64,000 bases of DNA from Roseibium sediminicola (GTDB lineage Bacteria; Pseudomonadota; Alphaproteobacteria; Rhizobiales; Stappiaceae). Made by a program: the position numbers and the translations under genes. The notes beneath the pieces were generated by a model that had not been told where the DNA came from, did not search any database, and saw only the letters and a program-made list of their open reading frames with translations. Shown here piece by piece: positions 1-64,000 of this stretch. The stretch covers positions 620,001 to 684,000 of the forward strand of contig NZ_JALNMJ010000001.1 of NCBI RefSeq assembly GCF_023156505.1, written 5' to 3'. The number at the start of each line of letters is the position of its first letter. The stretch's first letter is position 1.

Positions 1-2
1 CC

Positions 3-386
3 GACCTGATCGCCGGCGACGGAACACATTATTCCCATGCGCTTCTGGGAGCCTTCGCAGCGATCGCGCCTGCCGCGAGCCAGGCGTTGGAAGCGCTGGC
101 CAAGGACGACATGGAGACCTACCACACGCTGTTCGCGCCGACCGTGCCGCTCAGCCGCGAGATCTTCAAGGCGCCGACCCAGTTTTACAAGGCCGGCATT
201 GCCTTCCTTGCCTGGCTGAACGGCGCGCAGAGCCACTTCATCATGCCGGCAGGTTTCCAGTCCGCCCGGGAGATCACTCATTATGCGGAAGTGTTTCGGC
301 TTGCGGATCAGGCCCGGGTGTTGTCAAAGCCGGAGGTGGCGGTTGACCGGATGAAGCTGCTATTGAAGCTCCACGGCGTGGAATAG
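3..386 (+). CDS. Dihydrodipicolinate synthase family protein, C-terminal part (partial)
   Basis: The reading frame is open from the left edge of the window and ends in TAG at 384-386, so only the last 127 residues are present. The fragment is helical in character and contains a segment near its start reading DGTHYSHALLGAF, followed by a helical tail ending KLLLKLHGVE. This looks like the C-terminal helical domain of the DapA/DHDPS-type aldolase family. Members make Schiff-base lyases or aldolases for sugar acids and related substrates. The catalytic lysine would lie upstream and cannot be checked. It sits 9 bp before a LacI regulator gene, which suggests a sugar-acid catabolic unit that continues to the left. 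The family call is moderately sure; the substrate is unknown. Confidence 0.6.
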   Translation, partial: DLIAGDGTHYSHALLGAFAAIAPAASQALEALAKDDMETYHTLFAPTVPLSREIFKAPTQFYKAGIAFLAWLNGAQSHFIMPAGFQSAREITHYAEVFRLADQARVLSKPEVAVDRMKLLLKLHGVE

Positions 387-395
387 GGACAGGGA

Positions 396-1415
396 ATGGG
401 CAAGCGGGCGACCATACTGGATGTGGCCAAAAAGGCGGGGGTCTCGAAATCCACCGTCTCCCTTGTCCTGCAGAATTCCTCGCTGGTGAAGCAGCAGACC
501 CGGGACCAGGTCACCGCGGCCATGGAAACGCTCGGCTATGTCTATAACCGCTCGGCCGCCGGCCTGCGCGGCGCGGCGTCCGGCCTGATCGGCCTGATCA
601 TCAACGATCTGCGCAACCCATTCTTCACCGAATTCGCCGCCAGTGCCCAGATGTGTTTTGCCCGTCAGGGCTATTCCACCGTCATTGCCAACACCGACGA
701 AAAACCGGACATCCAGGCGCAGGTGATCGACAGCATGATCGAACATGGTGTCTCGGCCTTTGTCATATCGCCGACCTATGGCGGCGAGGACCGGCCGTTC
801 GACCGTATCGAGCGCGCGGGCATTCCGACCATGCAGGTGCTGCGTCAGGTGGACGAGCGTACGGACCTGTTTCCCTTCGCCTCCCATGACTACACGGCCG
901 GCGGCCGGCTGGCGGGAGAACACCTGATCGCGCAAGGATGCAGAAAAATCGCGTTTGTCGGCGGCATCGAGGACCGTCCGATCACGCTGGAACGCATGTC
1001 CGGTTATCACGAAGCAATGACGGCGGGCGGTCTTGCACCCCAAGCCTTTTACGGTCGCCCCTCGCGAGCCTTCGGCCGCGACATCGCCCTGCATCTTGCA
1101 AAGGAGCACCGGGACATCGAGGCGGCAATCTGTTTCAGCGACCTGGTCGCTCTTGGCATGCTCAGCGGCTTTGCCGAGGCCGGTATCCGGGCCGGCCGGG
1201 ATTTCAGGATCGTCGGCTTCGACGACATCGAGGAAAGTTCCATCGCCTATCCAAGGCTCAGTTCCGTTCGCTGTGATTCCGCCCTGTTCGGCCAAAACGC
1301 CGCCGAGGCGATGCTCGCCTGGATCACGGCAGGCAAGCGCCCGCCGGACCAGAAGCGCTACGACGTCGATTTGGTGACGCGACAGTCCAGTCTTTGGGAG
1401 GAACGGGACGTCTGA
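396..1415 (+). CDS. LacI-family transcriptional regulator
   Basis: The 339-residue protein has the usual LacI length and layout. An N-terminal helix-turn-helix covers about residues 7-27 (ILDVAKKAGVSKSTVSLVL). A hinge helix follows near residue 50-58, and a periplasmic-binding-protein-like effector domain fills the rest (GLIINDLRNPFF near residue 67, FVGG near 190, IVGFDDIE near 275). It should be a cytoplasmic DNA-binding repressor or activator that answers to a sugar-like ligand. It lies 9 bp downstream of the DHDPS-family gene and probably belongs to the unit that extends beyond the left edge. It is a second candidate, less likely than the regulator at 13952, for the palindromes near 5340 and 10745. 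Confidence 0.9.
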   Translation: MGKRATILDVAKKAGVSKSTVSLVLQNSSLVKQQTRDQVTAAMETLGYVYNRSAAGLRGAASGLIGLIINDLRNPFFTEFAASAQMCFARQGYSTVIANTDEKPDIQAQVIDSMIEHGVSAFVISPTYGGEDRPFDRIERAGIPTMQVLRQVDERTDLFPFASHDYTAGGRLAGEHLIAQGCRKIAFVGGIEDRPITLERMSGYHEAMTAGGLAPQAFYGRPSRAFGRDIALHLAKEHRDIEAAICFSDLVALGMLSGFAEAGIRAGRDFRIVGFDDIEESSIAYPRLSSVRCDSALFGQNAAEAMLAWITAGKRPPDQKRYDVDLVTRQSSLWEERDV

Positions 1416-1418
1416 TGT

Positions 1419-1441
1419 CCCGGTTTGCCGGGGCCTTGTTT
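1419..1441 (+). terminator. Weak hairpin after LacI gene
   Basis: A 5-bp GC stem, CCCGG TTTG CCGGG at 1419-1432, follows the LacI stop codon immediately and is trailed by CCTTGTTTC, which has a short T-rich part. This could be a weak intrinsic terminator. The stem is short, so the call is tentative. Confidence 0.3.
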
Positions 1442-1656
1442 CGGAACATCAGGAGCTCATGGGTCCCGGTGAAATAATTACGCCATCTTGAGTTGTTATT
1501 TGGAAGTCAAATCCAGTTGAAATTCTTGTGAGGTGTGACGAGATTCACATGTCTGCGCGATTTTTTGCCGCTTTTCTTGAGGTTACATTGATGAGCCGCT
1601 CCCGATTGCCATGTGTATGAAGCGTTTTACGCAAATATTCATGACAGGAGCCCGAA

Positions 1657-2652
1657 ATGCCAGGAGATCAGTCAAGGCGCACTCGACGCCTCGTTGAATT
1701 GGATACCGCGATCGCCGCCTTGGCGATCCTGCAACAGAAACGTTCGGAAGTGGTCGTCTACGGCGCCCATCGTCAGGCCATTGCCGGCAGCTTGCACGAG
1801 GCGGCCACGCATTCACAATTTGCCGCGGATCTGGAGCAGGCAAGCCGGGACGTCAAGATCGTCGCGGTGACAGGAATTGCCGCCTGTTTCGGAGCGTTTG
1901 TGGTTTCCCAGATCCTGTCCCGGGCCTATGGAGCCGCCTTTGTGACCGGCCGGCTCGGCGCACCCGTTGTGGCCCGGACGGTGTCCGTTGCGACTCCGTT
2001 GGGCACGACCATCGACGTGACCGCGTCGCGCGCCATCGGCCTTGGCGTGACCGGGTTCATCTCTGCTCAGATCCTGCAGACCATCCTGCTCCGGGTTCCG
2101 GTCTCGCATTTTCTCCAGCGTTATGTAGGCGACAGCGCCTTGTCGCGCCTTTTTGATCTCATCCGCGAGGAATGGAACGAGACGGAGTTTTCGCCGGAGG
2201 ATTTCGCGGCCTACCGCACGGGTCTTTTGGAGACGTCGATTGGAACCGAACGGCACCGCGCCATCTTGCGCGATCCGAACGCGCGTCCAAGAGAATTGCG
2301 CCGGGCCATGCGCGAGATGATCGAGGAGCTGGTGTCACACCGGATCGCCGAAATCTTCATGTCGATCGACGCGCCGGCCAATGGCCTGCTGCTGATGTCC
2401 GAAACCGAACGCGCGGACTGGTACCGGCGTTTCGAACGGGATGTCAGAGCCTATATCGACGAAAACCATCCGGATCTGTCCGAAGACCAGAAGATCCTTC
2501 TGTCGACCAATCTGAAGTACGATTTCTGGGTCGAGGTGAATTCCCAGCTGCGCGCCCTGGATCAGAGGTGGCACGGCCAGATCCGCGACCTGCGCCGGCA
2601 AAGGCGCAATATCGACCTCACAATGGAGAATCTATTGGGCGGCGGCCGGTGA
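1657..2652 (+). CDS. Unrecognised 331-aa protein with hydrophobic central segments
   Basis: I do not recognise this protein. It starts at an ATG with a suitable ribosome site (CAGGAG about 7 bases upstream). Residues 1-65 are helical and charged. Two hydrophobic, Gly/Ala-rich stretches lie around residues 68-90 and 118-148 and could be membrane helices. The remaining half is acidic and arginine-rich, predicted helical, and ends with a basic segment (RDLRRQRRNID). No enzyme motif is visible. It stands alone: 240 bp separate it from the LacI gene and the next gene is on the other strand. GC content and codon use match the rest of the chromosome, so it is probably a real native gene and not part of the AT-rich pocket that follows. 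Confidence 0.7.
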   Translation: MPGDQSRRTRRLVELDTAIAALAILQQKRSEVVVYGAHRQAIAGSLHEAATHSQFAADLEQASRDVKIVAVTGIAACFGAFVVSQILSRAYGAAFVTGRLGAPVVARTVSVATPLGTTIDVTASRAIGLGVTGFISAQILQTILLRVPVSHFLQRYVGDSALSRLFDLIREEWNETEFSPEDFAAYRTGLLETSIGTERHRAILRDPNARPRELRRAMREMIEELVSHRIAEIFMSIDAPANGLLLMSETERADWYRRFERDVRAYIDENHPDLSEDQKILLSTNLKYDFWVEVNSQLRALDQRWHGQIRDLRRQRRNIDLTMENLLGGGR

Positions 2653-2828
2653 CATTGACCGCCGAACACCAGGGCGGCGGCGGCCTGCTTCTGAAACCTC
2701 CCGGTTCAAGCGCACGATCAATTCGTGTTGCTGACGTTTTCCCCGGTCGTTAAGTTCTGCTGGCTGGGCCATTCCACAGTTCAAGTGAAGAAGGACAGCT
2801 TGAGTAGGGCTCCTGACCCAAGGTGGTT

Positions 2829-3344
2829 TCACTGAAAAACAATGGTGAAACTTCGATCTATTTCTCTCTCAGAAGTCTTTATCTGAACACTCACGTTCAT
2901 CTTGGTGCCGGCGGCACGAGCATACATGCAATAAGAAGGAAATTTTGTGCTCGCGTTGTTGTTTGTAATTGGAAGAGTTTTACGGGTTCCCGGGTCTACG
3001 ACTAATAGTTGATCTCCCTCCATAACGGTAGTGCTGAATTTGTAAGCAAGAATTTTACTGGAATTTTCCGGGTCAAAATGGGTGGCGATAAAACAATACG
3101 CAGTTTGCCCAGATAATTTTACTTCACTTTCATGTGGTATCACATTGTATTTATTAATACTGGAGAATTGACCTTTCCGGATCGCCTTGGGAACAAGTGC
3201 GATCGTTCCAAACAGGTTCTCCCTGTTTAATGATAACGCACCGTCGAACGATGCGGCGCTGACTGCATCCGGCCAAATAGTTGCAACAAAAAAAGCCAAG
3301 CAAATTGACTTGATGTCGGTTCTTGACCAAGCGAGATTACCCAT
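2829..3344 (-). CDS. Unrecognised exported protein, 171 aa
   Basis: I do not recognise the protein. With the start at 3344 it has a hydrophobic N-terminal segment (residues about 12-32, ending near VSAAS) that looks like a signal peptide, followed by a beta-rich mature part with two cysteines that could pair (in AYCFIA and PSYCMY). The start is chosen because GGGGAGAAG lies just before this ATG; an in-frame ATG six codons earlier at 3362 lacks such a site. It overlaps the end of the upstream gene by 8 bases, so the pair is probably one transcript with coupled translation. Base composition is clearly AT-richer than the neighbours, which suggests acquisition by transfer. Confidence 0.6.
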   Translation of the reverse strand: MGNLAWSRTDIKSICLAFFVATIWPDAVSAASFDGALSLNRENLFGTIALVPKAIRKGQFSSINKYNVIPHESEVKLSGQTAYCFIATHFDPENSSKILAYKFSTTVMEGDQLLVVDPGTRKTLPITNNNASTKFPSYCMYARAAGTKMNVSVQIKTSEREIDRSFTIVFQ

Positions 3345-3768
3345 TTGCTTCTCCCCATACACCTTTTGATTTAGCCGCTGAAATGATTGTGAGTATTACA
3401 CTATAGAAAATCGCAAGACTGGGCAAAATCAGTTCAAGGCCGTCTGTGAATTCTGTTGGGTCAGCTCCAGAGGGCAATAAGTACTCGTTATAAATGTTCG
3501 CAACGATGTTTGAGAAACGGGTGATGTCAATATTAATCACCCAAACGGTGAAGCCTGATATTGCAAGACATAGACTCAAAAGAGACTTGGTTCTGATAAG
3601 GCTAAGAGCGGCCGTAAAGAGAAGTAGTATTACAAAAACAATAGTCATAGCATTCATATGGCCTGCGATGTTTTCTCCTCGATTTGCTAGTGCCATAATG
3701 CCGGCATAGGCAGTTGTGGTCTCGATCGGTAAGTTACTCTTAATTTCATCTAGTGTGTCACCCATCAT
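3337..3768 (-). CDS. Unrecognised small integral membrane protein, 143 aa
   Basis: I do not recognise the protein. Three hydrophobic segments can be seen, at about residues 40-60 (TIVFVILLLFTAALSLI), 63-82 and 112-130, so it is probably an inner-membrane protein. The segment between the last two (about residues 83-110) is polar and may lie outside. The gene is AT-rich and precedes the exported protein at 2829, overlapping it by 8 bases; together they look like a small two-gene module. No known family or partner can be named from the sequence. The organisation is what one might expect for a small accessory cassette, but that is inference. Confidence 0.55.
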   Translation of the reverse strand: MMGDTLDEIKSNLPIETTTAYAGIMALANRGENIAGHMNAMTIVFVILLLFTAALSLIRTKSLLSLCLAISGFTVWVINIDITRFSNIVANIYNEYLLPSGADPTEFTDGLELILPSLAIFYSVILTIISAAKSKGVWGEANG

Positions 3769-4285
3769 TTTCCTCGATAATTACGTTTTAAATAGCTAAA
3801 ATCGCTTATGAGAGTAGCTGGCTTGCCTTTTGGAAGTAGTTTTGAGTTTATTGTTTTTGTAGATCTTCGAAAAGGTAAGAGATGCCAGTGAGTTGTTGTT
3901 TCTCCAAGAGCAAGCGCAACTCGATGGATTCAACGCCAAGTGCCGGGATGTCGGCTGTTCAACTTTAACTGGTTGCTAAATAGGCGCCGAATTTTGGCGA
4001 ATTCTCCCGATTTCTCATTGAGTATCCCCCTCACACAACGTGGTTTTTTGGATTTTAACTTCTCCAACAATATGGACTAAGAAAAAAATACACGTCAAGT
4101 TGTCCGTAGGCTGTCCGAAGGTAATAATAATACCAAAAAGGGATCGCGTGATCCGAGTTTTCCTATTTAGGCTTTGATTATTGGATACTAGCCAGATTTC
4201 GGACTATTATTTCGGTTCTGTAGGTGAGCTTGTGTAGGGGTATGCCCGATTGCAATGAGGAAAATGGGCCTCGTTAGGTTGAGCC
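3769..4285. other. AT-rich intergenic stretch without a gene
   Basis: This 517-bp stretch is much richer in A and T than the surrounding chromosome and holds no convincing reading frame. A short hairpin, GGATC GCGT GATCC, lies at about 4141-4154. I see no tRNA, IS end or direct repeat that would explain the composition. It flanks the two-gene AT-rich module and may be part of the same transferred piece. Confidence 0.5.
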
Positions 4286-5284
4286 TTAAGGCTTGCCGGC
4301 GGTTTGGGATCTCTCGATCAGGTCCACGCCCATCTGGTGGAACAGCTCAAGGTAATCCAGCAGCACCCAGTTCTCCATGATCTTGCCACCGGCGCAGCGA
4401 TAGAAATCCATCACCCGGAGCGTCAGCGGCTTGCCGGTCGCCTTGACGCCCAGATAGTCGCCCTGATGGGTCATGGTCATGGACGGCCAGCCACTGACGG
4501 CGGCAAAGTTGCCGTCGCCGATCCGGCAATAGTGATTGCCGCCGACCCGGTCTGGAAAGGCCGTCAGGAAGGCAGCGCGGTGATCCTTCTCAAAGCCGCT
4601 CCAGCGATAGTTCGAGCCGATGCCACCCGGCCCGTACCAGAGCATGTCGTCATGCCAGTAGCCGTCGTCGCCGGTCTGTCCCTTGGAGGTGAAATTTTCC
4701 GGGTCGAAGGCCTTCAGGTCGGCCAGCATGGCTTCACAGAGATCGAGCGTCTTTTCGCCATTCGCCTGGCCTTTCGGCAGGACGCCGTCATGGGTGGCCG
4801 GACCGGGAAACAGCATTTCGGTGCCGAGCATCTGGGGCAGGGGGAAGAGTCCCGCCTGCCGCATCAGGTCAAGGAGATCGAAGATGATTTTGGCTTCCGA
4901 AATCCGGCCGTCCGGCTCCACCCGGTAGAACTCTCCGGAACGAAGGAACACGAGGTGATGTGACGGCTGAATGCCGAACAGCGGTTTTTCGAAATTGCCG
5001 ACATAATGCGTGACGCTGGCAATCCAGTGACCGCCGGGCGCGCGCCGGTTGGGCCCGCCAATGAAGATCTCGTCGCGCCGGCGCACATGCGAGAAAGCGT
5101 CTTTCAGCGGCGTATAGAACCCCTCGACAACGGCGTCGCACCCTTCCAGCCGATTGACCGGAAAGGCGACATCGAACACCACGTCGTCGCGTAAGTGTTT
5201 GGAGATAAGCTCCTTATCCGCATCGGATCCGGTCGCGAAAATGCCGTTCAGGAAGGAGTGGGGAGCTTGCCGGAAGTCGGACAT
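4286..5284 (-). CDS. Two-domain SnoaL/NTF2-like protein
   Basis: The 332-residue protein appears to be two NTF2/SnoaL-like alpha+beta domains in tandem, roughly residues 10-150 and 175-325. The second half carries the family pattern of an aromatic-rich core (HDDMLWYGPGGIG) and a closing strand pair (VMDFYRCAGGKIMENWVLLD) followed by QMGVDL. Such folds serve as cyclases, isomerases, dehydratases or small-ligand binders; the reaction here is unknown. ATG 5284 (MSDFRQAP) is preferred to the upstream ATG at 5353 because that one lies beside the operator palindrome. The gene is divergent from the ABC transporter and shares its operator region. Close relatives are encoded at 10151 and 12139, so it belongs to the same catabolic locus. 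Confidence 0.7.
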   Translation of the reverse strand: MSDFRQAPHSFLNGIFATGSDADKELISKHLRDDVVFDVAFPVNRLEGCDAVVEGFYTPLKDAFSHVRRRDEIFIGGPNRRAPGGHWIASVTHYVGNFEKPLFGIQPSHHLVFLRSGEFYRVEPDGRISEAKIIFDLLDLMRQAGLFPLPQMLGTEMLFPGPATHDGVLPKGQANGEKTLDLCEAMLADLKAFDPENFTSKGQTGDDGYWHDDMLWYGPGGIGSNYRWSGFEKDHRAAFLTAFPDRVGGNHYCRIGDGNFAAVSGWPSMTMTHQGDYLGVKATGKPLTLRVMDFYRCAGGKIMENWVLLDYLELFHQMGVDLIERSQTAGKP

Positions 5285-5327
5285 GGGAGTGCCTGCCAAT
5301 ACCAAGGGTTTGTGTGCCGAAACACTA

Positions 5328-5347
5328 TTTTGCATTCGTATGCAAAA
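5328..5347. promoter_or_regulatory. Operator-like palindrome 1 (LacI type)
   Basis: The sequence TTTTGCATTCGTATGCAAAA is a 20-bp near-palindrome with perfect 8-bp arms (TTTTGCAT / ATGCAAAA). It lies between the divergent genes at 5284 and 5434. The central CG and the arms match the general style of LacI-family operators. The same core recurs at 5383 and 10738. Confidence 0.7.
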
Positions 5348-5382
5348 AATCATTGCCAAAGTCTTATCTCTGTGTCTAGCTA

Positions 5383-5402
5383 TTTTGCATAGGAATGCAA
5401 AA
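5383..5402. promoter_or_regulatory. Operator-like palindrome 2 (LacI type)
   Basis: TTTTGCATAGGAATGCAAAA repeats the 8-bp arms of the site at 5328 with a changed centre. The centres of the two sites are 55 bp apart, about five helical turns, which would suit cooperative binding or looping by a LacI-type dimer pair. It lies 32 bp before the start codon of the ATPase gene. Confidence 0.65.
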
Positions 5403-5433
5403 AATGGCCAGCGGACGATTGAGGAGGGACGCT

Positions 5434-6489
5434 GTGGCTGAAATTCAGCTCAAGAACGTGTCGAAACGGTGGGGTGGATTTGTCGGGGTCGACAATTTCG
5501 ACCTGACCATCGCCGATCGTGAATTCCTCGTCCTTCTGGGACCGTCCGGCTGCGGCAAGACCACAACCATGCGCATGATCGCAGGGCTGGAGGATGCGAC
5601 GGACGGCGAGATCGTTATCGGCGACCGCGTGGTCAACGACCTCGATCCCAAGGATCGGGACATCGCCATGGTGTTCCAGTCCTACGGCCTTTACCCGAAC
5701 ATGAATGTCTACGAGAACATCCGTTTTCCGCTGAAGGTCCGCAAGGTCGATCCCGCCAGCCATGATGAACGGGTCCTGCGCGCCGCGGACATGGTCGAAC
5801 TTCGGGAATTCCTGCACCGCAAGCCGGCGGAGCTTTCCGGCGGCCAGCGCCAGCGCGTGGCGCTCGCCCGGGCGATCGTGCGCGAGCCGAACGTCTTCCT
5901 GATGGACGAGCCGCTTTCCAACCTGGACGCCAAGCTCCGGGTTTCCACCCGTGCCCAGATCAAGAACCTGCAGCATGAACTGAAAGTCACCACAATCTAC
6001 GTCACCCATGACCAGATCGAGGCCATGACCCTGGCCGACCGCGTCGTCGTCATGAAGCGCGGCGTGATCCAGCAGGTCGGCACGCCGACCGACATCTACG
6101 ACAAGCCGGCCAACACCTTTGTTGCCGGGTTCATCGGCTCTCCGGCCATGAACCTGATGACCGGAACGCTCGCGGGCGGCACCTTCACCGGTGTAAACGT
6201 CACAATTGGCGGCCTCACTGGGCCCGACGGTCCAGTCACGCTCGGCTTCCGCGCAGAAGATGCGGCGGTTGCCCAGGCGGGCGGGGCCGCCCAGATCAGC
6301 GCGCCTGTCTACACGATGGAGCTGCTCGGTGATGCCACCATGATCACCGTCAAGGCCGGCGGGGCCCTGGTCTCCGTCAAGGCGAACAAGGATTTTCGCA
6401 TCGAGATCGACGAGACCGTCGGCCTCAGCATACCGGCAGGGATCTGCCACCTCTTTCATCACGAGACCGGGGCACGCCTCGACGTGTGA
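5434..6489 (+). CDS. ABC transporter ATP-binding protein, MalK/UgpC type
   Basis: This is the energising ATPase of a carbohydrate-type importer. It shows Walker A GPSGCGKTT at residues 36-44, the signature LSGGQRQRVALARA near residue 135, Walker B VFLMDEPLSNLDAK near 155, the switch histidine in VTHDQ near 190, and a C-terminal TOBE/MalK-like regulatory domain (MTGTLAGG onward). At 351 residues it has the usual MalK/UgpC length. GTG 5434 is chosen because GGAGGG stands 6 bases upstream and MAEIQLKNV is the common start of this family; upstream in-frame ATGs at 5395 and 5404 overlap the operator palindrome. It leads the transporter operon, with the binding protein 79 bp downstream. Confidence 0.93.
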   Translation: MAEIQLKNVSKRWGGFVGVDNFDLTIADREFLVLLGPSGCGKTTTMRMIAGLEDATDGEIVIGDRVVNDLDPKDRDIAMVFQSYGLYPNMNVYENIRFPLKVRKVDPASHDERVLRAADMVELREFLHRKPAELSGGQRQRVALARAIVREPNVFLMDEPLSNLDAKLRVSTRAQIKNLQHELKVTTIYVTHDQIEAMTLADRVVVMKRGVIQQVGTPTDIYDKPANTFVAGFIGSPAMNLMTGTLAGGTFTGVNVTIGGLTGPDGPVTLGFRAEDAAVAQAGGAAQISAPVYTMELLGDATMITVKAGGALVSVKANKDFRIEIDETVGLSIPAGICHLFHHETGARLDV

Positions 6490-6568
6490 ACCCGGTCCGA
6501 TCGGCACCAAGCCAAACAAACCAGAGCTGCGCCAGAGAGGCGCGTAGAACAGCAGGGAGACCTGACAG

Positions 6569-7774
6569 ATGTTGAAGAAACTGCTTCTTGCCAGCGCGAT
6601 GACGCTGGCGGTCACGGGCGCGGCCAGCGCCTGCGATTTTGAAAACACCACCACGATCAAGTCGCTGTCGGCGGGTTTCGAGGCCTGGAAGGCCGTCACC
6701 ACGGAAATGGCCAAGTGCGGCAATTTCGAAGCGGAGCTCGACCAGGAGTTTCGCACCAAGCAGCCGGCAGCCTTCGCGGCCGACCCTGCACTCTACCAGA
6801 TCGGCGGCGTCGCCAACGGCACGCTGGTGCCGCTCATGAACGAAGGCACGGTCCGTCCGCTTGACGACCTGGTCGAAAAATACGGTCAGAACCTGACGCC
6901 GAACCAGCTAATCAAGGTCGACGGCAAGATCATGGCGATCGCCATGATGGTCAACGCCCAGCATTTGATGTACCGGGAGGACATCCTGACCGATCTCGGC
7001 ATTCCGGTGCCCAAGACCTATGACGAGGTACTGGCGGCGGCCGCGAAGATCAAGGAGGCCGGCGTCGTCGACTATCCGATCGGCGGCACCTTCCAGACCG
7101 GCTGGAACCTTGGCGAGGAATTCGTCAACATGTATCTGGGCATGGGCGGCACGTTCTTTGCCGAGGACAACACCCCGACCATCGAGAATGCCGAGGGCAT
7201 TGCCTCGCTCGAGATGCTGAAGAAGCTGACCGAGTACATGGACCCGGAATATCTCGTGTCCGACAGCACCTATGTCCAGCAGCAGTTCCAGCAGGGCAAG
7301 ATCGCGATGGCGAACCTGTGGGCCAGCCGCGCCGGCGCGATGGACGATCCGGACGAATCCCAGGTGGTCGGCAAGGTGAAGATGGCCGGCGCACCGACAG
7401 CGAATGCACGTGCCGCGTCGACGCTCTGGTGGGATGGCATGGTCATCGCCAAGAACATCACGGACGAAGAAGCCGAAGCCGCTTTCCGGGTCGCGATGAA
7501 CGGCCTGACCCCGGAGATGGTGAAAGCCAACAATGACGCCGCTGTCTGGCTGGTGCAGGGGTATGAGCCGGGTCCCCTGGCGCAGGGCGTGGTCCAGACC
7601 GCCGAAGCCGGCGCGCTGCCTTATCCGGCGAGCTCCCAGATGGGCCTGATGCACACCGCGCTCGGCAATGGTGTTGCCGACTACCTGACCGGTGCCAAGG
7701 ACGCGGAAACGACGCTGAAGGACATCGCTGGCGCCTACACGACCTCTGCCAAGGAAGCCGGTCTGATCAAGTAA
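6569..7774 (+). CDS. Extracellular solute-binding protein, family 1
   Basis: The 401-residue protein starts with a clear Sec signal peptide (MLKKLLLASAMTLAVTGAASA, cleavage near residue 21-22) and continues as a family-1 carbohydrate-type binding protein. Features include the IDxD-like region DPALYQIGGVANGTLVPLMN near residue 75, the hinge segment YPIGGTFQTGWN near 170, and the TLWWDGMVIAKN segment near 288. It would bind the substrate in the periplasm and hand it to the permeases at 7848 and 8870. Two cysteines (residues 22 and about 50) at the start of the mature chain could form a disulfide. The ligand cannot be read from the sequence; the aromatic residues of the pocket suit a sugar or polyol, but that is inference. 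Confidence 0.9.
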   Translation: MLKKLLLASAMTLAVTGAASACDFENTTTIKSLSAGFEAWKAVTTEMAKCGNFEAELDQEFRTKQPAAFAADPALYQIGGVANGTLVPLMNEGTVRPLDDLVEKYGQNLTPNQLIKVDGKIMAIAMMVNAQHLMYREDILTDLGIPVPKTYDEVLAAAAKIKEAGVVDYPIGGTFQTGWNLGEEFVNMYLGMGGTFFAEDNTPTIENAEGIASLEMLKKLTEYMDPEYLVSDSTYVQQQFQQGKIAMANLWASRAGAMDDPDESQVVGKVKMAGAPTANARAASTLWWDGMVIAKNITDEEAEAAFRVAMNGLTPEMVKANNDAAVWLVQGYEPGPLAQGVVQTAEAGALPYPASSQMGLMHTALGNGVADYLTGAKDAETTLKDIAGAYTTSAKEAGLIK

Positions 7775-7790
7775 TCAGGCCTGGCAAAAG

Positions 7791-7812
7791 CGGAGGGCGG
7801 TCCCGCCCTCCG
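7791..7812 (+). other. Stem-loop between binding protein and permease genes
   Basis: CGGAGGGCGG and its complement CCGCCCTCCG form a near-continuous GC stem with a tiny loop, directly after the binding-protein gene and before the permease gene. There is no T tract. Such stem-loops commonly protect binding-protein mRNA from 3' decay so that it is made in excess of the permeases; that role is inferred from position. Confidence 0.55.
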
Positions 7813-7847
7813 TCCATCCACTTCAACACGCAGACCGGGAGGGGAGC

Positions 7848-8873
7848 ATGAATTCCAAGACATTCGCCGCTTTTGTCGGCCCGTCCATCTTCCTCATGCT
7901 GCTCTTCATTGCCGCGCCGCTGATCAGCGTGTTTCTGCAGAGCTTCTATCTCACCCAGCCGGTTTTCGAGACGGTTCAGGTGGAAACCTGCACGCCCGGT
8001 TTCCCGACCCAGACCTGCGTGACCGAAACAAAGACCCAGCCCATTCTGGGAGACGACGGCAAGATCGTCACCACGGTCAAATATGTCGGGCTGGAAAGCT
8101 ACCGCAATGTCCTGGAGCCCGACCGGGCCTGGGCAGCCCTGAAGGCCTTCGATATAGGCGCGCTGCTGACCATCGATTTCTGGAAGGCGCTGCGCTTTAC
8201 CCTCACCTTCACGCTGGTAACGCTTCCCCTCGTTATCGGCGTCGGGCTGGCGATCGCGATCACGGTCAACAACGCCACCCGCATGATACGTGGCCCCATC
8301 ATCTTCGTATCGCTGCTGCCCTTTATCATCACCCCGGTGATCGGCGCTCTGTCGATCCGCTGGCTGTTCATCGGCGACGGCATCATGACCGCCTTCCTGG
8401 AATGGTGGCTTGCCCGGGACATTTCGATGTTCGCCCAGGGCTGGACCATCGAGCTCCTGATGATGTTCTACCGGGTCTGGCACGTGGCACCGTTTGCCTT
8501 CGTGGTGTTCTATGCCGGCCTGCAGACGGTCAACCAGGACACGCTGGAATCCGCGATGATCGACGGGGCCAGCCGCTGGGAGCGCCTGCGCTACGTCGTC
8601 ATTCCGCACCTGATGCCGCTGATCGTCTTCATTTCTCTGATCCACCTGATGGATTCCTACCGGGTGTTCGAGGAAATCGTCGGCTTCTCCAGCCAGGCCT
8701 ACCGCATCTCGCTGCAATGGCTGACCTACGACTTCCTGACGCCCGATGACAGCGGCAACCGGTCGATCTCGCGTGCCTCGGCCAGCGCCATGCTGACCAT
8801 GATCGGCATCGTCGTCCTGCTGGTGCCGCTTCTGCGCAAGACCTGGCGCGATCACAAGGGAGGCAAGGTATGA
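7848..8873 (+). CDS. ABC transporter permease, MalF/UgpA type
   Basis: This 341-residue inner-membrane protein has an N-terminal helix (residues 7-29), a periplasmic loop rich in Thr and with two cysteines at about residues 48-62, and then five further hydrophobic segments. The permease EAA motif is visible as ESAMIDGASRWERLRYVVIPHLMPL near residue 235-260. It would form the translocation pore with the permease encoded next, which overlaps it by 4 bases (ATGA type). The GGAGGGGAGC sequence just upstream is a strong ribosome site. The cysteine-bearing periplasmic insert between helices 1 and 2 is longer than in many sugar permeases. Confidence 0.9.
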   Translation: MNSKTFAAFVGPSIFLMLLFIAAPLISVFLQSFYLTQPVFETVQVETCTPGFPTQTCVTETKTQPILGDDGKIVTTVKYVGLESYRNVLEPDRAWAALKAFDIGALLTIDFWKALRFTLTFTLVTLPLVIGVGLAIAITVNNATRMIRGPIIFVSLLPFIITPVIGALSIRWLFIGDGIMTAFLEWWLARDISMFAQGWTIELLMMFYRVWHVAPFAFVVFYAGLQTVNQDTLESAMIDGASRWERLRYVVIPHLMPLIVFISLIHLMDSYRVFEEIVGFSSQAYRISLQWLTYDFLTPDDSGNRSISRASASAMLTMIGIVVLLVPLLRKTWRDHKGGKV

Positions 8874-10027
8874 GCCTGCCGAAGTCCATGCAGCAGCCGA
8901 TGGCGCTGCGCGTCTCCTCCGCCGGCTTCCTGGCGTTCTGGTGCCTGCTCGCAAGTTTTCCGATCTTCTGGATCGCGGTGATGAGCTTCAAGGATCCGGT
9001 GGACGCGTTCGCGGCCAATCCCCTGGACGTGATCTTCGGACCGGAGACCGTTGCCACCGGACGGGGCCTGTCGATTGTCAGCATTCTCGTCGGGATGGTG
9101 GCGCTCTGGTACACGTTCCGCCTGGCGACCACGACGCTGCCGCGGCTGGTCAAGCAGTATTCGCCGCCGCACCTGATCGTGCCCGGCTGGATCATCGGCG
9201 CTCTGGTGTTTGCGCTTGGCTTCCTGATCGTCTTCGCCGGTCTGCTGCCTCCGCTTCTGGGGGCGGTCAACTCCGTGCTCGGTCCGCTCGGCAAGCCGAT
9301 CCTCGGCCTCACCACGGAACATTACAGCGCGGTCTGGTTCGAAAACGCCTTCTACGAGAACTTCATCAACTCGCTGGTCATCACGGTCGGCGTGGTGACC
9401 GTGTCGCTGACCGTCGGGACGCTGGCCGGTTATGGCCTGGCGCGCTCGGGCTCAAGCCTTGCCTTCTGGATCCTGATCATCGCGCTGATCTTCCGGGCTC
9501 TGCCGCATTCGGTGCTAGTGGCTGGCTACCTGCCGCCCTTCATCAACTCGGCGGAACTCCTGCGGCCGATCCTGGGCGACGCCGCGCCGACGCTTTACGG
9601 CCAGCCCTGGGCGGTGATCGCGGTGCTGGTGTCGATCAACCAGCCCTTCACCATCTGGATGCTGCGCTCGTTCTTCCAGAACATTCCGAATGAGCTGGAC
9701 GAAGCGGCGCGGGTCGACGGCTGCACCCATTTCCAGGCCTTTCGCTGGGTGATCATGCCGGTCATGTGGCCCGGGGTGATCACGACAGGCCTGTTCAGCT
9801 TCCTGCTGGCTTATAACGACTACCTGGTCTGTTCGCTGCTGCTCGATGCCCAGAACCAGACAATGGTTCCGGCGATTGCAGGGTATTTCAACCGGGAGAC
9901 CACGACGACGGACCAGGTGGAGGCCGTGGCGGCAGCCGTTTCCATCATTGCTCCGCTGTTCCTGCTGATCATGATTTTCCAGCGGCAGATCGTGTCCGGT
10001 CTCACCGCGGGGGCGGTGAAGGGATGA
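8870..10027 (+). CDS. ABC transporter permease, MalG type
   Basis: The 385-residue partner permease contains the conserved EAA segment NELDEAARVDGCTHFQAFRWVIMPVMWPG near residue 280-305. It has more N-terminal membrane sequence than the usual 280-residue MalG type: hydrophobic segments near residues 18-38, 63-82 and 99-130 come before the core, including a Leu/Gly-rich segment near residue 110-130. Its start codon overlaps the stop of the preceding permease gene, so translation is coupled. After it the transporter operon has a 123-bp gap before the next gene. The extra N-terminal helices are a family variant and do not look like a gene fusion error. Confidence 0.9.
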   Translation: MSLPKSMQQPMALRVSSAGFLAFWCLLASFPIFWIAVMSFKDPVDAFAANPLDVIFGPETVATGRGLSIVSILVGMVALWYTFRLATTTLPRLVKQYSPPHLIVPGWIIGALVFALGFLIVFAGLLPPLLGAVNSVLGPLGKPILGLTTEHYSAVWFENAFYENFINSLVITVGVVTVSLTVGTLAGYGLARSGSSLAFWILIIALIFRALPHSVLVAGYLPPFINSAELLRPILGDAAPTLYGQPWAVIAVLVSINQPFTIWMLRSFFQNIPNELDEAARVDGCTHFQAFRWVIMPVMWPGVITTGLFSFLLAYNDYLVCSLLLDAQNQTMVPAIAGYFNRETTTTDQVEAVAAAVSIIAPLFLLIMIFQRQIVSGLTAGAVKG

Positions 10028-10150
10028 CGATCTATCTGGTCACACCATTCCCGATCCGGCATCCGGCGCGCAACCGGCTCCCACGTGATCTTCCGGCTCA
10101 ACCGTGCCTGCTGCCCACCGGAACACAGACACGATCGATGGAGAATTGAG

Positions 10151-10687
10151 ATGAAGGGATCCCGTCCCGAACAGGCGGTGCTGAGCCGCGACACGGACAT
10201 GAGCAAGACCGGAGAGACCCGCCGCGTGATCGAAGGTATGGTCGACGGGCTGAACGACCACCGCATTGCCGATATCGGCGAGTTCTTTTCCGATGGCTTT
10301 CGATGGCTGGGCAATTGCGGCTGCGGCACCAAGACCGGCCTGAAGGAATTCCAGGACAATTGGCAAAAACCGTTTCAGGCCGCCTTTTCCGACAAGGTCT
10401 GCGTCGACGAGGCAAGGCTTTACATGGGCGAGTGGGCGGCCGCCTTCGGCCGCCAGGAGGCCACCCATTCCGGTCCTTTCATGGGTGTCGCCGCAACCGG
10501 CAAGCGGGTCGAGATCCGCTACATGGATTTCTGGAAAGTGGTGGACGGCAAGATCGTCGACAACTGGGTGATGGTCGACTTTCCGCATGTGCTTGCCCAG
10601 CTCGGCAAGGACGTCTTCAACGGCGAAGGTTGGGAAGCCTATGACCGTGGTGAGCGGCAACCGTCGGCGCCGGAGCAGGCTGCGTAA
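10151..10687 (+). CDS. Single-domain SnoaL/NTF2-like protein
   Basis: The 178-residue protein is one NTF2/SnoaL-like domain with an N-terminal extension. The C-terminal pattern RYMDFWKVVDGKIVDNWVMVD followed by QLGKDVF closely matches the second halves of the proteins at 4286 and 12139, so the three are relatives. The middle has a cysteine pair in LGNCGCGTK (about residues 55-60) that the relatives lack. ATG 10151 is used because GGAG stands 8 bases upstream. The fold suggests a small cyclase, isomerase or dehydratase acting on the transported substrate or a product of it. It lies between the transporter and the dehydrogenase operon, upstream of operator palindrome 3. Confidence 0.75.
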   Translation: MKGSRPEQAVLSRDTDMSKTGETRRVIEGMVDGLNDHRIADIGEFFSDGFRWLGNCGCGTKTGLKEFQDNWQKPFQAAFSDKVCVDEARLYMGEWAAAFGRQEATHSGPFMGVAATGKRVEIRYMDFWKVVDGKIVDNWVMVDFPHVLAQLGKDVFNGEGWEAYDRGERQPSAPEQAA

Positions 10688-10737
10688 CGCGGAACCTTGC
10701 GGCTTCGGGCATTTCTTCGAAGCCGCTTGATTTATCG

Positions 10738-10751
10738 TGCATACGTATGCA
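10738..10751. promoter_or_regulatory. Operator-like palindrome 3 (LacI type)
   Basis: TGCATACGTATGCA is a perfect 14-bp palindrome that shares the TGCAT-N4-ATGCA core with the sites at 5328 and 5383. It lies 75 bp before the start of the dehydrogenase gene at 10826, so the long downstream operon probably has its own LacI-controlled promoter here. Confidence 0.7.
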
Positions 10752-10825
10752 AATTGAAAATGACAGCGGCTGGAACACGGGGTCCCAAAGAAGCCCTCCG
10801 GTCCGCGCCTCGAAAGGGAAGAAAC

Positions 10826-12136
10826 ATGGCGATTGAGTATTTGAAGCGCGGCAAGCCGGAGACGGAACGCTCCGAGGACGATGCCAAGGTTCGCTCCATC
10901 GTGGAGGGAACACTCAAGGAGATCGAGGCCCGCGGCGATGCCGCCGTGCGCGAGCTGTCCGAAAAATTCGACAATTACACGCCGTCGTCCTTTCGCCTGA
11001 GCCCGTCCGAAATCGAGGCGCTGATGAACCAGGTCTCGGCACGGGACATGGAAGACATCAAGTTCGCCCAGGAGCAGGTGCGCAAATTTGCCCAGGCGCA
11101 ACGCGATTCCATGCTCGACATCGAGGTGGAAACCCTTCCGGGTGTGATCCTGGGACACAGAAACATCCCGGTGCAATCGGTCGGCTGTTATGTGCCGGGC
11201 GGCAAGTTCCCGATGGTGGCCTCCGCGCATATGTCCGTGGCGACGGCGTCCGTCGCCAAGGTGCCGCGCATCATCGCCGCGACGCCGCCGTTCAAGGGCG
11301 CGCCGAACCCGGCGGTCATTGCCGCCATGCATCTGGGCGGGGCGCATGAGATCTACGTCCTCGGCGGCATCCAGGCAGTCGGTGCCATGGCGCTCGGTAC
11401 CGAAACCATCGACCCGGTGCACATGCTGGTCGGCCCGGGCAATGCCTTTGTCGCCGAGGCAAAGCGGCAGCTGTTCGGCCGGGTCGGCATCGATCTCTTT
11501 GCCGGTCCGACGGAAACCATGGTGATTGCCGACGAAACCGTCGATGCGGAACTCTGCGCCACCGACCTGCTTGGCCAGGCCGAACACGGCTACAATTCGC
11601 CGGCGGTGCTGGTGACGAATTCCCGCAAGCTTGCCACGGAAACCATGGCGGAGATCGACCGCCTCCTAAAGATCCTGCCGACAGCGGAAACCGCCTCGAA
11701 GTCCTGGGAGGACTACGGCGAAGTGATCCTGTGCGACAGCTATGACGAGATGCTCGCCGTTGCCGACGACATCGCCTCCGAGCATGTCCAGGTGATGACC
11801 GACCGGGACGACTGGTTCCTTGAGAACATGACCTGCTACGGCGCGCTGTTCCTGGGCGCACGCACCAATGTGGCCAATGGCGACAAGGTCATCGGCACCA
11901 ACCACACCCTGCCGACCAAGAAGGCGGGTCGCTACACCGGCGGGCTCTGGGTCGGCAAGTTCCTGAAGACCCATTCCTACCAAAAGGTGCTGACCGACAA
12001 GGCCGCCGCTGAAATCGGAGCCTATTGCTCGCGTCTGTGCATGCTGGAAGGATTTGTGGGGCACGCCGAACAGGCCAACATCCGGGTGCGCCGCTATGGC
12101 GGCGGCAACGTGCCTTACGGCGAGGCCGCCGAATAA
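10826..12136 (+). CDS. Histidinol-dehydrogenase-family NAD(P) dehydrogenase (HpsN-like)
   Basis: The 436-residue protein belongs to the HisD fold family. It keeps the zinc and catalytic residues: Q251 and H254 (in LLGQAEHG), E319-H320 (ASEHVQVM), D353 (NGDKVIG) and H413 (VGHAEQ), and the nucleotide region with AGPTE near 226-230. The context has no other his gene, and the features ([10 protein letters not shown] near 121, [23 protein letters not shown]) resemble the sulfopropanediol 3-dehydrogenase (HpsN) branch more than biosynthetic HisD. It likely oxidises a primary alcohol twice to a carboxylate. It heads a run of tightly spaced + strand genes behind operator palindrome 3. The exact substrate is not known. 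Confidence 0.8.
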
Positions 12137-12138
12137 CC

Positions 12139-13188
12139 ATGGACCGGCATACCCACCACAAGGCGCTGATTGCTCCGCTGCGGGCGGCGATGTACGACTT
12201 CGAGGAAGGCACCGTGCGAAAGGCGCTGTCCGATGTCTGCGCGTCGGATGTCCTTTTCCGTCTGTGCCACCCGTTTGGCGACACCACCGGCACGGACGCC
12301 TTTTACGACAAGGCCTATGCACCGCTCTTCAAGGCAATTCCGGATCTGGAGCGCCGCGACACCATCGTCATGGCCGGCCCGACCCCGGAAGGCAACGACT
12401 GGGTCGGCTGCGGCGGCTATTACACCGGCTCCTTCGAAACGCCGTGGCTCGACATTCCCGCGACCGGTCACCAGGTCGCCATGCGCTTTCACGAGTTCTA
12501 CCGCTTTGTCGACGGCAAGGTGGTCGAATTCCAGGCGCTGTGGGACATTCCGGAAGTGATGATGCAGGCGAAGGCCTGGCCGATGGCGCCGAGCCTTGGC
12601 CGCGAGTGGCATGTACCGGGCCCGGCGACCGAGGACGGCATCGTGCCGGGGCCCTATGACGACGAGGCAGGCAGACGGACCTGCCAGCACATCATCGACA
12701 TGCTGGAGCATCTGAAGAAACACCCGTCCCAGGGCGGGCCGGAAGTAATGGAAATGCCGAGGTTCTGGCATCCGCGCATGAGCTGGTACGGCCCTTCGGG
12801 CATCGGCACTGGCCGCGGCATCAAGGGTTTCCGCAACTGGCACCAGATCCCGTTTCTGAACGGCATGCCCGACCGGGGCCAATATGTCGACGAGATCGAG
12901 TACCACTTTTTCGGCGACCGCGACTATGCCGCAGTCACCGGCTGGCCGAACATGATCCAGACTGTCAGCCATGACGGCTGGATGGGCATTGCTCCCTCGG
13001 GCAGGAAGATCACCATGCGCAGCCTGGATTTCTGGCGAGTGGAGAACGGCTTGATCCGGGAAAACTGGGTTTTGGTCGATCTTCTGGACGCTTACGAGCA
13101 ATTGGGTGTTGACGTCTTTCATCGGCTTCGGGAATTCAACAAGGCCCGCTGTGGCTTTGATCCAGAAACCGGAGTTGCCTTGTCATGA
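12139..13188 (+). CDS. Two-domain SnoaL/NTF2-like protein
   Basis: This 349-residue protein repeats the tandem NTF2/SnoaL-like plan of the protein at 4286. The first domain (about residues 5-160) ends with MRFHEFYRFVDGKVVEFQALWDIPE, and the second (about 185-330) ends with SLDFWRVENGLIRENWVLVDLLD followed by QLGVDVF. A linker with WHVPGPATEDGIVPGP resembles the LFPGPATHDGVLP linker of the 4286 protein, so the two are paralogues. The start follows the dehydrogenase stop by 2 bases. The function is unknown; a role as isomerase or dehydratase in the pathway is inferred from fold and context. Confidence 0.75.
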   Translation: MDRHTHHKALIAPLRAAMYDFEEGTVRKALSDVCASDVLFRLCHPFGDTTGTDAFYDKAYAPLFKAIPDLERRDTIVMAGPTPEGNDWVGCGGYYTGSFETPWLDIPATGHQVAMRFHEFYRFVDGKVVEFQALWDIPEVMMQAKAWPMAPSLGREWHVPGPATEDGIVPGPYDDEAGRRTCQHIIDMLEHLKKHPSQGGPEVMEMPRFWHPRMSWYGPSGIGTGRGIKGFRNWHQIPFLNGMPDRGQYVDEIEYHFFGDRDYAAVTGWPNMIQTVSHDGWMGIAPSGRKITMRSLDFWRVENGLIRENWVLVDLLDAYEQLGVDVFHRLREFNKARCGFDPETGVALS

Positions 13189-13952
13189 TCGATCTTCCCT
13201 CCACCCCGAGCTTTTCTCTTGCCGGCAAACGCGTTCTTGTTGCCGGCGCCTCCTCCGGCATCGGCCTGGGTTGTGCCACCGCCCTTGCTGAGGCCGGCGG
13301 CGACGTTGTGCTGGCGGCGCGGCGGGAAGACAGACTGAAAGACGCGGTCGACGCCATGACGGCAAGGGGGTGGAAAGCTTCCGCGCTGCAGCTCGACATT
13401 GCAGATGTCCTGGAAGTCGAAGTCAGTGTCGAAAAAAACGGACCGTTCGACGTCCTGGTCAACAGCGCCGGCTTTGCCCTGCACACGCCGGCGACCGAGA
13501 CCACCCCGGAGGATTTCGACCGCGTCATGAACGTCAATCTGCGTGGCGCCTATTTCGTGACCCGGGCGGTCGCCAAAGGCCTGATTGAAGCGGGCAGGCC
13601 TGGTTCCCTGATCAACATGTCCTCGCAGATGGCCCATGTCGGCGGCATCGACCGCGCGGTCTATTGCGCTTCCAAATTCGCCGTCGAAGGCTTCACCAAG
13701 GCAATGGCGCTGGAATTCGGTCCCAAACAGATCCGCGTCAACACGATCTGCCCGACCTTCATCCGCACGCCGCTCACCGAACCGACCTTTGACAATCCCG
13801 ACCGCGTCAAGTGGATCGAGGAGAAAATCAAGCTCGGCCGGACGGGCGAGGTCCAGGACATCATGGGCGCAGTGCTTTATCTCGCCAGCGACGCCTCGTC
13901 CCTGGTGACGGGAACATCGCTGCTTGTCGACGGAGGCTGGACGGCTGACTGA
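13185..13952 (+). CDS. Short-chain dehydrogenase/reductase (SDR)
   Basis: This is a classical SDR of 255 residues. The cofactor loop GASSGIG lies at residues 21-27, NSAG at 93-96, and the catalytic set at S146/S147, Y160 and K164 (YCASK). The end of the first Rossmann half has AARRED, so the arginines after the second strand may favour NADP(H). It should oxidise or reduce a hydroxyl/keto group of the transported compound. The start codon overlaps the previous stop (ATGA), and the next gene, the LacI regulator, overlaps its stop in turn, so the genes are translationally coupled. Confidence 0.9.
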   Translation: MIDLPSTPSFSLAGKRVLVAGASSGIGLGCATALAEAGGDVVLAARREDRLKDAVDAMTARGWKASALQLDIADVLEVEVSVEKNGPFDVLVNSAGFALHTPATETTPEDFDRVMNVNLRGAYFVTRAVAKGLIEAGRPGSLINMSSQMAHVGGIDRAVYCASKFAVEGFTKAMALEFGPKQIRVNTICPTFIRTPLTEPTFDNPDRVKWIEEKIKLGRTGEVQDIMGAVLYLASDASSLVTGTSLLVDGGWTAD

Positions 13953-14983
13953 TGGCAAACGAGAAAGTCACCTCCATCGAAGTTGCCAAGAAGGCCGGCG
14001 TCAGCCAGTCGGCGGTCAGCCGCGTGTTCACGCCTGGCGCCTCCGTCTCGCCGAAAATGGCCGAGAAAGTGCTGAAGGCCGCCGAGGAGCTTGGTTACCG
14101 GCCGAACGTCCTGGCGCGTTCGCTGATCACCGGCCGCTCGCGCATCATCGGCCTGGTGGTGGCTTATCTGGACAACCAGTTCTATCCGGACGCGCTGGAA
14201 AAGCTCTCCAATGCGCTCCAGGCCCACGGCTATCACATCCTCGTCTTCATGGTTTCGAACGACGACGACGGCATCGACAAGGTGATGGGCGAACTCCTGG
14301 ATTATCAGGTCGACGGCATCATCACCGCCTCTGTCGCCATGTCCAACGCGCTGACCTCGCGCTGCGCGGCGGCCGGCGTGCCGGTGGTGCTGTTCAACCG
14401 TGGCCAGGACGACGTCCGTCTCAACCAGGTGACCTCGGACAATTTCGAGGGCGGGCGCAAGATCGCCGCCTTCCTGGCCGCCGGTGGCCACAAGAAAATC
14501 GCCCACATTGCCGGCTGGTCAGGCTCGTCCACCGGGCGCGACCGCGAGGCTGGGTTCCGGGCAGGCCTGAGAGAGGTCGGTCTCGAGCTCTCTGTCTGTA
14601 TCGATGGCATGTACAAGCGGGATATCGCGGCCCAGGCGGCGCGGGACATCTTTTCGGCCAAGGATCGCCCCGACGCGGTGTTTGTCGGCAACGATCACAT
14701 GGCCTTTGCCGTGATGGACGTGCTGCGCTTCGAACTGAAACTCGACGTGCCCGGCGATGTGTCCGTCGTCGGCTATGACGACGTGCCGCTGGCCGCCTGG
14801 CCGGCCTATGACCTCACAACCCTGCGCCAACCCTCCAACCGCATGGTCGAGGCGACCGTCTCAACGTTGCTCGGCTGGATCGAGGAAGGCAGCCAGGATG
14901 TTCAGAAAATCAAGATCGACGGACCGCTGATGATCCGCGGTTCCGCACGCTTACCCGAAGGATGGCCCGATGAAAGGCTTTGA
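13952..14983 (+). CDS. LacI-family transcriptional regulator of the catabolic locus
   Basis: The 343-residue protein has a LacI-type helix-turn-helix at about residues 6-27 (TSIEVAKKAGVSQSAVSRVF), a hinge with LARSLITGRSRIIGLVV, and an effector domain (NDHMAFAVMDVLR near 250, VVGYDDVPLAAWPAY near 270). Sitting in the middle of the operon and overlapping both neighbours (1 base with the SDR gene, 14 bases with the next gene), it is the best candidate for binding the palindromes at 5328, 5383 and 10738. It would then be autoregulated from the last of these. The inducer is presumably the transported compound or an intermediate. Confidence 0.9.
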   Translation: MANEKVTSIEVAKKAGVSQSAVSRVFTPGASVSPKMAEKVLKAAEELGYRPNVLARSLITGRSRIIGLVVAYLDNQFYPDALEKLSNALQAHGYHILVFMVSNDDDGIDKVMGELLDYQVDGIITASVAMSNALTSRCAAAGVPVVLFNRGQDDVRLNQVTSDNFEGGRKIAAFLAAGGHKKIAHIAGWSGSSTGRDREAGFRAGLREVGLELSVCIDGMYKRDIAAQAARDIFSAKDRPDAVFVGNDHMAFAVMDVLRFELKLDVPGDVSVVGYDDVPLAAWPAYDLTTLRQPSNRMVEATVSTLLGWIEEGSQDVQKIKIDGPLMIRGSARLPEGWPDERL

Positions 14984-15938
14984 CCCGCGCTGGTCCGATT
15001 TCCCCGATTACATCATCGGGATCACCAAGGAGATCTGGGAAGACCGCAAGATCGCGACCCTGCACCATTATTATTCCGATGACATCGTCGTACGCTCGCC
15101 CGCCTCCGTCGTGGTCGGCAACAAGGACGTCATCGGCGCGACCATGGCGACCCTGGCCGAATTCCCGGACCGGACGCTGCTGGGGGAAGACGTCATCTGG
15201 TCGGGCACGCCGGAGGAGGGCATGCTCTCCTCCCACCGGATCATTTCCACCGCCACCCATCTCGGCGACGGTGTCTATGGCAAGGCGACGGGCAAGAAGC
15301 TGCAATACCGGATCATCGCCGACTGCCATGCCATCAACAACCAGATCAACGACGAATGGCTGATCCGCGACCAGGGCGCGATCGTGCGCCAGATGGGCTG
15401 GGATCCGGCCGCCTATGCGCGGGATCTGATTGAGCGCCAGGGAGGGCCGGAGGATTGCGTCCGGCCGTTCACGTCGGCCATCGACCAGCCCGGTCCCTAC
15501 AAGGGCAAGGGCAACGACAATGAATGGGGCGCCAGATACGCCGACATTCTCGGCCGCATCATGGGCGCCGACATGGCCGCCATCGAGACCGAATACGACC
15601 GCGCCTGCCAGCTCGCCTATCCGGGCGGCGTCAACGGTTATTCCTGGGGCGATGCCGACCGGTTCTGGATGGGCCTGCGCGCCAGCTTTCCTTCGGCCAC
15701 CTTCCGGATCGAACACCAGATCGGTCGCGACGATCCCCTGATGCCGCCGCGTGCGGCCCTGCGCTGGTCGTTGCACGGCAAGCATGACGGCTGGGGTGCC
15801 TTCGGCGAGCCAACGGGAGCCGAGGTCTATGTGATGGGCGCGGCCCACGCCGAATTCGGCCCCTGGGGCTTGCGCCGCGAATACGTGCTTTTCGATGAAA
15901 CGTCGATCTGGAAGCAGATCGCACTCAAAACCGGCTGA
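14970..15938 (+). CDS. Two-domain SnoaL/NTF2-like protein, divergent
   Basis: The 322-residue protein seems to hold two NTF2/SnoaL-like domains, about residues 10-150 and 185-320. The first has the pattern YYSDDIVVRSP followed by a helical segment and NNQINDEWLIRDQGAIVRQMG, typical of the ester cyclase/SnoaL style. The second has FPSATFRIEHQIG and ends LRREYVLFDETSIWKQI. It is much less similar to the other three NTF2-like proteins of the locus than those are to each other. Its start lies inside the end of the LacI gene. Enzymatic activity is unknown. Confidence 0.65.
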   Translation: MKGFDPRWSDFPDYIIGITKEIWEDRKIATLHHYYSDDIVVRSPASVVVGNKDVIGATMATLAEFPDRTLLGEDVIWSGTPEEGMLSSHRIISTATHLGDGVYGKATGKKLQYRIIADCHAINNQINDEWLIRDQGAIVRQMGWDPAAYARDLIERQGGPEDCVRPFTSAIDQPGPYKGKGNDNEWGARYADILGRIMGADMAAIETEYDRACQLAYPGGVNGYSWGDADRFWMGLRASFPSATFRIEHQIGRDDPLMPPRAALRWSLHGKHDGWGAFGEPTGAEVYVMGAAHAEFGPWGLRREYVLFDETSIWKQIALKTG

Positions 15939-15969
15939 TCGCCAGCCCAACCCCTCAATAGGTCCTGTC

Positions 15970-16935
15970 ATGAGCCCTGAAGAGATGGAAACCCGGATTG
16001 TCCGCTATGGCGATCTGAAACCCTGCCGCACCGCCTTTATCGATGCCCACACGCCGGGCTCGGACCAGAAGGAGAATTTCACCATCATCGGCGGTGGTGT
16101 GTCCGAAAGCCCGGACCAGCATGTCCATATCAAGGAAACGCCGGGCTTCAACATCGGCGCGGCCGGCCAGCCGCCGAAATGCCGCAACTCGTTGCATTCG
16201 CATACCACTGCCGAAGTGTTCTTCGTGCTGAAGGGCCGCTGGCGGTTCTTCTGGGGACGCTGGGGCACCGCCGGAGAAGTGGTGCTGGAAGAAGGCGACA
16301 TCTTCAACATTCCGACCGGCATCTTCCGGGGCTTTGAAAACATCGGCACCGACTACGGCATGATCATGGCGATCCTTGGCGGCGATGATGCCGGCGGCGG
16401 CGTCACCTGGGCGCCCCAGGTGATCGAGGATGCCAGGGATCACGGCCTGGTCCTCGGCGAGAACGGCGTGCTCTATGACAGCAAGAAGGGCCAGTCGCTT
16501 CCCGAAGGTGTCAAGCCGATGCCTCTCCTGAGCGATGACGAGTTGAAAGCCTTCCCGGAGCCCGGCAACGAGGCTGTGGTCCGCGATTACGTTGCGCGCT
16601 ACTGGGACATGATGGCGCTCGCCGCGAAAAGACCCTGCAAGGTCATCGGCGAAACGGCGCTCCTGAAGGACAAGCCTGGCTTCGAAGTGGAGTTCCTGAC
16701 CCGCGGCTCGATCCCGGAAACGGCCTATACGCTCCAGGCTCACGAGATCCTGATGGTCATGCGCGGCCACTGGAAGCTTTCCTGGGCGGATGGCGAAAAG
16801 GTGCTGGCACCGGGCGATACCTGCGCCGTGCCGCCGGGTCTCGAACACAGCCTTGCCCCGTCAATGAGTGGTGAAGCCAGCCTCTTCCGCGCGATGAACA
16901 CGGCGGATCCGGCCGGACCGACCTGGGTCAGCTGA
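15970..16935 (+). CDS. Bicupin protein
   Basis: The 321-residue protein carries two cupin barrels. The first shows SLHSHTTAEVFFVLKGR at residues 74-90 with likely metal ligands H76, H78 and E82, and a later GDIFNIPTGIFRGFEN segment. The second, about residues 220-320, has EILMVMRGHWKLSW and PGDTCAVPPGLEHSL. The second barrel lacks a clear HxH motif, so perhaps only the first binds metal. Bicupins of this kind include dioxygenases and isomerases of ring or sugar compounds. The preceding gene ends 31 bp upstream. The start chosen is ATG 15970, after the neighbouring stop; the frame also runs back into that gene. Confidence 0.8.
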   Translation: MSPEEMETRIVRYGDLKPCRTAFIDAHTPGSDQKENFTIIGGGVSESPDQHVHIKETPGFNIGAAGQPPKCRNSLHSHTTAEVFFVLKGRWRFFWGRWGTAGEVVLEEGDIFNIPTGIFRGFENIGTDYGMIMAILGGDDAGGGVTWAPQVIEDARDHGLVLGENGVLYDSKKGQSLPEGVKPMPLLSDDELKAFPEPGNEAVVRDYVARYWDMMALAAKRPCKVIGETALLKDKPGFEVEFLTRGSIPETAYTLQAHEILMVMRGHWKLSWADGEKVLAPGDTCAVPPGLEHSLAPSMSGEASLFRAMNTADPAGPTWVS

Positions 16936-16954
16936 AACAACAAGGGAGGCCCCC

Positions 16955-18088
16955 ATGAGCACGCTTGAGGTTACCCATGTCGGCTCGCTGCCGCGCACGC
17001 AAAAGGTCGTCGATTTCATTTTTGCCCGCGAGAACGGCACGCCCTATGAGGAGGCGGACTTCGACGCAGCGATGACGGAGGCGGTTTCGCAGACCGTGCG
17101 CAAACAGGTCGATGCCGGCGTTTCCATCGTCAGCGACGGCGAGACCTCGAAGATCTCCTATGCCACCTATGTGAAGGACCGCTATACCGGCTTTTCCGGC
17201 GACAGCCCGCGCAACGCGCCGGCCGATCTGAAGCTCTATCCGAGCTTTCTGAAGCGGATCGCCGAAAGCGGCGGCACGCCGAAATACGCAAGGCCCATGT
17301 GCACCGGCGAGGTCCGGTCTAAAGGGCAGGGGGAGCTGGAGAAAGACATCGCCAACCTGAAAGCGGCGATGGCCGAACACGGCGCTGGCCGCGGCTTCAT
17401 GAATGCGGCCTCGCCGGGCGTGATCTCGCTGTTCCTGCAGAATGACTTCTACCCCACAAGGGACGCCTACCTGGCGGCGCTCGCCGACGTGATGAAGGCG
17501 GAATACGAGACCATTGTAGCCTCCGGCCTCGATCTTCAGCTTGACTGTCCGGACCTGGCGCTGTCCCGGCACATGCTGTTCACGGATTTGTCCGACGAGG
17601 AATTCGTCAAGGTAGCGGCCAGCCACGTCGAGGCGCTCAACCATGCGCTCTCCGATATCGATCCGGCAAGGGTGCGCATTCACATCTGCTGGGGCAACTA
17701 TGAAGGCCCTCATGTCTGTGACATCTCCATGGACAAAGTGTTTTCCACGCTGATGTCCGCCCGGGCCAATTATGTGTTGTTCGAAACCTCTAATCCGCGC
17801 CACGCCCATGAATGGACGGTCTTCCGCGACCGCAAGGCGGAGATCCCGGAGGACAAGATCCTGGTGCCCGGTGTCGTCGACACGACCACCAACTTCGTCG
17901 AGCATCCGGAAGCGGTGGCGCAGCGTCTGGAACGCTTCACCGGCATTGTCGGCAAGGACCGCGTCATCGCTGGGTCCGATTGCGGCTTCGGCACCTTTGC
18001 CGGCTTCGGCGCGGTCGATCCGGAAATCGCCTATGCCAAGCTGGCCGCGCTTGCTGAAGGCGCGTCCATCGCAGGCGCGCGCGCGTGA
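16955..18088 (+). CDS. MetE-like cobalamin-independent methionine synthase II family protein
   Basis: The 377-residue protein has the length of the stand-alone C-terminal half of MetE. It shows the family start EVTHVGSLPRT and keeps the zinc ligand pattern H-x-C ... C (H243, C245 in RIHICWGN and C343 in AGSDCGFGTF). Relatives in this family activate thiols on zinc and transfer alkyl groups (methionine synthase, epoxyalkane:coenzyme M transferase). It is not accompanied by methionine genes. In this operon it more likely handles a thiol conjugate or an alkylated substrate, which is inference. GGAGG lies just before the ATG, and the next gene overlaps its stop (GTGA). Confidence 0.85.
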   Translation: MSTLEVTHVGSLPRTQKVVDFIFARENGTPYEEADFDAAMTEAVSQTVRKQVDAGVSIVSDGETSKISYATYVKDRYTGFSGDSPRNAPADLKLYPSFLKRIAESGGTPKYARPMCTGEVRSKGQGELEKDIANLKAAMAEHGAGRGFMNAASPGVISLFLQNDFYPTRDAYLAALADVMKAEYETIVASGLDLQLDCPDLALSRHMLFTDLSDEEFVKVAASHVEALNHALSDIDPARVRIHICWGNYEGPHVCDISMDKVFSTLMSARANYVLFETSNPRHAHEWTVFRDRKAEIPEDKILVPGVVDTTTNFVEHPEAVAQRLERFTGIVGKDRVIAGSDCGFGTFAGFGAVDPEIAYAKLAALAEGASIAGARA

Positions 18089-18777
18089 CGCCGCTCGTAC
18101 TCTTGCCGGGCATGATGTGCGACGCGCGGCTTTACGGGCCACAGATTGCCGCCCTGTCCGGCCGGGTGCCGCTCCACCTGGCGCCGATTAAGGACCGGCA
18201 AAGCGTTGAAGAGCTGGCGGTGGACATTCTGGAAACCGCACCGCCGCGCTTTGCCCTGGCTGGCCTGTCCATGGGGGGCATCGTCGCGATGGAAGTGATT
18301 CGCCAAGCACCGGAACGCATCGACCGATTGGCATTGCTCGACACCAATCCAAGAGCCGAGCTTGAGGAGGTCAGGCAGCGGCGTGAGCCGCAGATCGAAG
18401 CGGTCCGCAATGGCCGCTTGAAAGACATCATGCGCGACGAGCTGAAGCCGAATTATCTGGCAGAAGGGCCGCGCCGCCAGGACGTGCTGGATCTCTGCAT
18501 GGCGATGGCGCTCGATCTCGGCCCGGACGTCTTTGAACGCCAGTCTCGCGCCCTTCAGACCCGACCGGACCAGCAGGAAACGCTGAAACAGGTGCGTTGC
18601 CCAACGCTCATTCTCATGGGGGCCGACGACCGGCTCTGTCCGCGCGACCGGCACGAACTGATGCATGCGCTCATTGCCGGCTCGACCCTTCAAATCATCG
18701 ACGGTGCCGGTCACCTGCCCACGCTGGAACAGCCCAATGCCGTCACCGCTGCCCTCAAGACCTGGCTGGACCTGTGA
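18085..18777 (+). CDS. Alpha/beta hydrolase
   Basis: The 230-residue protein has the alpha/beta hydrolase pattern: LLPGMMCDARLY near residues 6-16 (oxyanion-hole region), the nucleophile elbow GLSMGG with S62, an aspartate in MGADDRLCPRD near 175, and the general-base histidine in GAGHLPTLEQP near 210. It lacks a signal peptide and should be cytoplasmic. It starts with GTG overlapping the previous stop and is overlapped by the RraA-like gene, so it is part of the coupled operon. Likely substrates are an ester or lactone intermediate; this is inferred only from the fold. Confidence 0.85.
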   Translation: MTPLVLLPGMMCDARLYGPQIAALSGRVPLHLAPIKDRQSVEELAVDILETAPPRFALAGLSMGGIVAMEVIRQAPERIDRLALLDTNPRAELEEVRQRREPQIEAVRNGRLKDIMRDELKPNYLAEGPRRQDVLDLCMAMALDLGPDVFERQSRALQTRPDQQETLKQVRCPTLILMGADDRLCPRDRHELMHALIAGSTLQIIDGAGHLPTLEQPNAVTAALKTWLDL

Positions 18778-19472
18778 TGGACACTGACCTTCTGGACCTT
18801 CTGAAAACCGTCGACACGCCGACCGTCTGCAACGCCATTGAGGTGGCCGAAGGCCGGCGCGGTTTCAACCGCTTCACACGGGGCACCATGCTCTCGTCCG
18901 ATCCGGATGGCGGCGCCATGGTCGGTTATGCCCGAACGGCCAAGATCTCGGCCCTGGCCCCATCGACCGAGGCCCCGGAGGTGATCAAGGCACGGCGCAT
19001 GGACTATTACCGCTACATGTCCGAAGGCCCGCGTCCGGCGATCACCGTGGTCGAGGATGTCGACTTCCCGAACGCGATCGGCGCCTATTGGGGCGAGATC
19101 AACACCACGGTTCACAAGGGACTGGGTGTTTCCGGCGCGCTCACCAACGGCGTCATGCGCGATCTTGGCGATCTGCCTGACGGCTTTCCGGTCGTCGCCG
19201 GCTCCGTCGGCCCGAGCCACGGCTATGTACATGTGAAAGAGATCGGCACGCCGGTGAAGATCTTCGGCCTCGACATTCTCGCCGGCGAACTGATTCATGC
19301 GGACCGGCACGGGGCCCTCGTGATCCCGGAAACCGTCATCCCGGTCCTGGCCGGTGCGATCCGCAAGCTTCTGGAGACCGAGCAGATTGTGCTCGGGCCT
19401 GCAAGAGAGCCGGACTTCTCCTTCGAAAAATTCGAGGCAGCGTGGGCCGCGTTTGAAAAGGCCAGAACATAA
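18777..19472 (+). CDS. RraA-family protein (HMG/CHA aldolase-like)
   Basis: The 231-residue protein belongs to the RraA family, which includes 4-hydroxy-4-methyl-2-oxoglutarate/4-carboxy-4-hydroxy-2-oxoadipate aldolases and oxaloacetate decarboxylases. Visible markers are TPTVCNAIE near residue 14, the GVSGALTNGVMRDLGDL segment near 120 with the conserved Arg-Asp pair, and HADRHGALVIPE near 180. The RraA regulator itself is shorter (about 160 residues) and differs in context. It is the last gene of the coupled run, so a terminal retro-aldol cleavage or decarboxylation giving pyruvate-like products is a reasonable inference. Confidence 0.85.
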   Translation: MDTDLLDLLKTVDTPTVCNAIEVAEGRRGFNRFTRGTMLSSDPDGGAMVGYARTAKISALAPSTEAPEVIKARRMDYYRYMSEGPRPAITVVEDVDFPNAIGAYWGEINTTVHKGLGVSGALTNGVMRDLGDLPDGFPVVAGSVGPSHGYVHVKEIGTPVKIFGLDILAGELIHADRHGALVIPETVIPVLAGAIRKLLETEQIVLGPAREPDFSFEKFEAAWAAFEKART

Positions 19473-19611
19473 GCCTGCCTTGAAGGCGATAGCGAGGTCT
19501 CGAATGCGGTGGAACGGGTTTACCACACGGTAAGTCGATGTTTGCGCAACGTCACTTCGGGCGCTAGCCTGAATGGAACGCCTGTTTCCATAACCTGCAA
19601 AGGACCGTCCG

Positions 19612-20709
19612 ATGAGGTTACTTGCCGCCCTTGTTGTCTTCGTCGCTGCTACGATCCCTGCGCGGTCCGATCAGGCGCTGTTTGACAACACCGTCGAATT
19701 CACCGGCCAGATTTTCTTTCTCGACAGCAAGGTCCCGGGCCTGATCATCGGGGCGATCAAGGACGGCGAGACCGCGATTTACGGCTTCGGCGAGATTGCC
19801 AAGGGCAGCGGGACAGCGCCGGATGGTGCGACCCGGATCGGGGTGGGCTCGATCACCAAGACGCTGACCGGCCTCGCCCTGGCCCATCTTGCCGCCGACG
19901 GCACGGTCTCCTTGAGCGACCCGGCAGGAAGATGGAGTTCGGACCTGAATGGGCTGCCGGATCATGACGGGCGGCAAATCCGGCTGATCGACCTGGTGAC
20001 CCATTCCGGCGGCTTGCAGCGCGACCTCTTTCCATCTGAAGAGACCGAGGGCGGCAAGAGGTTCCCCGCCAATGTCGACACGCTGCCGCTGCTTTACGCA
20101 CCCGGGGAGGGCGCTCTTTATTCCAACATCGGCTTCGATGTTCTGGCCGTCGCCCTGGAAGGCGCGGCGGAGCAGCCTTACCCGGAGTTTCTACGCGAAC
20201 GTGTTCTTCAGCCGCTGGGCATGGACAACACCGGCTACGACCGGCCCGCCGACGAGATCACTTTCAAGGGCTATGACTGGAATGGCGAAAGGATGGAGCC
20301 GCCGGCCCCTGCGGAGCGCTATGGCGCCTCCCGGATCTACACCACGGCCGAGGATCTGCTGCGCTACCTTGCCTGGCATCTCGACCGGTTCGGTTCTGAG
20401 GGTATGGAGGCCCGCAGGCTCAGCCAGGCGGCATGGATGCAGCGGGACGGTCTATCGCCGGTCTACGGCCTGGATGAATCCGGGCACATGAACACCATGG
20501 GGCTCGGCTGGGTCATTATGATGCCGGAAGGCGACCGGCCGCTGATCCTGCAGAAAGCGGGCGGGGCGGACGGCGTTTTCAGCTACATCGCCTTCGCGCC
20601 CAACCGCAATGTCGGCGTGTTCATCGCCATCAATCAATTTAATTTCGGCGCCGGCATGGAGATGGCCCATGTGGTCAACGACCTGATCGCAACGCTCGCA
20701 CCGCGCTGA
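19612..20709 (+). CDS. Serine hydrolase, beta-lactamase/penicillin-binding class C type
   Basis: The 365-residue protein begins with a signal peptide (MRLLAALVVFVAATIPARS) and is probably periplasmic. It has the SxxK motif S80-I-T-K83 with the preceding GVGS, the second motif Y170-S-N172, and a late KAGG segment that may serve as the third motif. This matches the class C beta-lactamase/DD-peptidase/esterase group, which includes many non-resistance enzymes. It stands alone between the catabolic locus and the cytochrome gene, 139 bp after the RraA-like gene. Function in cell-wall or ester metabolism cannot be decided. Confidence 0.85.
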   Translation: MRLLAALVVFVAATIPARSDQALFDNTVEFTGQIFFLDSKVPGLIIGAIKDGETAIYGFGEIAKGSGTAPDGATRIGVGSITKTLTGLALAHLAADGTVSLSDPAGRWSSDLNGLPDHDGRQIRLIDLVTHSGGLQRDLFPSEETEGGKRFPANVDTLPLLYAPGEGALYSNIGFDVLAVALEGAAEQPYPEFLRERVLQPLGMDNTGYDRPADEITFKGYDWNGERMEPPAPAERYGASRIYTTAEDLLRYLAWHLDRFGSEGMEARRLSQAAWMQRDGLSPVYGLDESGHMNTMGLGWVIMMPEGDRPLILQKAGGADGVFSYIAFAPNRNVGVFIAINQFNFGAGMEMAHVVNDLIATLAPR

Positions 20710-20921
20710 CCGGGTCTGGCGAAGAGGCAGCAGCTGCCGGAAAGTGTTCGCTGAGACGAGCGGCGCTCACACGGCGTGCTCGAAAAACAAGCGTTCAAAA
20801 GTCACAGGGCGCGGCGTCAGCGGGGCATTCGGTGATTTATGTGTCGACACTTCGCGAGATACCTGGAATTGGAATAGGGAGCGCCCCGCGTTCGAGTAAA
20901 CCGGCGAGCGCTGCTGGATTG

Positions 20922-20955
20922 CCAAAGAAAAGGCGTTCCCACTGCCAGGAACGCC
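20922..20955 (-). terminator. Intrinsic terminator of the cytochrome c gene
   Basis: On the minus strand, GGCGTTCC (20955-20948) pairs with GGAACGCC (20939-20932) around an 8-base loop and is followed by TTTTCTTT. It lies 33 bp after the stop codon of the cytochrome c gene. Confidence 0.75.
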
Positions 20956-20987
20956 CGGTTTCAATCGGCTTCTGAAGCTGTCGAGGC

Positions 20988-21371
20988 CTATTCAAACGTC
21001 TTAAGATAGGCAATGACGTTTGCAACATCCTCGTCTTTGCGCAAGCCGGCAAAGGACATCTTGGTTTTTGGGACGACGTCCTTGGGCTTGTGCAGATAGG
21101 CCGCAAGGGTTTCCTCGTCCCAGACAAGACCGCCTTCCGCCAATTCCACCATGTTGGCGGAGTACTTAAACCCTTCGACCTGGGCCGCTGGCGCGCCGAC
21201 GATGCCGTTGAGCGCCGGCCCGACCTTGTTCTTGGCCCCGTCACCAACCGCGTGGCAGGCGGCGCATTTCTTGAAAGCCTTTTTTCCGGCGACGGCATCA
21301 CCGTCGGCCAGAGCGGGTTGAACCGCCAGCAGACCGGCAAGAGTGACAAGGCAGGTGAGTATGTTTCGCAT
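20988..21371 (-). CDS. Class I cytochrome c (c2/c550-like)
   Basis: The 127-residue precursor has a signal peptide (residues 1-22, ending ALA) and one heme c site, C36-A-A-C-H40, with a probable sixth ligand methionine in KTKMSFAGL near residue 104. It is the size of cytochrome c2/c550, a periplasmic electron carrier. Its place beside the hemA, nir and nor genes suggests that it carries electrons from the bc1 complex to the nitrite, NO or N2O reductases. A possible Fnr-type box lies 200 bp upstream, just past the hemA stop. An intrinsic terminator follows. Confidence 0.9.
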   Translation of the reverse strand: MRNILTCLVTLAGLLAVQPALADGDAVAGKKAFKKCAACHAVGDGAKNKVGPALNGIVGAPAAQVEGFKYSANMVELAEGGLVWDEETLAAYLHKPKDVVPKTKMSFAGLRKDEDVANVIAYLKTFE

Positions 21372-21450
21372 GGGTTTTCCTTTCCTTTCTGCCGCGACCC
21401 CGCCGTCTGAGCGAAACGGGAACGGCCCGAGGCAATGCGGCAGAGAAGGG

Positions 21451-21474
21451 CCGGGCGAAGCTGTGTTCGCCCGG
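21451..21474. other. Hairpin between hemA and cytochrome c genes
   Basis: CCGGGCGAA and TTCGCCCGG form a 9-bp stem with a 6-base loop. No T tract follows on either strand, so it may be a poor terminator for hemA or a leader structure of the cytochrome mRNA. Confidence 0.4.
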
Positions 21475-21568
21475 CGTTGCCGGCTCGTCTTATGGCCTCA
21501 CTGTCGGACGGCCGGTATCAAGTGTCAGCCTGTACGGCCTAAGAAAGCCGAACGGGCCTGGCGGCTCC

Positions 21569-21582
21569 TTGACAACCGTCAA
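21569..21582. promoter_or_regulatory. Fnr/Dnr-type box downstream of hemA
   Basis: TTGACAACCGTCAA fits TTGAC-N4-GTCAA exactly in both half sites. It lies 12 bp past the hemA stop and about 204 bp before the cytochrome c start, so it could drive the cytochrome gene through a long leader. Confidence 0.55.
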
Positions 21583-21593
21583 GCGGAGCCCGT

Positions 21594-22817
21594 CTATTCG
21601 GCGGCGATAGGTTGCCTTGCCAACTGGCATTGCGCCCAGAGCGAATGCAACGCGCAGACCAGCCGGTCGACGTCGCCCGGTGTATGGACCGGCGATGGCG
21701 TGATCCTGAGCCGTTCGGTTCCCTTGGGCACGGTCGGATAGTTGATCGGCTGGATGTAGATGCCGAATTCTTCCAGGAGCGTGTCCGACAGGAATTTGCA
21801 TTTGGCAGGGTTGCCGACAATGACCGGAATAATGTGGCTGGGATTGTCGACATGGGGAATGCCAAGCGTGTCGAGGCGCCGCCGCACCTGGGCGACGATG
21901 GCCCGGTGCGCCTCGCGTTCCGTGTTGCTTTCCTTCAGATGCCGGATGGACGCTGTGGCCGCCGCCGCGATGGCCGGAGGCAGGGCGGTCGTGAAGATGA
22001 AGCCGCTGGCAAAGCTGCGGACGAAGTCGCAAAGTTCCGCACTGGCGGCGATATACCCGCCGACAACGCCGTAGGCCTTGCCGAGCGTGCCTTCAATGAC
22101 GGTGAGCCGGTCCATAAGGCCCTCCCGCTCGGCGATGCCGCCGCCGCGCGGCCCGTAAAGGCCGACGGCATGAACTTCGTCGAGATAGGTCATGGCGCCA
22201 TACCGGTCGGCAAGATCGCAGATTTCAGCAATCGGCGCGATGTCGCCATCCATGGAATAGACGCTCTCGAAGGCGATCAGTTTAGGCCGGTCCGGCTCGG
22301 CGGCCTGAAGTTTTGCTTCCAGGTCCGCCAAGTCGTTGTGCTTCCAGATCACCTTCTCGGCGCGCGAATGGCGAATGCCCTCGATCATCGAGGCATGGTT
22401 CAGGCTGTCGGAAAAGACGATACAGCCCGGGATCCGGGCGGCAAGGGTCCCGAGCGCCGCCCAGTTCGACACATATCCGGATGTGAAGACGAGCGCGGCT
22501 TCCTTGCCGTGCAGGTCCGCCAGTTCGGCTTCCAGCTGCACATGGTCATGCGTGGTGCCTGAAATGTTGCGCGTCCCGCCGGCGCCGACCCCGCACCGGT
22601 CAACCGCTTCGTGCATGGCGGCGACCACCTTCGGGTGCTGACCCATGCCGAGATAGTCATTGGAACACCAGATGGCGACATCCTTCGTCCCGTCCCGACA
22701 GGCCCAGCTGGCTTCGGGAAAGTTGCCGCATTTGCGCTGAAGATCGATGAAAACCCGATAGTTTCCTTCCTGTTTCAGCTCTTTGAGGCGGTCCTTGAAA
22801 AAAGCTTGATAGTCCAT
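21594..22817 (-). CDS. hemA: 5-aminolevulinate synthase
   Basis: This pyridoxal-phosphate enzyme condenses glycine and succinyl-CoA to 5-aminolevulinate, the first step of the Shemin heme pathway. The 407-residue protein has the usual length and start ([23 protein letters not shown]), the NDYLGM segment near residue 54, and the PLP lysine in GTLGKAYG near 248. Position next to the Dnr-type regulator and the heme d1 genes suggests that this copy boosts heme supply in anaerobic growth; another copy may exist elsewhere. An Fnr-type box at 22876 is well placed for activation (centre 65 bp before the ATG). Confidence 0.95.
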
Positions 22818-22875
22818 GACATCCCCGCTTTCTCACATGTCGGAACGACCCTAAGTGCCTGGGACCGGAGCCTGA

Positions 22876-22889
22876 ATGACAATAGTCAA
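22876..22889. promoter_or_regulatory. Fnr/Dnr-type box between hemA and the regulator gene
   Basis: ATGACAATAGTCAA matches the TTGAC-N4-GTCAA pattern except for the first base. It lies 59 bp before hemA and 99 bp before the regulator start, so it may serve either or both of these divergent genes. Confidence 0.65.
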
Positions 22890-22987
22890 GAAGCGGTGGA
22901 AAGCGCCGATGACCTGATATGGCTATTGTGCAAAGCGACAGGGACGCGGTAGAGGTTCTGTCGTATTACCCGATCAGGAAAAGACGC

Positions 22988-23692
22988 ATGCCGACAGATC
23001 GCCAAAGGAAAATCGCGCAGAACTCGCTGCTGTTGAAGAGCTTTCCGCAGGAGATCCGCGACATGGTGCTCAGCCTGTCGAGCTGGCGGACCTACGACCG
23101 CGGCGAGACGCTGTTCCTGCAGGGCGAGACCGCCCAGGCGATCCATATCGTCATGGACGGCTGGGTGAAGCTTTACCGCATCGCGCCCAATGGCGGCGAG
23201 GCGGTGGTGAACGTCTTTGCCAAGGGGGAGAGTTTCGGCGAGGCGGTCGCCTTCCGCGGTATCGCCTATCCGGTTTCGGCCGAAGCCGTAACCAATTGCG
23301 AGGTCATGCGCATTCCGAGCACAGCGATCCTGGAGGCCATGCGCAAGGACCCGGAGATTGCCCTTTCCGTCGTCGCCTCGACCTTCATCCATCTGCACTC
23401 TCTTGTCTCCCAGCTGGAGCAGCTCAAGGCGCAGACCGGGCCGCAACGGGTTGCCGAATTCCTGCTGGAACTGTGCGAACAGGAGAGTGGCAAATGCGAG
23501 GTTACGCTTCCCTACGATAAATTCCTGATCGCCGGCCGTCTGGGCATGAAGCCGGAAAGCCTGTCGCGCTCCTTCGCCCGGCTGAAATCCGTCGGCGTGC
23601 AGATCAACCGCAACCATGCGGAAATCGAGGATATCGAGAGGCTGAGGGCCTTCTCCGAAGAAGATCCTGTTGAAGCCTGGCACAAGGGGTGA
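22988..23692 (+). CDS. Crp/Fnr-family regulator, Dnr/NnrR type
   Basis: The 234-residue protein has a cyclic-nucleotide-binding-type sensor domain (about residues 20-130), a long dimer helix (130-150) and a winged helix-turn-helix with IAGRLGMKPESLSRSFARL at 181-199. E190, S193 and R194 match the Fnr recognition residues for TTGAC half sites. It lacks the N-terminal cysteine cluster of Fnr, so it fits the Dnr/NnrR group, thought to sense NO through heme. ATG 22988 is chosen over 22919 because it has AGGAAAAG upstream and the other would lie before the start point expected from the box at 22876. It probably controls most boxes listed here. Confidence 0.88.
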   Translation: MPTDRQRKIAQNSLLLKSFPQEIRDMVLSLSSWRTYDRGETLFLQGETAQAIHIVMDGWVKLYRIAPNGGEAVVNVFAKGESFGEAVAFRGIAYPVSAEAVTNCEVMRIPSTAILEAMRKDPEIALSVVASTFIHLHSLVSQLEQLKAQTGPQRVAEFLLELCEQESGKCEVTLPYDKFLIAGRLGMKPESLSRSFARLKSVGVQINRNHAEIEDIERLRAFSEEDPVEAWHKG

Positions 23693-23694
23693 CC

Positions 23695-24252
23695 ATGAAA
23701 CTGGAAACCGCGCTTGAACAAATCGATGCCGCCAATGCGGCCGATCCTAATCTGGAAGACGGCGAGCCGGCGGCCCTGCTCTATGGACGGCGGATGAGTG
23801 AAGAGCTCGGACGGCTTTTCCCGCAGGCCGCCGATCCGTTGAAGATCGCGGCCAGAGGCCAGCATATCGAGCGCTGGACCTCTCCGCGCAGTGCCTACCC
23901 AGAAGGCAAGGCTGGTTATCACGCCTGGCGCCGGGATCTTGCAAGACATCATGCGGATCGCGTCGGCGGGATCATGGCGGCGGCGGGTTATTCGGACAAT
24001 GCAATTGAAGCCGCGGCCAGGATGCTGCGCAAGGAGGGCCTCAAGCGGGACGCGGACGTGCAGGCGCTGGAAGACGTGATCTGCTTTGTTTTCCTGAAAT
24101 GGTATTTCGCGCCCTTCGCCGCCAAACACGAGGACGCCAAGGTGCTTGACATCGTGCAGAAGACCGCCTGCAAGATGTCGGATGATGGCCGTGCGCGGGT
24201 GCTGGCCGAATTCGATTTGCCGGAACCGCTCGCCGCCGCCTTCAGCGGCTGA
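23695..24252 (+). CDS. DUF4202-like protein
   Basis: The 185-residue protein resembles the DUF4202 family: an N-terminal helical part with AARGQHIERW (about residue 56), SPRSAYPEGKAGYHAWRR near 66, and the ending pattern LEDVICFVFLKWYF. The conserved His, Arg, Trp and Glu suggest an enzyme or metal-binding protein, perhaps related to HD-type folds, but no function is established. It starts 2 bp after the regulator stop, so the two are co-transcribed. Its stop overlaps the end of norF on the other strand by 11 bp. Confidence 0.7.
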   Translation: MKLETALEQIDAANAADPNLEDGEPAALLYGRRMSEELGRLFPQAADPLKIAARGQHIERWTSPRSAYPEGKAGYHAWRRDLARHHADRVGGIMAAAGYSDNAIEAAARMLRKEGLKRDADVQALEDVICFVFLKWYFAPFAAKHEDAKVLDIVQKTACKMSDDGRARVLAEFDLPEPLAAAFSG

Positions 24253-24514
24253 GACCCGCAACGGCGTAAAGGCAAAGCAGCAACACGCAAAAGAGGCCGA
24301 TCACCCAGCTGAAACCCGACAGCCACCCGGGAGCCTGCCAAAGGCCCAGATACCGGGACAGGATGATCCGTGCCTTGGCCCAGGCCAGCAGCAGGAGCAG
24401 GCCACCGAAGAGGACGGGGCTAAAGAATTCCGCGCCGCCAGCCGTCACCAGAACGGCGGCGATGCCGAGGCTCATCAAGGTGAGCCAGGCGAGAAAAAGC
24501 GGATTGGATGTCAT
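24242..24514 (-). CDS. norF: NorF-like small membrane protein
   Basis: The 90-residue protein has three hydrophobic helices (about residues 6-26, 28-50 and 65-88) and is the last gene of the nor cluster, where norF is usually found. NorF is thought to help assembly or full activity of nitric oxide reductase together with NorE. It resembles the small cytochrome oxidase subunit IV style proteins. It starts 6 bp after norE. Its identity is supported mostly by position, size and topology. Confidence 0.7.
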   Translation of the reverse strand: MTSNPLFLAWLTLMSLGIAAVLVTAGGAEFFSPVLFGGLLLLLAWAKARIILSRYLGLWQAPGWLSGFSWVIGLFCVLLLCLYAVAGLSR

Positions 24515-24520
24515 CGGCGC

Positions 24521-25087
24521 CTACCCCAATACATAGATCACCGGAAAGAGCAGCACCCAGACGAGATCGACCATGTGCCAGAAGGCGGCTCCGGCCTCGA
24601 TGTTGCGCGGGGCATCCTTCCAGGCGACGAGCCCCAGAAGAACGATGCCCGCGACAACATGCGCCGCGTGGAACCCGGTGAGCAGATAGTAAAAGGTGAA
24701 GAAGGCATGGGTGTCCGTGGAAATGCCTTCCGCTGCCTTCGCTGCGTATTCCTGGAACTTGATCGCCAGAAAGACAGCGCCCAGAAGCATCGCGCCGGCA
24801 AGGTGCCAGCGGGCCGCCGCCCGTTTCAGGCCAAGGCGCAGGTCGAGGCTCCTGGCGGCGAGAAAACCGCTGGTGATGAGGACGACGGTGTTGATGCCGG
24901 CAAGAGCCGGATCGAGCGCCGCCCTTGCTGCCGCAAAACCCGCGGGATCGCTGATCCGGACACTCAGGAAGGCGGCGAGCCCGGCGCCGAAGACGAGCAG
25001 CTCGCTGACAATCAGCACCCACATCATCAGTTCGCCGGGCAGGTCATCCAGAAGTCCGGCATCGGGTTTGGGGGCGGGTGCATGCAC
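24521..25087 (-). CDS. norE: NorE, cytochrome c oxidase subunit III-like protein
   Basis: The 188-residue membrane protein has five hydrophobic segments and family motifs of oxidase subunit III: MMWVLIVSELLVFGAG near residue 21, LLTGFHAAHVVAGIVLL near 134 and WHMVDLVWVLLFPVIYVLG at the C-terminus. NorE supports maturation or activity of NO reductase. The start is GTG (25087) with GGAGGA upstream. It follows norD by 8 bp and precedes norF by 6 bp in the minus-strand nor operon. Confidence 0.88.
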   Translation of the reverse strand: MHAPAPKPDAGLLDDLPGELMMWVLIVSELLVFGAGLAAFLSVRISDPAGFAAARAALDPALAGINTVVLITSGFLAARSLDLRLGLKRAAARWHLAGAMLLGAVFLAIKFQEYAAKAAEGISTDTHAFFTFYYLLTGFHAAHVVAGIVLLGLVAWKDAPRNIEAGAAFWHMVDLVWVLLFPVIYVLG

Positions 25088-25095
25088 GGCCGGTT

Positions 25096-27033
25096 TTATC
25101 CTCCGACAATCTGGCGATAGATCTGAGGCAGGGCCTGGGTCAGCCGGTCCGGATGCGGGATCACTGCAAATCCGCCCTGGCCGAACAGCCGTGGAAACCA
25201 GGACTTTGCAGACTTGTCGATGGTCACGCCAAAGACCGACTGTCCGGCGCGCCGGGCTTCGTGGACAGCCATTCTTGTATCCTCGATGCCGTGGCGGCCT
25301 TCATAGTGATCGAGATCGTTCGGCTTGCCGTCCGTGATGACCAGAAGGAGCCTGCGTTTGCGGGACTGGGCTGCAAGATCCCTGGAGACATGGCGGATGG
25401 CGGCGCCGAGCCGCGTGTAGAAACCGGGTCTCAGCCCACCTATTCTCTGCTCAACCAGCTTGGTCATCGGTTCCCCGAACCGCTTGCAGGTCTGAAGGTA
25501 GACACGGTGGCGCTTCAGTGATGAGAATGCGGTGATCGCAAAATCGTCCCCGCAGGCATTCAGGCCCCAGGCGAGTGCCGTCAGCGCCTCGCGTTCGATA
25601 TCGATCACGGCGCGCCCTGTAACGGCACTCTCGGTGGAGCGGGAGACGTCGAGCAGGATCGAGACCGCCAGGTCTCTCGCTTCTGGCCGTGTCTGCAGCC
25701 AGATCCGCTCGGATCCGGCGCCGCCGGCGGAGCGCTCGGCTTCGGAGCGGACGACTGCGTCGAGATCAAGCGCATCGCCTTCCAGATGGCCGCGTGTCGT
25801 CACCCGGCCAGGTCGCAGGGCCTCGAACTGTTTTTTCACGGCCCGGATGCGGCGGGCGGCGCGGTCGTCCTGGGTGATCGCGGCTTTTTCCGGGTCCGCC
25901 TCGGCAAGGCTTGTCAGAACGCAGACATGATCCGGCAGGTATGCGCCGCTGCGCGCGTCCCATTCGGGATAAAGATGTCTGCCTGAAAGGCGTTCCCGGT
26001 CGACATCTTCCGGCGACAGGTCGAGATGCAGCTTCAGTCTTGTGGCCGGCGCCTTGGAAATCTGGCCGAGGCCGATCTCTTCCTGCTCTTCGGCGGCCTT
26101 CTTGGCACTGTCGTGGTCGTCGTCGTCAACGCGGCGGTTGAGATTGAGGAATTCCGCCCAGCTGAGGATCGCCTCGAACTTGTGCAGGATCAGACTGTCC
26201 TTGCGCTCCGCCTGATCGGCCTTGCGGCGGCGGGCGCGAACGGTCTTGCCGGAAGCTTCTTCCCGGGTCCCCTCGGTTTCCCGGTTCTCGACCTCGTCAC
26301 CTGCGGAAAAGGTAACCAAACGCAGGTCCGGCCAGAGTGCAACCGGGCGGAAAGGACGGTAACCGCGCGGGGCGGCTACATCTTCGAATGCACCGCCATC
26401 GATCTGTTCCTGCAGGTCCCGGACATCCAGTGGCAATTCGGCCGGATCGCCGAGCCTGTGGCGGACAATTCTTTCGATCCTGGCTTCCAGCTCGGGCAGC
26501 TTGGCGTCTGGTCGCTGCAAAAGCGATTGCCGGCAAAGCGCGGCATATAGATCACGCAGGCCCGGCGCCTGGTCGAGGGTCTCACGGACCATGGTGCCTG
26601 TTACCTGCAGGGCTCGCAAATCCGCGGCAAGCGGATCGTGCTCGGCGACGTGGACCGGTGCATGGGCTGCCAGCGCCGTCAGCCAGAAATAAAGTGCGGC
26701 ATTGGCTTCCCTTTGTGGAAAAATCGCGAGGCTGGCGGGCAGCCGCAGGATTTCTCCGTCGAAACTGGTACGCGCCACGGTCTCGGCTTCCGTGCCGAGC
26801 CGTCTCAGAAATCCGAGGCGGTGACGCGAGACTTCCTCGCTGACCGGGCGGAGCTCGACACTGTGAGCGCCTCCCAGTCCGCGGAAAAGGACAGCAAGCC
26901 GCCCGCCGACCTCATTGAGGCCGACCGCGGCTCCATGATGCACCTCGGGTGCATCGAGGCGGCTTGCAAACGCGTGCCACAGTTTCCCGACGGTTTCCTC
27001 GGGTTCCCATGGCTCGAAGTCGATCCTGCCCAT
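25096..27033 (-). CDS. norD: NorD, von Willebrand factor A domain protein
   Basis: The 645-residue protein ends with a VWA domain whose metal-site motif is DVSRS (in VSILLDVSRSTES, about residue 460). The preceding region is long, charged and variable (a KKAAEEQEE stretch near 315). NorD works with the MoxR-type ATPase NorQ to insert the non-heme iron or otherwise activate NorCB. ATG 27033 (MGRIDFEPWEPEE) is preferred to an upstream GTG at 27072 because it lies 10 bp after the norQ stop and is the usual start of the family. Confidence 0.93.
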   Translation of the reverse strand: MGRIDFEPWEPEETVGKLWHAFASRLDAPEVHHGAAVGLNEVGGRLAVLFRGLGGAHSVELRPVSEEVSRHRLGFLRRLGTEAETVARTSFDGEILRLPASLAIFPQREANAALYFWLTALAAHAPVHVAEHDPLAADLRALQVTGTMVRETLDQAPGLRDLYAALCRQSLLQRPDAKLPELEARIERIVRHRLGDPAELPLDVRDLQEQIDGGAFEDVAAPRGYRPFRPVALWPDLRLVTFSAGDEVENRETEGTREEASGKTVRARRRKADQAERKDSLILHKFEAILSWAEFLNLNRRVDDDDHDSAKKAAEEQEEIGLGQISKAPATRLKLHLDLSPEDVDRERLSGRHLYPEWDARSGAYLPDHVCVLTSLAEADPEKAAITQDDRAARRIRAVKKQFEALRPGRVTTRGHLEGDALDLDAVVRSEAERSAGGAGSERIWLQTRPEARDLAVSILLDVSRSTESAVTGRAVIDIEREALTALAWGLNACGDDFAITAFSSLKRHRVYLQTCKRFGEPMTKLVEQRIGGLRPGFYTRLGAAIRHVSRDLAAQSRKRRLLLVITDGKPNDLDHYEGRHGIEDTRMAVHEARRAGQSVFGVTIDKSAKSWFPRLFGQGGFAVIPHPDRLTQALPQIYRQIVGG

Positions 27034-27043
27034 CGGTCCGGCC

Positions 27044-27859
27044 TCACCCAAACACGACCGTAACAAGATCAAGGAGCCCGCGTTTCACGTCTTCATCGTC
27101 GGTCAGCGGTTCGATCATCGCCGCTTCAATCGCGCGTTCGACCGGCATGCCCTGGGCAATCAGCGTGGCCGCATAGACGACCAGGCGGGTCGAAACGCCC
27201 TCTTCAAGATCCTGGCCCTTGAGTGCGCGCAACTTGCCGGCCAGGCGGACCAGAGAGGCTGTCCGGTCCCGGTCGAGGCCGCTTTCCTCGCTGACGATCT
27301 CGGTTTCGAGATCGGCGGGCGGGAAGTCGAATTCGAGCGACAGGAAACGCTGCCGGGTGGAGGGTTTCAAAGTTTTCAGGATGTTCTGGTAACCGGGGTT
27401 ATACGAGGCGACCAGCATGAAGCCGGGTGCCGCGACCAGTTCCTCGCCGGTCCGGTCGATCGGCAGGGTCCGGCGGTCGTCGGTCAAGGGGTGCAGCACA
27501 ACGGTCACGTCCTTGCGGGCCTCCACCACTTCGTCGAGATAGCAGATCGCGCCCTCGCGGACGGCCCGGGTCAGCGGTCCGTCGACCCAGACAGTTTCGC
27601 CGCCTTTTAAAAGGTACCGGCCGATCAGATCCGCGGCGGCAAGGTCGTCATGGCATGCGACCGTGTAGAGCTTGCGGCCGAGCTTTGCCGCCATATGGGC
27701 GACGAAGCGGGTCTTGCCGCAGCCGGTCGGTCCCTTGAGCAGAACCGGCAGGCCGTTTCTGTGCGCAGCTTCGAAGACATCGCATTCGTCGCCTTGCGAG
27801 AGGTAGAAGGGGGCGCTTGCCGCCCCCTTTGCCATGGAGACACTGGCATCCATATCCAT
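27044..27859 (-). CDS. norQ: NorQ, MoxR-family AAA+ ATPase
   Basis: The 271-residue ATPase shows Walker [10 protein letters not shown] near residue 42, Walker [13 protein letters not shown] near 107 and sensor 1 [12 protein letters not shown] near 148. Its C-terminal lid region includes [13 protein letters not shown]. With NorD it forms an activation complex for nitric oxide reductase. The ATG at 27859 overlaps the norB stop (TGATG), so translation is coupled; an in-frame GTG one codon earlier is possible. Confidence 0.95.
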
Positions 27860-29229
27860 CACTCCGCTGGAACGCCGGCTGCTTCACCCGGCTGGATGAC
27901 TTCGCGCCGGGGCACGGCAACCGCATAGATGAACAGGAAGGCACCGAGAACGAAGGCAGCGCCCGCTCCGAACCGCATCCAGTAGAACACGGCGAGCTGG
28001 TCCTGGACCTCCATGAAGTACTCGCCCATCACCCGCTGCAGATGCGTCTGCACTGTGCCGGCGAAGGTAAGCACAAAGGTCATGAACGTCATGCCGCCGG
28101 CCATCAGCCAGAAGGACGCCATATTGAGGACCTGGTTATAGGGGTCCCGTCCCCGCAGCAGCGGCATGGCGTAGCTGATGATCGCCAGGTTCAGGGACAC
28201 ATAGGCGCCGAAGAAGGCCAGGTGTCCGTGGGCGGCTGTGATCTGAGTGCCATGGGTATAGTAGTTGACCCCGTGCAGCGTGTGCAGGAATCCCCAGACA
28301 CCGGCGCCGAAAAAGGCGAGCGTGGCACAGCCGAGCGACCAAAGCAGCGCAGCCTTGTTGGGGTGGTCCCGCCGGCCTTTCCAGACCATGACGAAGGCGA
28401 AGGACATCATGGCGAAGAAGGGAACGACTTCGAGGGAAGAGAAGATCGAGCCGATCCACTGCCAGTAGCCGGGTGTGCCGATCCAGTAATAGTGGTGGCC
28501 GGTGCCCAGGATGCCGGAGAAGAGGGCGGCGGCGACAATGACATAGAGCCACTTCTCGATGACTTCGCGGTCGACGCCGGTCAGTTTCAGCATCAGGTAG
28601 GCCAGGACCGAGGCCATGATCAGTTCCCAGACGCCTTCCACCCACAGGTGCACGATGTTCCACCAGTACTGCTTGTCGAGCGACAGGTTGCTGGGGTTGT
28701 AGAAGCTGAACAGGAACAAGAGCGCCAGGCCCCACAGGCCGAGCAGCAGGATGTTGGTGATCGCGGTCTTCTTGCCCTTCAGCACCGTCATGGTGATGTT
28801 GTAGAGGAACATAAGCGCCGCGACGACGATGCCGACCTTGACCCATTTGGGCTGCTCGATGAACTCGCGGCCCTCTTTGCCCAACAGCCAGTTGCCCTCA
28901 AACAGGTTGAAGACATAGGTGAGCACCACGCCGAGCGTGCCGATCACCAGGACGGCCAGCTGCAGATAGGCGAGTTTGGGGGAGTGGAGCTCCCGTTCGG
29001 CTTCCTCGGGAACGAGGAAATAGGCAGCGCCGAAAAAGCCCAGCAGCAGCCAGACGATCAGGCTGTTGGTGTGCAGCATGCGCACGATGTTGAAGGGAAG
29101 CAGCTCCGACAGGAAGTTCGGAGACACATAGATCCAGCCGGCCAGCAGACCGCCCAGAACCTGAACGGCGAACAGGGCAAGCGCCACTGCGAAATACGCC
29201 AGTGCGACCTTTTGGGATTGATATTTCAT
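27859..29229 (-). CDS. norB: Nitric oxide reductase subunit B
   Basis: The 456-residue heme-copper-oxidase-type subunit has twelve hydrophobic segments and reduces two NO to N2O at its heme b3/FeB site. Conserved parts include LYVFNLFEG near residue 75, [13 protein letters not shown] near 190 with ligand histidine and the FeB glutamates, and [12 protein letters not shown] near 240 with the two adjacent histidines. [24 protein letters not shown] near 325 holds the remaining heme ligands. The length matches cNOR NorB, without the quinol-type N-terminal extension, and norC lies 24 bp upstream. Confidence 0.97.
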
Positions 29230-29253
29230 CTTGGGTTTCCTTCGCGTTCAAGA

Positions 29254-29706
29254 TCAACCGGCGTCGTTCGGCGGCCAGTTTTGAGTGTTGATCTTGTTGG
29301 TCCAGATCAGGAAATTGGCGAGATCGCGGATTTCCTCGTCCGTGAGATTGAATTGCGGCATCTGCCGGCGGCCCTCGATGCCGGTCGGCATGGCTTCCAT
29401 CCACCCTTTCAGCGTATCGAAGGCCGCATCCGGATCGTCGAGGACACCCCAGCGGGTCATCACGTTGCCGACTTCAGGTGCGAAATAGGCACCTTCCCCC
29501 AAGATCGTGTGACAGTTGATGCAGGCTTTGTCTTCCCAGACGCGCTTGCCGGCCGCCACGCTTTCCGTGATGCCTGCATGATCGGTCGATGTGCCGGTAA
29601 TGTAGAGGTGGCTGTGTATCGACAGCCCCACGAAGATAACTATGAAGAACAGTGACCCGCCATAAAATATGTTTCGGGCCATGCTTTTGGTCATGACTTC
29701 GCGCAT
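29254..29706 (-). CDS. norC: Nitric oxide reductase subunit C
   Basis: The 150-residue subunit has one membrane anchor helix (about residues 12-32) and a single heme c site C62-I-N-C-H66, with a probable methionine ligand in RRQMPQF near 113. It passes electrons from periplasmic cytochromes to NorB. ATG 29706 has GGAG 7 bases upstream and gives the family's normal length; the frame extends further upstream without support. It is the first gene of norCBQDEF, with an Fnr-type box at 29941. Confidence 0.96.
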   Translation of the reverse strand: MREVMTKSMARNIFYGGSLFFIVIFVGLSIHSHLYITGTSTDHAGITESVAAGKRVWEDKACINCHTILGEGAYFAPEVGNVMTRWGVLDDPDAAFDTLKGWMEAMPTGIEGRRQMPQFNLTDEEIRDLANFLIWTNKINTQNWPPNDAG

Positions 29707-29940
29707 CGCGCGCTCCTTTCCCCCGAGTTGATCCGAGGGTACGGACACATAAGATCGTGCATTCAGGCTGTTGCCTGAGCGATCCACTGGACGCGAACCG
29801 GATTTCGGTACGCGGTGGACACCATTGCGCCCCGCCTCCGCGTGGCGCCTCGAACGTGCCACGCTCGAACCACGCCTGAAAGAACACTCTTATGGGTCCG
29901 TACCCCAGGCCGGAGGGTGACAGCGCGAGACCGGTTTTCC

Positions 29941-29954
29941 TTAACCAAAGTCAA
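29941..29954. promoter_or_regulatory. Fnr/Dnr-type box upstream of norC
   Basis: TTAACCAAAGTCAA matches the box pattern with one base changed in the left half site. It lies 235 bp before the norC start and is the nearest such box to it. Confidence 0.55.
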
Positions 29955-30061
29955 GATGAAAACAAACAAACCGCGCCGCAGTAGATTTGCGGTCTTCATG
30001 CGCAGCGTAAAAAAGGACATTGCACGGCGGGTAATCGCTAGGCCGGCTAGCGGTTCGTTTC

Positions 30062-30104
30062 TGACATTTGCATCCATTTGCCGCAAGCACGAGAGCAAAT
30101 GTCA
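30062..30104. repeat. Perfect 10-bp inverted repeat in the nor-nir intergenic region
   Basis: TGACATTTGC (30062-30071) and GCAAATGTCA (30095-30104) are exact reverse complements separated by 23 bp. The spacing is about three helical turns between arm centres. It may be a binding site for another regulator or an RNA hairpin. Confidence 0.55.
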
Positions 30105-30408
30105 ATTTCACTCCACCAGGCGCATAGCGCAGGACGGCCTGGCTGGACATTCAAGCAGGCAGCGCTATCCGGCGGACCGGAGCGGGCCACCTGAGGCCGT
30201 ATTCGGGGACGCGTCGGCTGCTTCGCAGCTTTTGAACGAAAAACCATGGCGTCCGGCAACATGTTTCCTGCTGAACAGTGCCCTAAACGCGGTCGGATCG
30301 CTTCCAGTCTACTGAGGATGGCACAAGGCAAACCTTAAGAAAACCAAGCCGCTTCGATGCCGGTTTCATCGATGAAGAAAGGGGGTGAAAAAATTCGGGG
30401 CTTTCATC

Positions 30409-30422
30409 TTAACGAAAGTCAA
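30409..30422. promoter_or_regulatory. Fnr/Dnr-type box upstream of nirS
   Basis: TTAACGAAAGTCAA lies with its centre 68 bp before the nirS ATG, so activation at the usual -41.5 spacing would give a leader of about 27 bases. Confidence 0.75.
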
Positions 30423-30483
30423 GGATTGGGGACCGCGATTGCTTAAGGCTCGCGATTGCCTCACCAGCATTTGGAGTTTGAAA

Positions 30484-32160
30484 ATGTCACATCCAAGACT
30501 GAAGACAAGGACAGGACCCGCGCTAGCGGCCAGTCTCGCGCTGTTATTGGGCAGCGCGGCGGTGCCTGCCCTTGCAGAGGGCCCAACGTTAAGCGAGGAG
30601 GCCTTTGAAAGTTCCAAGCAGCTCTATTTCGAAAGATGCGCGGGCTGTCACGGCGTGTTGCGCAAGGGCGCAACCGGCAAGAACCTGGAACCGAGTTGGA
30701 AGAAGACCGCGGCCGACGGCACCGTGACAGAGGGCGGCACGCTGAAGCTTGGCCAGGAGCGGCTTGAGAAGATCATTTCCTGGGGCACCGAAGGCGGCAT
30801 GAACAACTTCTCGGACATCATGACCGAGCAGGAAATCAAGGACATGGCGACCTACATCATGATGGAGCCGCCCAAACCGCCGGAAATGTCGCTGGCGCAG
30901 ATGGAGGCGACCCGAAAGGTCTATGTCGAGCCCAAGGATTATCCGACCGAGCCGCTTCACGGCCGGAACTGGGAAAACTTCTTCGTGGTCATCGAGCGTG
31001 ACGTCGGCAAGGTCGCGGTTATCGATGGCGACACCAAGGAAGTTCTGGCCCATATTCCAACCGGCTATGCCGTTCACGTCCTGAAGGCCTCCGAGCACCA
31101 CAAGCTGGAAGAACCGGAAAATCCGGGCCGCTTCTGGTACACGATGGGCCGCGACGGCAAGATGACGAAGATCGATCTCTGGCAGAAGCCGGAGAACATG
31201 TTGGTTGCCGAAGTGAAGATCGCCTATGACGCCCGCGATGTGGCCGTTTCCGGCGATGGAAAATACGTGATCGGTGGAGGCTACTGGCCACCGCATTTCG
31301 CAATCGTCGATGCCGAAACAATGGAGCCGAAAAAAGTCGTCTCCACGCGCGGCGTCAATGTCGACGGCGACTATGTGGAAGAAAGCCGCGTGGCGGCGAT
31401 CTACACCACGCCGAACGAGCCGACCTGGATTGTTGCTGTCAAGGAACTCGGTCAGCTTTGGCAAGTTGACTACACCGATTTGGACAACCTCCGGATCGAC
31501 AAGATCAATTCCGCCAAGTTCCTGCATGACGGCTTCTTCGATCCAACCGGCCGCTACTTCCAGATCGCCGCAAACGCGTCGAACAAGATGGTTGTGGTCG
31601 ACACGGAAACGCACAAGCTCGAGGCAATGATCGACACGGCAGCCCTGCCGCATCCCGGCCCGGGCGCGAACTGGAATGATCCGAATTGCGGTCCGGTCGC
31701 CGGCACCACTCACCTCGGTGAAGGCACTGTCACGGTGTGGGGCAACGATCCGCAAAACCGTCCGGATGATGCCTGGAAGGTCTGCTACGAAGTTGAAACC
31801 GACGGCGCGGGCCTGTTCATCAGAACGCACCCGGACTCGGATTACATCTGGGCCGACCAGACCAAGCATCCGGAGCCGGAAGTGCAACAGTCGGTGCAGG
31901 TCATCTCCAAGGAAACCGGTGAGATCGTGAAGACCATCCAGGTTACGGATGAAGAAGGGAACGTCGCCGTTCACTTCGAATTCAACCAGGACGGTTCGGA
32001 AGTCTGGGTCTCCAAGTGGAACCGTGCGACTTCAAAAGAGCCAAACGGCGAGATCGTGGTCTACGACGCCAAGACACTTGAAGAAAAAACCCGGATCAAG
32101 GGTCTCTTTGCCCCGACCGGCAAGTTCAACGTCTACAACCGTTCGAACCACGTCACTTAA
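30484..32160 (+). CDS. nirS: Cytochrome cd1 nitrite reductase
   Basis: The 558-residue periplasmic enzyme reduces nitrite to NO. It has a signal peptide (to about residue 31, VPALA), the heme c motif C52-A-G-C-H56, and an eight-bladed propeller that would hold heme d1, with FFVVIERDVGKVAVIDG near 165 opening the d1 domain. DARDVAVSGDGKYVIGGGYWPPHFAIVD near 245 and ALPHPGPGANW near 385 are family segments. ATG 30484 has GGAG upstream and gives a normal precursor; an upstream in-frame start at 30385 precedes the Fnr-type box and is rejected. A strong terminator follows, so nirS can be transcribed alone. Confidence 0.97.
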   Translation: MSHPRLKTRTGPALAASLALLLGSAAVPALAEGPTLSEEAFESSKQLYFERCAGCHGVLRKGATGKNLEPSWKKTAADGTVTEGGTLKLGQERLEKIISWGTEGGMNNFSDIMTEQEIKDMATYIMMEPPKPPEMSLAQMEATRKVYVEPKDYPTEPLHGRNWENFFVVIERDVGKVAVIDGDTKEVLAHIPTGYAVHVLKASEHHKLEEPENPGRFWYTMGRDGKMTKIDLWQKPENMLVAEVKIAYDARDVAVSGDGKYVIGGGYWPPHFAIVDAETMEPKKVVSTRGVNVDGDYVEESRVAAIYTTPNEPTWIVAVKELGQLWQVDYTDLDNLRIDKINSAKFLHDGFFDPTGRYFQIAANASNKMVVVDTETHKLEAMIDTAALPHPGPGANWNDPNCGPVAGTTHLGEGTVTVWGNDPQNRPDDAWKVCYEVETDGAGLFIRTHPDSDYIWADQTKHPEPEVQQSVQVISKETGEIVKTIQVTDEEGNVAVHFEFNQDGSEVWVSKWNRATSKEPNGEIVVYDAKTLEEKTRIKGLFAPTGKFNVYNRSNHVT

Positions 32161-32178
32161 CGACAACAGCCAAGCGTC

Positions 32179-32211
32179 AGAAGGGCGGGCTCATCGCCCG
32201 CCCTTCTTTTT
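32179..32211 (+). terminator. Intrinsic terminator after nirS
   Basis: GAAGGGCGGGC and GCCCGCCCTTC form an 11-bp stem around TCATC, followed by TTTTT. This is a strong rho-independent terminator 19 bp after the nirS stop. Confidence 0.9.
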
Positions 32212-32341
32212 GCCAGCGGTGTCGGGACTGCATCGAAAGATGGTTACCCCGGAAAAACGGAGACGTTCCCTGCGCCCGCGATGCGATCGCTGCCTGCCCT
32301 TTCAGGGGTGAGGCGGAGAAACATGAACACGGAGCCTGGAC

Positions 32342-34150
32342 ATGACCGAGAGCAGCCAAGGTGACAAGAAAAAGCCGATCTGGCGCAGGTACCTGATATG
32401 GGGCATGCCGATCGGAGGGGCCGCGGCCGCCTTTGTCGCCGGTATCATTTTCTGGGGCGGCTTCAACACCGCAATGGAAGCCACCAACACGAAGCAATTC
32501 TGTATCTCCTGTCACGAGATGCGTGACTTTGTCTATGAAGAATACAAGGGCACGATCCACGATGTGAATCGGTCCGGCGTCGGCGCCATGTGTTCCGACT
32601 GCCATGTACCGAAAGACTGGACCCACAAGATTATCCGCAAGGTACAGGCCTCGAAGGAATTGTGGGGCAAGATGGTCGGCACCATCAGCACCCCCGAAAA
32701 ATTCGAGGCCAAACGACTGTCGCTTGCCCAGAACGAATGGGAGCGCATGAAGGCCAACGATTCTCGCGAGTGCCGCAACTGTCACGATTTCGAATCCATG
32801 ATGCCCGAATTCCAGAGACCGCGCGCACGCCAGCAGCACCTGAATGCAATGGAAGCGGGCCAGACCTGCATCGACTGCCACAAGGGCATTGCCCACTCCG
32901 ACCTGCGCGATCGCGCGGATGAAGAGTATCTTGAAAAGCTGGAAGCACCGAACCCGGCCTTCAAACGCGAGGTCCCGGCGGAATACATCGCCAGCCTAGA
33001 GCGTATCGTCAACAAGGAGGCTGAGGAAGCCGCCGCTGCCAAAGCCGCCCAGAAGGCCCATCAGGAAGCCGTTCAGGCGCAAATCGCGGCGGCCGTTGAC
33101 GCGGCTGTTGCCGAAGAACGCGCCACGGCAAATGATGCGGGCGCAAGTGCAGATGGTGAAACCGCCGGCGACGGTGCGGCAACGGGAACCGTTGCAGCAA
33201 ATGTTGACTGGAATGCTGTTCCGGCGGCGGACATGACCCTGTTCTATCCGGGCCAGGCGTCCTTTGAATGGGTGCAGAATGGCAAGACCCATGGCGGTGC
33301 CCGTCCGCTGACCAAGGGCGGCGACGCCTGCACCACCTGTCACGCCGCGGAACTGGAAGCCATCGGCACCAAGATCGTCGCGGGTGGAGATCTTGAGCCG
33401 ACACCGATCCCGGGCAAACGCGGTATCATCAACGCGACAATCCAGGCCGCCCATGACGACCAGAACCTCTATGTGCGTCTCCAGTGGCCCGATGCCGGCC
33501 ACAACCCGGCTCCATTTGTCGACGGCGGCAAGATGGACCCCGACAACCAGATCAAGGTTGCGATGATGATCGCGGGCACCGGGATTGAACTGGGTGCGAC
33601 AACCGGGTGCTGGTCGTCCTGCCACGCTGACAATTCCTATATGCCATTCGACCCGGGCGCCGACGCGATCGCCGGAAATGCCGACGTCGCCAGCCGTCTG
33701 GAAGCATCGGAAAAGATTACCAAATATCTGACCGAAAGCCGGACAAAGGTCGAGATCAAAGGCCGGGGTGGCAAGGCACAAGGTGGCTGGGACAAGCTCA
33801 AGAGCGCAGAAGAAATCAGCCAGCTGTTCCAGGATGGCGCCTATTTGGATCTGTTGCGGGTCTATGCGGATGGCACGGCCAGCAACGGTTACCTTCTGGA
33901 GCGCCGGGTGGTGAATGACGGTGAAATGTCGGCGGAAGCCAATCTTTCAGCCGGCGTCTGGACCGTTGTCTTCTCGCGGCCGCTGGCTTCCGGGGCACCG
34001 GGCGACATCCCGCTCGAACCTGGCAAGACCTACACGGTCGGCTTCGCCATCCACGATGACTTTGCCGCCGCTCGTTTCCACCACGTGACGCTCAACACGA
34101 GCCTCGCCCTGGATGATGACACGGCACAGATCAACGTCACCAAGCAGTAG
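32342..34150 (+). CDS. nirT: NirT/NapC-type tetraheme cytochrome fused to a C-terminal heme domain
   Basis: The 602-residue protein has a short cytoplasmic start, one membrane helix (residues about 20-40), then a NapC/NirT tetraheme domain with CxxCH at 54-58, 84-88, 144-148 and 176-180. Typical NirT ends near residue 200. Here an Ala/Glu-rich linker (about 225-285) leads to a second domain with CTTCH at 330-334 and an unusual CxxxCH at 423-428 (CWSSCH), and its beta-rich body resembles the ethylbenzene-dehydrogenase-gamma-like heme-binding fold. The NirT part should take electrons from quinol to periplasmic reductases such as NirS. The gene lies between two hairpin terminators. Confidence 0.85.
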
Positions 34151-34157
34151 TAACCCC

Positions 34158-34183
34158 AGGGCGGCAGGAGACTGCCGCCCTTT
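34158..34183 (+). terminator. Hairpin after nirT
   Basis: AGGGCGGCAG and CTGCCGCCCT form a 10-bp stem around GAGA, followed by TTCC. The T tract is poor, so read-through into the cupredoxin gene is likely. Confidence 0.6.
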
Positions 34184-34207
34184 CCGTATCAGAACAGGAG
34201 AAGCGAA

Positions 34208-34627
34208 ATGCGTTTTGTCCAGTCCATCGTTTCCGCAGCTCTGTTGTCACTCGCGGCCGCGGGCTCGTCTCTCGCCGGAGAGGAAGACCTCGCTGCGCTG
34301 TGCGCGCAGGCCGAAGAAAGCTATACGGACATGTTCGGTCATCCCTCTGCGGATGAGAAGGGCGTAACCGTCGTCAAGATGTTCAAGTACCGCTTCTGCC
34401 CGCCAAAGCTTTCGGTCCCTGTCGGCACCACGGTGCGCTGGGTGAATGTCGACAGGCGCACCAGTCACTCCATCGTGCTCAAAGAAGAAGGCGTACCGGA
34501 ATCCGACCGGCTGTTTCCGGAAGAAACCTTTGAGTTCACGTTCCTGAGCCCGGGAGACCAGACCTATCTGTGCGGTCCTCACTGGGAAACACAGGAAATG
34601 ATCGGAATGGTCTCGGTAGGTGAATAA
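34208..34627 (+). CDS. Small periplasmic cupredoxin (plastocyanin/azurin-like)
   Basis: The 139-residue precursor has a signal peptide (about residues 1-23) and a cupredoxin core with type 1 copper ligands H87 (RRTSHSIV), C122, H125 and M131 (LCGPHWETQEM). Two more cysteines (C32 and C64) could form a disulfide. It would be a one-electron carrier in the periplasm. Its place between nirT and the heme d1 genes suggests that it donates electrons to NirS or is an assembly factor. GGAG lies 9 bases before the ATG. It is shorter and more acidic than typical pseudoazurin. Confidence 0.8.
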   Translation: MRFVQSIVSAALLSLAAAGSSLAGEEDLAALCAQAEESYTDMFGHPSADEKGVTVVKMFKYRFCPPKLSVPVGTTVRWVNVDRRTSHSIVLKEEGVPESDRLFPEETFEFTFLSPGDQTYLCGPHWETQEMIGMVSVGE

Positions 34628-34667
34628 TTTCAGGTAGTTATCCCAATTTTCGCGGAGCCAGGGCAGC

Positions 34668-34681
34668 TTGACTATTGTCAA
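34668..34681. promoter_or_regulatory. Fnr/Dnr-type box upstream of nirE
   Basis: TTGACTATTGTCAA has both half sites intact. Its centre is 156 bp before the nirE start, so a promoter here would drive nirECFDLGHJN and its followers with a leader of about 115 bases. Confidence 0.75.
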
Positions 34682-34830
34682 TCAACCTGCACCTGAAACA
34701 GGCAATCATGGTTCCGCGAAGCGCCGAACAAAAACTGTCGTTGCCGTGCCAAGGCGTCCTTTCGACAAACGACAGCGCTCCGGCGCTTCGCACCGGATGG
34801 CCGACTGATTTCAGCAGAAGCGAGGTCCTC

Positions 34831-35628
34831 ATGACTGGAAAAGTCTTTCTAATCGGCGCGGGACCCGGGGACCCGGAACTCCTGACGCTCAGGGCGATGC
34901 GCATGCTGCAGGCGGCGGACGCCGTGGTCTTCGATCGGCTCGTCTCGCCGGAAATCCTGGCGCTTGCTCCTGAAGGGGTCTTGAAGGTGCCGGTCGGAAA
35001 ATCCGCCGACAATCATCCCGTGCCCCAGGAAAGGATCAATAAGATCCTGGTCGATCTTGCCCTTGAAGGCAGGACGGTCGCCCGGCTCAAGGGCGGGGAT
35101 CCGCTGATCTTCGGACGCGGATCGGAAGAAGCGGAGCATCTTGCCGCTCATGGCATTGCCGTTGAATATGCACCGGGCATCACGGCGGCGCAGGGCGCCG
35201 CGGCAGCGACGGGCGTGCCGCTGACCCATCGGGGGCTGGCGACAGGCGTGCGCTATGTCACCGGCCACAGGCAGGCCAACGGTACTCTGGATCTCGATTG
35301 GAACAGCCTTGCCAGCGCGGAAACGACCCTGGTCGTCTATATGGGCGTTGCCAATATGGGCCAGATCGCGATGCGGCTGGTGGCCGAGGGCCTCAGCGAA
35401 ACGACGCCCGTGCTGGCCATCGCCAACGCAACCACACCACGCGAAAAAAGACTCTTTTCACAGCTTGGCCGCATCGCGCTCGACGTGCGGGACGCCGAAC
35501 TGACGGCACCCGTGCTCTTTGTCATCGGCAAGGTCGTGACCTTGAGCGCGGAATGGTCCGCTCAGGATCTCAAATCCCTGATGACAACGGCCGACAGCGG
35601 AGCTGCCGGAAGGCGGATCCATGCTTAA
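34831..35628 (+). CDS. nirE: Uroporphyrinogen-III C-methyltransferase
   Basis: The 265-residue SUMT makes precorrin-2, the first committed step to heme d1. It shows the SAM-binding start VFLIGAGPGDPELLTLRA, the segment VARLKGGDPLIFGRG near residue 82, EYAPGITAAQGAAAATGVPLTHRG near 110 and YMGVANM near 170. It lacks the CysG dehydrogenase/chelatase half, as expected for NirE. ATG 34831 has GAGG upstream; the frame extends back to 34675 but that would place the start at the Fnr-type box. It heads the heme d1 operon. Confidence 0.93.
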   Translation: MTGKVFLIGAGPGDPELLTLRAMRMLQAADAVVFDRLVSPEILALAPEGVLKVPVGKSADNHPVPQERINKILVDLALEGRTVARLKGGDPLIFGRGSEEAEHLAAHGIAVEYAPGITAAQGAAAATGVPLTHRGLATGVRYVTGHRQANGTLDLDWNSLASAETTLVVYMGVANMGQIAMRLVAEGLSETTPVLAIANATTPREKRLFSQLGRIALDVRDAELTAPVLFVIGKVVTLSAEWSAQDLKSLMTTADSGAAGRRIHA

Positions 35629-35938
35629 GGCGCTGCTGACAGTTGCGTTCTGTCTTCTGGTGATCACAAGCCTCGCGGTTGCGGAGGAAACCGGTTCGCC
35701 AGCCAAGCTCGTCAACCTTGTGCGCCAGGACTGCGGCTCCTGCCACGGCATGACGCTGAAAGGCGGGCTAGGCCCGGACATCCGGCCGGAGGCGCTGCGC
35801 CACTACGATATCGACACGCTGTCCCTGGTTGTTCTGGACGGCATTCCGGAAACCGCAATGCCGCCATGGCGGCCGATCCTGTCCGAGGCCGATGCCAAAC
35901 GGATCGCCGAATACCTGCTTGAGGGAGACCTGAAATGA
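35621..35938 (+). CDS. nirC: NirC, small cytochrome c
   Basis: The 105-residue precursor has a signal peptide (about residues 1-21) and a single heme c motif C38-G-S-C-H42, with a probable methionine ligand in AMPPW near residue 86. NirC-type cytochromes act in heme d1 biosynthesis or as electron donors to NirS and NirN. It overlaps nirE by 8 bp and nirF by 4 bp, so the genes are coupled. Confidence 0.9.
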   Translation: MLKALLTVAFCLLVITSLAVAEETGSPAKLVNLVRQDCGSCHGMTLKGGLGPDIRPEALRHYDIDTLSLVVLDGIPETAMPPWRPILSEADAKRIAEYLLEGDLK

Positions 35939-37083
35939 AGTGGCTTTGCGGGGTCGCGCTGGCGGCCATGTTGACAGGTGTTGCTCAGGCGCAGAATGTC
36001 GTCGCCACAGGTGACCTAGGCCTCGTCGTTGAGCGCGCCTCGGGCGCGCTGTTGCTGGTCGATCAGTCCGAGCGTGCCGCGCTGGCGCGGATCGGCGGTC
36101 TCGGCGATCTCTCCCATGCCAGCCTCGTCTATTCGCCGGACGAACGGTTTGCCTATGTCTTCGGCCGCGACGGCGGCCTCACCAAGGTAGACCTGGTCGA
36201 AAAGACGATTGCAAAACGCGTCGTCCAGTCGGGCAACGCCATCGGCGGTGCCATTTCCGACGATGGCAGGCTCGTGGCCGTCTCCAATTATGAACCCGGT
36301 GGTGTGCGGGTCTTTGATGCCGATACGCTGGAGATGGTCGCCGACATTCCCACGGGCTCAAAAACCATCGGTCTCGTCGATGCTCCCGGCCGCCGTTTTG
36401 TTTTCACGCTGTGGGATGCGGGCGAGACCTGGATTGCCGACTTGTCCAAGGACGAGCCGAAGATTACCAAGATCGCCGGCATCGGTCGCAATCCCTATGA
36501 CGCGCTCATCACGGGCGATGGCCGTCTCTATATCGCCGGCCTGTTCGGCGAGGACGGCCTGACGGCGCTCGATCTCTGGGAGGAAACACCCAAGCCCATC
36601 AAGGTGTTGCCGGAATATGGCCGGGGCGAGGCGGAGATGCCGGTCTACAAGATGCCGCATCTGGAAGGCTGGGCGAAGGCCGGGAACGAGTTTGTCCTGC
36701 CTGCGGTCGGTCACCACGAGGTTCTGTGGATCGACGGAGAGACGCTGGAGGAGACCGGGCGCACGCAGACACATGGGCAGCCCGTCTTTGCGATGGCGCG
36801 TCCGGACGGACGTCAGGTCTGGGTGAACTTCGCTCATCCGCTCAACGACATCATCCAGGTTATCGACACGGTGACGAAGACGGTCGTGCATGAATTCAAG
36901 CCCGGTCCTGCGGTCCTGCATATGGAGTTCACGCCGCGCGGCAACGAGGTCTGGGTCTCGGTCCGCGATGCCGGCAAGGTCATGGTCTACGACACACGGA
37001 CTTTCGAGAAGAAAGCCGAGATCGACGCGGACAGCCCCTCCGGCATCTTCTTTACCGCCCGGGCACACAGGACGGGGTTGTGA
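35935..37083 (+). CDS. nirF: NirF, heme d1 biosynthesis protein
   Basis: The 382-residue protein has a Sec signal peptide (MKWLCGVALAAMLTGVAQA) and a propeller resembling the d1 domain of NirS but without a heme c domain. Segments such as AYVFGRDGGLTKVDL near residue 65, YEPGGVRVFDADTL near 120 and NEVWVSVRDAGKVMVYD near 340 show the repeated blades. NirF is a heme d1 biosynthesis protein acting in the periplasm (a precursor dehydrogenation is one proposal). It overlaps nirC by 4 bp and precedes nirDL by 3 bp. Confidence 0.93.
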   Translation: MKWLCGVALAAMLTGVAQAQNVVATGDLGLVVERASGALLLVDQSERAALARIGGLGDLSHASLVYSPDERFAYVFGRDGGLTKVDLVEKTIAKRVVQSGNAIGGAISDDGRLVAVSNYEPGGVRVFDADTLEMVADIPTGSKTIGLVDAPGRRFVFTLWDAGETWIADLSKDEPKITKIAGIGRNPYDALITGDGRLYIAGLFGEDGLTALDLWEETPKPIKVLPEYGRGEAEMPVYKMPHLEGWAKAGNEFVLPAVGHHEVLWIDGETLEETGRTQTHGQPVFAMARPDGRQVWVNFAHPLNDIIQVIDTVTKTVVHEFKPGPAVLHMEFTPRGNEVWVSVRDAGKVMVYDTRTFEKKAEIDADSPSGIFFTARAHRTGL

Positions 37084-37086
37084 GCC

Positions 37087-38091
37087 ATGACCAGCTTCAT
37101 CGATCCGATTGATCTTTCCCTGCTCGACAACTGGCAACGGGATTTCCCATTGGTCGAAAGACCTTTCGCGGAAATCGGTGCGGCCCTTGGTCTGGCGGAA
37201 GAGGACGTCATCGGCCGGTTCGCGCAGCTGCTCGCTGCCGGCAGAATCTCCCGCATCGGCGGAACCTGCGCACCCAATACTGTCTCCGCCAGCACACTGG
37301 CAGCGATGGCGGTTCCACAGGAGCGGATCGAGGCTGTCGCTGAAATCGTCGGCGCCAAACCGGGCATCAATCATTCGTATCTGCGTGAAAACCGCTGGAA
37401 CCTCTGGTTTGTCGCTACGGGTCCGGACCGCGGTCATGTCGACGAGGTTCTGGAGACCATCCGGTCGGAAACGGGGCTCGCCGTTCTCGACCTGCCCATC
37501 ATCCGCCCGTTCAACATCGATCTCGGTTTCAGCTTGAATGGCGGATCGGACCGGCCAACAGCGCCCCAGCCAACAGCGCCCCGACCGGTCCGGTTGGAGC
37601 GACTGCGGGAGGGAGACGATGACCTCCTGCAGGCTCTGACAACGGGCCTTGCCCTCGACACGCGTCCCTATCTTCGGATCGCGGAGGCCCTGCGCCGGCA
37701 GGAAAGCGATGTTCTGGAGCGCCTTGCCGATCTCCAGAATTCCGGCATTATCGCGCGCCTTGGCGTGATCGTGCGACACCGTGCGCTTGGCTGGCGTTCC
37801 AACGCCATGGTCGTTTGGGATATCGAACCCGAGCGGATCACCGCGGCCGGGCCCGTGCTCGCCGCCTTTCCGGGTGTTACGCTGTGTTATGAACGCCGCC
37901 CCGTCGCCGGCAAATGGCCCTACAGGCTCTATTGCATGATCCACGGCCGGAGCCGTCAGGAGGCGCTGGATGTGCTGGCGCGGGTTCGCCGGTTGCCGGA
38001 AGTGGCGGGCGCCGCGCAGGAGGTCCTGTTCTCCAGCCGCTGTTTCAAGCAGACCGGCGCCCTGATTTCCCGCCGGGGTGTGGCCGCATGA
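37087..38091 (+). CDS. nirD: NirDL, fused siroheme decarboxylase subunits
   Basis: The 334-residue protein contains two AsnC/Lrp-like modules, about residues 8-155 and 175-330, which correspond to NirD and NirL joined together. They are linked by a low-complexity stretch around residue 155-170 with repeated PTAPQPTAPRP, coded by a short direct repeat at about 37557-37590. With NirG and NirH the complex decarboxylates siroheme to didecarboxysiroheme on the way to heme d1. The YERRPVAGKWPYRLYCMIHG segment near 277 is typical of the second half. It overlaps nirG by 4 bp. Confidence 0.92.
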   Translation: MTSFIDPIDLSLLDNWQRDFPLVERPFAEIGAALGLAEEDVIGRFAQLLAAGRISRIGGTCAPNTVSASTLAAMAVPQERIEAVAEIVGAKPGINHSYLRENRWNLWFVATGPDRGHVDEVLETIRSETGLAVLDLPIIRPFNIDLGFSLNGGSDRPTAPQPTAPRPVRLERLREGDDDLLQALTTGLALDTRPYLRIAEALRRQESDVLERLADLQNSGIIARLGVIVRHRALGWRSNAMVVWDIEPERITAAGPVLAAFPGVTLCYERRPVAGKWPYRLYCMIHGRSRQEALDVLARVRRLPEVAGAAQEVLFSSRCFKQTGALISRRGVAA

Positions 38092-38543
38092 CTCGTGCTC
38101 TTTCAGACCTGGAGCGGATCCTGATCAACCGGTTGCAGGATGACCTGCCGCTGGTGCCGCACCCCTTCGCCGCTTTGGCGCGGGAGCTGGACCTCAGCGA
38201 GGAAGAGGTCGTCGGCCGTATCAGAAGTCTTCGCGACGATGGTTTGCTGACGCGCTTTGGTCCTTTCTTTGATGCCGAGGCCCTCGGCGGCGCGTTCTGC
38301 CTTTGCGCCATGGCTGTTCCGGCGGAGCGTTTCGAGGAGGTCTTAACCAAAGTCAATGCCTACCCCGAGGTGGCGCATAACTATGAACGGGACCACAGGC
38401 TGAATATGTGGTTCGTGCTGGCAACCGAAAGCCAGGCCGCCATTGCCGCGACCGCCGCTGCAATCGAGCGGGACACGGGCCTGAAGGTTCTCCTGTTTCC
38501 GAAAGAACGCGAATTTTTCATAGGCTTCCGCGTGACAGCATGA
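38088..38543 (+). CDS. nirG: NirG, siroheme decarboxylase subunit
   Basis: The 151-residue protein is a single AsnC/Lrp-like module of the NirDLGH group, with an N-terminal winged-helix part (LINRLQDDLPLVPHPFAALARELDLSEEEV) and NYERDHRLNMWFVLATE near residue 103. It should join NirDL and NirH in siroheme decarboxylation. The start is fixed by overlap with the nirDL stop (ATGA), and its own stop overlaps the nirH start. The gene contains, by chance or design, an Fnr-type sequence at 38343. Assignment as G and not L rests on order. Confidence 0.88.
   Translation: MTRALSDLERILINRLQDDLPLVPHPFAALARELDLSEEEVVGRIRSLRDDGLLTRFGPFFDAEALGGAFCLCAMAVPAERFEEVLTKVNAYPEVAHNYERDHRLNMWFVLATESQAAIAATAAAIERDTGLKVLLFPKEREFFIGFRVTA
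38343..38356. promoter_or_regulatory. Intragenic Fnr/Dnr-like sequence in nirG
   Basis: TTAACCAAAGTCAA inside the nirG coding region is identical to the box upstream of norC at 29941. It could be an internal promoter site for nirHJN, or chance coding sequence. Confidence 0.3.
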
Positions 38544-39028
38544 GCTTGGACCCAAAGGACAGAACGATCGTCGAGGCAACGCAGGCGGGCCTGCCGCTGG
38601 TGCCCGCGCCCTTTGCCGTGGTCGCGGAAAATCTGGGACTTTCGGAAGCGGAGCTGATCACCCGACTGACACGGCTGAAGCAGGACGGCATCATTCGCCG
38701 GATCGGCGCCGCCCCCAACCACTATCGCCTCGGCATGACGGCCAACGGCATGACGGTCTGGGATGTCGACGATGCCCATGTCGATGCTCTTGGCGAAAAG
38801 GTGGGCGCGCTCGCCTTCGTTACCCATTGCTATCGCCGCCCGCGGGCCCTGCCGGACTGGCCCTACAATCTCTTTGCCATGGTCCATGGCGAGACCCGTG
38901 AAGAAGTCCAGTCCAAGCGGACCGAAATTTCGGCACTGCTAGGCAGTGCGAGCCGGGCAGGCGACATCCTGTTTTCCACCCGCATCCTGAAAAAGACCGG
39001 CATGCGCCTGCGCGGCAAGGAGGCTTGA
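38540..39028 (+). CDS. nirH: NirH, siroheme decarboxylase subunit
   Basis: The 162-residue protein is the fourth AsnC/Lrp-like module of the siroheme decarboxylase set. It has the winged-helix segment ELITRLTRLKQDGIIRRIGAAPNH (about residues 39-62) and CYRRPRALPDWPYNLFAMVHG near 98-118, which matches the active-site half also seen at the end of NirDL. ATG 38540 overlaps the nirG stop. A radical SAM gene follows 3 bp after its stop. Confidence 0.9.
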   Translation: MSLDPKDRTIVEATQAGLPLVPAPFAVVAENLGLSEAELITRLTRLKQDGIIRRIGAAPNHYRLGMTANGMTVWDVDDAHVDALGEKVGALAFVTHCYRRPRALPDWPYNLFAMVHGETREEVQSKRTEISALLGSASRAGDILFSTRILKKTGMRLRGKEA

Positions 39029-39031
39029 GCC

Positions 39032-40252
39032 ATGTTCCGTTTGTCGGAATACATGCATCAGATCGTGGAGCAGACGCCCGTGCGTGTGCGGCCGGCCAAC
39101 GGGCCGGTGAAACCCGTGGTGATCTGGAACCTCACCCGGCGCTGCAATCTCAAGTGCCGGCACTGTTATACGGTGTCGGCCGATGTCGACTTTCCGGGTG
39201 AACTCAGCCATGAGCAGGCCATGGAGACCCTGGAGGATCTCGGCCGCTTTCGGGTGCCCGCGCTGATCCTGTCCGGTGGCGAACCTCTCGACAGGAAGGA
39301 TCTTTTCAAGATCGCCACCCGTGCCCGCGCCCTTGTGCGCATGTTGGCCCTGTCGACCAACGGCACCAAGATCCATGGTGATGCGGCAGACCGGGTCGCC
39401 GAAATCGGCTTCGACTATGTCGGCATCTCGATTGACGGCATCGGCGCCACGAATGATTGGTTTCGCGGCGTCGACGGTGCCTTTGAAACGGCCCTGCGGG
39501 GTGTGCGCGCTTGCAAGGCGCGCGGTATCAAGGTGGGCCTGCGGTTCACCCTGACCGAAGGCAATTCCGAAAGTCTGCCGGACCTCTTGCGCCTGTGCGA
39601 CGACGAAGGCGTCGACAAATTCTATCTGTCTCATCTCGTTTATGCGGGCCGCGGTGACAAGCATCGCGGCGAGGACGCCGAACACAGGCGCTCCCGCTGG
39701 GCGATGGACCTGCTGCTGGACCGGGCCTGGCAGGGCATCAGCAGCGGACGGCCGCTTGACATCGTCACCGGCAACAACGATGCCGACGCGGTCTATTTCC
39801 TGGCCTGGGTCCGGAGCCGGTTCGGCGATGAAAAAGCGGAACATGTCCGCAGTCATCTTGCTGCCTGGGGCGGCAACTCATCCGGGCTTGGCGTTGCCAA
39901 TATCGACACGCTCGGCAATGTCCATCCGGACACCTACTGGTCCGACTACACCATCGGCAGCGTCAAAGCCGTACCGTTCTCGGAACTCTGGACCGGAGAG
40001 GATCCGATGCTGGCCCAGCTCAGGACCCGGCCGCGGCCGCTGAAAGGCAGATGCGGCGCCTGTGCGTTCAAGGATGTCTGCGGCGGCAACACCCGTATCC
40101 GCGCGCTGCAATTGACCGGTGACCCGTGGGCGGAAGATCCGGCCTGTTATCTCAATGATGAAGACATCGGGCTTAGCGGCTCCGCAGGCGACCGCCTCGC
40201 CGTGACCCCGTTTCGAGGAAAACGCCATGATCCGGCTCATCGTTTCGCTTAG
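39032..40252 (+). CDS. nirJ: NirJ, radical SAM heme d1 biosynthesis protein
   Basis: The 406-residue enzyme carries the radical SAM cluster motif C38-x3-C42-x2-C45 (CNLKCRHC), the [11 protein letters not shown] segment near residue 88, and a C-terminal SPASM-like cysteine set ([18 protein letters not shown] near 342-360 and a later cysteine in DPACYLN). NirJ replaces the two propionate side chains of didecarboxysiroheme by oxo groups. Its stop overlaps nirN by 26 bp, so nirN translation is probably coupled. Confidence 0.94.
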
Positions 40253-41759
40253 CGCCCTGGCGCTGGCAGTCACCGCACCGCTGGCGGACCCGGCGCGCGA
40301 CTATGCCGACAATTGCCAGGAATGCCACGGCGCTGAACGGCTGGGCGGATTGGGACCGGCCCTGATCCCCCAGACACTGGGCCGGATGCGGGGTCCCAAT
40401 CTCGTCTCGGTTATCCGAGATGGCCGCGAGGCGACCCAGATGCCAGCTTTCGACGAGATCCTTTCTGCTGAGCAGATCGAGGCCCTAACGGTCTATCTGA
40501 AAGAGCCGCTTGCAGAGGTCCCGCCCTGGACCGAGGCCGAGATCATGGCCAGTCGGCTGATGAATGAAGACTACACGCCGGTCGACCAACCCACCTGGTC
40601 CTCCGACCCGATGAACATCACGCTCGCGGTCGAGACCGGTGACCATCATGTCAGCGTACTTGATGGCGACACGTTTGAGCGGCTGGATCGGTTTGCAACG
40701 CCCTTTGCCGTCCATGGCGGACCGAAGTTTTCTCCTGAAGGGCGCTTCGTTTTCATCATGTCGCGTGACGGCTGGGTGCAGAAATACGATCTCTATGCGC
40801 TGCAGGAAGTTGGCCGTATCCGGGCCGGGCTCAACAGTCGCAACATCGCCATCAGCCATGACGGCAAATGGCTGGCAGTTGCCAACTACCTGCCCAATTC
40901 GCTGACCATCCTGTCGACGGATGACCTGAGCGTTGCCAAGGTCAAGGAAGTAAAAGGTAAGGACGGAACACCGAGCCGGATCTCGGCGGTCTATCAGGCC
41001 CCGCCGCGGGAAAGTTTCGTGCTGGCCCTGAAGGACGTGCCGGAGATCTGGGAAGTCTTTTATGGCAAAAACCCACCCGAGATGGGGTTTGCCCATGACT
41101 GGCGCATGGAAGGTCCGATCAAGACCGGTGATCCCTTCCCGGTCCGCAAGATCACAACACCGGATTATCTCGACGATTTCTTCTTCGACCAGAGCTATGA
41201 ATATGTCATGGGCGCTTCGCGCAGCGGCGACGGCGGCCAGGTGATCGATCTGGTGATCGGGCAGAAAACGGCGGATCTCGACCTACCGGGCATGCCGCAT
41301 CTTGGATCCGGCATCACTTGGAAATACGGCGACACGACCGTCATGGCGACCCCGCACCTCAAGGACGGTGCGGTCACGGTGATCGACATGTCGACCTGGC
41401 AGACCGTGAAGCGGATTGAGACACTCGGTCCCGGTTTTTTCATGCGCAGCCACGAAAACTCGCCCTATGTCTGGGTCGACGTTTTCTTCGGTCCAAACAA
41501 GGACGTCATGCATGTGATCGACAAGGAAAGCCTGGAAATCGTCAAGACACTGAGGCCGGTCGAAGGAGCGACGGTGGCCCATGTCGAATTTACCAAGGAC
41601 GGCCGTTTTGCCCTTGTCTCCGTCTGGGAAGATGACGGTGCGGTGATCGTCTATGACGCTGAGACCCTGGAAGAGGTCAAGCGCCTGCCCATGCGCAAAC
41701 CTTCGGGAAAATACAATGTCTGGAACAAGATCACCTTCTCGGAAGGAACAAGCCATTGA
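40227..41759 (+). CDS. nirN: NirN, cd1-type cytochrome (dihydro-heme d1 dehydrogenase)
   Basis: The 510-residue periplasmic protein resembles NirS: a signal peptide (about 1-19), one heme c motif (CQECH near residue 30) and a d1-type propeller ([24 protein letters not shown] near 140, [35 protein letters not shown] near the C-terminus). NirN oxidises the last precursor to heme d1 and delivers it to NirS. It starts inside the nirJ end and its stop codon overlaps the presumed ATT start of the next gene. Confidence 0.92.
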
Positions 41760-42459
41760 GGCCGTGCTGGTCGCGCATGGACAGCCGTCGCAGCCGGAGG
41801 CAGGTGAAGCGCATCTGCGCGCACTTTCACAAAAGGTCCGCGCGTTCCTACCCGGCTGGTCCGTCCGCTCCGCGACGTTGGCTCAGCAGGGTAGTCTGGA
41901 TCGGGCTCTCGTTCAGGCCGGGTCCGAGCCGTTGGTTTTCCCGGTCTTCATGGCTGAGGGCTGGTTCACGCAAAAGGCGCTGGCGGGCCGTTTGACGGGA
42001 ACAGGCGCGCGACAATTGCCGGCCCTGGGTGTTCATGCCGACCTGCCGCAATTGACGGCCCGCTACCTGGACGAGGTGGCCGGGAAGTCCCATTGGCGGA
42101 CCTCCGGCTACGAGGTTTTGCTGGCAGCTCACGGATCGGCGACCTGTGCGGCGACGGCCCAATGCACGCTGCGCTTCGCTGCCGGGCTGGCGGAAAACCT
42201 GGGGGACGTGCCAATCCGTATCGGCTTTCTGGAAGAAACTCCGTGGCTTCGGAATGCGGCAGCCCGGTGTGGCCTGAAAACGCTGCTGTTGCCGCTTTTC
42301 GCCGGCAATGGTGGTCATGTCACGAAAGATATTCCCGAAGCGCTCGATGAGGCGGGTTTCAAGGGTCTGCGTCTGGCACCTTTGATCGAGGCTGCTTTCA
42401 TTCCAAAGCTCATCGCCTGTGCGCTTGAATGTGCCAACAGCAAGGATCTCGCGGCATGA
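41755..42459 (+). CDS. CbiX/SirB-like chelatase family protein
   Basis: The protein of about 234 residues has the CbiX/chelatase style: VLVAHGQPSQPEAGEAHLRAL at the start with the active-site histidine, a second half with VLLAAHGSATCAATAQCTLRF near residue 120, and LLPLFAGNGGHVTKDIPEAL near 180. It may be a sirohydrochlorin ferrochelatase for the heme d1 path. Start choice is open: the ATT at 41755 has GGAAGGA at good spacing and overlaps the nirN stop; ATG 41716 would overlap nirN by 44 bp; GTG 41764 has the site too far away. No classical ATG fits the family start. Confidence 0.75.
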   Translation: MEAVLVAHGQPSQPEAGEAHLRALSQKVRAFLPGWSVRSATLAQQGSLDRALVQAGSEPLVFPVFMAEGWFTQKALAGRLTGTGARQLPALGVHADLPQLTARYLDEVAGKSHWRTSGYEVLLAAHGSATCAATAQCTLRFAAGLAENLGDVPIRIGFLEETPWLRNAAARCGLKTLLLPLFAGNGGHVTKDIPEALDEAGFKGLRLAPLIEAAFIPKLIACALECANSKDLAA

Positions 42460-42695
42460 CAGGTATCCAAACCGGCTGGCCCCTTCGCAAACTGGCGATC
42501 CTGCTCTATCCGTTCACGGCGGCAGCCGTTGCCATCAACCTCTTCATGCTCGGTTTGATGGGGCAGGCCATCGGCCTGCCGGCGCTTTCACCTATCACCA
42601 GCCTTTGGATGTCCCTGCCACTTGGTGTTCCCGCAACCTGGCTGGTGGCCAGATGGGTGCGCCGGCTGATGGATGAGGCTGACGGCGTGAATTAG
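42456..42695 (+). CDS. Small membrane protein (NnrT-like)
   Basis: The 79-residue protein has two hydrophobic segments (about residues 12-42 and 46-68) and a basic C-terminus. The size, topology and place in a nir operon resemble the small NnrT-type proteins found near nitric oxide regulons, but similarity cannot be shown from one sequence. ATG 42456 overlaps the stop of the CbiX-like gene (ATGA). Its role is unknown. Confidence 0.5.
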   Translation: MTGIQTGWPLRKLAILLYPFTAAAVAINLFMLGLMGQAIGLPALSPITSLWMSLPLGVPATWLVARWVRRLMDEADGVN

Positions 42696-42740
42696 TGGCC
42701 GAGAACAGGTGGAACTGTCGCCGTGATGGAAGGGGGATTG

Positions 42741-43136
42741 ATGCAGGACAAAAGCGCGAAATCTAAAGCTTCGCTCATAGCCGCCGTGTTCGCGATGCTG
42801 TTCGGGTCCGCAACAATCCTGTCCGGCGGCTGGGTGCTGTTCGGAGGCGATGGGCCGAGGACAGCCGCCGGTGCCGTCGTCGATTATGTGCTCTGGTTCA
42901 ACTTTCTGGCAGGGTTCGGATACGTCTTCGCTGGCATCGGGATTCTGAAACGCCAGCGCTGGACCCTTTGGCTCGCGCTCGCCGTGCTGACGGGTACGTT
43001 CATCGTCTTTCTCGTGTTTCTGGTTCATGTTCTGGCGGGCGGGGCACACGAGATTCGCACCTTCTTCGCGCTGATCTTCAGGCTGGCCTTCCTGGGAGGG
43101 ATGACCATGATCGCACGCTCTGTAGGGGGGCGCTGA
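42741..43136 (+). CDS. Unrecognised four-helix membrane protein
   Basis: I do not recognise this 131-residue protein. It has four hydrophobic segments (about residues 9-32, 45-65, 72-95 and 103-122). ATG 42741 is chosen since AGGGGG is 4 bases upstream; ATG 42726 and GTG 42723 lie before that site. It is the last gene of the nir run, 45 bp after the NnrT-like gene, and converges with nosX. Co-transcription with the heme d1 genes suggests a role in denitrification, but no motif indicates the function. Confidence 0.6.
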   Translation: MQDKSAKSKASLIAAVFAMLFGSATILSGGWVLFGGDGPRTAAGAVVDYVLWFNFLAGFGYVFAGIGILKRQRWTLWLALAVLTGTFIVFLVFLVHVLAGGAHEIRTFFALIFRLAFLGGMTMIARSVGGR

Positions 43137-43181
43137 AGAAGGAGGTGCCAAGGGCTTGCCAGGTCTGTCGTGGAAATGGAG

Positions 43182-43201
43182 CGGACACTTCGCGGTGTCC
43201 G
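43182..43201. terminator. Small hairpin between convergent nir and nos units
   Basis: CGGACAC and GTGTCCG form a 7-bp stem around TTCGCG in the 84-bp gap between the last nir-operon gene and nosX. No T tract is present, so it may be a bidirectional pause site only. Confidence 0.4.
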
Positions 43202-43220
43202 ACCATTCTGCATGACTGAA

Positions 43221-44231
43221 TTATCCGAGAAATCTCACCGCGCCATCCTCGCGCACCACGAAGGCCCGCGTTTCGGGAAATCCGGCAAGCGCCGAGGCGA
43301 GCCTCTCCTCGCCGCAAACGAGCGCGGCGGTGGAGAGCCCGTCTGCCAGGGCTGCGGTCGGAGCAAGGACGCTGACACCCGACAGGCCGCCATCCACCGG
43401 CCGGCCCGTTCGCGGGTCGAGAATATGCGACCGGCGGCCCGCCTGATCGAAGGTCGTGCCGAGCCGGGCCGAGCTAGCAACCGCTGCATCGGTCAGCCGT
43501 ATTTTTGCTTCGGCTGACGGCATTTCGGAGACCGGCCTCAAGGTGACCGGCCACCCTTTTTCCTCGTCGAAATCCAAGTCCGGCAGACCGCGCGCAGCGA
43601 TCTCTCCGAGGTCGACCAGGAGATCCCGGCAGCCATTGGCGGCCAGGAAGGAATTGATCCTGTCGGTGACATAACCCTGGGCGATGCCGTTGAAGGTCAT
43701 CGCCATGCCCGGGCGAAGATAGCGGATCCTGCCGGGTTCGACCGAGACATGCCTGAGGCCTGTCGATCTGCGCGCGGCCTCGAAGTCCGTCCCGGTGTCA
43801 CCCGTCGCCTGCCGGGCATAGTGGACCCAGAGCGGCTGTACTGTCGGATCGAACGCGCCTTCTGTTGCAGCATGTACCCTTGCACAGAGCCCGAGAAGGT
43901 CGACGAGATCCAGGGAGGGCGCTTCGAGCCGTCCTTGCGTATTCAGCCGGGCAAGTTCGCTCTCGGGCCGATACAGACTGAAGATTGCTTCCAGCCGGCG
44001 GATCTCCGCCTCGATGCGGCCGAAGAGCCATTGAGCTTCACCAGCATCTTCATGCAACAGATTGATTTCCGCGCCAGCACCAAGGGCGATCCCGCGCCAG
44101 CGATGAAGTTGTGCCTTGTTATCGCCAAAGGCGGCACCGACCGGTAACGCCAGACCGGCTGCACCGGCCGCGCAGATCCGCAGGAACCGCCTGCGGCCGA
44201 ATTTGCGGGGGGTGCCTGTCGACGGGCTCAT
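43221..44231 (-). CDS. nosX: NosX, ApbE-like FAD:protein FMN transferase
   Basis: The 336-residue protein has a twin-arginine leader (FGRRRFLRICAAGAAGLALP) and an ApbE fold: GTGTDFEAARR near residue 140, MTFNGIAQGYVTDRI near 180, LLVDLGEIAARG near 205, and the C-terminal SHILDPRTGRPVDGG near 268. NosX transfers FMN to a threonine of NosR in the periplasm. It is the last gene of nosRZDFYLX and overlaps nosL by 4 bp. The usual GE/GN variation in the LGE segment is compatible with activity. Confidence 0.93.
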   Translation of the reverse strand: MSPSTGTPRKFGRRRFLRICAAGAAGLALPVGAAFGDNKAQLHRWRGIALGAGAEINLLHEDAGEAQWLFGRIEAEIRRLEAIFSLYRPESELARLNTQGRLEAPSLDLVDLLGLCARVHAATEGAFDPTVQPLWVHYARQATGDTGTDFEAARRSTGLRHVSVEPGRIRYLRPGMAMTFNGIAQGYVTDRINSFLAANGCRDLLVDLGEIAARGLPDLDFDEEKGWPVTLRPVSEMPSAEAKIRLTDAAVASSARLGTTFDQAGRRSHILDPRTGRPVDGGLSGVSVLAPTAALADGLSTAALVCGEERLASALAGFPETRAFVVREDGAVRFLG

Positions 44232-44776
44232 TGCGAAACTCCCCGCATATCGTGTGCAGTCACTGTTTCTGCCGACGAGACATCCACGGAACCAAGGACA
44301 TAGTTCGCGGGTATGTCCTTGAAGCGCAGGACGCTGCCACCGTGTGCCGAGGCGAAGGTCCTGGCGCCTTCTTCGCTGCCGAAGGGAATGGCTTCCGGAG
44401 CCCCCATGCCGCCGGTCTGCCGGCTGCCGGTGACGAACCAGGCCTTGTCCGCTTCGATCCAGTTGTCGGACCCCGGCTGCGCCCAGCTTTCCGCCTTGTC
44501 CATGTCATTGACGTAGATCGCGGCGATGTCCTTCGGCTCTTCCGGGGACAGCGTGAAAGCGACCGCGTCACGGACCTGGGTGAACCAGATCGGATTGTCG
44601 AAGCTCTTCAGGTGTATCTGTGCCTTTGGACCGTCATGTTCGAGTACGGTCATCTGGCAATAGTGTCCGGCGGCCTCCGGCGTCAGGGCGATAGCTGCGG
44701 GTTTGACCACCTGAACTTCATCCTGGCAGGCGGTCACCAAAGTAAGTGCAAAAAGGGCGATGAGCGTGTTCTTCAT
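44228..44776 (-). CDS. nosL: NosL, copper chaperone lipoprotein
   Basis: The 182-residue protein has a lipoprotein signal with a lipobox around TLVTAC (C17) and the NosL copper-binding pattern YCQMTV near residue 39-44, with a second methionine-rich segment MGAPEAIPFGSEEGARTFASAHGG near 125-150. It delivers copper to the CuZ site of nitrous oxide reductase. It lies between nosY and nosX, overlapping both by 4 bp. Confidence 0.93.
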   Translation of the reverse strand: MKNTLIALFALTLVTACQDEVQVVKPAAIALTPEAAGHYCQMTVLEHDGPKAQIHLKSFDNPIWFTQVRDAVAFTLSPEEPKDIAAIYVNDMDKAESWAQPGSDNWIEADKAWFVTGSRQTGGMGAPEAIPFGSEEGARTFASAHGGSVLRFKDIPANYVLGSVDVSSAETVTAHDMRGVSQ

Positions 44777-45603
44777 GGCGCAATTCTTCTGACAAGAAGG
44801 GCCGATCCCGCCAGGGCCAGGCCGGCAAAGGCTGCGAGGGAGCCAAGGGCAAGCATCGGATCGAAGGGAAGGGTTTCCGCGACACCAGCCATGCCACCGA
44901 CAAGGTCGCTGGCGCCGAGGGCTGCCAGGTTGAACAGGCGGAAGGCGTCGGCCGGGTTGAGCAGGATCGCATAGGGAAAGACATCCGCGGCAAAGACGCT
45001 GCTCGGATTGGCGACCAGCGCGCCGAGCAGCGCAAGATCATAGAGCACCACCAGAAACAGCCATGCCGCAATGGCCGACGCCGCGGCAGTGCGGGACTGG
45101 CGCGTCAGCGCGCTCAAGACGTAACCAACCGAGAGGAAACAGATCCCGAGAAGGATCGAGGTCACGATCAGTCGGCCGAAATCCACGAGGCCGTCGAGCG
45201 ATCCCGATCCGGCCGCAACCAGAAGTCCCGCCGTCAGGCCATAACCGACGACAAGCGCGAAAGAGAGCACAAGCGAATGGCCGAGAGCCTTGCCAATGAG
45301 GAACTCGAAACGGGAGATCGGGCAGGACAGGGTCATCAGCAGCGTGCCCCGTTCCACTTCCCCGCAAATGGCATCGAAGGCGAGCAGGAGCGCAATCAGC
45401 GGCACGAGATAGACCGAAAGGCTCGCCAGCGAGGCGACGGTAATCGTCAGTCGATCGACACCGAGCGTGCCGGCCGGCGCCGAGCCGAGCAGGGCGAGCG
45501 CCAGCGAGAACACCGCCAGGATTATGGCGGCAAGCAGGATCCAGCGGTTGCGGATGCCGATGCGTATTTCCTGGCCCGCGATGGTCAGAATTCTGGAAAA
45601 CAT
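44773..45603 (-). CDS. nosY: NosY, ABC-type permease
   Basis: The 276-residue membrane protein has six hydrophobic segments and the ABC-2 permease style ISRFEFLIGKALGHSLVLSF near residue 96-115. With the ATPase NosF it forms the transporter that works with NosD to build the CuZ cluster. It follows nosF by 3 bp and overlaps nosL by 4 bp. Confidence 0.92.
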   Translation of the reverse strand: MFSRILTIAGQEIRIGIRNRWILLAAIILAVFSLALALLGSAPAGTLGVDRLTITVASLASLSVYLVPLIALLLAFDAICGEVERGTLLMTLSCPISRFEFLIGKALGHSLVLSFALVVGYGLTAGLLVAAGSGSLDGLVDFGRLIVTSILLGICFLSVGYVLSALTRQSRTAAASAIAAWLFLVVLYDLALLGALVANPSSVFAADVFPYAILLNPADAFRLFNLAALGASDLVGGMAGVAETLPFDPMLALGSLAAFAGLALAGSALLVRRIAP

Positions 45604-45606
45604 CGC

Positions 45607-46527
45607 TTATGACTCCCTGTTCGCGGCATTGGAAAAATGCCGGTAGACATCGTCAAGGCTCGGCGCATGGACATCGACATCCTCCACCAGCCCGCCGAGA
45701 GCGCTGATGGCAGATAGCCGCTGGATCTTGTCATCGGCGTTGCAGTCGAATTCGACCGAGCGTCCGTTCATACGGCCGCCGCCGAGACACTCGGAAACGT
45801 GTGCGACGTCCTCCGGGCGGGTCCAGACCTTCAGTCTGATCGGCAAGCCGGCCTGGGCTCTGAGCCTGCTCAGGATATCGTCGGCGACGAGTTTTCCTCT
45901 GGAGAGGATCAGGATCCGGTCAGTCCGTGCCTCGAGCTCCGTCAGGGCGTGGGACGACAGCAGCACGGTCGTGCCCTGACCGGCGATCTCGCCGATCAGC
46001 TCATAGACGTTCTGCCGCGAAATCGGATCGAGCCCGGTTGTCGGTTCGTCGAGCAGGATCAGCTTCGGCCGCCCGATCAGCGCCTGGGCGAGACCGAGAC
46101 GCTGGCGCATGCCCTTGGAATAGGTGCCTACCCGACGTTTAACTGCATCCGCCAGACCGACCCGGTCGAGCAGCGGCAGTGCGGCGGCGGGACTTTCGCC
46201 CTTCAGCCTCGCATAGAAGGTCAGGACCTCCCTGCCGGTGAGCGATCCCGGAAAGGCGACGGATTCCGGCAGATAGGCGGTGCCGGCACGGGCGGCATGG
46301 CTGCCGGGAGCGGACCCGAGCACCGAAACATCGCCGCCATCGCGTTTCAGGAAACCCAGCACGATCTTGAACAATGTCGTCTTGCCGGCGCCGTTATGGC
46401 CAAGCAGGGCGACTCGTTCGCCCGGGTTCAGCGAGAAGGAGACGCCGTCCACGGCCTTGAGACCGGCAAAAGTCTTGCAGACAGATCGAACTGACAGCGT
46501 TGGCGAATGAAAATTTGTCTCGGTCAT
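45607..46527 (-). CDS. nosF: NosF, ABC transporter ATPase
   Basis: The 306-residue ATPase shows Walker A GHNGAGKTT near residue 44, signature segment YSKGMRQRLGLAQAL near 140 and Walker B LILLDEPTTGLDP near 162. The switch histidine is in SSHALTELE near 197. It energises NosY for copper-site assembly in N2O reductase. ATG 46527 overlaps the nosD stop (ATGA); the frame extends upstream inside nosD but without support. Confidence 0.93.
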   Translation of the reverse strand: MTETNFHSPTLSVRSVCKTFAGLKAVDGVSFSLNPGERVALLGHNGAGKTTLFKIVLGFLKRDGGDVSVLGSAPGSHAARAGTAYLPESVAFPGSLTGREVLTFYARLKGESPAAALPLLDRVGLADAVKRRVGTYSKGMRQRLGLAQALIGRPKLILLDEPTTGLDPISRQNVYELIGEIAGQGTTVLLSSHALTELEARTDRILILSRGKLVADDILSRLRAQAGLPIRLKVWTRPEDVAHVSECLGGGRMNGRSVEFDCNADDKIQRLSAISALGGLVEDVDVHAPSLDDVYRHFSNAANRES

Positions 46528-47807
46528 CCTTGAACTCCCGCACTTGGGAACGCCTGCGCCGGGGGATGCATCAGCGGGGCGGTGTCGACGATGCCGCCGG
46601 GCAGCAGCGCCGGAAATTGCGACTGGGTCCAGCGCAGCAGCTGCACCGCGGGGGAACCGACGAGCAGCTTGGCGGACGGCTGGGTCCACAAGACCTGGTC
46701 AATCATGTCGTTGGGCCGGTATGCGGTATCCGCGATACCGTCGCCATTCATGTCAAAGGCCGGGTGGTCGCTCCAGAAATTGCCGCGCCCGTCCGTGCTC
46801 CAGTCGAGCTGCCGGCTGCCGACATATTTGACCTGTGTCCGGTTTCCGACGAAGGCATTGCCTTCAAAGGCGTTGTTGGCGGATCCGGCGGTAAAATGGA
46901 CACCGATCGGGCAGCCCTCGAAGCGGTTGTCCGTCACCTTGTTCTTGTTGGCATTGTACATGAAGAGGCACTTCTCGCCGCCGCCTTCCACCTGATTGCC
47001 GCTGATCTCGGCGTGGTTGGCATAGTTCAGCATCAGGCCGTGGTTTCGGTCGCCGATGGAAACGTTGCCGCGGACCTTCAGGCGGTCGGAGAACATCAGC
47101 GCGTAGCCGATGTCGTTGCCTTCGGAGATGTTTCCCTCGATGACACCGCTGTTGCCGTGCATGTAGTGGACGGCAAAGCGCAGATCCTCGAACCGGTTTG
47201 CGCGGAACGTGTCCTTTGGACTTGTGTTGACGAAAATGCCGTCGCGACCGAAGCGGATGGTGTTGTGTTCCGCCAGAAGTCCGGGCGCGTTCCAGACATA
47301 TATGCCGTTGCCGCGCTCATTCATGCGCAGGTCCCGGCGGCCTTCGATGAGATTGTTGGAGACGGTCGCATCGCGCGCCCCATGGACATCGACGCCCGTC
47401 AGGTTGTTCAAGATACGGTTGTTGCGGACGATCGCGCGATGCGCCTTTTTGGTGAGTTTCACCCCGGCGTCGAGGGTCTCCTGCGACAGGCCGGAACCGG
47501 TCAGGGTCAGGCCTTCCACGACAACGTCCGCAACCGCTACGGTCACGACGCTACCGGTGCCGGTGCCGGTGATCCGGGCCTTGCCTGCGCCCGCCAGGGT
47601 CACCGGTTTGTCCAGTAGGACTGGCCCGGCATGGTTGCCGGGAGCAAGCCGGAGAATGTCCCCGGCCTGCGCTTTTGCAAGGATCTCAGACAACGCGCCC
47701 TTATCAGCCGGCACTTGCCATTCCCCGGCAGTCAGCGGCCCTGTGGCCGCAAGGCTGGCGAGGAGTGTGGCAGAGAAACCGGTCAGTCTGAAGATGGCGC
47801 GGTGCAT
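46524..47807 (-). CDS. nosD: NosD, periplasmic copper-site maturation protein
   Basis: The 427-residue protein has a signal peptide (about residues 1-26) and a right-handed beta-helix built of CASH repeats, seen as repeated GN, NN and GNxxS turns (AIVRNNRILNNLTGVDVHGARDATVSNNLIEGR near 125). NosD brings sulfur/copper parts to the CuZ site together with NosFY. ATG 47807 lies 5 bp after the nosZ stop; the open frame runs further back into nosZ. Length is normal for the family. Confidence 0.93.
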   Translation of the reverse strand: MHRAIFRLTGFSATLLASLAATGPLTAGEWQVPADKGALSEILAKAQAGDILRLAPGNHAGPVLLDKPVTLAGAGKARITGTGTGSVVTVAVADVVVEGLTLTGSGLSQETLDAGVKLTKKAHRAIVRNNRILNNLTGVDVHGARDATVSNNLIEGRRDLRMNERGNGIYVWNAPGLLAEHNTIRFGRDGIFVNTSPKDTFRANRFEDLRFAVHYMHGNSGVIEGNISEGNDIGYALMFSDRLKVRGNVSIGDRNHGLMLNYANHAEISGNQVEGGGEKCLFMYNANKNKVTDNRFEGCPIGVHFTAGSANNAFEGNAFVGNRTQVKYVGSRQLDWSTDGRGNFWSDHPAFDMNGDGIADTAYRPNDMIDQVLWTQPSAKLLVGSPAVQLLRWTQSQFPALLPGGIVDTAPLMHPPAQAFPSAGVQG

Positions 47808-47811
47808 GGCT

Positions 47812-49722
47812 TTATGCGTTCCTCGGTTCGACGAACATCCGGCCGCGCATTTCCATATGGAGCGCATGGCAGAACCACTGGCAGTAGAACCAGTGCACAC
47901 CCGGCCGTTCGGCGATGAAGGTTACCGATGCGGTCGCCTGCGGTCCGACCTCCATGGCAATGCCGTAATTGGACAGGCAGAACCCATGTGTCAGGTCGTC
48001 GATGTCGTCGATATTGGTGACGTAGATGGTCACTTCGTCGCCCTGCTTGACCGTGAACTTCTCAAGGCTGAAGGTCGGTGCGACGGAATGCATGTAGACA
48101 CGCACCTTGTTGCCGTCGCGGACGACGTCGGCGGCGTCTTCCAGGTCGATGCCGTCGGCAGCCGCCTGGGCGACCGCGTCGGCGAACATCGGATTGTCGC
48201 GGTTCCAGACAATCGCCGGGTTCACCTTGGAGCGGTGCACGATGATGCTGTCATGGGGCTCGGCGAAGGTCGGGCCGTCATGAACGACCTTCATGTCGTC
48301 GCTCGAGATGTCGATCAGCTGTTCGTTCTCCGGTTTCAGCGGGCCGACATTCAGGAACCGGTCCTTGGAAAACTTGTTCATCGAAATCAGCCACTTGCCG
48401 TCCGCTTCCGCGGTTTCCCCCATCGAAGTGGAGTTGTGGCCCGGCTGGTAATGCACATCGACCTTGGAAATGATCGGGTCGACATCTTCTCCCGCATAGG
48501 CGCGGATGGCCTTGTCGACGTTCCACTTCACCACCTGGCTGTCCAGGAACAGCGTGGTGAAGGCATTGCCCTGGCCGTCGAACGCGGTGTGAAGCGGGCC
48601 GAGACCCAGTTGCGGCTCACCGACAACCGCGGAGCGCGGATCGGCATTATCCGAGAACAGGGCATCCACCTTGGTCACATCGATAATTGACACCGTCGGC
48701 GACAGTTTGCCGTTGATGACGATGTGCTTCTTGTCCGGCGCCGCGTTACAGCCATGCGGGCTGTTCGGGATCGGGATGTAGCGGGTGAACTGGGAGTTCG
48801 CCTCCTTGCGGCCGTCGACGACCGGCACACCGTTGAGCTCCTGATAATTCCCGGCCGCAACAGCGGCCTCGATCGCCTTGATGTTGAAGACGACGCAATG
48901 ATCCAGTTCGCTCTCGGTCATTTCGGCAAGGTTCATGCCCATTTCCGAGTTGTAGCTGGTCGAGAAGGCATATTTGCCCTGGTAGTCGGCGTCGGTGTTG
49001 TCCAGGTTGCCCGAGACGATCACCTGCCAGGCAACCTTCATTTCGTCGCCGTCGATGGCGGTAAAGATGCACGAGTATTGCGACGGGTCGTCCAGGATCT
49101 TGCCGTCATTGACAAGCGGAGCCTCATGCTCGCCATTGGCGAAGATGTAGCCCGTGCGCGGATATTTCTGCGGCCGCATGCCGTGGATGTCATGCGCATT
49201 CGGGATCTCGATGATCTTGTCGCATTTCATCGTCGAGCAATCGATGCGGGCAACGCGGGTGTTGGCCTTGTCGTTGGCGAAGATATACCGGCCGTCATAG
49301 GTGCCGTCAGTGAACGACATGTGCGGATGGTGCAGGTCGCCGTTGTCATAGGTAACCTTGCCCTGTGCGGCCAGGAATGCCTTGGTTTCCGGCAACAGGC
49401 CTTCGGTCAGGATTTTCAGGGATTCGTTGGTCTGTCCCCAGCCGGTTGCCGAACAGCGGTTGAACACCGGCACACGCATCAGTTCGCGCATGGACGGAAC
49501 CCCGAGAATGCGCAGTTCACCGCTCTGTCCGGACGACCAGAAACCGTAATATTCGTCCAGTTCACCCGGCGACAGCTCGAACTTCTGATGCCCTTCCTGA
49601 GCAAAGGCCGGATTGGCGCCGGCCACGGCGACAGCGCCCATGCCGGCGACAACTGCGGTCTTGGCGGTGCCACCCAGCAGATCGCGGCGGGACACGCCCT
49701 GTTTTTCTTCAAACTCCTTCAT
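47812..49722 (-). CDS. nosZ: Nitrous oxide reductase
   Basis: The 636-residue enzyme reduces N2O to N2 in the periplasm. It has a Tat leader ([17 protein letters not shown]), typical of clade I NosZ, a seven-bladed propeller with CuZ histidines (DLHHPH near residue 128, DIHGMRP near 180, HNSTSMGE near 435, AEPHDSI near 495), and a C-terminal CuA domain with the ligand pattern C-x3-C-x3-H-x2-M in [12 protein letters not shown] near residue 610-622. AAGGAG lies 7 bases before the ATG. nosR lies 29 bp upstream. Confidence 0.97.
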
Positions 49723-49751
49723 GGCATTTCTCCTTGTTTGCCTGGTGAAGG

Positions 49752-51965
49752 TTATTCGGCCGGCACCGTCTTTGCCGTCTTGGCATCCGGTTCCGGCTTC
49801 ACGAGCCCGGTCTGCACTTCGAACCGCCGTCTTTTCGCGAGCTTCTTGATGCAAACGGGACATTTCTGATCGTGCTGATAAAGGACCTGGCAATGCAGGC
49901 AGTTCAGGCACTCGTTGGGATTGATGTGGCCTTCCGGATGGATGGCCTGGACCATGCATTCCTTGGCGCAGCGATTGCAGGGATTGCCGCAGTCCCGGTA
50001 GCGCTTCAGCCAGTCGAACATCCGCAGGCGTGCCGGGATGGCGAGCGCAGCGCCGAGCGGGCAGAGGTATCGGCAATAGAAGCGTTCGATGAAGAGCCCG
50101 GCGACAAGAAGCGAGACCGCGAAGAGAACGAAGGGCCAGGCGCGCTGGAACTTCAGGATGATCGCTGTCTTGAACGGTTCGACTTCGGCATAGTGCTCGG
50201 CGACATCGAGCGAATAGAGCGACAGTCCGAAGAGGCCGAGGAAGACGATGTATTTCACCGGCCACAGGCGCTCATGCAGACCCCAGGGCACCTCGAACTG
50301 TGGAATGCGGCACAGCTTGGCAATCCGGTTGGTCAGCTCCTGCAGCGCACCGAAGGGGCAGAGCCAGCCGCAATAGGCACCGCGTCCCCAGAAGAGCAGG
50401 GCGGCAGCGACTGAGAACCACAGCAGGAACACCAGCGGATCCATCAGGAACGCGTCCCAGCTGAACTCGCTCGTCAGGGCGGAGAAGAAGGCGAGCACGT
50501 TGACAACCGAGAGCTGGGCGTTCTCCATCCAGCCGAGCCAGACCAGCGTGAAGGTCAGGAACCCGATGCGGAACCAGAAGGTGAAGCGCTCGTTGCGGGT
50601 CACCTGCATCTGGAAGAAGAACACCAGCGTCAGCACCGCGACGGCTGCGCCGAGAACGATGACATCCGCCTTGCGGTCGTTCCAGATCCGTTCCCAGAGC
50701 TCCTGGACGCCCGTGTCCCTACCGGCGGCGGTGCCGCCGGCCTGTGGCGCTGTGTCGGATGCAACTGCAGCCGGCGCCGAAGTCTTCAGGTAGACATCGG
50801 GCAGAAGGTAACCGAGATCAAAGGTCAGGAACACCTTGTCGATGGGACCGACCGGCCTTTGCACCAGCAGCTGCAGACGAAAGTCCTTCGCCGGATCGAA
50901 ACCGGACTCCGCCGGAATGATGAAGAGATCCATCTCGGAAAAGGCCGGAGCTCCCGCCGCCGCAATTTCGCCGACGCGGTTGTGCTGACGGTCGTGGAAG
51001 CGAACCGAGATGTCGTCCTGGATCAGCTGGATACGGTCGAAGATGCCGCCGCGGACATAGCCCGATCCCTTGAAGGAATAGCGGCCCCGGGCGGCAACGA
51101 GGATGGCATGGTCGCCCTCTTTCAGGCGCTTCTTAAGGTTGGCATATTCGGCTTCGCCCAACAGCGACAGGCCGATGGAGGGCACATCAGCAAGGGCCAG
51201 GTAAAGATCGATGAAGGTATCGGTTTCCGGCCCGGGCTCCGGGCGCTTCAGCGCGCGCGGATCGCCCTGCTGCCGGAAGGCGTCATTGATCTGTACCACG
51301 TCGAGGGAGAGGCGGCGCACGGAGCCGTCGCCGGTCAGGCTTGTCCAGTCGCTGACGTCTTTCCTGTCGGGATCGATATCCTTCTTGGGACCCCGGTCCG
51401 CGACATCGGGGGCAAGGCCGCCCAGTCCCATGAGCCGGGCAACCTTGAGACCGGAGCGGACAATGGAATCGTCGATCACCATGATCGTCACGGTGGCGCC
51501 GGAGATGATGTCGAGGTCGTGGGCCGAGCCGCCGCTCGCGGCTTCAACTTTCAGGTCCAGACCGGCATAGCCTTCGGTGACACCGCGGATCTTGGCATCC
51601 GGAATGCCGATAAGGACGATGGGTTCGGAATGCTTGACCAGCCGGACGCCGGTGATGACGGCATCCTTGTCGACACCCACCAGCGTGTGGATGGGCTTGC
51701 CGGAATAACCGGTAGTGGAGACGAAATCGGAAGTGAGATAGACCCAGCCGAGCGTTTCCGAGCCCTTCAGCGCGGGAACGACCGGCACGTCCGCCTTCAA
51801 GGCTCCGAAGCTGTCCGCACCGGGAACCAGGTCGCCCGGCTCAACCTTCTCCAGATAACGGGTGACCAGCGCCTCTGCCGCTTGCGTGGCAGACGTTCCG
51901 GCTAGGCCCGAAAGCATAGCAAGGCACAACAGGGCAAAACTGAAAATGTGACGGGGACGACCCAC
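49752..51965 (-). CDS. nosR: NosR, FMN- and Fe-S-containing membrane protein
   Basis: The 737-residue protein has a signal peptide, a periplasmic flavin domain with the FMN-attachment motif SGAT in DIISGATVT (about residue 155), then a polytopic membrane part (about residues 440-660) with CGWLCPFG and CRYLCPLG segments, and two C-terminal 4Fe-4S motifs ([12 protein letters not shown] and CLNCLHC with later cysteines). NosR supports transcription and sends electrons to NosZ. The gene is followed 29 bp later by nosZ. An Fnr-type box at 52034 sits in the right place for its promoter. Confidence 0.96.
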
Positions 51966-52033
51966 GAGATGTGCTCCGGAAATCCTAGTTTATCTCTTGG
52001 AGCCTGTTGTCGGTCCTGGGAGGCCTGGACGTC

Positions 52034-52047
52034 TTGACGATAGTCAA
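52034..52047. promoter_or_regulatory. Fnr/Dnr-type box upstream of nosR
   Basis: TTGACGATAGTCAA has both half sites. Its centre is 75 bp before the nosR start, so activation would give a leader of about 34 bases. Confidence 0.8.
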
Positions 52048-52238
52048 GCCGGCCGAAATTGTTTTCGCTCTGCAGCAAAAAGGAACGCCTGGTAAGCTTG
52101 AGTCTCAAAGGCTGTTGGCAATGAGTGGACCCACCCTCGTCATCCCGGCTCGCGCTACGCTTGGCCGGGATGACGACCGAGAGGACTATCGACACACAGT
52201 GTCGCTCCCCCAGCTGAGAGCGTCCTAAAATCAAAGAA

Positions 52239-53459
52239 TTATTTTCGCTGTCGTGGCTGGGTGAGGATCGGAAAATAGACCCAGGAATAGAGCCCGAAAG
52301 CCAGGATCCAGAGACTGCCCGACAGAAGCATGGTTTCGAAATAACCGCAGACGGGGAGGGCGAAGGCACGCACCAGCGCAGCAACGATCAGGGCGAGATA
52401 GGCTGCAACGATTGGCCTTGAAACCGTCAGCGGCCGGCCTGCATGCCCAAGCGACGCCCTTGTCATCATCGCTAAGGTCATGCTGCCGATCGCGCCGACT
52501 GCAAGAAGATGAAGGGCTGCCGTCTCCTGCCAGATCCCGGCCAGCAAGGTCAGGCCATAGAGCAGATACCCGGCACCAAGCAAAAGGAAGGCGACATGCA
52601 GGATCCAGAGGATCGGTTCCTTGCGGGTCGCAGGACCCTGCCAGCCGGTAAGACGCATGAGAGTGACGATCCCCGCCGCCACGCAGAGGGCACCGAGTGC
52701 AGTTTCTGGCACAAAGGGCAGGCAGGCGAGCGTGGTCAGAAGGGATAGCAGGATGCCGCACCGGTCGAGCCAGGCCCGGGAGCGGGGGAGGTCATCTTCC
52801 ATCCCCTGCCGGATCAGCGCATTGCGGGTAAAGGCGGGAACGACACGTCCACCGATGACGGCAATCATTGCGGCGCTGGTGAAGATGCCGAGCCGCGCAC
52901 CCGCCTCTGCATTGCCCCCGGTCCAGCCGATCCAGTCGAGATGCATCATGAGATTGCCGGAAAAGAGCGCGGTAAGCAGTGCCAGGAACACCATGTTCCG
53001 GGTCTGCGATTTCTGCGCCAGACGACCGATCACAGCCGAAGACAGGACCGGAACGAACGCAAGATCGACCGCGGCGACAAGGATCGGATCGAGAACTGCA
53101 GAAAACCAGACAGCCAGTCGCCCCGCCAGCCAGACCAGGCCGCTGAAGGTGACAAAGGCCGCGCCCGTTTCCTTGGTTCCCGTCCAGCTTGGCACCGCCG
53201 TCACGAAGAAACCGGCCATCACCGCAACCGCATAGCCGAACACCATCTCATGCGCGTGCCAGAGCTGCGGCGCCATGGCGATCGGAACCGCCATGGCCTC
53301 ACCACCGGCGGCTTGAATGCCAAGCCATAGCGTCCAGACCGTCATCGCGAGCACCGAGAAGAGCCCGGCGGAGAGAAAGAAGAAGCGGAACCCGGCGGTG
53401 AAGACCGTCGGCACCCGGAAGGGCGTTCCCTGGTCCCTTGAGGGAATGCTGGCTGCCAT
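52239..53459 (-). CDS. nnrS: NnrS family heme-copper membrane protein
   Basis: The 406-residue protein has about twelve hydrophobic segments and NnrS marks such as APQLWHAHEMVFGYAVAVMAGFFVTAVPSWTG near residue 65-95, MMHLDWIG near 175 and MTRASLGHAGRPL near 335. NnrS proteins protect cells against nitric-oxide-derived stress and often lie in denitrification regulons. A box with both half sites lies at 53553, 94 bp before the ATG, giving an expected leader of about 59 bases. Confidence 0.93.
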   Translation of the reverse strand: MAASIPSRDQGTPFRVPTVFTAGFRFFFLSAGLFSVLAMTVWTLWLGIQAAGGEAMAVPIAMAPQLWHAHEMVFGYAVAVMAGFFVTAVPSWTGTKETGAAFVTFSGLVWLAGRLAVWFSAVLDPILVAAVDLAFVPVLSSAVIGRLAQKSQTRNMVFLALLTALFSGNLMMHLDWIGWTGGNAEAGARLGIFTSAAMIAVIGGRVVPAFTRNALIRQGMEDDLPRSRAWLDRCGILLSLLTTLACLPFVPETALGALCVAAGIVTLMRLTGWQGPATRKEPILWILHVAFLLLGAGYLLYGLTLLAGIWQETAALHLLAVGAIGSMTLAMMTRASLGHAGRPLTVSRPIVAAYLALIVAALVRAFALPVCGYFETMLLSGSLWILAFGLYSWVYFPILTQPRQRK

Positions 53460-53552
53460 GGTGATGCCCTTTGCAAAAGTCGGGAATTGCGGGACGGCCG
53501 CGTCTCCCGGGCCGCTGAAGGGCCATGGTCACAGGGTTGAAATCCGGATGTC

Positions 53553-53566
53553 TTGACTATCGTCAA
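53553..53566. promoter_or_regulatory. Fnr/Dnr-type box upstream of nnrS
   Basis: TTGACTATCGTCAA matches both half sites. It overlaps the last 4 bases of the 133-residue gene at 53563 and is placed to activate nnrS. Confidence 0.75.
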
Positions 53567-53964
53567 GTTGTCCCGGCGCAAGTGTCGCGCAAATCCGGGT
53601 TTCCTTCGGCAACTTTCGCCAGCGCGACAAGATGCCCGGAGCATCTCGACGCCAGGCTGGAAAGGAACAGAAGACTTTCCGCGTGATCGCGCAGCTCCTG
53701 GGAGGAGAGAGGCGCGGTGCTTATCTGCCCGAGATCCGTCAGGAAGGAAATCCCCGCAGCAAGATGCCGGTAATCGGCGGCGATTTCCCGGGTAAGCTCC
53801 GCGCGGGTCTTCAGCCTGTGCCAGGTCTCGATGGCCCGGATGGTCCGGTCGAGCTCGCTCTTGCAGGTGCAGGGCATGTCGAGCCCGGCCAGTTCCCGAT
53901 GGATCTGCTCCAGGAGATCGCTGTATTCGGCTCCTGTCAGACTGGCAGCGCTGTCTTCTTCCAT
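53563..53964 (-). CDS. Unrecognised 133-aa helical protein with cysteine pairs
   Basis: I do not recognise this protein. It is predicted to be almost all helical, with a CxC pair in MPCTCKSEL (C32, C34) and further cysteines near residues 108 and 129. It starts inside the last 28 bases of ubiV and is followed by nnrS after its own stop, with the nnrS box overlapping its end. The reading frame is compact, and its place after ubiV suggests the same transcript as ubiT-U-V. A role in metal or redox handling would be guesswork. Confidence 0.5.
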   Translation of the reverse strand: MEEDSAASLTGAEYSDLLEQIHRELAGLDMPCTCKSELDRTIRAIETWHRLKTRAELTREIAADYRHLAAGISFLTDLGQISTAPLSSQELRDHAESLLFLSSLASRCSGHLVALAKVAEGNPDLRDTCAGTT

Positions 53965-54848
53965 CCCGCGTCTCCGGCCAGATAGGCGTTGCTGAGCGGC
54001 CCGGGCAAATCCAGAGCCTCCAGCTTCGTCTCGAATTCGTCGGCGTTCATGGCACCGTCGAGAAAGCTCCGGAACAGCCTGGCGACGGCAACCATGTCCA
54101 CCGTGTGTGGTGAGAGGCGAAGCCGCTTGACGCCTGAGGCTGTCAGATGTCCGCTGGTAAGTCCGGCGACGTGGCAGGTGTCGGAAAGGGTCTGTATGCC
54201 GTTGGCGGCCAGGAACCGGCGCCCGTCCAACGTCTCCACCAGCATGCCGTCCGGATCCCTGTCACAGACGAACTGGCAGGAATCCTTGCGCAACCCATGT
54301 GTCCTCGCGTGGTAGCAACGCGACGACAACGCCAGCGGCAGCCGGCCGAAGGCAAAGAGTTCGACTTCCACTTCCGGCACCAGCGCGGCGATCTTCTGGG
54401 TCGAGGCGAGCGGCAGCTCCACAGGCGGGCACCAGACAGTCGCGCCGCGGCCAGCCAAGAGGGCAAGGCTCGCCTCGTTATAGATATTGAGGAAAGGCCC
54501 CGCTGTGAAGGCGCGGCCCGAACAGGCCGCCAGCATCGACATATCGTTGATTTCGATCGGCAAATCATAATCCGCCTGCTGGCGCAGGACCTCCCGCTCG
54601 CGTTTGTTGACCGGCTGGGCGAGTGTCGACAGCACCACCCTCTTGCCAGCGGCCGTCAGTCTGTCGATGGCTTCCGGCCAGACCGGATCGGTAAAGGGCA
54701 TGCGTTTGCCGCAAACGACTTCGCCGAGATAGACAACGTCAATCTCCGCCTCGTCCGCGATGCGGCCGTAGAATTCCGTGAGCCTGTCCGCCGGCCAGTT
54801 GAAGAGGCAGGGGCCAAGGGCAAGCTCGATCCGGGTCACGTCCGTCAT
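53937..54848 (-). CDS. ubiV: UbiV, O2-independent ubiquinone hydroxylation protein
   Basis: The 303-residue U32-family protein acts with UbiU in oxygen-independent hydroxylation during ubiquinone synthesis. It has the pattern LALGPCLFNWPADRL near the start, YLGEVVCGKR near residue 40, and the iron-sulfur cysteines in SSRCYHARTHGLRKDSCQFVCD near 174-196. ATG 54848 lies after the ubiU stop; a GTG two codons earlier is possible. The length fits UbiV (about 300), shorter than UbiU. Confidence 0.92.
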   Translation of the reverse strand: MTDVTRIELALGPCLFNWPADRLTEFYGRIADEAEIDVVYLGEVVCGKRMPFTDPVWPEAIDRLTAAGKRVVLSTLAQPVNKREREVLRQQADYDLPIEINDMSMLAACSGRAFTAGPFLNIYNEASLALLAGRGATVWCPPVELPLASTQKIAALVPEVEVELFAFGRLPLALSSRCYHARTHGLRKDSCQFVCDRDPDGMLVETLDGRRFLAANGIQTLSDTCHVAGLTSGHLTASGVKRLRLSPHTVDMVAVARLFRSFLDGAMNADEFETKLEALDLPGPLSNAYLAGDAGWKKTALPV

Positions 54849-54850
54849 GG

Positions 54851-55855
54851 TCACCGCCAGGTCTTCTTGTAGGAACCGGCGGTTTCCCTGCCGCCTTCCG
54901 AAAACGCTTTCAGCGCGGCAATGGCAGGTTTCGGGTCGCCACCGCCGGAAAGACTGTCGACCGCCTTGCGAAAGGCGCTGACGACACCGGCGATATAGGC
55001 CTTGCCGCGCTGCCGACCTTCGATTTTGAGGGCGGTCACTCCGGCTTGGGCGAGATCGCCCAGGAATTCGAAGGCATTGAGGCTGACCGGGTCCTCGAAC
55101 AGATATCCGGTCTTGCCTTCAGCGGAAAACTGCCCCTTGCAAAGCGTCGGGTATCCGGCCGCCTGTCCGGCCTCGAACCTGTCGATGGTGAAGCCGCCGA
55201 GCCGGGCGAGCAGCTTGCCGGATGGGTCTTCGTGGTAGTCGACATGATCGGGCGGCGAACAGACGCCGGTAAGGTTCGGTGACTTGCCGGTGGCATAGGA
55301 GGAGAGCGAACAGCGTCCCTCCGTCATCACGCAGAGCCCGCCGAAAACGAAGACCTCCATCTCCACCTCGATCTCCTTGTTCAGCGCCGCGATCTCGGGC
55401 ACGGACAGCACCCTCGGCAGCACCACCCGCTTGACGCCGAAGGTCTCCGCATAGAACCGGATCGCCTCCGGTGTGTTGGCGGCGGCCTGGACGGAGAGAT
55501 GAAGTCTCAGGTCTGGATGATTGCTGGCGGCATGGTCAAGCACGGCAAGATCGGCCGCAATGATGGCATCGGCGCCGCAGCGCGCCGCCGTATCGACGGC
55601 TTCTGTCCATAGGCCGACACTTCCGGCCCGGGCAAAGGTGTTGATGGCAACCAGAACCTTCGATCCCTTGCGGTGCGCGTGGTCGACGCCGTCGGCAAGG
55701 TCTTCCCGCGTGAAATTGAGGCCGGGGAAGTTCCGCGCGTTGGTCTCATTGGCGAACCCGCAATAAATGGCATCCGCACCGGCATCGGCGGCGGCGCGCA
55801 GGGCAGCGGGCGTTCCCGCCGGACAGACAAGCTCCATCGGTCTTGTCCCGGTCAT
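54851..55855 (-). CDS. ubiU: UbiU, O2-independent ubiquinone hydroxylation protein
   Basis: The 334-residue U32-family partner of UbiV has the start MELVCPAGTPAALRAAADAGADAIYCGF, the segment RNFPGLNFTREDL near residue 36 and the four-cysteine iron-sulfur set GGLCVMTEGRCSL, TGVCSPP and PTLCKGQF between about residues 171 and 238. ATG 55855 overlaps the ubiT stop (ATGA); ATG 55837 is an alternative six codons later. The complex makes hydroxyl groups on the ring from a donor other than O2, so quinone can be made during denitrification. Confidence 0.93.
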   Translation of the reverse strand: MTGTRPMELVCPAGTPAALRAAADAGADAIYCGFANETNARNFPGLNFTREDLADGVDHAHRKGSKVLVAINTFARAGSVGLWTEAVDTAARCGADAIIAADLAVLDHAASNHPDLRLHLSVQAAANTPEAIRFYAETFGVKRVVLPRVLSVPEIAALNKEIEVEMEVFVFGGLCVMTEGRCSLSSYATGKSPNLTGVCSPPDHVDYHEDPSGKLLARLGGFTIDRFEAGQAAGYPTLCKGQFSAEGKTGYLFEDPVSLNAFEFLGDLAQAGVTALKIEGRQRGKAYIAGVVSAFRKAVDSLSGGGDPKPAIAALKAFSEGGRETAGSYKKTWR

Positions 55856-56409
55856 GACAGGTGCCGGGCACTGCCTGCGGCGGGCTTGGATTTCTGCGCA
55901 TAGGCGCGCACCTGGCCGAGCAGCCGGTCGCTGAGCGCGTTCACCCAATCGGCGGAGCGTCCGCCGAGACCGAAAAAGGCGCCCGGTGTCAGGTCCGCTT
56001 CTTCCAGCGTGTTGCGCAGGGCGAGCACGTGTTCGGTCCGTCCCTCGATGCGGAGATCGCGGCTGAAGAACAGGGCGTCGCCGTCGTAGGTACCGTCCAG
56101 CAGTCCCAGCAGCACAAGGAAAGGGGCCCGCACGATTGCGGACGCGTCGCCGATCCGGCTCTTGTCGCAGATCCGGACACGCGACGTGTCAGGATCCAGA
56201 GACAGCAGGAAGGCATGCGGCAGGTCATCCGGCACGATGGCGATCGGCACCCGCACAACATCCCCGAGCCGGCGGATCAGATCCGGCCGGCGCGCGACGA
56301 GGCGCCTGGTCAGCGTCGACAGCAAGGCTTCCATCGGTGGTTTCGGCAAGGGAGAGATGAGAGTGGAAACGAGGGGCGGCAGGCTTTCGGAGGAGGGGTG
56401 TGTTTGCAT
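55852..56409 (-). CDS. ubiT: UbiT, SCP2-like accessory factor for O2-independent ubiquinone synthesis
   Basis: The 185-residue protein is an SCP2 sterol-carrier-like domain protein with VPIAIVPDDLPHAFLLSLDP near residue 53, and the core strands DASAIVRAPFLVLLGLLDGTYDGDALFFSRDLRIEG (about 88-123). UbiT resembles UbiJ and is thought to bind the lipid quinone precursors during O2-independent synthesis. It heads ubiT-U-V on the minus strand and faces ubiD across a shared Fnr-type palindrome. Confidence 0.9.
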   Translation of the reverse strand: MQTHPSSESLPPLVSTLISPLPKPPMEALLSTLTRRLVARRPDLIRRLGDVVRVPIAIVPDDLPHAFLLSLDPDTSRVRICDKSRIGDASAIVRAPFLVLLGLLDGTYDGDALFFSRDLRIEGRTEHVLALRNTLEEADLTPGAFFGLGGRSADWVNALSDRLLGQVRAYAQKSKPAAGSARHLS

Positions 56410-56462
56410 CCGGATCTCACTTTCTGTGGCCAGACCCTAATCCGGTTGCCACCGCCGCCATC

Positions 56463-56476
56463 TTGACAATTGTCAA
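56463..56476. promoter_or_regulatory. Perfect palindromic Fnr/Dnr-type box between ubiT and ubiD
   Basis: TTGACAATTGTCAA is a perfect 14-bp palindrome. Activation at the usual spacing gives leaders of about 19 bases for ubiT and 55 bases for ubiD, so one site may serve both divergent units. Confidence 0.8.
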
Positions 56477-56565
56477 GGTGGGGGCTGGCCGTTCTGACGA
56501 TATCGCCGGACATCCCGAAAGCGCGTTTCAAGGCGCGTTGCCCTATTCCAGCAGACGAGCAGTCC

Positions 56566-58074
56566 ATGACCGGCCGCGACTTGCCTCCATTCCCCAACTT
56601 GCGGAAATTCCTAGGTTTTCTGGACCGGCAGGAAGAGCTGAAGGCATTGCAGGCACCGGTCGATCTGCATCTGGAGGCCACCGCCCTGCATCGCAAGGTG
56701 ATCGGCGCAGCCGGTCCGGCCGTGCTTCTCTCCAATCCCGTCCGTGCGGGCAGGGGCGGTTTTGCCGCACCCCTCCTGATCAATCTTTTTGGCACGGCAA
56801 AGCGGGTCGCGAATGGGCTCGGACTGCAGCCGGAGAACCTGCCGGATCTCGGGACCTTCCTGGCCTCGCTGCGCAGCCCGCAGCCGCCGGCGTCCTGGCG
56901 GGACGCCCGCAAGCTGTTCCCGATAGCCAAGGCAGGGCTCAATGCCCGGCCGAAGATCGTTGGCCCTGCAAAGGAGCTGTGCAGCGTCGACCCGGATCTG
57001 GCGCAATTGCCGGTTCAGACCTGCTGGCCCGGCGATGCCGGACCGCTGATCACCTGGGGCATGGTCGTCACCCGTGCACCGGGCAAGGACGATCCGCGGA
57101 GCTACAATCTCGGCATCTACCGTATTCAAGTGCTGGACCGCGACCGGGCGATCCTGCGCTGGCTGCCGTTTCGCGGCGGGGCGCAGCATCATCGGCAGTG
57201 GCTTGCTGGCGGAGGCCCGATGCCGGTTGCCGTTGTCATCGGCTGCGATCCCGCAACCCTGCTTGCCTCCGTCATTCCAGCGCCGGGCAATGTCAGTGAA
57301 CTTGCCCTGGCCGGCATTTTTAACGGAAGGCCGGCACGCCTGGTGCCCTGCGACAGCATCGACCTGCATGTCCCGGCAAGTGCGGAGATCGTTCTGGAGG
57401 GCGAGGTGTGGCCCGGCGAGACGGAGCTGGAAGGCCCCTTCGGTGACCATACCGGCTATTACAATGAAGCCGCGCCCTATCCCGTTTTCCGGCTCACGGG
57501 CATGAAGATACGCCGGGGGGCGGTTTATCTCTCCACCTTTACCGGCCGGTCGCCCGACGAGCCGTCGGTGATCGGCGAAGCCATGCTGGACATCTTCCGC
57601 CCGCTGCTGCGCCAGGCGATCCCGGAAATCCTGGATGTCTATTTGCCGCCGGCGACCTGTTCCTACCGGGTGGCGGTGCTGAAGATCGACAAGTCCTATC
57701 CCGGTCAGGTCCGCCGCGCGATGATGGGCTTCTGGTCTCTGCTGCCGCAATTCTCCATGACCAAATATGTGATCGCCGTCGATCCGGATATCGATATCCG
57801 CAATTGGGATGAGGTCATGTGGGCGGTCGCCACACGGTCCGATCCGGAGCGTGACCTGCTGGTCCTGACCGACACGCCGGTTGACCAGCTCGATTTCGCG
57901 AGCCCGCGTGAAGGCCTTGGCGGCAAGCTCGGCATCGACGCGACCATCAAGATCGGCGCGGAAACATCTCGCGCCTTTGCCGAGAAGCTGATCATGCCGT
58001 TGGCTCTGGAAGAACAGGCCGAACGGCTTTTCGCGCTGCTACAGCCGGCCGGAATCCCGGAGCCCCTGTCATGA
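56566..58074 (+). CDS. ubiD: UbiD-family decarboxylase
   Basis: The 502-residue protein is a prenylated-FMN-dependent decarboxylase. It has the FLDRQEELKAL start, the cofactor-region segments NLGIYRIQVLDRDRAILRWL near residue 182 and GPFGDHTGYYNEAAPYPVFRLTG near 288 with catalytic glutamate, and HHRQW near 206. UbiD removes the carboxyl group of the polyprenyl hydroxybenzoate in ubiquinone synthesis. ATG 56566 fits the family; an upstream in-frame TTG at 56470 would overlap the palindrome. It is followed by ubiX with a 4-bp overlap. Confidence 0.92.
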   Translation: MTGRDLPPFPNLRKFLGFLDRQEELKALQAPVDLHLEATALHRKVIGAAGPAVLLSNPVRAGRGGFAAPLLINLFGTAKRVANGLGLQPENLPDLGTFLASLRSPQPPASWRDARKLFPIAKAGLNARPKIVGPAKELCSVDPDLAQLPVQTCWPGDAGPLITWGMVVTRAPGKDDPRSYNLGIYRIQVLDRDRAILRWLPFRGGAQHHRQWLAGGGPMPVAVVIGCDPATLLASVIPAPGNVSELALAGIFNGRPARLVPCDSIDLHVPASAEIVLEGEVWPGETELEGPFGDHTGYYNEAAPYPVFRLTGMKIRRGAVYLSTFTGRSPDEPSVIGEAMLDIFRPLLRQAIPEILDVYLPPATCSYRVAVLKIDKSYPGQVRRAMMGFWSLLPQFSMTKYVIAVDPDIDIRNWDEVMWAVATRSDPERDLLVLTDTPVDQLDFASPREGLGGKLGIDATIKIGAETSRAFAEKLIMPLALEEQAERLFALLQPAGIPEPLS

Positions 58075-58664
58075 ACCGCTCCAGACGCCTCATTCTCGGA
58101 ATTTCCGGCGCTTCCGGTGCGGTCATCGCACTTGAACTGTTGCGCCTCGCGAGATCCCTTGGCATCGAGACCTTCGTCACGGTGACCAAGGGCGCTGAAC
58201 TGACCATCCAACACGAATTGGGGGACGAAGCGCGCGGCGAGATCCGTGGGCTGGCGACCGGGGAATACGCCATGGCGGAGCTCGGCGCACCGATTGCCAG
58301 TGGTTCCTATCCCATGGGGGCAATGATCGTCGCCCCCTGTTCCATGCGCAGCCTGGCCGCCATTGCCTACGGCACCGGCGAGGGGCTGCTGGCGCGCGCG
58401 GCGGATGTCACGCTGAAGGAACGCCGCCGCCTCGTCCTGCTCGCGCGGGAAGCACCGCTTCATGAAGGCCACCTGGAAGCGATGCTCAAGGTGACGCGCA
58501 TGGGCGCCATCGTCTTGCCGCCCGTGCCGCCCTTTTATGCCGGCCTTTCCAGCCTTGAGGACATGACACGCCAGATTGCCGCCCGTGCATTGGCGACTGC
58601 GGGTTTCGATCCGGGTGACAGTCTGCGCCCGTGGCAGGGCCTGACGGGTTCGGCCACCGACTGA
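58071..58664 (+). CDS. ubiX: UbiX, flavin prenyltransferase
   Basis: The 197-residue enzyme makes the prenylated FMN that UbiD needs. It has the N-terminal ILGISGASGAVIALELLRLARSLG segment, GSYPMGAMIVAPCSMRSLAAIAYG near residue 78, RRLVLLAREAPLHEGHLEAM near 120 and VLPPVPPFYAG near 145. The length is typical. It overlaps ubiD by 4 bp (ATGA), so the two enzymes are made together. Confidence 0.95.
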   Translation: MNRSRRLILGISGASGAVIALELLRLARSLGIETFVTVTKGAELTIQHELGDEARGEIRGLATGEYAMAELGAPIASGSYPMGAMIVAPCSMRSLAAIAYGTGEGLLARAADVTLKERRRLVLLAREAPLHEGHLEAMLKVTRMGAIVLPPVPPFYAGLSSLEDMTRQIAARALATAGFDPGDSLRPWQGLTGSATD

Positions 58665-58748
58665 GCCAGCGTACCGGGGGCTATCTCCTTGCGCACTGCG
58701 CCGCCTCTGCCTTGCAATTGAAATTCATTCGCAAAAAGTGGACGCGGA

Positions 58749-58762
58749 TTGACGAAAGTCAA
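58749..58762. promoter_or_regulatory. Fnr/Dnr-type box upstream of the DUF454-feoAB unit
   Basis: TTGACGAAAGTCAA has both half sites, 55 bp before the DUF454 start at 58811. It suggests that ferrous iron uptake is part of the anaerobic regulon. Confidence 0.75.
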
Positions 58763-58810
58763 AACCAGACCTCCGGTCGCTGGATAAACATGAGGCTGTC
58801 ATTCCAGTTA

Positions 58811-59242
58811 ATGAGGTTCCCCTTGAAATCGGCCCTGAACTTTGTTGCCCCGCCGTTGGGACGCATCCTCTGGTGGTCGCTCGGGTTGCTGGCGCTCGGA
58901 CTTGGCGGCCTGGGTGCTTTTTTGCCTGTCCTGCCGACAACGCCCTTCGTTCTTCTTGCCGTCTTTGCCTTTGGCAAGAGTGCGCCGGACCTGCAGAAGA
59001 AACTGGAAGAGAGCCGGATGTTCGGTCCGGCGATTGCGGACTGGCGTGCGGCTGGCGCCATTGCCTCGCGTTTCAAAGTGCTCGCTGTCGCAATGATGGC
59101 CGGTGCCCTGGGACTCAGCCTTGCGCTGTCCTTGCCAGTCACCGTGCTGGCCGTGCAGGTCGCCTGCATGACCGCTGCGGCGGTCTTCGTTCTCAGCCGT
59201 CCAAATGCCGCCCGGTCTCCAACCGATCAAAGTGAGTGCTGA
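58811..59242 (+). CDS. DUF454 (YbaN-like) inner-membrane protein
   Basis: The 143-residue protein has the DUF454 pattern LGLLALGLGGLGAFLPVLPTTPFVLLAVFAFGKSAPDLQ (about residues 22-60), followed by a cytoplasmic-type segment and two more hydrophobic segments (about 90-130). Function is unknown; family members often sit with iron or heme genes. ATG 58811 is preferred because the start point expected from the box at 58749 is near 58797; ATG 58790, seven codons earlier, is less suited. It precedes feoA by 1 bp. Confidence 0.75.
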   Translation: MRFPLKSALNFVAPPLGRILWWSLGLLALGLGGLGAFLPVLPTTPFVLLAVFAFGKSAPDLQKKLEESRMFGPAIADWRAAGAIASRFKVLAVAMMAGALGLSLALSLPVTVLAVQVACMTAAAVFVLSRPNAARSPTDQSEC

Positions 59243-59243
59243 C

Positions 59244-59630
59244 ATGACACAAAATGCGTTTCAGGCCTTGCCAGAGGCAAGCAAGCGTAGGGAGAGAGGG
59301 GTGCCTGACGGTAACGCGGCGCTGACCCTGGCATCGGCGGTGCCTGCAAGGACCTATCACGTCATGTCTCTCGGCGAGACACGCATGGCCCAATTGGAAC
59401 TTCTGTCGGCGGGACTGGCACCGGGTGCTGTGGTCAATCTGCTCCGAGGGGAGGGGGGGCGGCCACGTATCGTCGCCTGCGGCGGTATCCGCGCCGCCAT
59501 CGATGCGGATCTTGCCACGAGCATAAGGCTGGCGCCTTGCGGCAGCGATTGTGGTTGCGCCCATGAACTCCGGTGCACCGTGGTAAAGGAAACAGACGCC
59601 GGTGGCGCGGATGCCGGGGAGACAAACTGA
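59244..59630 (+). CDS. feoA: FeoA-like protein with N- and C-terminal extensions
   Basis: The 128-residue protein contains an SH3-like FeoA domain (about residues 35-100: YHVMSLGETRMAQLELLSAGLAPGAVVNLLR and a later core). FeoA is usually about 75-85 residues, so this copy has a 30-residue N-terminal extension and a cysteine-rich tail (APCGSDCGCAHELRC). FeoA assists FeoB in ferrous iron uptake. Its stop overlaps the feoB start (TGATG). The tail cysteines might bind iron or form a cluster. Confidence 0.85.
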   Translation: MTQNAFQALPEASKRRERGVPDGNAALTLASAVPARTYHVMSLGETRMAQLELLSAGLAPGAVVNLLRGEGGRPRIVACGGIRAAIDADLATSIRLAPCGSDCGCAHELRCTVVKETDAGGADAGETN

Positions 59631-62008
59631 TGGGATGCTCCAGCTGCGCCGCGTCCGGCTGTATTAAGCGGGAGATCCTGCCCTGCGCGCCGGCGCAATA
59701 CCGGGTGTTCCTGCTCGGGCCGGCCAATTCAGGCAAGTCGACGCTCTTCAACATGCTGACCGGTTCGCGGCAAACGATCGGCAACTGGCCCGGCGTGACC
59801 GTCGACCGCAAGAGCGGTACGGCGGAGATACAGGGGCTGGCTGTCGAGTTTGTCGACCTTCCCGGCATTTCCAGCCTGTCGGCGCCGCAGGCCGAACGCA
59901 TCGACGAACGGGTTGCCCGCGACGCCCTGACCAACGTGCCGCACGATGCGCTGCTCATTGCCGTCGATCTCTCCGCGCCGCACCGGGGGCTTTCCATGCT
60001 GTTGCAGGCGCGCGGCAACGGCGTTCCGGTGATCGCGGTCCTGACCAAGGCCGACTGCTGGACCGCCGCCGCCGTGGACAATGCGGCTGCGATCCTCACG
60101 CAAGAGCTCGGCGTTCCCGCGGTACCCGTCTCCGGCCGCACTCTGGCCGGTCTCGACCAACTACATGCAGCGCTCGTGGCCTGCCTGCAGGCGCGGGAAG
60201 GCCTTTCTGTGATTCCGGCCTCGACGGCTTTGCCCGCCAGGGTCGCAAGCGCGCTGGAAAAGATGCGGCAGGCGCTGGAGGGAGGCCCGGAATACGAGAA
60301 CGCCAACACCCTCGCCGTCGCCCGCCGCCTGATGGAGCGGGACTGGCTGACCGAACGGCGCGCCAACGCGGATTTGCTCAAGATCCGTGACGGGCTTCTG
60401 GATGAGGCAGGGCCAGTGGATGGCGTTCCTGCCGATCAATACCTGACGGACGCACCGCTGGCGGAAGCGTCTGCCCTGGTCCGGCGCATCGACATGCCGG
60501 CGCCTGTCGGGCGCAGGTTCCTGTCCGACCGGATCGACCGGATTGCCCTGTCGCCCTTGTTCGGCCCGGCGCTCTTTCTCGGCGTGATGTATGTCCTGTT
60601 TTTCCTGACCATCAACGTCTCCGGTGTTTTCATCGATCTGTTCGACGGTCTCGGCCAGGCCGCCTTCGTCGAGACCCCGGCATTGCTGTTCCATTGGCTG
60701 GGTTTATCCGGAAGTGCCGCGGATGTTGCGGTCGGGGCGGTCGGCACCGGCATTCAAACGGTCGGGACGTTTGTGCCCGTGGTCGGTTTCCTGTTCCTGT
60801 GCCAGATTTTCCTGGAGGAGAGCGGCTACATGACCCGCGCCGCGGTCGTCGCCGACAGGCTGATGCGCCGCCTCGGTCTTTCCGGCCGGGCCTTCCTGCC
60901 GCTGGTGCTCGGTTTCGGCTGCACCATCCCGGCGGTTCTGGCAACCCGCACGCTCGACACACGCGCGGAACGGATCCTCACCTCCATGATGGCGCCGTTC
61001 ATGTCCTGCGGCGCGCGCCTGCCGGTCTATGCGCTTTTTGCGGCCGCCTTTTTCCCGGTGGGCGGTCAGAATGTGGTGTTCGCGCTTTATCTCATCGGCA
61101 TTGCCGCGGCTCTCTTCACCGGCTGGATGCTGGCGCCGAGACTGACGCTGCAACGGCCACGTCCGCTGGCGATCGAACTGCCGATCTATCAGATGCCGCC
61201 GCTGTCGCGCGTTTTACGCCTTTGCTGGGCCCGCATCCGTCAGTTCGTTGCCGAGGCCGGCAAGACCATCGTCATCGTCGTGGCGCTGCTGTCCTTCCTG
61301 AATTCGGTCGGGCCGGACGGCAGCTTCGGCAACGAGGACAATGGCACGTCGATCCTGGCGCTGACCGCGCGCCAGGTGACGCCGGTGCTGGAACCGATGG
61401 GTGTCCGCGCCGACAACTGGCCGGCGGCGGTGGGCCTCTTTACCGGCATGTTCGCGAAGGAAACCGTGGTTGGCACGCTGCAGGCGCTCTATGCCGCCGC
61501 GGAGCCTGCCGACGACGCAGCACCGCGTCCGCTTGAAACCGCGGAAACCGCCTTGCGGACACTCGGTGCGTCGGCAGCGGGCCTCGCAAGTGCCCTGCTG
61601 GACCCGCTTGGTCTTGATGTCGGCGATATTTCCAGCTTCGAAATCGCCGCCTCCGAACAGGACGTTCCCGCCACCGTCTTTGCGGAAATGAACCGCAACT
61701 TCGGCAGCAAGGCCGCCGCCTTCGCCTATTTGCTGGCGGTGCTGCTCTATATCCCCTGCGTCGCGACACTCTCGGCCATCGCCCGGGAAATCGGCGCCTG
61801 GTGGGCTGCCTTTGCGGCCGGCTGGACCACGATCGTTGCCTATGCTGGGGCCACCATCGCCTACCAGGCGGGCACATTCGCACAGCATCCCGAAGCGTCC
61901 ATCGGCTGGTTAGCGGGAATGGGTTTATTGATATTGCTGATCTTCGCCGTCGCAAGATGCGCCGGCAGAGCAGGGCCGCATTGGACAACAGTATTGTTCC
62001 GGACCTGA
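59630..62008 (+). CDS. feoB: FeoB, ferrous iron transport GTPase/permease
   Basis: The 792-residue protein has an N-terminal G domain: P-loop GPANSGKST near residue 30, switch region GNWPGVTVDRKSG near 50, DLPGISSL near 80 and TKAD near 140 where NKxD is common. Two FeoB membrane cores follow with GCTIPAVLATRTLDTRAERILTSMMAPFMSCGARLPVY near 440-475. It imports Fe2+. The start has an extra cysteine-rich segment MGCSSCAASGC. The length is close to the family's usual size. It ends the DUF454-feoA-feoB unit. Confidence 0.95.
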   Translation: MGCSSCAASGCIKREILPCAPAQYRVFLLGPANSGKSTLFNMLTGSRQTIGNWPGVTVDRKSGTAEIQGLAVEFVDLPGISSLSAPQAERIDERVARDALTNVPHDALLIAVDLSAPHRGLSMLLQARGNGVPVIAVLTKADCWTAAAVDNAAAILTQELGVPAVPVSGRTLAGLDQLHAALVACLQAREGLSVIPASTALPARVASALEKMRQALEGGPEYENANTLAVARRLMERDWLTERRANADLLKIRDGLLDEAGPVDGVPADQYLTDAPLAEASALVRRIDMPAPVGRRFLSDRIDRIALSPLFGPALFLGVMYVLFFLTINVSGVFIDLFDGLGQAAFVETPALLFHWLGLSGSAADVAVGAVGTGIQTVGTFVPVVGFLFLCQIFLEESGYMTRAAVVADRLMRRLGLSGRAFLPLVLGFGCTIPAVLATRTLDTRAERILTSMMAPFMSCGARLPVYALFAAAFFPVGGQNVVFALYLIGIAAALFTGWMLAPRLTLQRPRPLAIELPIYQMPPLSRVLRLCWARIRQFVAEAGKTIVIVVALLSFLNSVGPDGSFGNEDNGTSILALTARQVTPVLEPMGVRADNWPAAVGLFTGMFAKETVVGTLQALYAAAEPADDAAPRPLETAETALRTLGASAAGLASALLDPLGLDVGDISSFEIAASEQDVPATVFAEMNRNFGSKAAAFAYLLAVLLYIPCVATLSAIAREIGAWWAAFAAGWTTIVAYAGATIAYQAGTFAQHPEASIGWLAGMGLLILLIFAVARCAGRAGPHWTTVLFRT

Positions 62009-62546
62009 AAGACAAACCACAGATCAAAGCGTTCGCAGCGGCGAAGCCCTGGTCGAGCCGGCACTGGAAAGACTGTTTCAGCGGCAATGTGTTTGCGCTC
62101 TGCCATCTCCCAGGACGGCTCGCGATGCCCCGGCGGCGACAGAAGGCACAGAGTTGCGCGTTATCGAAGCGAAGTTTCGTCGAATCTTGTCAAATGTGAT
62201 TGGTGCTGCCGGAGAGATTTGAAAACTGGTGACTCGGCTTTGAAATGGCAGGTTTCTGATCTTTTAAAGTCTCTTTCTCTCGCAGTGTGTCGGTTGATTG
62301 TGTCGGTAAATGTGTTGTGGATTCCAGCCTCGCCTGGTCTGCCGACGTTCGGCTTTCGTTGAGCTGCTCGAAATCCGACGAATGCCGTTCATAGGTTATG
62401 CTCCGTTGAGTATCTCAGCGGTTCATTGAATTCTTCATCATGTGCCAAGAGACTGCAATTAAACAGAAATATGCTACGCGAGGCTTGACAGGTTTAGTGC
62501 TCATGTTCAACAACCGGAAGAGGAATGATCTAACCGGGGAGCTAAA
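62009..62546. other. Intergenic stretch without a gene
   Basis: This 538-bp stretch after feoB grows steadily poorer in GC. I see no convincing open frame with a ribosome site, no tRNA and no clear terminator. It may contain decayed sequence at the edge of a transferred segment. Confidence 0.45.
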
Positions 62547-62939
62547 TTGAGATCGCTTTTTATTGTAGCAATTGCCTTCATCCTTGCCGGATGCCAAACC
62601 TCAGCCGAACTTCAGGCAGCTATTGACCAGGCCAAGCCGGTTCCAGCTTCGACTAAAACACAAATTGTTGACGCGGCGCGCGATTACCTTGTCGATCCCT
62701 ATTCAGTTCGAGATGCAGAAATATCATACATGCAATTAAACAAGCACAGCGGGTTGCACTGGCTATGTGTTAAAGCAAACTCAAAAAATAGATTGGGCGG
62801 CTACGCTGGGCGGCAAGCAGTAGAGATTACCGTCCGTGATGGAAAGCTATATGGATACCTGGTGAATAGCGCAGCATGTAACAATTCAGCGCTGAGATGG
62901 CAGCCATTTCCAAAACTAGAGGCACTGAGAAGCATTTAA
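62547..62939 (+). CDS. Small lipoprotein with TTG start, unrecognised
   Basis: The 130-residue protein starts with TTG (62547) after GGGGAG, giving a lipoprotein signal MRSLFIVAIAFILAGC with the lipobox LAGC. The mature part is polar with few strands, a pattern of repeated Gln and Lys, and two cysteines late in the chain (LHWLCVKA and SAACNN). I do not recognise the family. The gene is lower in GC than the denitrification island and lies beside a recombinase gene, so it may have been gained by transfer. A shared hairpin follows it. Confidence 0.65.
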   Translation: MRSLFIVAIAFILAGCQTSAELQAAIDQAKPVPASTKTQIVDAARDYLVDPYSVRDAEISYMQLNKHSGLHWLCVKANSKNRLGGYAGRQAVEITVRDGKLYGYLVNSAACNNSALRWQPFPKLEALRSI

Positions 62940-62996
62940 CGTCCTCATGTGTTGCGAGCAGAAGCTGCAAACGCTTTGGGGTTCGCATGGCGCAAT

Positions 62997-63025
62997 TTGG
63001 GGTGCGTGATCAAAACGCACCCCAA
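62997..63025. terminator. Strong hairpin between lipoprotein and recombinase genes
   Basis: TTGGGGTGCGT and ACGCACCCCAA form a perfect 11-bp stem around a 7-base loop. It overlaps the last codons of the recombinase gene. No long T tract follows, but it can act as a two-way terminator between the convergent genes. Confidence 0.55.
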
Positions 63026-63753
63026 TTAGGGTCGCTCTCATACGCCTCGCGGGCTTTTGTTTCTTCAGTTGATTGAATGCGATCCAGGAGGCGGCGAATG
63101 TTGTTCGCTGACCAAGGTTTGCCGCGTGAGGTTGTAAGGCCGCGCTTATTAAGTTCGGCGGCAACCTCGGCCCGGGAGAGCTTTCTGTCCGCGGTTATCT
63201 CGCTGACAATCGGCGCAAGTTCCTTGTCGAAGGCCTCAGCTTTGGCCCGGTTCGCTTCAGCACCTTTCTTCTGCGCTTCCTTCAGGTTCTTCGTATTGCC
63301 AAGGGTTACACCGCGTTCCCTGGCCATCTGAAGGCCGCGCTTAGTCGATTTGCTGATACGTTCCGCCCTTGCTTGCGCATAGCTAGTTTCTGCAATCATC
63401 ACAGCCGCCTTATCGCTGTGATCATTCCGACAGGCGATGACGTGGAGCCTGCCTTCGCTTGCCAGTCGCTGTATGGAATTTGTATTCCTGCTGATGCGGT
63501 CAAAATTGTCTACAAGGATTGGGTAGCGAGTTTCTCGTTGACGGTTCAGGGCAGCAATGATGCCAGGGCGATTTTTAATGCTGTCTTCACCCACACCGGT
63601 ATGTGCATCACTAAACCTATCGACAATCTCAAATCCAGCCCGATCTGCGAAGGCTTCAATGCTTGTCATCTGGAGATCCAGGCCGGCTCCTTGATCCTTC
63701 TGTCTCTTCGTTGACACTCTGGTGTAGGCGATTGCAGGGGTTTTCTTTGGCAT
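63010..63753 (-). CDS. Serine recombinase (resolvase/invertase family)
   Basis: The 247-residue protein has a resolvase catalytic domain with the nucleophile serine in AYTRVSTKRQ near residue 14, RPGIIAALNRQR near 70 and DNFDRISRNTNSIQRL near 82-97. A C-terminal part with LSRAEVAAELNKRGLTTSRGKPWSANNIRRLL follows and resembles the recombinase DNA-binding domain. It is longer than small invertases (about 190) and much shorter than large integrases. ATG 63753 has GGAGGAACG upstream; in-frame starts further upstream lack one. No matching inverted site is visible near it in this window. Confidence 0.85.
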   Translation of the reverse strand: MPKKTPAIAYTRVSTKRQKDQGAGLDLQMTSIEAFADRAGFEIVDRFSDAHTGVGEDSIKNRPGIIAALNRQRETRYPILVDNFDRISRNTNSIQRLASEGRLHVIACRNDHSDKAAVMIAETSYAQARAERISKSTKRGLQMARERGVTLGNTKNLKEAQKKGAEANRAKAEAFDKELAPIVSEITADRKLSRAEVAAELNKRGLTTSRGKPWSANNIRRLLDRIQSTEETKAREAYESDPNWGAF

Positions 63754-64000
63754 CGTTCCTCCGTTCATATGAGTGAGCAATACTATACGATACCTTATAG
63801 TGATGTACAATTCTTTTATGGCGAAATTCTGCGAGTTCTCGGTGATCTTTTAGAGATGTGCGTGCGTGGCCTGGTAGGGATGGAAAACTGGTTGAAATGC
63901 TCAAATAGATCCCGTGCGCAGTACGCTCCTGGAGCTGCATGCGCACGGGTTTTGACTACATGTCCGTCAACTCGAGCGGCTGTCCGTCGCTGCGTGTTGC

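Follow-up and report, generated by a model that had tools for sequence, protein, structure and literature searches.

What compound is taken up and broken down by the genes at positions 4,286–19,472 of the window, the whole stretch of 64,000 nucleotides that we analysed? The sequence-only reading of this DNA had seen a complete ABC importer joined to a tightly coupled enzyme set with no obvious characterised counterpart, and had proposed a single pathway for a polyhydroxylated or sulfur-bearing compound. We suggest that a hydroxylated, probably methoxylated compound is imported and broken down here, possibly a mycosporine.

Family profile scans found the importer and every enzyme family that had been named; the inventory lacked one gene, the LacI-family regulator lacI (13,952–14,983, + strand) inside the operon. 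The importer is a complete CUT1-type set by the same scans. It comprises the UgpC/MalK-type ATPase abcA (5,434–6,489, +; NF008653, 443.8 bits against a cut-off of 432), the family-1 solute-binding protein sbp (6,569–7,774, +) and the permeases perm1 (7,848–8,873, +) and perm2 (8,870–10,027, +; best match MalG). The likely start of abcA is a GTG in a frame open from 5,395. Divergent from abcA lies snA (4,286–5,284, −), a two-domain SnoaL/NTF2-family protein (PF07366, E 5.6e-23, two stretches) whose likely start is the ATG at 5,284 in a frame open from 5,359. Downstream of the importer, the single-domain SnoaL protein snB (10,199–10,687, +; PF07366, E 5.4e-20) precedes nine genes that form one unbroken run from the hpsN-like gene to rraA, where each junction overlaps or spans at most 31 bp. 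With start codons as assigned here, this applies to 9 of the 14 junctions of the locus, so the tight coupling stands; the abcA–sbp, sbp–perm1, perm2–snB and snB–hpsN gaps measure 73–171 bp.

The genes also recur together, in many bacteria of marine origin. Among 292 Rhodobacterales genomes, sampled as species, the hpsN-like gene is present in 144, the bicupin gene in 132 and the MetE-like gene in 121; 116 hold all three markers and 145 none. The proposal of a single pathway is supported, and the rare co-occurrence that the sequence-only reading had named as counting against it is not what we found. Nor did our searches of open-licence literature list a published pathway or any description of the same gene set. 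One copy of the cluster adjoins dmdA genes, and another belongs to an isolate whose stated source is the coral Galaxea fascicularis.

The palindrome TGCATNNNNATGCA has three matches in the 64-kb window against 0.09 expected, and all of them fall in the two control regions of the locus. A motif search places TTTTGCATTCGTATGCAAAA at 5,328–5,347 and TTTTGCATAGGAATGCAAAA at 5,383–5,402, 5' of the importer, and TGCATACGTATGCA at 10,738–10,751, upstream of hpsN. The same pattern stands upstream of hpsN in five Roseibium/Labrenzia loci; an exact match is absent from 74 of the 80 named loci. Its presence before both the importer and hpsN suggests one regulon, which would be controlled by LacI through these candidate operators. 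Together with the recurrence of the gene set in many genomes, the three matches make the locus more than a chance assembly.

Is the substrate a sulfonate? The hpsN-like gene (10,826–12,136, +) encodes a HisD-fold protein of the histidinol-dehydrogenase family, whose closest solved relatives are the HpsN/DHPS dehydrogenases (E 6.4e-117). The residues for Zn/NAD catalysis (Gln, His, Glu-His, Asp-Lys and the C-terminal His) are kept in an alignment to 8v35 and conserved across 80 rows, each at least 60% identical to the window protein. Both observations would fit DHPS-like sulfonate catabolism by an HpsN homologue. However, the His of the motif GRY[A/S]H, which recognises the sulfonate in DHPS dehydrogenases (PMC11382572), is replaced: 79 rows read GKFPM and one GKYPM. 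Family scans of the locus genes also found no sulfo-lyase, and we regard this explanation as very improbable. A simple sulfopropanediol route had already been judged unsupported, and the missing DHPS-specific motif agrees with that judgement. The wider idea of a sulfur-bearing substrate is weakened as well, since within the locus only the MetE-like protein, by its zinc/thiol chemistry, points that way, and its gene is optional. The HisD motif GSAPL is likewise absent from the 80-row alignment. It is not universal either, since the only other match in this genome at E ≤ 1e-30 (39%, on a different contig) has GLASYP at the motif site. Whatever the substrate, a further class of HisD-fold alcohol-to-acid dehydrogenases is indicated, beside HisD and HpsN.

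What remains of the original interpretation is one pathway for uptake and breakdown of a polyhydroxylated compound, with the logic of an alcohol-to-acid dehydrogenase and a retro-aldolase. As the likeliest account, held tentatively and at well below even confidence, we propose that a LacI-controlled regulon imports an alicyclic, polyhydroxylated, usually methoxylated compound and turns it into central metabolites in six steps. The best candidate substrate would be 4-deoxygadusol, the core of mycosporines and of mycosporine-like amino acids.

In the first step the ABC importer would take up the substrate. In the second, the SnoaL-type proteins and the short-chain dehydrogenase sdr (13,185–13,952, +; family scans) may open or isomerise side groups; on mycosporines, enaminone/imine hydrolysis would release the amino acids. 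In the third, the HpsN-like NAD/Zn enzyme would oxidise the CH2OH beside a tertiary carbinol to COOH. In the fourth, the cupin with O2 would cleave the ring at the methoxy-enolone, giving a methyl ester, which the alpha/beta hydrolase would cleave in the fifth. In the last step the RraA-type aldolase would split 4-carboxy-4-hydroxy-2-oxoadipate (CHA) into pyruvate and oxaloacetate. As an optional alternative, the MetE-like zinc protein may remove the O-methyl group before or beside the fourth step. Oxidation, ring cleavage and ester hydrolysis of the 4-deoxygadusol core would lead exactly to CHA, the substrate of the RraA-type HMG/CHA aldolase, and the atom balance from 4-deoxygadusol to CHA closes exactly.

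The second step would involve snB, snA, the two-domain snC (12,139–13,188, +; PF07366, E 7e-26, two stretches) and snD (14,970–15,938, +), which probably has two domains: PF07366 matches residues 19–141 (E 3e-13), and SnoaL_2 matches residues 228–296 less strongly. We know of no precedent for C–N hydrolysis by SnoaL proteins, and this activity is a guess. The SnoaL annotation by itself would suggest a biosynthetic, polyketide-like cluster, and snB does match the SnoaL/DnrD family. But its score against NF033407 is 41.6 bits, far under the cut-off of 200, snA, snC and snD have no match to this model at E ≤ 1e-3, no synthase occurs among the genes scanned, and a full importer with binding protein, a LacI regulator and an aldolase-type gene are present. 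Such a cluster, already disfavoured, is barely credible.

The ring-cleaving role is assigned to the bicupin (bicup, 15,970–16,935, +). Cupin dioxygenases of the quercetinase or acireductone type carry HxH(x3-4)E in motif 1 and a fourth ligand, His, in motif 2. The first cupin has H77-x-H79-x3-E83 (numbered from codon 15,967), invariant in 35 rows, in keeping with motif 1. The usual fourth His is missing, with R121 invariant there in the same 35 rows; another His could serve. The first six Foldseek hits of the model are quercetin, 3-hydroxyanthranilate and salicylate dioxygenases, and the list also holds MncA, oxalate decarboxylases and vicilins. With TM-scores to the listed solved structures below 0.5, the modelled bicupin appears to resemble dioxygenases at the level of the fold.

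The alpha/beta hydrolase abh (18,085–18,777, +) has PcaDC/PcaD and then BioH as top NCBIfam matches. The catalytic triad of such enzymes is Ser-Asp-His, and the blocks GLSMGG, G..D and AGH (Ser, Asp, His) are conserved in 74 rows. The RraA-like protein (rraA, 18,777–19,472, +) has the Arg-Asp pair of HMG/CHA aldolase. This pair, R128-D129, corresponds to Arg-123/Asp-124 of the Pseudomonas putida F1 enzyme (PMC5065237), and at least 97% of 68 rows keep it. It scores 20.7 bits against the LigK/PcmE model TIGR02798 (cut-off 304.5) and is 31% identical to Croceicoccus LigK over a local alignment of 109 columns.

The MetE-like gene (16,955–18,088, +) is an optional module: of the 132 Rhodobacterales genomes with a bicupin gene, 13 also carry hpsN but lack it. 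In 10 of the 12 inspected, bicup, abh and rraA are contiguous with no intervening gene, as expected if ring cleavage gives a methyl ester for the hydrolase; of the other two, L161 lacks rraA, and L162 both abh and rraA. In the smallest clusters (L153, L155, L156), hpsN, sdr, bicup, abh and rraA are all present, but snB, snC and a close snD are missing; L155 and L156 retain a distant snD-like gene (29–30%) beside the transporter. Across 100 loci, abh is found in only 74 and rraA in only 67.

The MetE-like protein is a single Meth_synt_2 (MetE catalytic-domain) unit of 377 residues, unlike the two-domain MetE. Its residues H243, C245, E277 and C343, which we take to be the MetE zinc ligands His, Cys, Glu and Cys, are invariant in 27 rows. 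It scores below every curated cut-off (best NCBIfam model 86.4 bits against 406), and its best Foldseek hit is 3rpd chain B (TM 0.74/0.81, identity 19%). Sphingomonad relatives (US6-1, RAC03, Croceicoccus; 50–54% identical) adjoin an NTF2 gene. In these three of the six annotated records inspected for distant relatives, the relatives of about 50% identity lie in or near methoxyaromatic (C1/O-demethylation) genes, with the Croceicoccus one also near ligK, which suggests methyl-group chemistry; the Rhodococcus, Dietzia and Halobaculum relatives have different neighbours. A MetE-like subfamily tied to catabolism, not to methionine synthesis, is indicated whatever the substrate.

These neighbours, and the ring-cleaving dioxygenases among the top structural hits of the bicupin, could also speak for another methylated or aromatic-like compound, e.g. 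an algal O-methylated phenol or a phlorotannin fragment, degraded by cupin cleavage and then the aldolase. However, family scans of the window's cluster genes found neither a hydroxylase nor a Rieske oxygenase nor a demethylase of the aminomethyltransferase type, and both the importer and the LacI regulator are sugar-type. To judge by what HisD and HpsN act on, the HpsN-like step also requires a CH2OH next to a carbon that bears a heteroatom. We consider such a substrate clearly unlikely.

The main rival, possible but doubtful, is a sugar-acid route, whose imported substrate would be a polyol, an O-methyl sugar or something uronate-like. The SDR would oxidise a secondary OH and the HpsN-like enzyme a terminal CH2OH, SnoaL proteins and cupin would dehydrate or isomerise, and the RraA protein would cleave or decarboxylate a keto-deoxy acid. 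The last step has a precedent in the RraA-family FlDet, described as a keto-deoxy-hexarate dehydratase/decarboxylase (PMC8563752). The CUT1 importer, the LacI regulator and the binding protein fit this route; the best solved relative of the latter is 5iai, a sugar ABC transporter protein, and its solved matches are by name mostly sugar or polyol binders. So do neighbours elsewhere: the aldehyde dehydrogenase gene after rraA in L153, nearest to ketoglutarate-semialdehyde (KGSA) dehydrogenases with a score below the cut-off, a GH1 beta-glucosidase-like gene in L094 and, in G573, a glucosylglycerate-hydrolase-like gene upstream of hpsN–sdr. By itself, however, the route leaves the hydrolase and the methyl-linked MetE-like gene unexplained, the fold of the bicupin argues against it, and sugar kinase, kduI-like and kdgA-like matches are absent from family scans of the window's cluster genes.

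For the six-step scheme we count marker co-occurrence, the shared operator-like motif, the content of the smallest clusters, the precedent of Pseudomonas sp. NGC7, the MetE-like neighbours, the Foldseek hits, the Arg-Asp pair, the CHA balance and the dmdA-adjacent and coral-isolate copies. Against it we count the other chemistry of the RraA family with the low LigK/PcmE score, the absent fourth His, low TM-scores and non-dioxygenase hits of the bicupin, the sugar-type importer and LacI, the L153 and G573 neighbours, the patchy abh and rraA with L161 and L162, the other MetE-like neighbours, the loci without the operator motif and the unprecedented C–N hydrolysis. The stricter claim is rather unlikely: that mycosporines, mycosporine-like amino acids or gadusol are broken down completely, with the C5 hydroxymethyl turned into carboxylate by the HpsN-like enzyme, the methoxy-enolone ring cleaved by the bicupin, the methyl group removed either by an esterase or by a MetE-like protein acting as a new O-demethylase, and pyruvate and oxaloacetate released by the RraA aldolase. 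If true, about 40–49% of the sampled Rhodobacterales species (from all three markers to the hpsN-like gene) could recycle ocean sunscreen compounds, and the locus would provide marker genes to trace what becomes of widespread natural UV screens from algae and corals. With the gene set at this frequency, the compound handled is presumably a common one.

Last but not least, we compare the locus with known systems. The sphingomonad triad of metE-like, NTF2 and IclR genes shares a MetE-like protein beside an NTF2-family gene, but pairwise phmmer and BLAST comparisons of its NTF2 partner with snA–snD gave nothing significant; the Croceicoccus partner also matches SnoaL_2. The triad neighbours MetF, PurU, FolD and an aminomethyltransferase of LigM type. 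MetE and single-barrel MetE-like proteins have the catalytic barrel and zinc ligands in common with the window protein, whereas the latter is single-domain, optional and placed in a catabolic operon. HMG/CHA aldolases (LigK/GalC/PcmE) share the RraA family and the Arg-Asp pair, but the window protein lies far under the curated family cut-off. DHPS catabolism (hpsN, hpsO, hpsP), as described for Rhodobacterales (PMC11131964, PMC11382572), likewise combines a HisD-fold dehydrogenase, an SDR and a transporter; unlike it, our locus has neither sulfonate motif nor sulfo-lyase, and carries bicupin, MetE-like, SnoaL and RraA genes instead. The genetically studied syringate pathway of NGC7 (vanA1B1, mgaAB, mgaC, mgaD, galDBC) uses a LigAB-like ring dioxygenase in place of a cupin and has the O-demethylase VanA1B1, and its pathway section names neither an HpsN-like dehydrogenase nor an ABC importer (PMC12314914). 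According to the same paper, the methoxylated ring is cleaved to a methyl ester, on which the alpha/beta hydrolase MgaC acts; next comes MgaD, a SnoaL/NTF2 protein and predicted tautomerase, and lastly the CHA aldolase GalC (PMC12314914). With a likeness at the superfamily level only, this is the same order of chemistry as the one proposed here.

The locus at 4286-19472 is a real, widespread catabolic regulon that is not specific for sulfonates and is apparently undescribed so far. Family scans recover every gene type that the sequence-only reading had named there and add a LacI regulator (lacI) inside the operon. The HpsN-like dehydrogenase hpsN, the SnoaL/NTF2-type gene snC, sdr, lacI, the SnoaL-type gene snD, the bicupin gene bicup, the MetE-like gene metE, the alpha/beta hydrolase gene abh and the RraA-like gene rraA form a nine-gene run with overlaps or gaps of at most 31 bp. 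In the CUT1 ABC importer (abcA, sbp, perm1, perm2) the perm1 and perm2 genes overlap, and gaps of 73-171 bp are found at abcA-sbp, sbp-perm1, perm2-snB and snB-hpsN. The family scan matches SnoaL-type models to both halves of snA, snC and snD (about 320-350 residues each), and snB is a single SnoaL-type domain. Among named relatives, Roseibium species come closest at this locus: Roseibium album (L054) and R. denhamense (L058) share 85-95% identity with it in hpsN, lacI and bicup. Polyketide biosynthesis was rejected: an importer is present, and there is no synthase among the genes scanned.

Just downstream of rraA lies an AmpH-like serine hydrolase (19612-20709; NF007943, 272.1 bits, cut-off 266), which is probably unrelated to the cluster. 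The stretch 21594-24252 holds a 5-aminolevulinate synthase on the minus strand (NCBIfam scan), an FtrB-like Crp/Fnr regulator scoring below its cut-off and a 187-residue protein that no NCBIfam model matches. GC content falls to 0.495 at 2001-4000 and 0.511 at 62001-64000, versus 0.57-0.66 in the remaining 2 kb blocks of the window, and these two blocks are possible foreign DNA. The host genome is 6.35 Mb.

Three near-perfect palindromes mark the control regions: TTTTGCATTCGTATGCAAAA at 5328 and TTTTGCATAGGAATGCAAAA at 5383, both between snA and the importer, and TGCATACGTATGCA at 10738, upstream of hpsN. The pattern TGCATNNNNATGCA has three matches in the 64 kb window versus 0.09 expected from shuffles, all of them in these two regions. 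It occurs six times in 80 named loci (0.6 expected), five times just upstream of hpsN in Roseibium/Labrenzia (L053, L054, L057, L058, L072) and once upstream of abcA in Yoonia (L131). With no exact occurrence in 74 of the 80 named loci, the motif is no general feature of the cluster. We infer that the LacI protein binds this palindrome.

The MetE-like protein was scanned against bacterial and archaeal genomes, and the best 80 of at least 576 relatives were retained. By record title these 80 are alphaproteobacteria: Roseibium, Ruegeria, other Rhodobacteraceae, SAR116, a few Rhizobiaceae and one member of Rhodospirillales. Most of these genera are known from the sea. Together with 20 loci from one search they make a set of 100, in which L033 and L053 are one contig and three loci (L050-L052) hold a distant MetE relative and lack the cluster. 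At more than 40% identity to the window's genes, metE is present in 100 loci, snD in 91, bicup in 87, lacI and sdr in 82 each, hpsN in 79, snC in 77, abh in 74, rraA in 67, snB in 66 and snA in 6. The importer counts (perm2 73, perm1 66, sbp 54, abcA 30) are lower bounds, because most named loci reach only 10 kb upstream. Gene order is mostly conserved.

Across 292 evenly sampled Rhodobacterales genomes, metE-like genes are present in 121, hpsN-like in 144 and bicupin in 132, at presence calls that depend on the chosen E-value limits (1e-140, 1e-165, 1e-60). All three markers are found in 116 genomes and none in 145; hpsN and bicupin alone are paired in 13, metE and bicupin in 3, metE and hpsN in 2, hpsN stands alone in 13, and metE and bicupin never do. 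The Fisher tests of this co-occurrence ignore genome relatedness. Rare joint occurrence, which would have refuted the sequence-only reading, is thus not what the counts show. Some genomes have the genes split: the bicupin gene in G477 and G707, and metE in G860, is distant from hpsN or sits on a different contig. Stop codons are flagged within some MetE-like matches; for G598, the single match inspected, the first of them proved to be the natural C-terminal stop, which the match overruns.

Within the window's own order the MetE-like protein finds a match at E <= 1e-40 in 26 of 297 genomes, in several of them a distant relative only, and in none of three among the five listed genomes of the genus. 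This sparse occurrence fits horizontal spread, and plasmid copies exist. On the 98.6 kb plasmid pMaD9 of Marinovum algicola DG 898 (L144) the cluster has dmdA and accompanying genes of DMSP demethylation as its neighbours. The plasmid copy of Octadecabacter arcticus (L174) has IS6 transposase genes close by.

The closest solved relatives of the HpsN-like protein are dehydrogenases of DHPS, a sulfopropanediol-type substrate (E 6.4e-117), and the CpHpsN-type catalytic residues are retained (GQAEH, ASEH, GDK, NH and the C-terminal His). Extracts from PMC11382572 give GRY[A/S]H as the sulfonate-binding motif and GSAPL as that of histidinol dehydrogenase. Both are missing here; 79 of 80 aligned rows have GKFPM and one has GKYPM. 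At E <= 1e-30 a single further HisD-family protein is matched in the genome; it is 39% identical and differs in sequence at the motif site. The kept catalytic residues and missing motifs thus make it most likely that the enzyme performs the same alcohol-to-acid oxidation as HpsN, on a non-sulfonated substrate. On the absent DHPS motif the simple sulfopropanediol route is rejected, which the sequence-only reading had already called unsupported.

Of the 13 genomes with hpsN and bicupin and without metE, 12 were opened (all but G742). A distant MetE-like paralogue was found in none of the 13 at E <= 1e-15, so that replacement by such a paralogue is rejected; an empty result of this kind needs a positive control, and the query does hit 121 sister genomes. 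In 10 of the 12 (L151-L160) abh comes immediately after bicup, and rraA after abh; L161 has abh without rraA, and L162 has neither. Hence, metE is an optional insert. L153, L155 and L156 are without snB, snC and a close snD, so that the shared chemistry comes down to hpsN, sdr, bicup, abh and rraA. A TRAP permease lies upstream in L153. The bicupin-less loci L104 and L119 carry no replacement bicupin by profile match, and forced alignment of the proteins there gives 16-19% identity.

Accessory families, identified from one scanned representative per BLAST group, are a class I SAM methyltransferase (20 loci), a choline-dehydrogenase-like GMC oxidoreductase (9) and a GST (3). Few loci carry an M19 peptidase, an M20 amidohydrolase, a GH1 glucosidase or a second HpsN-like paralogue with an amidase next to it. 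We suggest that these genes may adapt the pathway to the differing side chains of related substrates. The second paralogue (43-48% identical) is near the cluster in L045, L047, L067, L075, L155 and L156, with the motif GR[YF]PL in the four read; the amidase adjoins it in L067 and L155 as scanned, and in L047 and L075 by BLAST group. Perhaps the pair belongs to a sister pathway whose starting compound is related to the substrate and carries an amide. In uncultured Ruegeria L123 the main cluster is followed at about 12940-20509 by a second SnoaL set with a binding protein, permeases and a divergent LacI, suggesting that modules of SnoaL and CUT1 genes may recur more widely.

The first cupin of the bicupin has H77-x-H79-x3-E83 in 35 of 35 aligned rows, with Arg at the usual fourth-ligand position, and the second cupin is degenerate. 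The top structural matches of the AlphaFold model (mean pLDDT 82.5, low quality in the conserved stretch 20-60) are quercetin, 3-hydroxyanthranilate and salicylate dioxygenases, with MncA, oxalate decarboxylases and vicilins further down, all with TM <0.5. A dioxygenase is thus a plausible reading of the model. The MetE-like protein is modelled as one MetE-like barrel (pLDDT 89.8, best match 3rpd) and retains all four zinc-ligand residues. The hydrolase retains its catalytic blocks, and the RraA protein the Arg-Asp pair of the HMG/CHA aldolase (LigK/GalC/PcmE).

Among six annotated records opened for distant MetE-like relatives, three have a methoxyaromatic context. In Novosphingobium US6-1 an NTF2-family gene follows the MetE-like gene, with an aminomethyltransferase (presumably LigM-type), MetF, PurU, LigAB and FolD within about 8 kb. 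An NTF2 gene also follows in Sphingobium RAC03, with such C1 genes 6-11 kb away, past an IS21 element, and in Croceicoccus both genes adjoin C1 genes, with ligK, oxalomesaconate tautomerase and LigAB nearby. The Rhodococcus, Dietzia and Halobaculum contexts are not methoxyaromatic. The sphingomonad plasmids L142, L143 and L149 carry a triad of MetE-like (50-54% identity), NTF2-family and IclR genes, in or near methoxyaromatic C1 genes. Their NTF2 partner is not a close homologue of snA-snD, showing no significant pairwise similarity. On plasmids of Rhodococcus NJ-530 (L145) and Dietzia DQ12-45-1b (L146) the relative adjoins a 2-oxoglutarate/iron oxygenase, a YaaH transporter and, next to an HD-domain gene, a gene of the phytanoyl-CoA-dioxygenase family, an arrangement that resembles PhnY/PhnZ-type phosphonate oxidation.

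The mechanism class of the cluster is moderately supported, and mycosporines are the most specific candidate substrate. By chemical argument their core 4-deoxygadusol, in what we take to be its full structure, would need exactly this enzyme set. The C5 hydroxymethyl would be oxidised to a tertiary hydroxy acid, and O2 cleavage at the methoxy-bearing double bond would give a monomethyl ester. Its hydrolysis would yield 4-carboxy-4-hydroxy-2-oxoadipate (CHA, C7H8O8), which would split into pyruvate and oxaloacetate. The atom balance from 4-deoxygadusol to CHA closes with and without prior demethylation. Such a scheme would account for the place of abh and rraA at the end of the operon and for the clusters that lack metE. 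A sugar-acid route ending in a FlDet-like RraA protein, for which extracts from PMC8563752 provide the RraA-type precedent, accounts at least as well for the importer type and the LacI regulator. Among the open-licence papers listed, no title or abstract describes this gene set or a gene cluster for mycosporine breakdown, a weak negative with subscription papers and preprints outside its scope.

Mycosporines combine a cyclohexenone or imine ring with a methoxyl substituent and amino-acid side groups, according to extracts from PMC3083659. The mycosporine scheme has a counterpart in Pseudomonas NGC7, where, in extracts from PMC12314914, the opening of a methoxylated ring yields a methyl ester, mutants indicate that the alpha/beta hydrolase MgaC hydrolyses this ester, the SnoaL/NTF2 protein MgaD is a predicted tautomerase and the CHA aldolase GalC performs the last step. 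The window's cluster has similar parts and a similar logic; however, it has an alcohol-to-acid dehydrogenase where the NGC7 route uses a hydratase.
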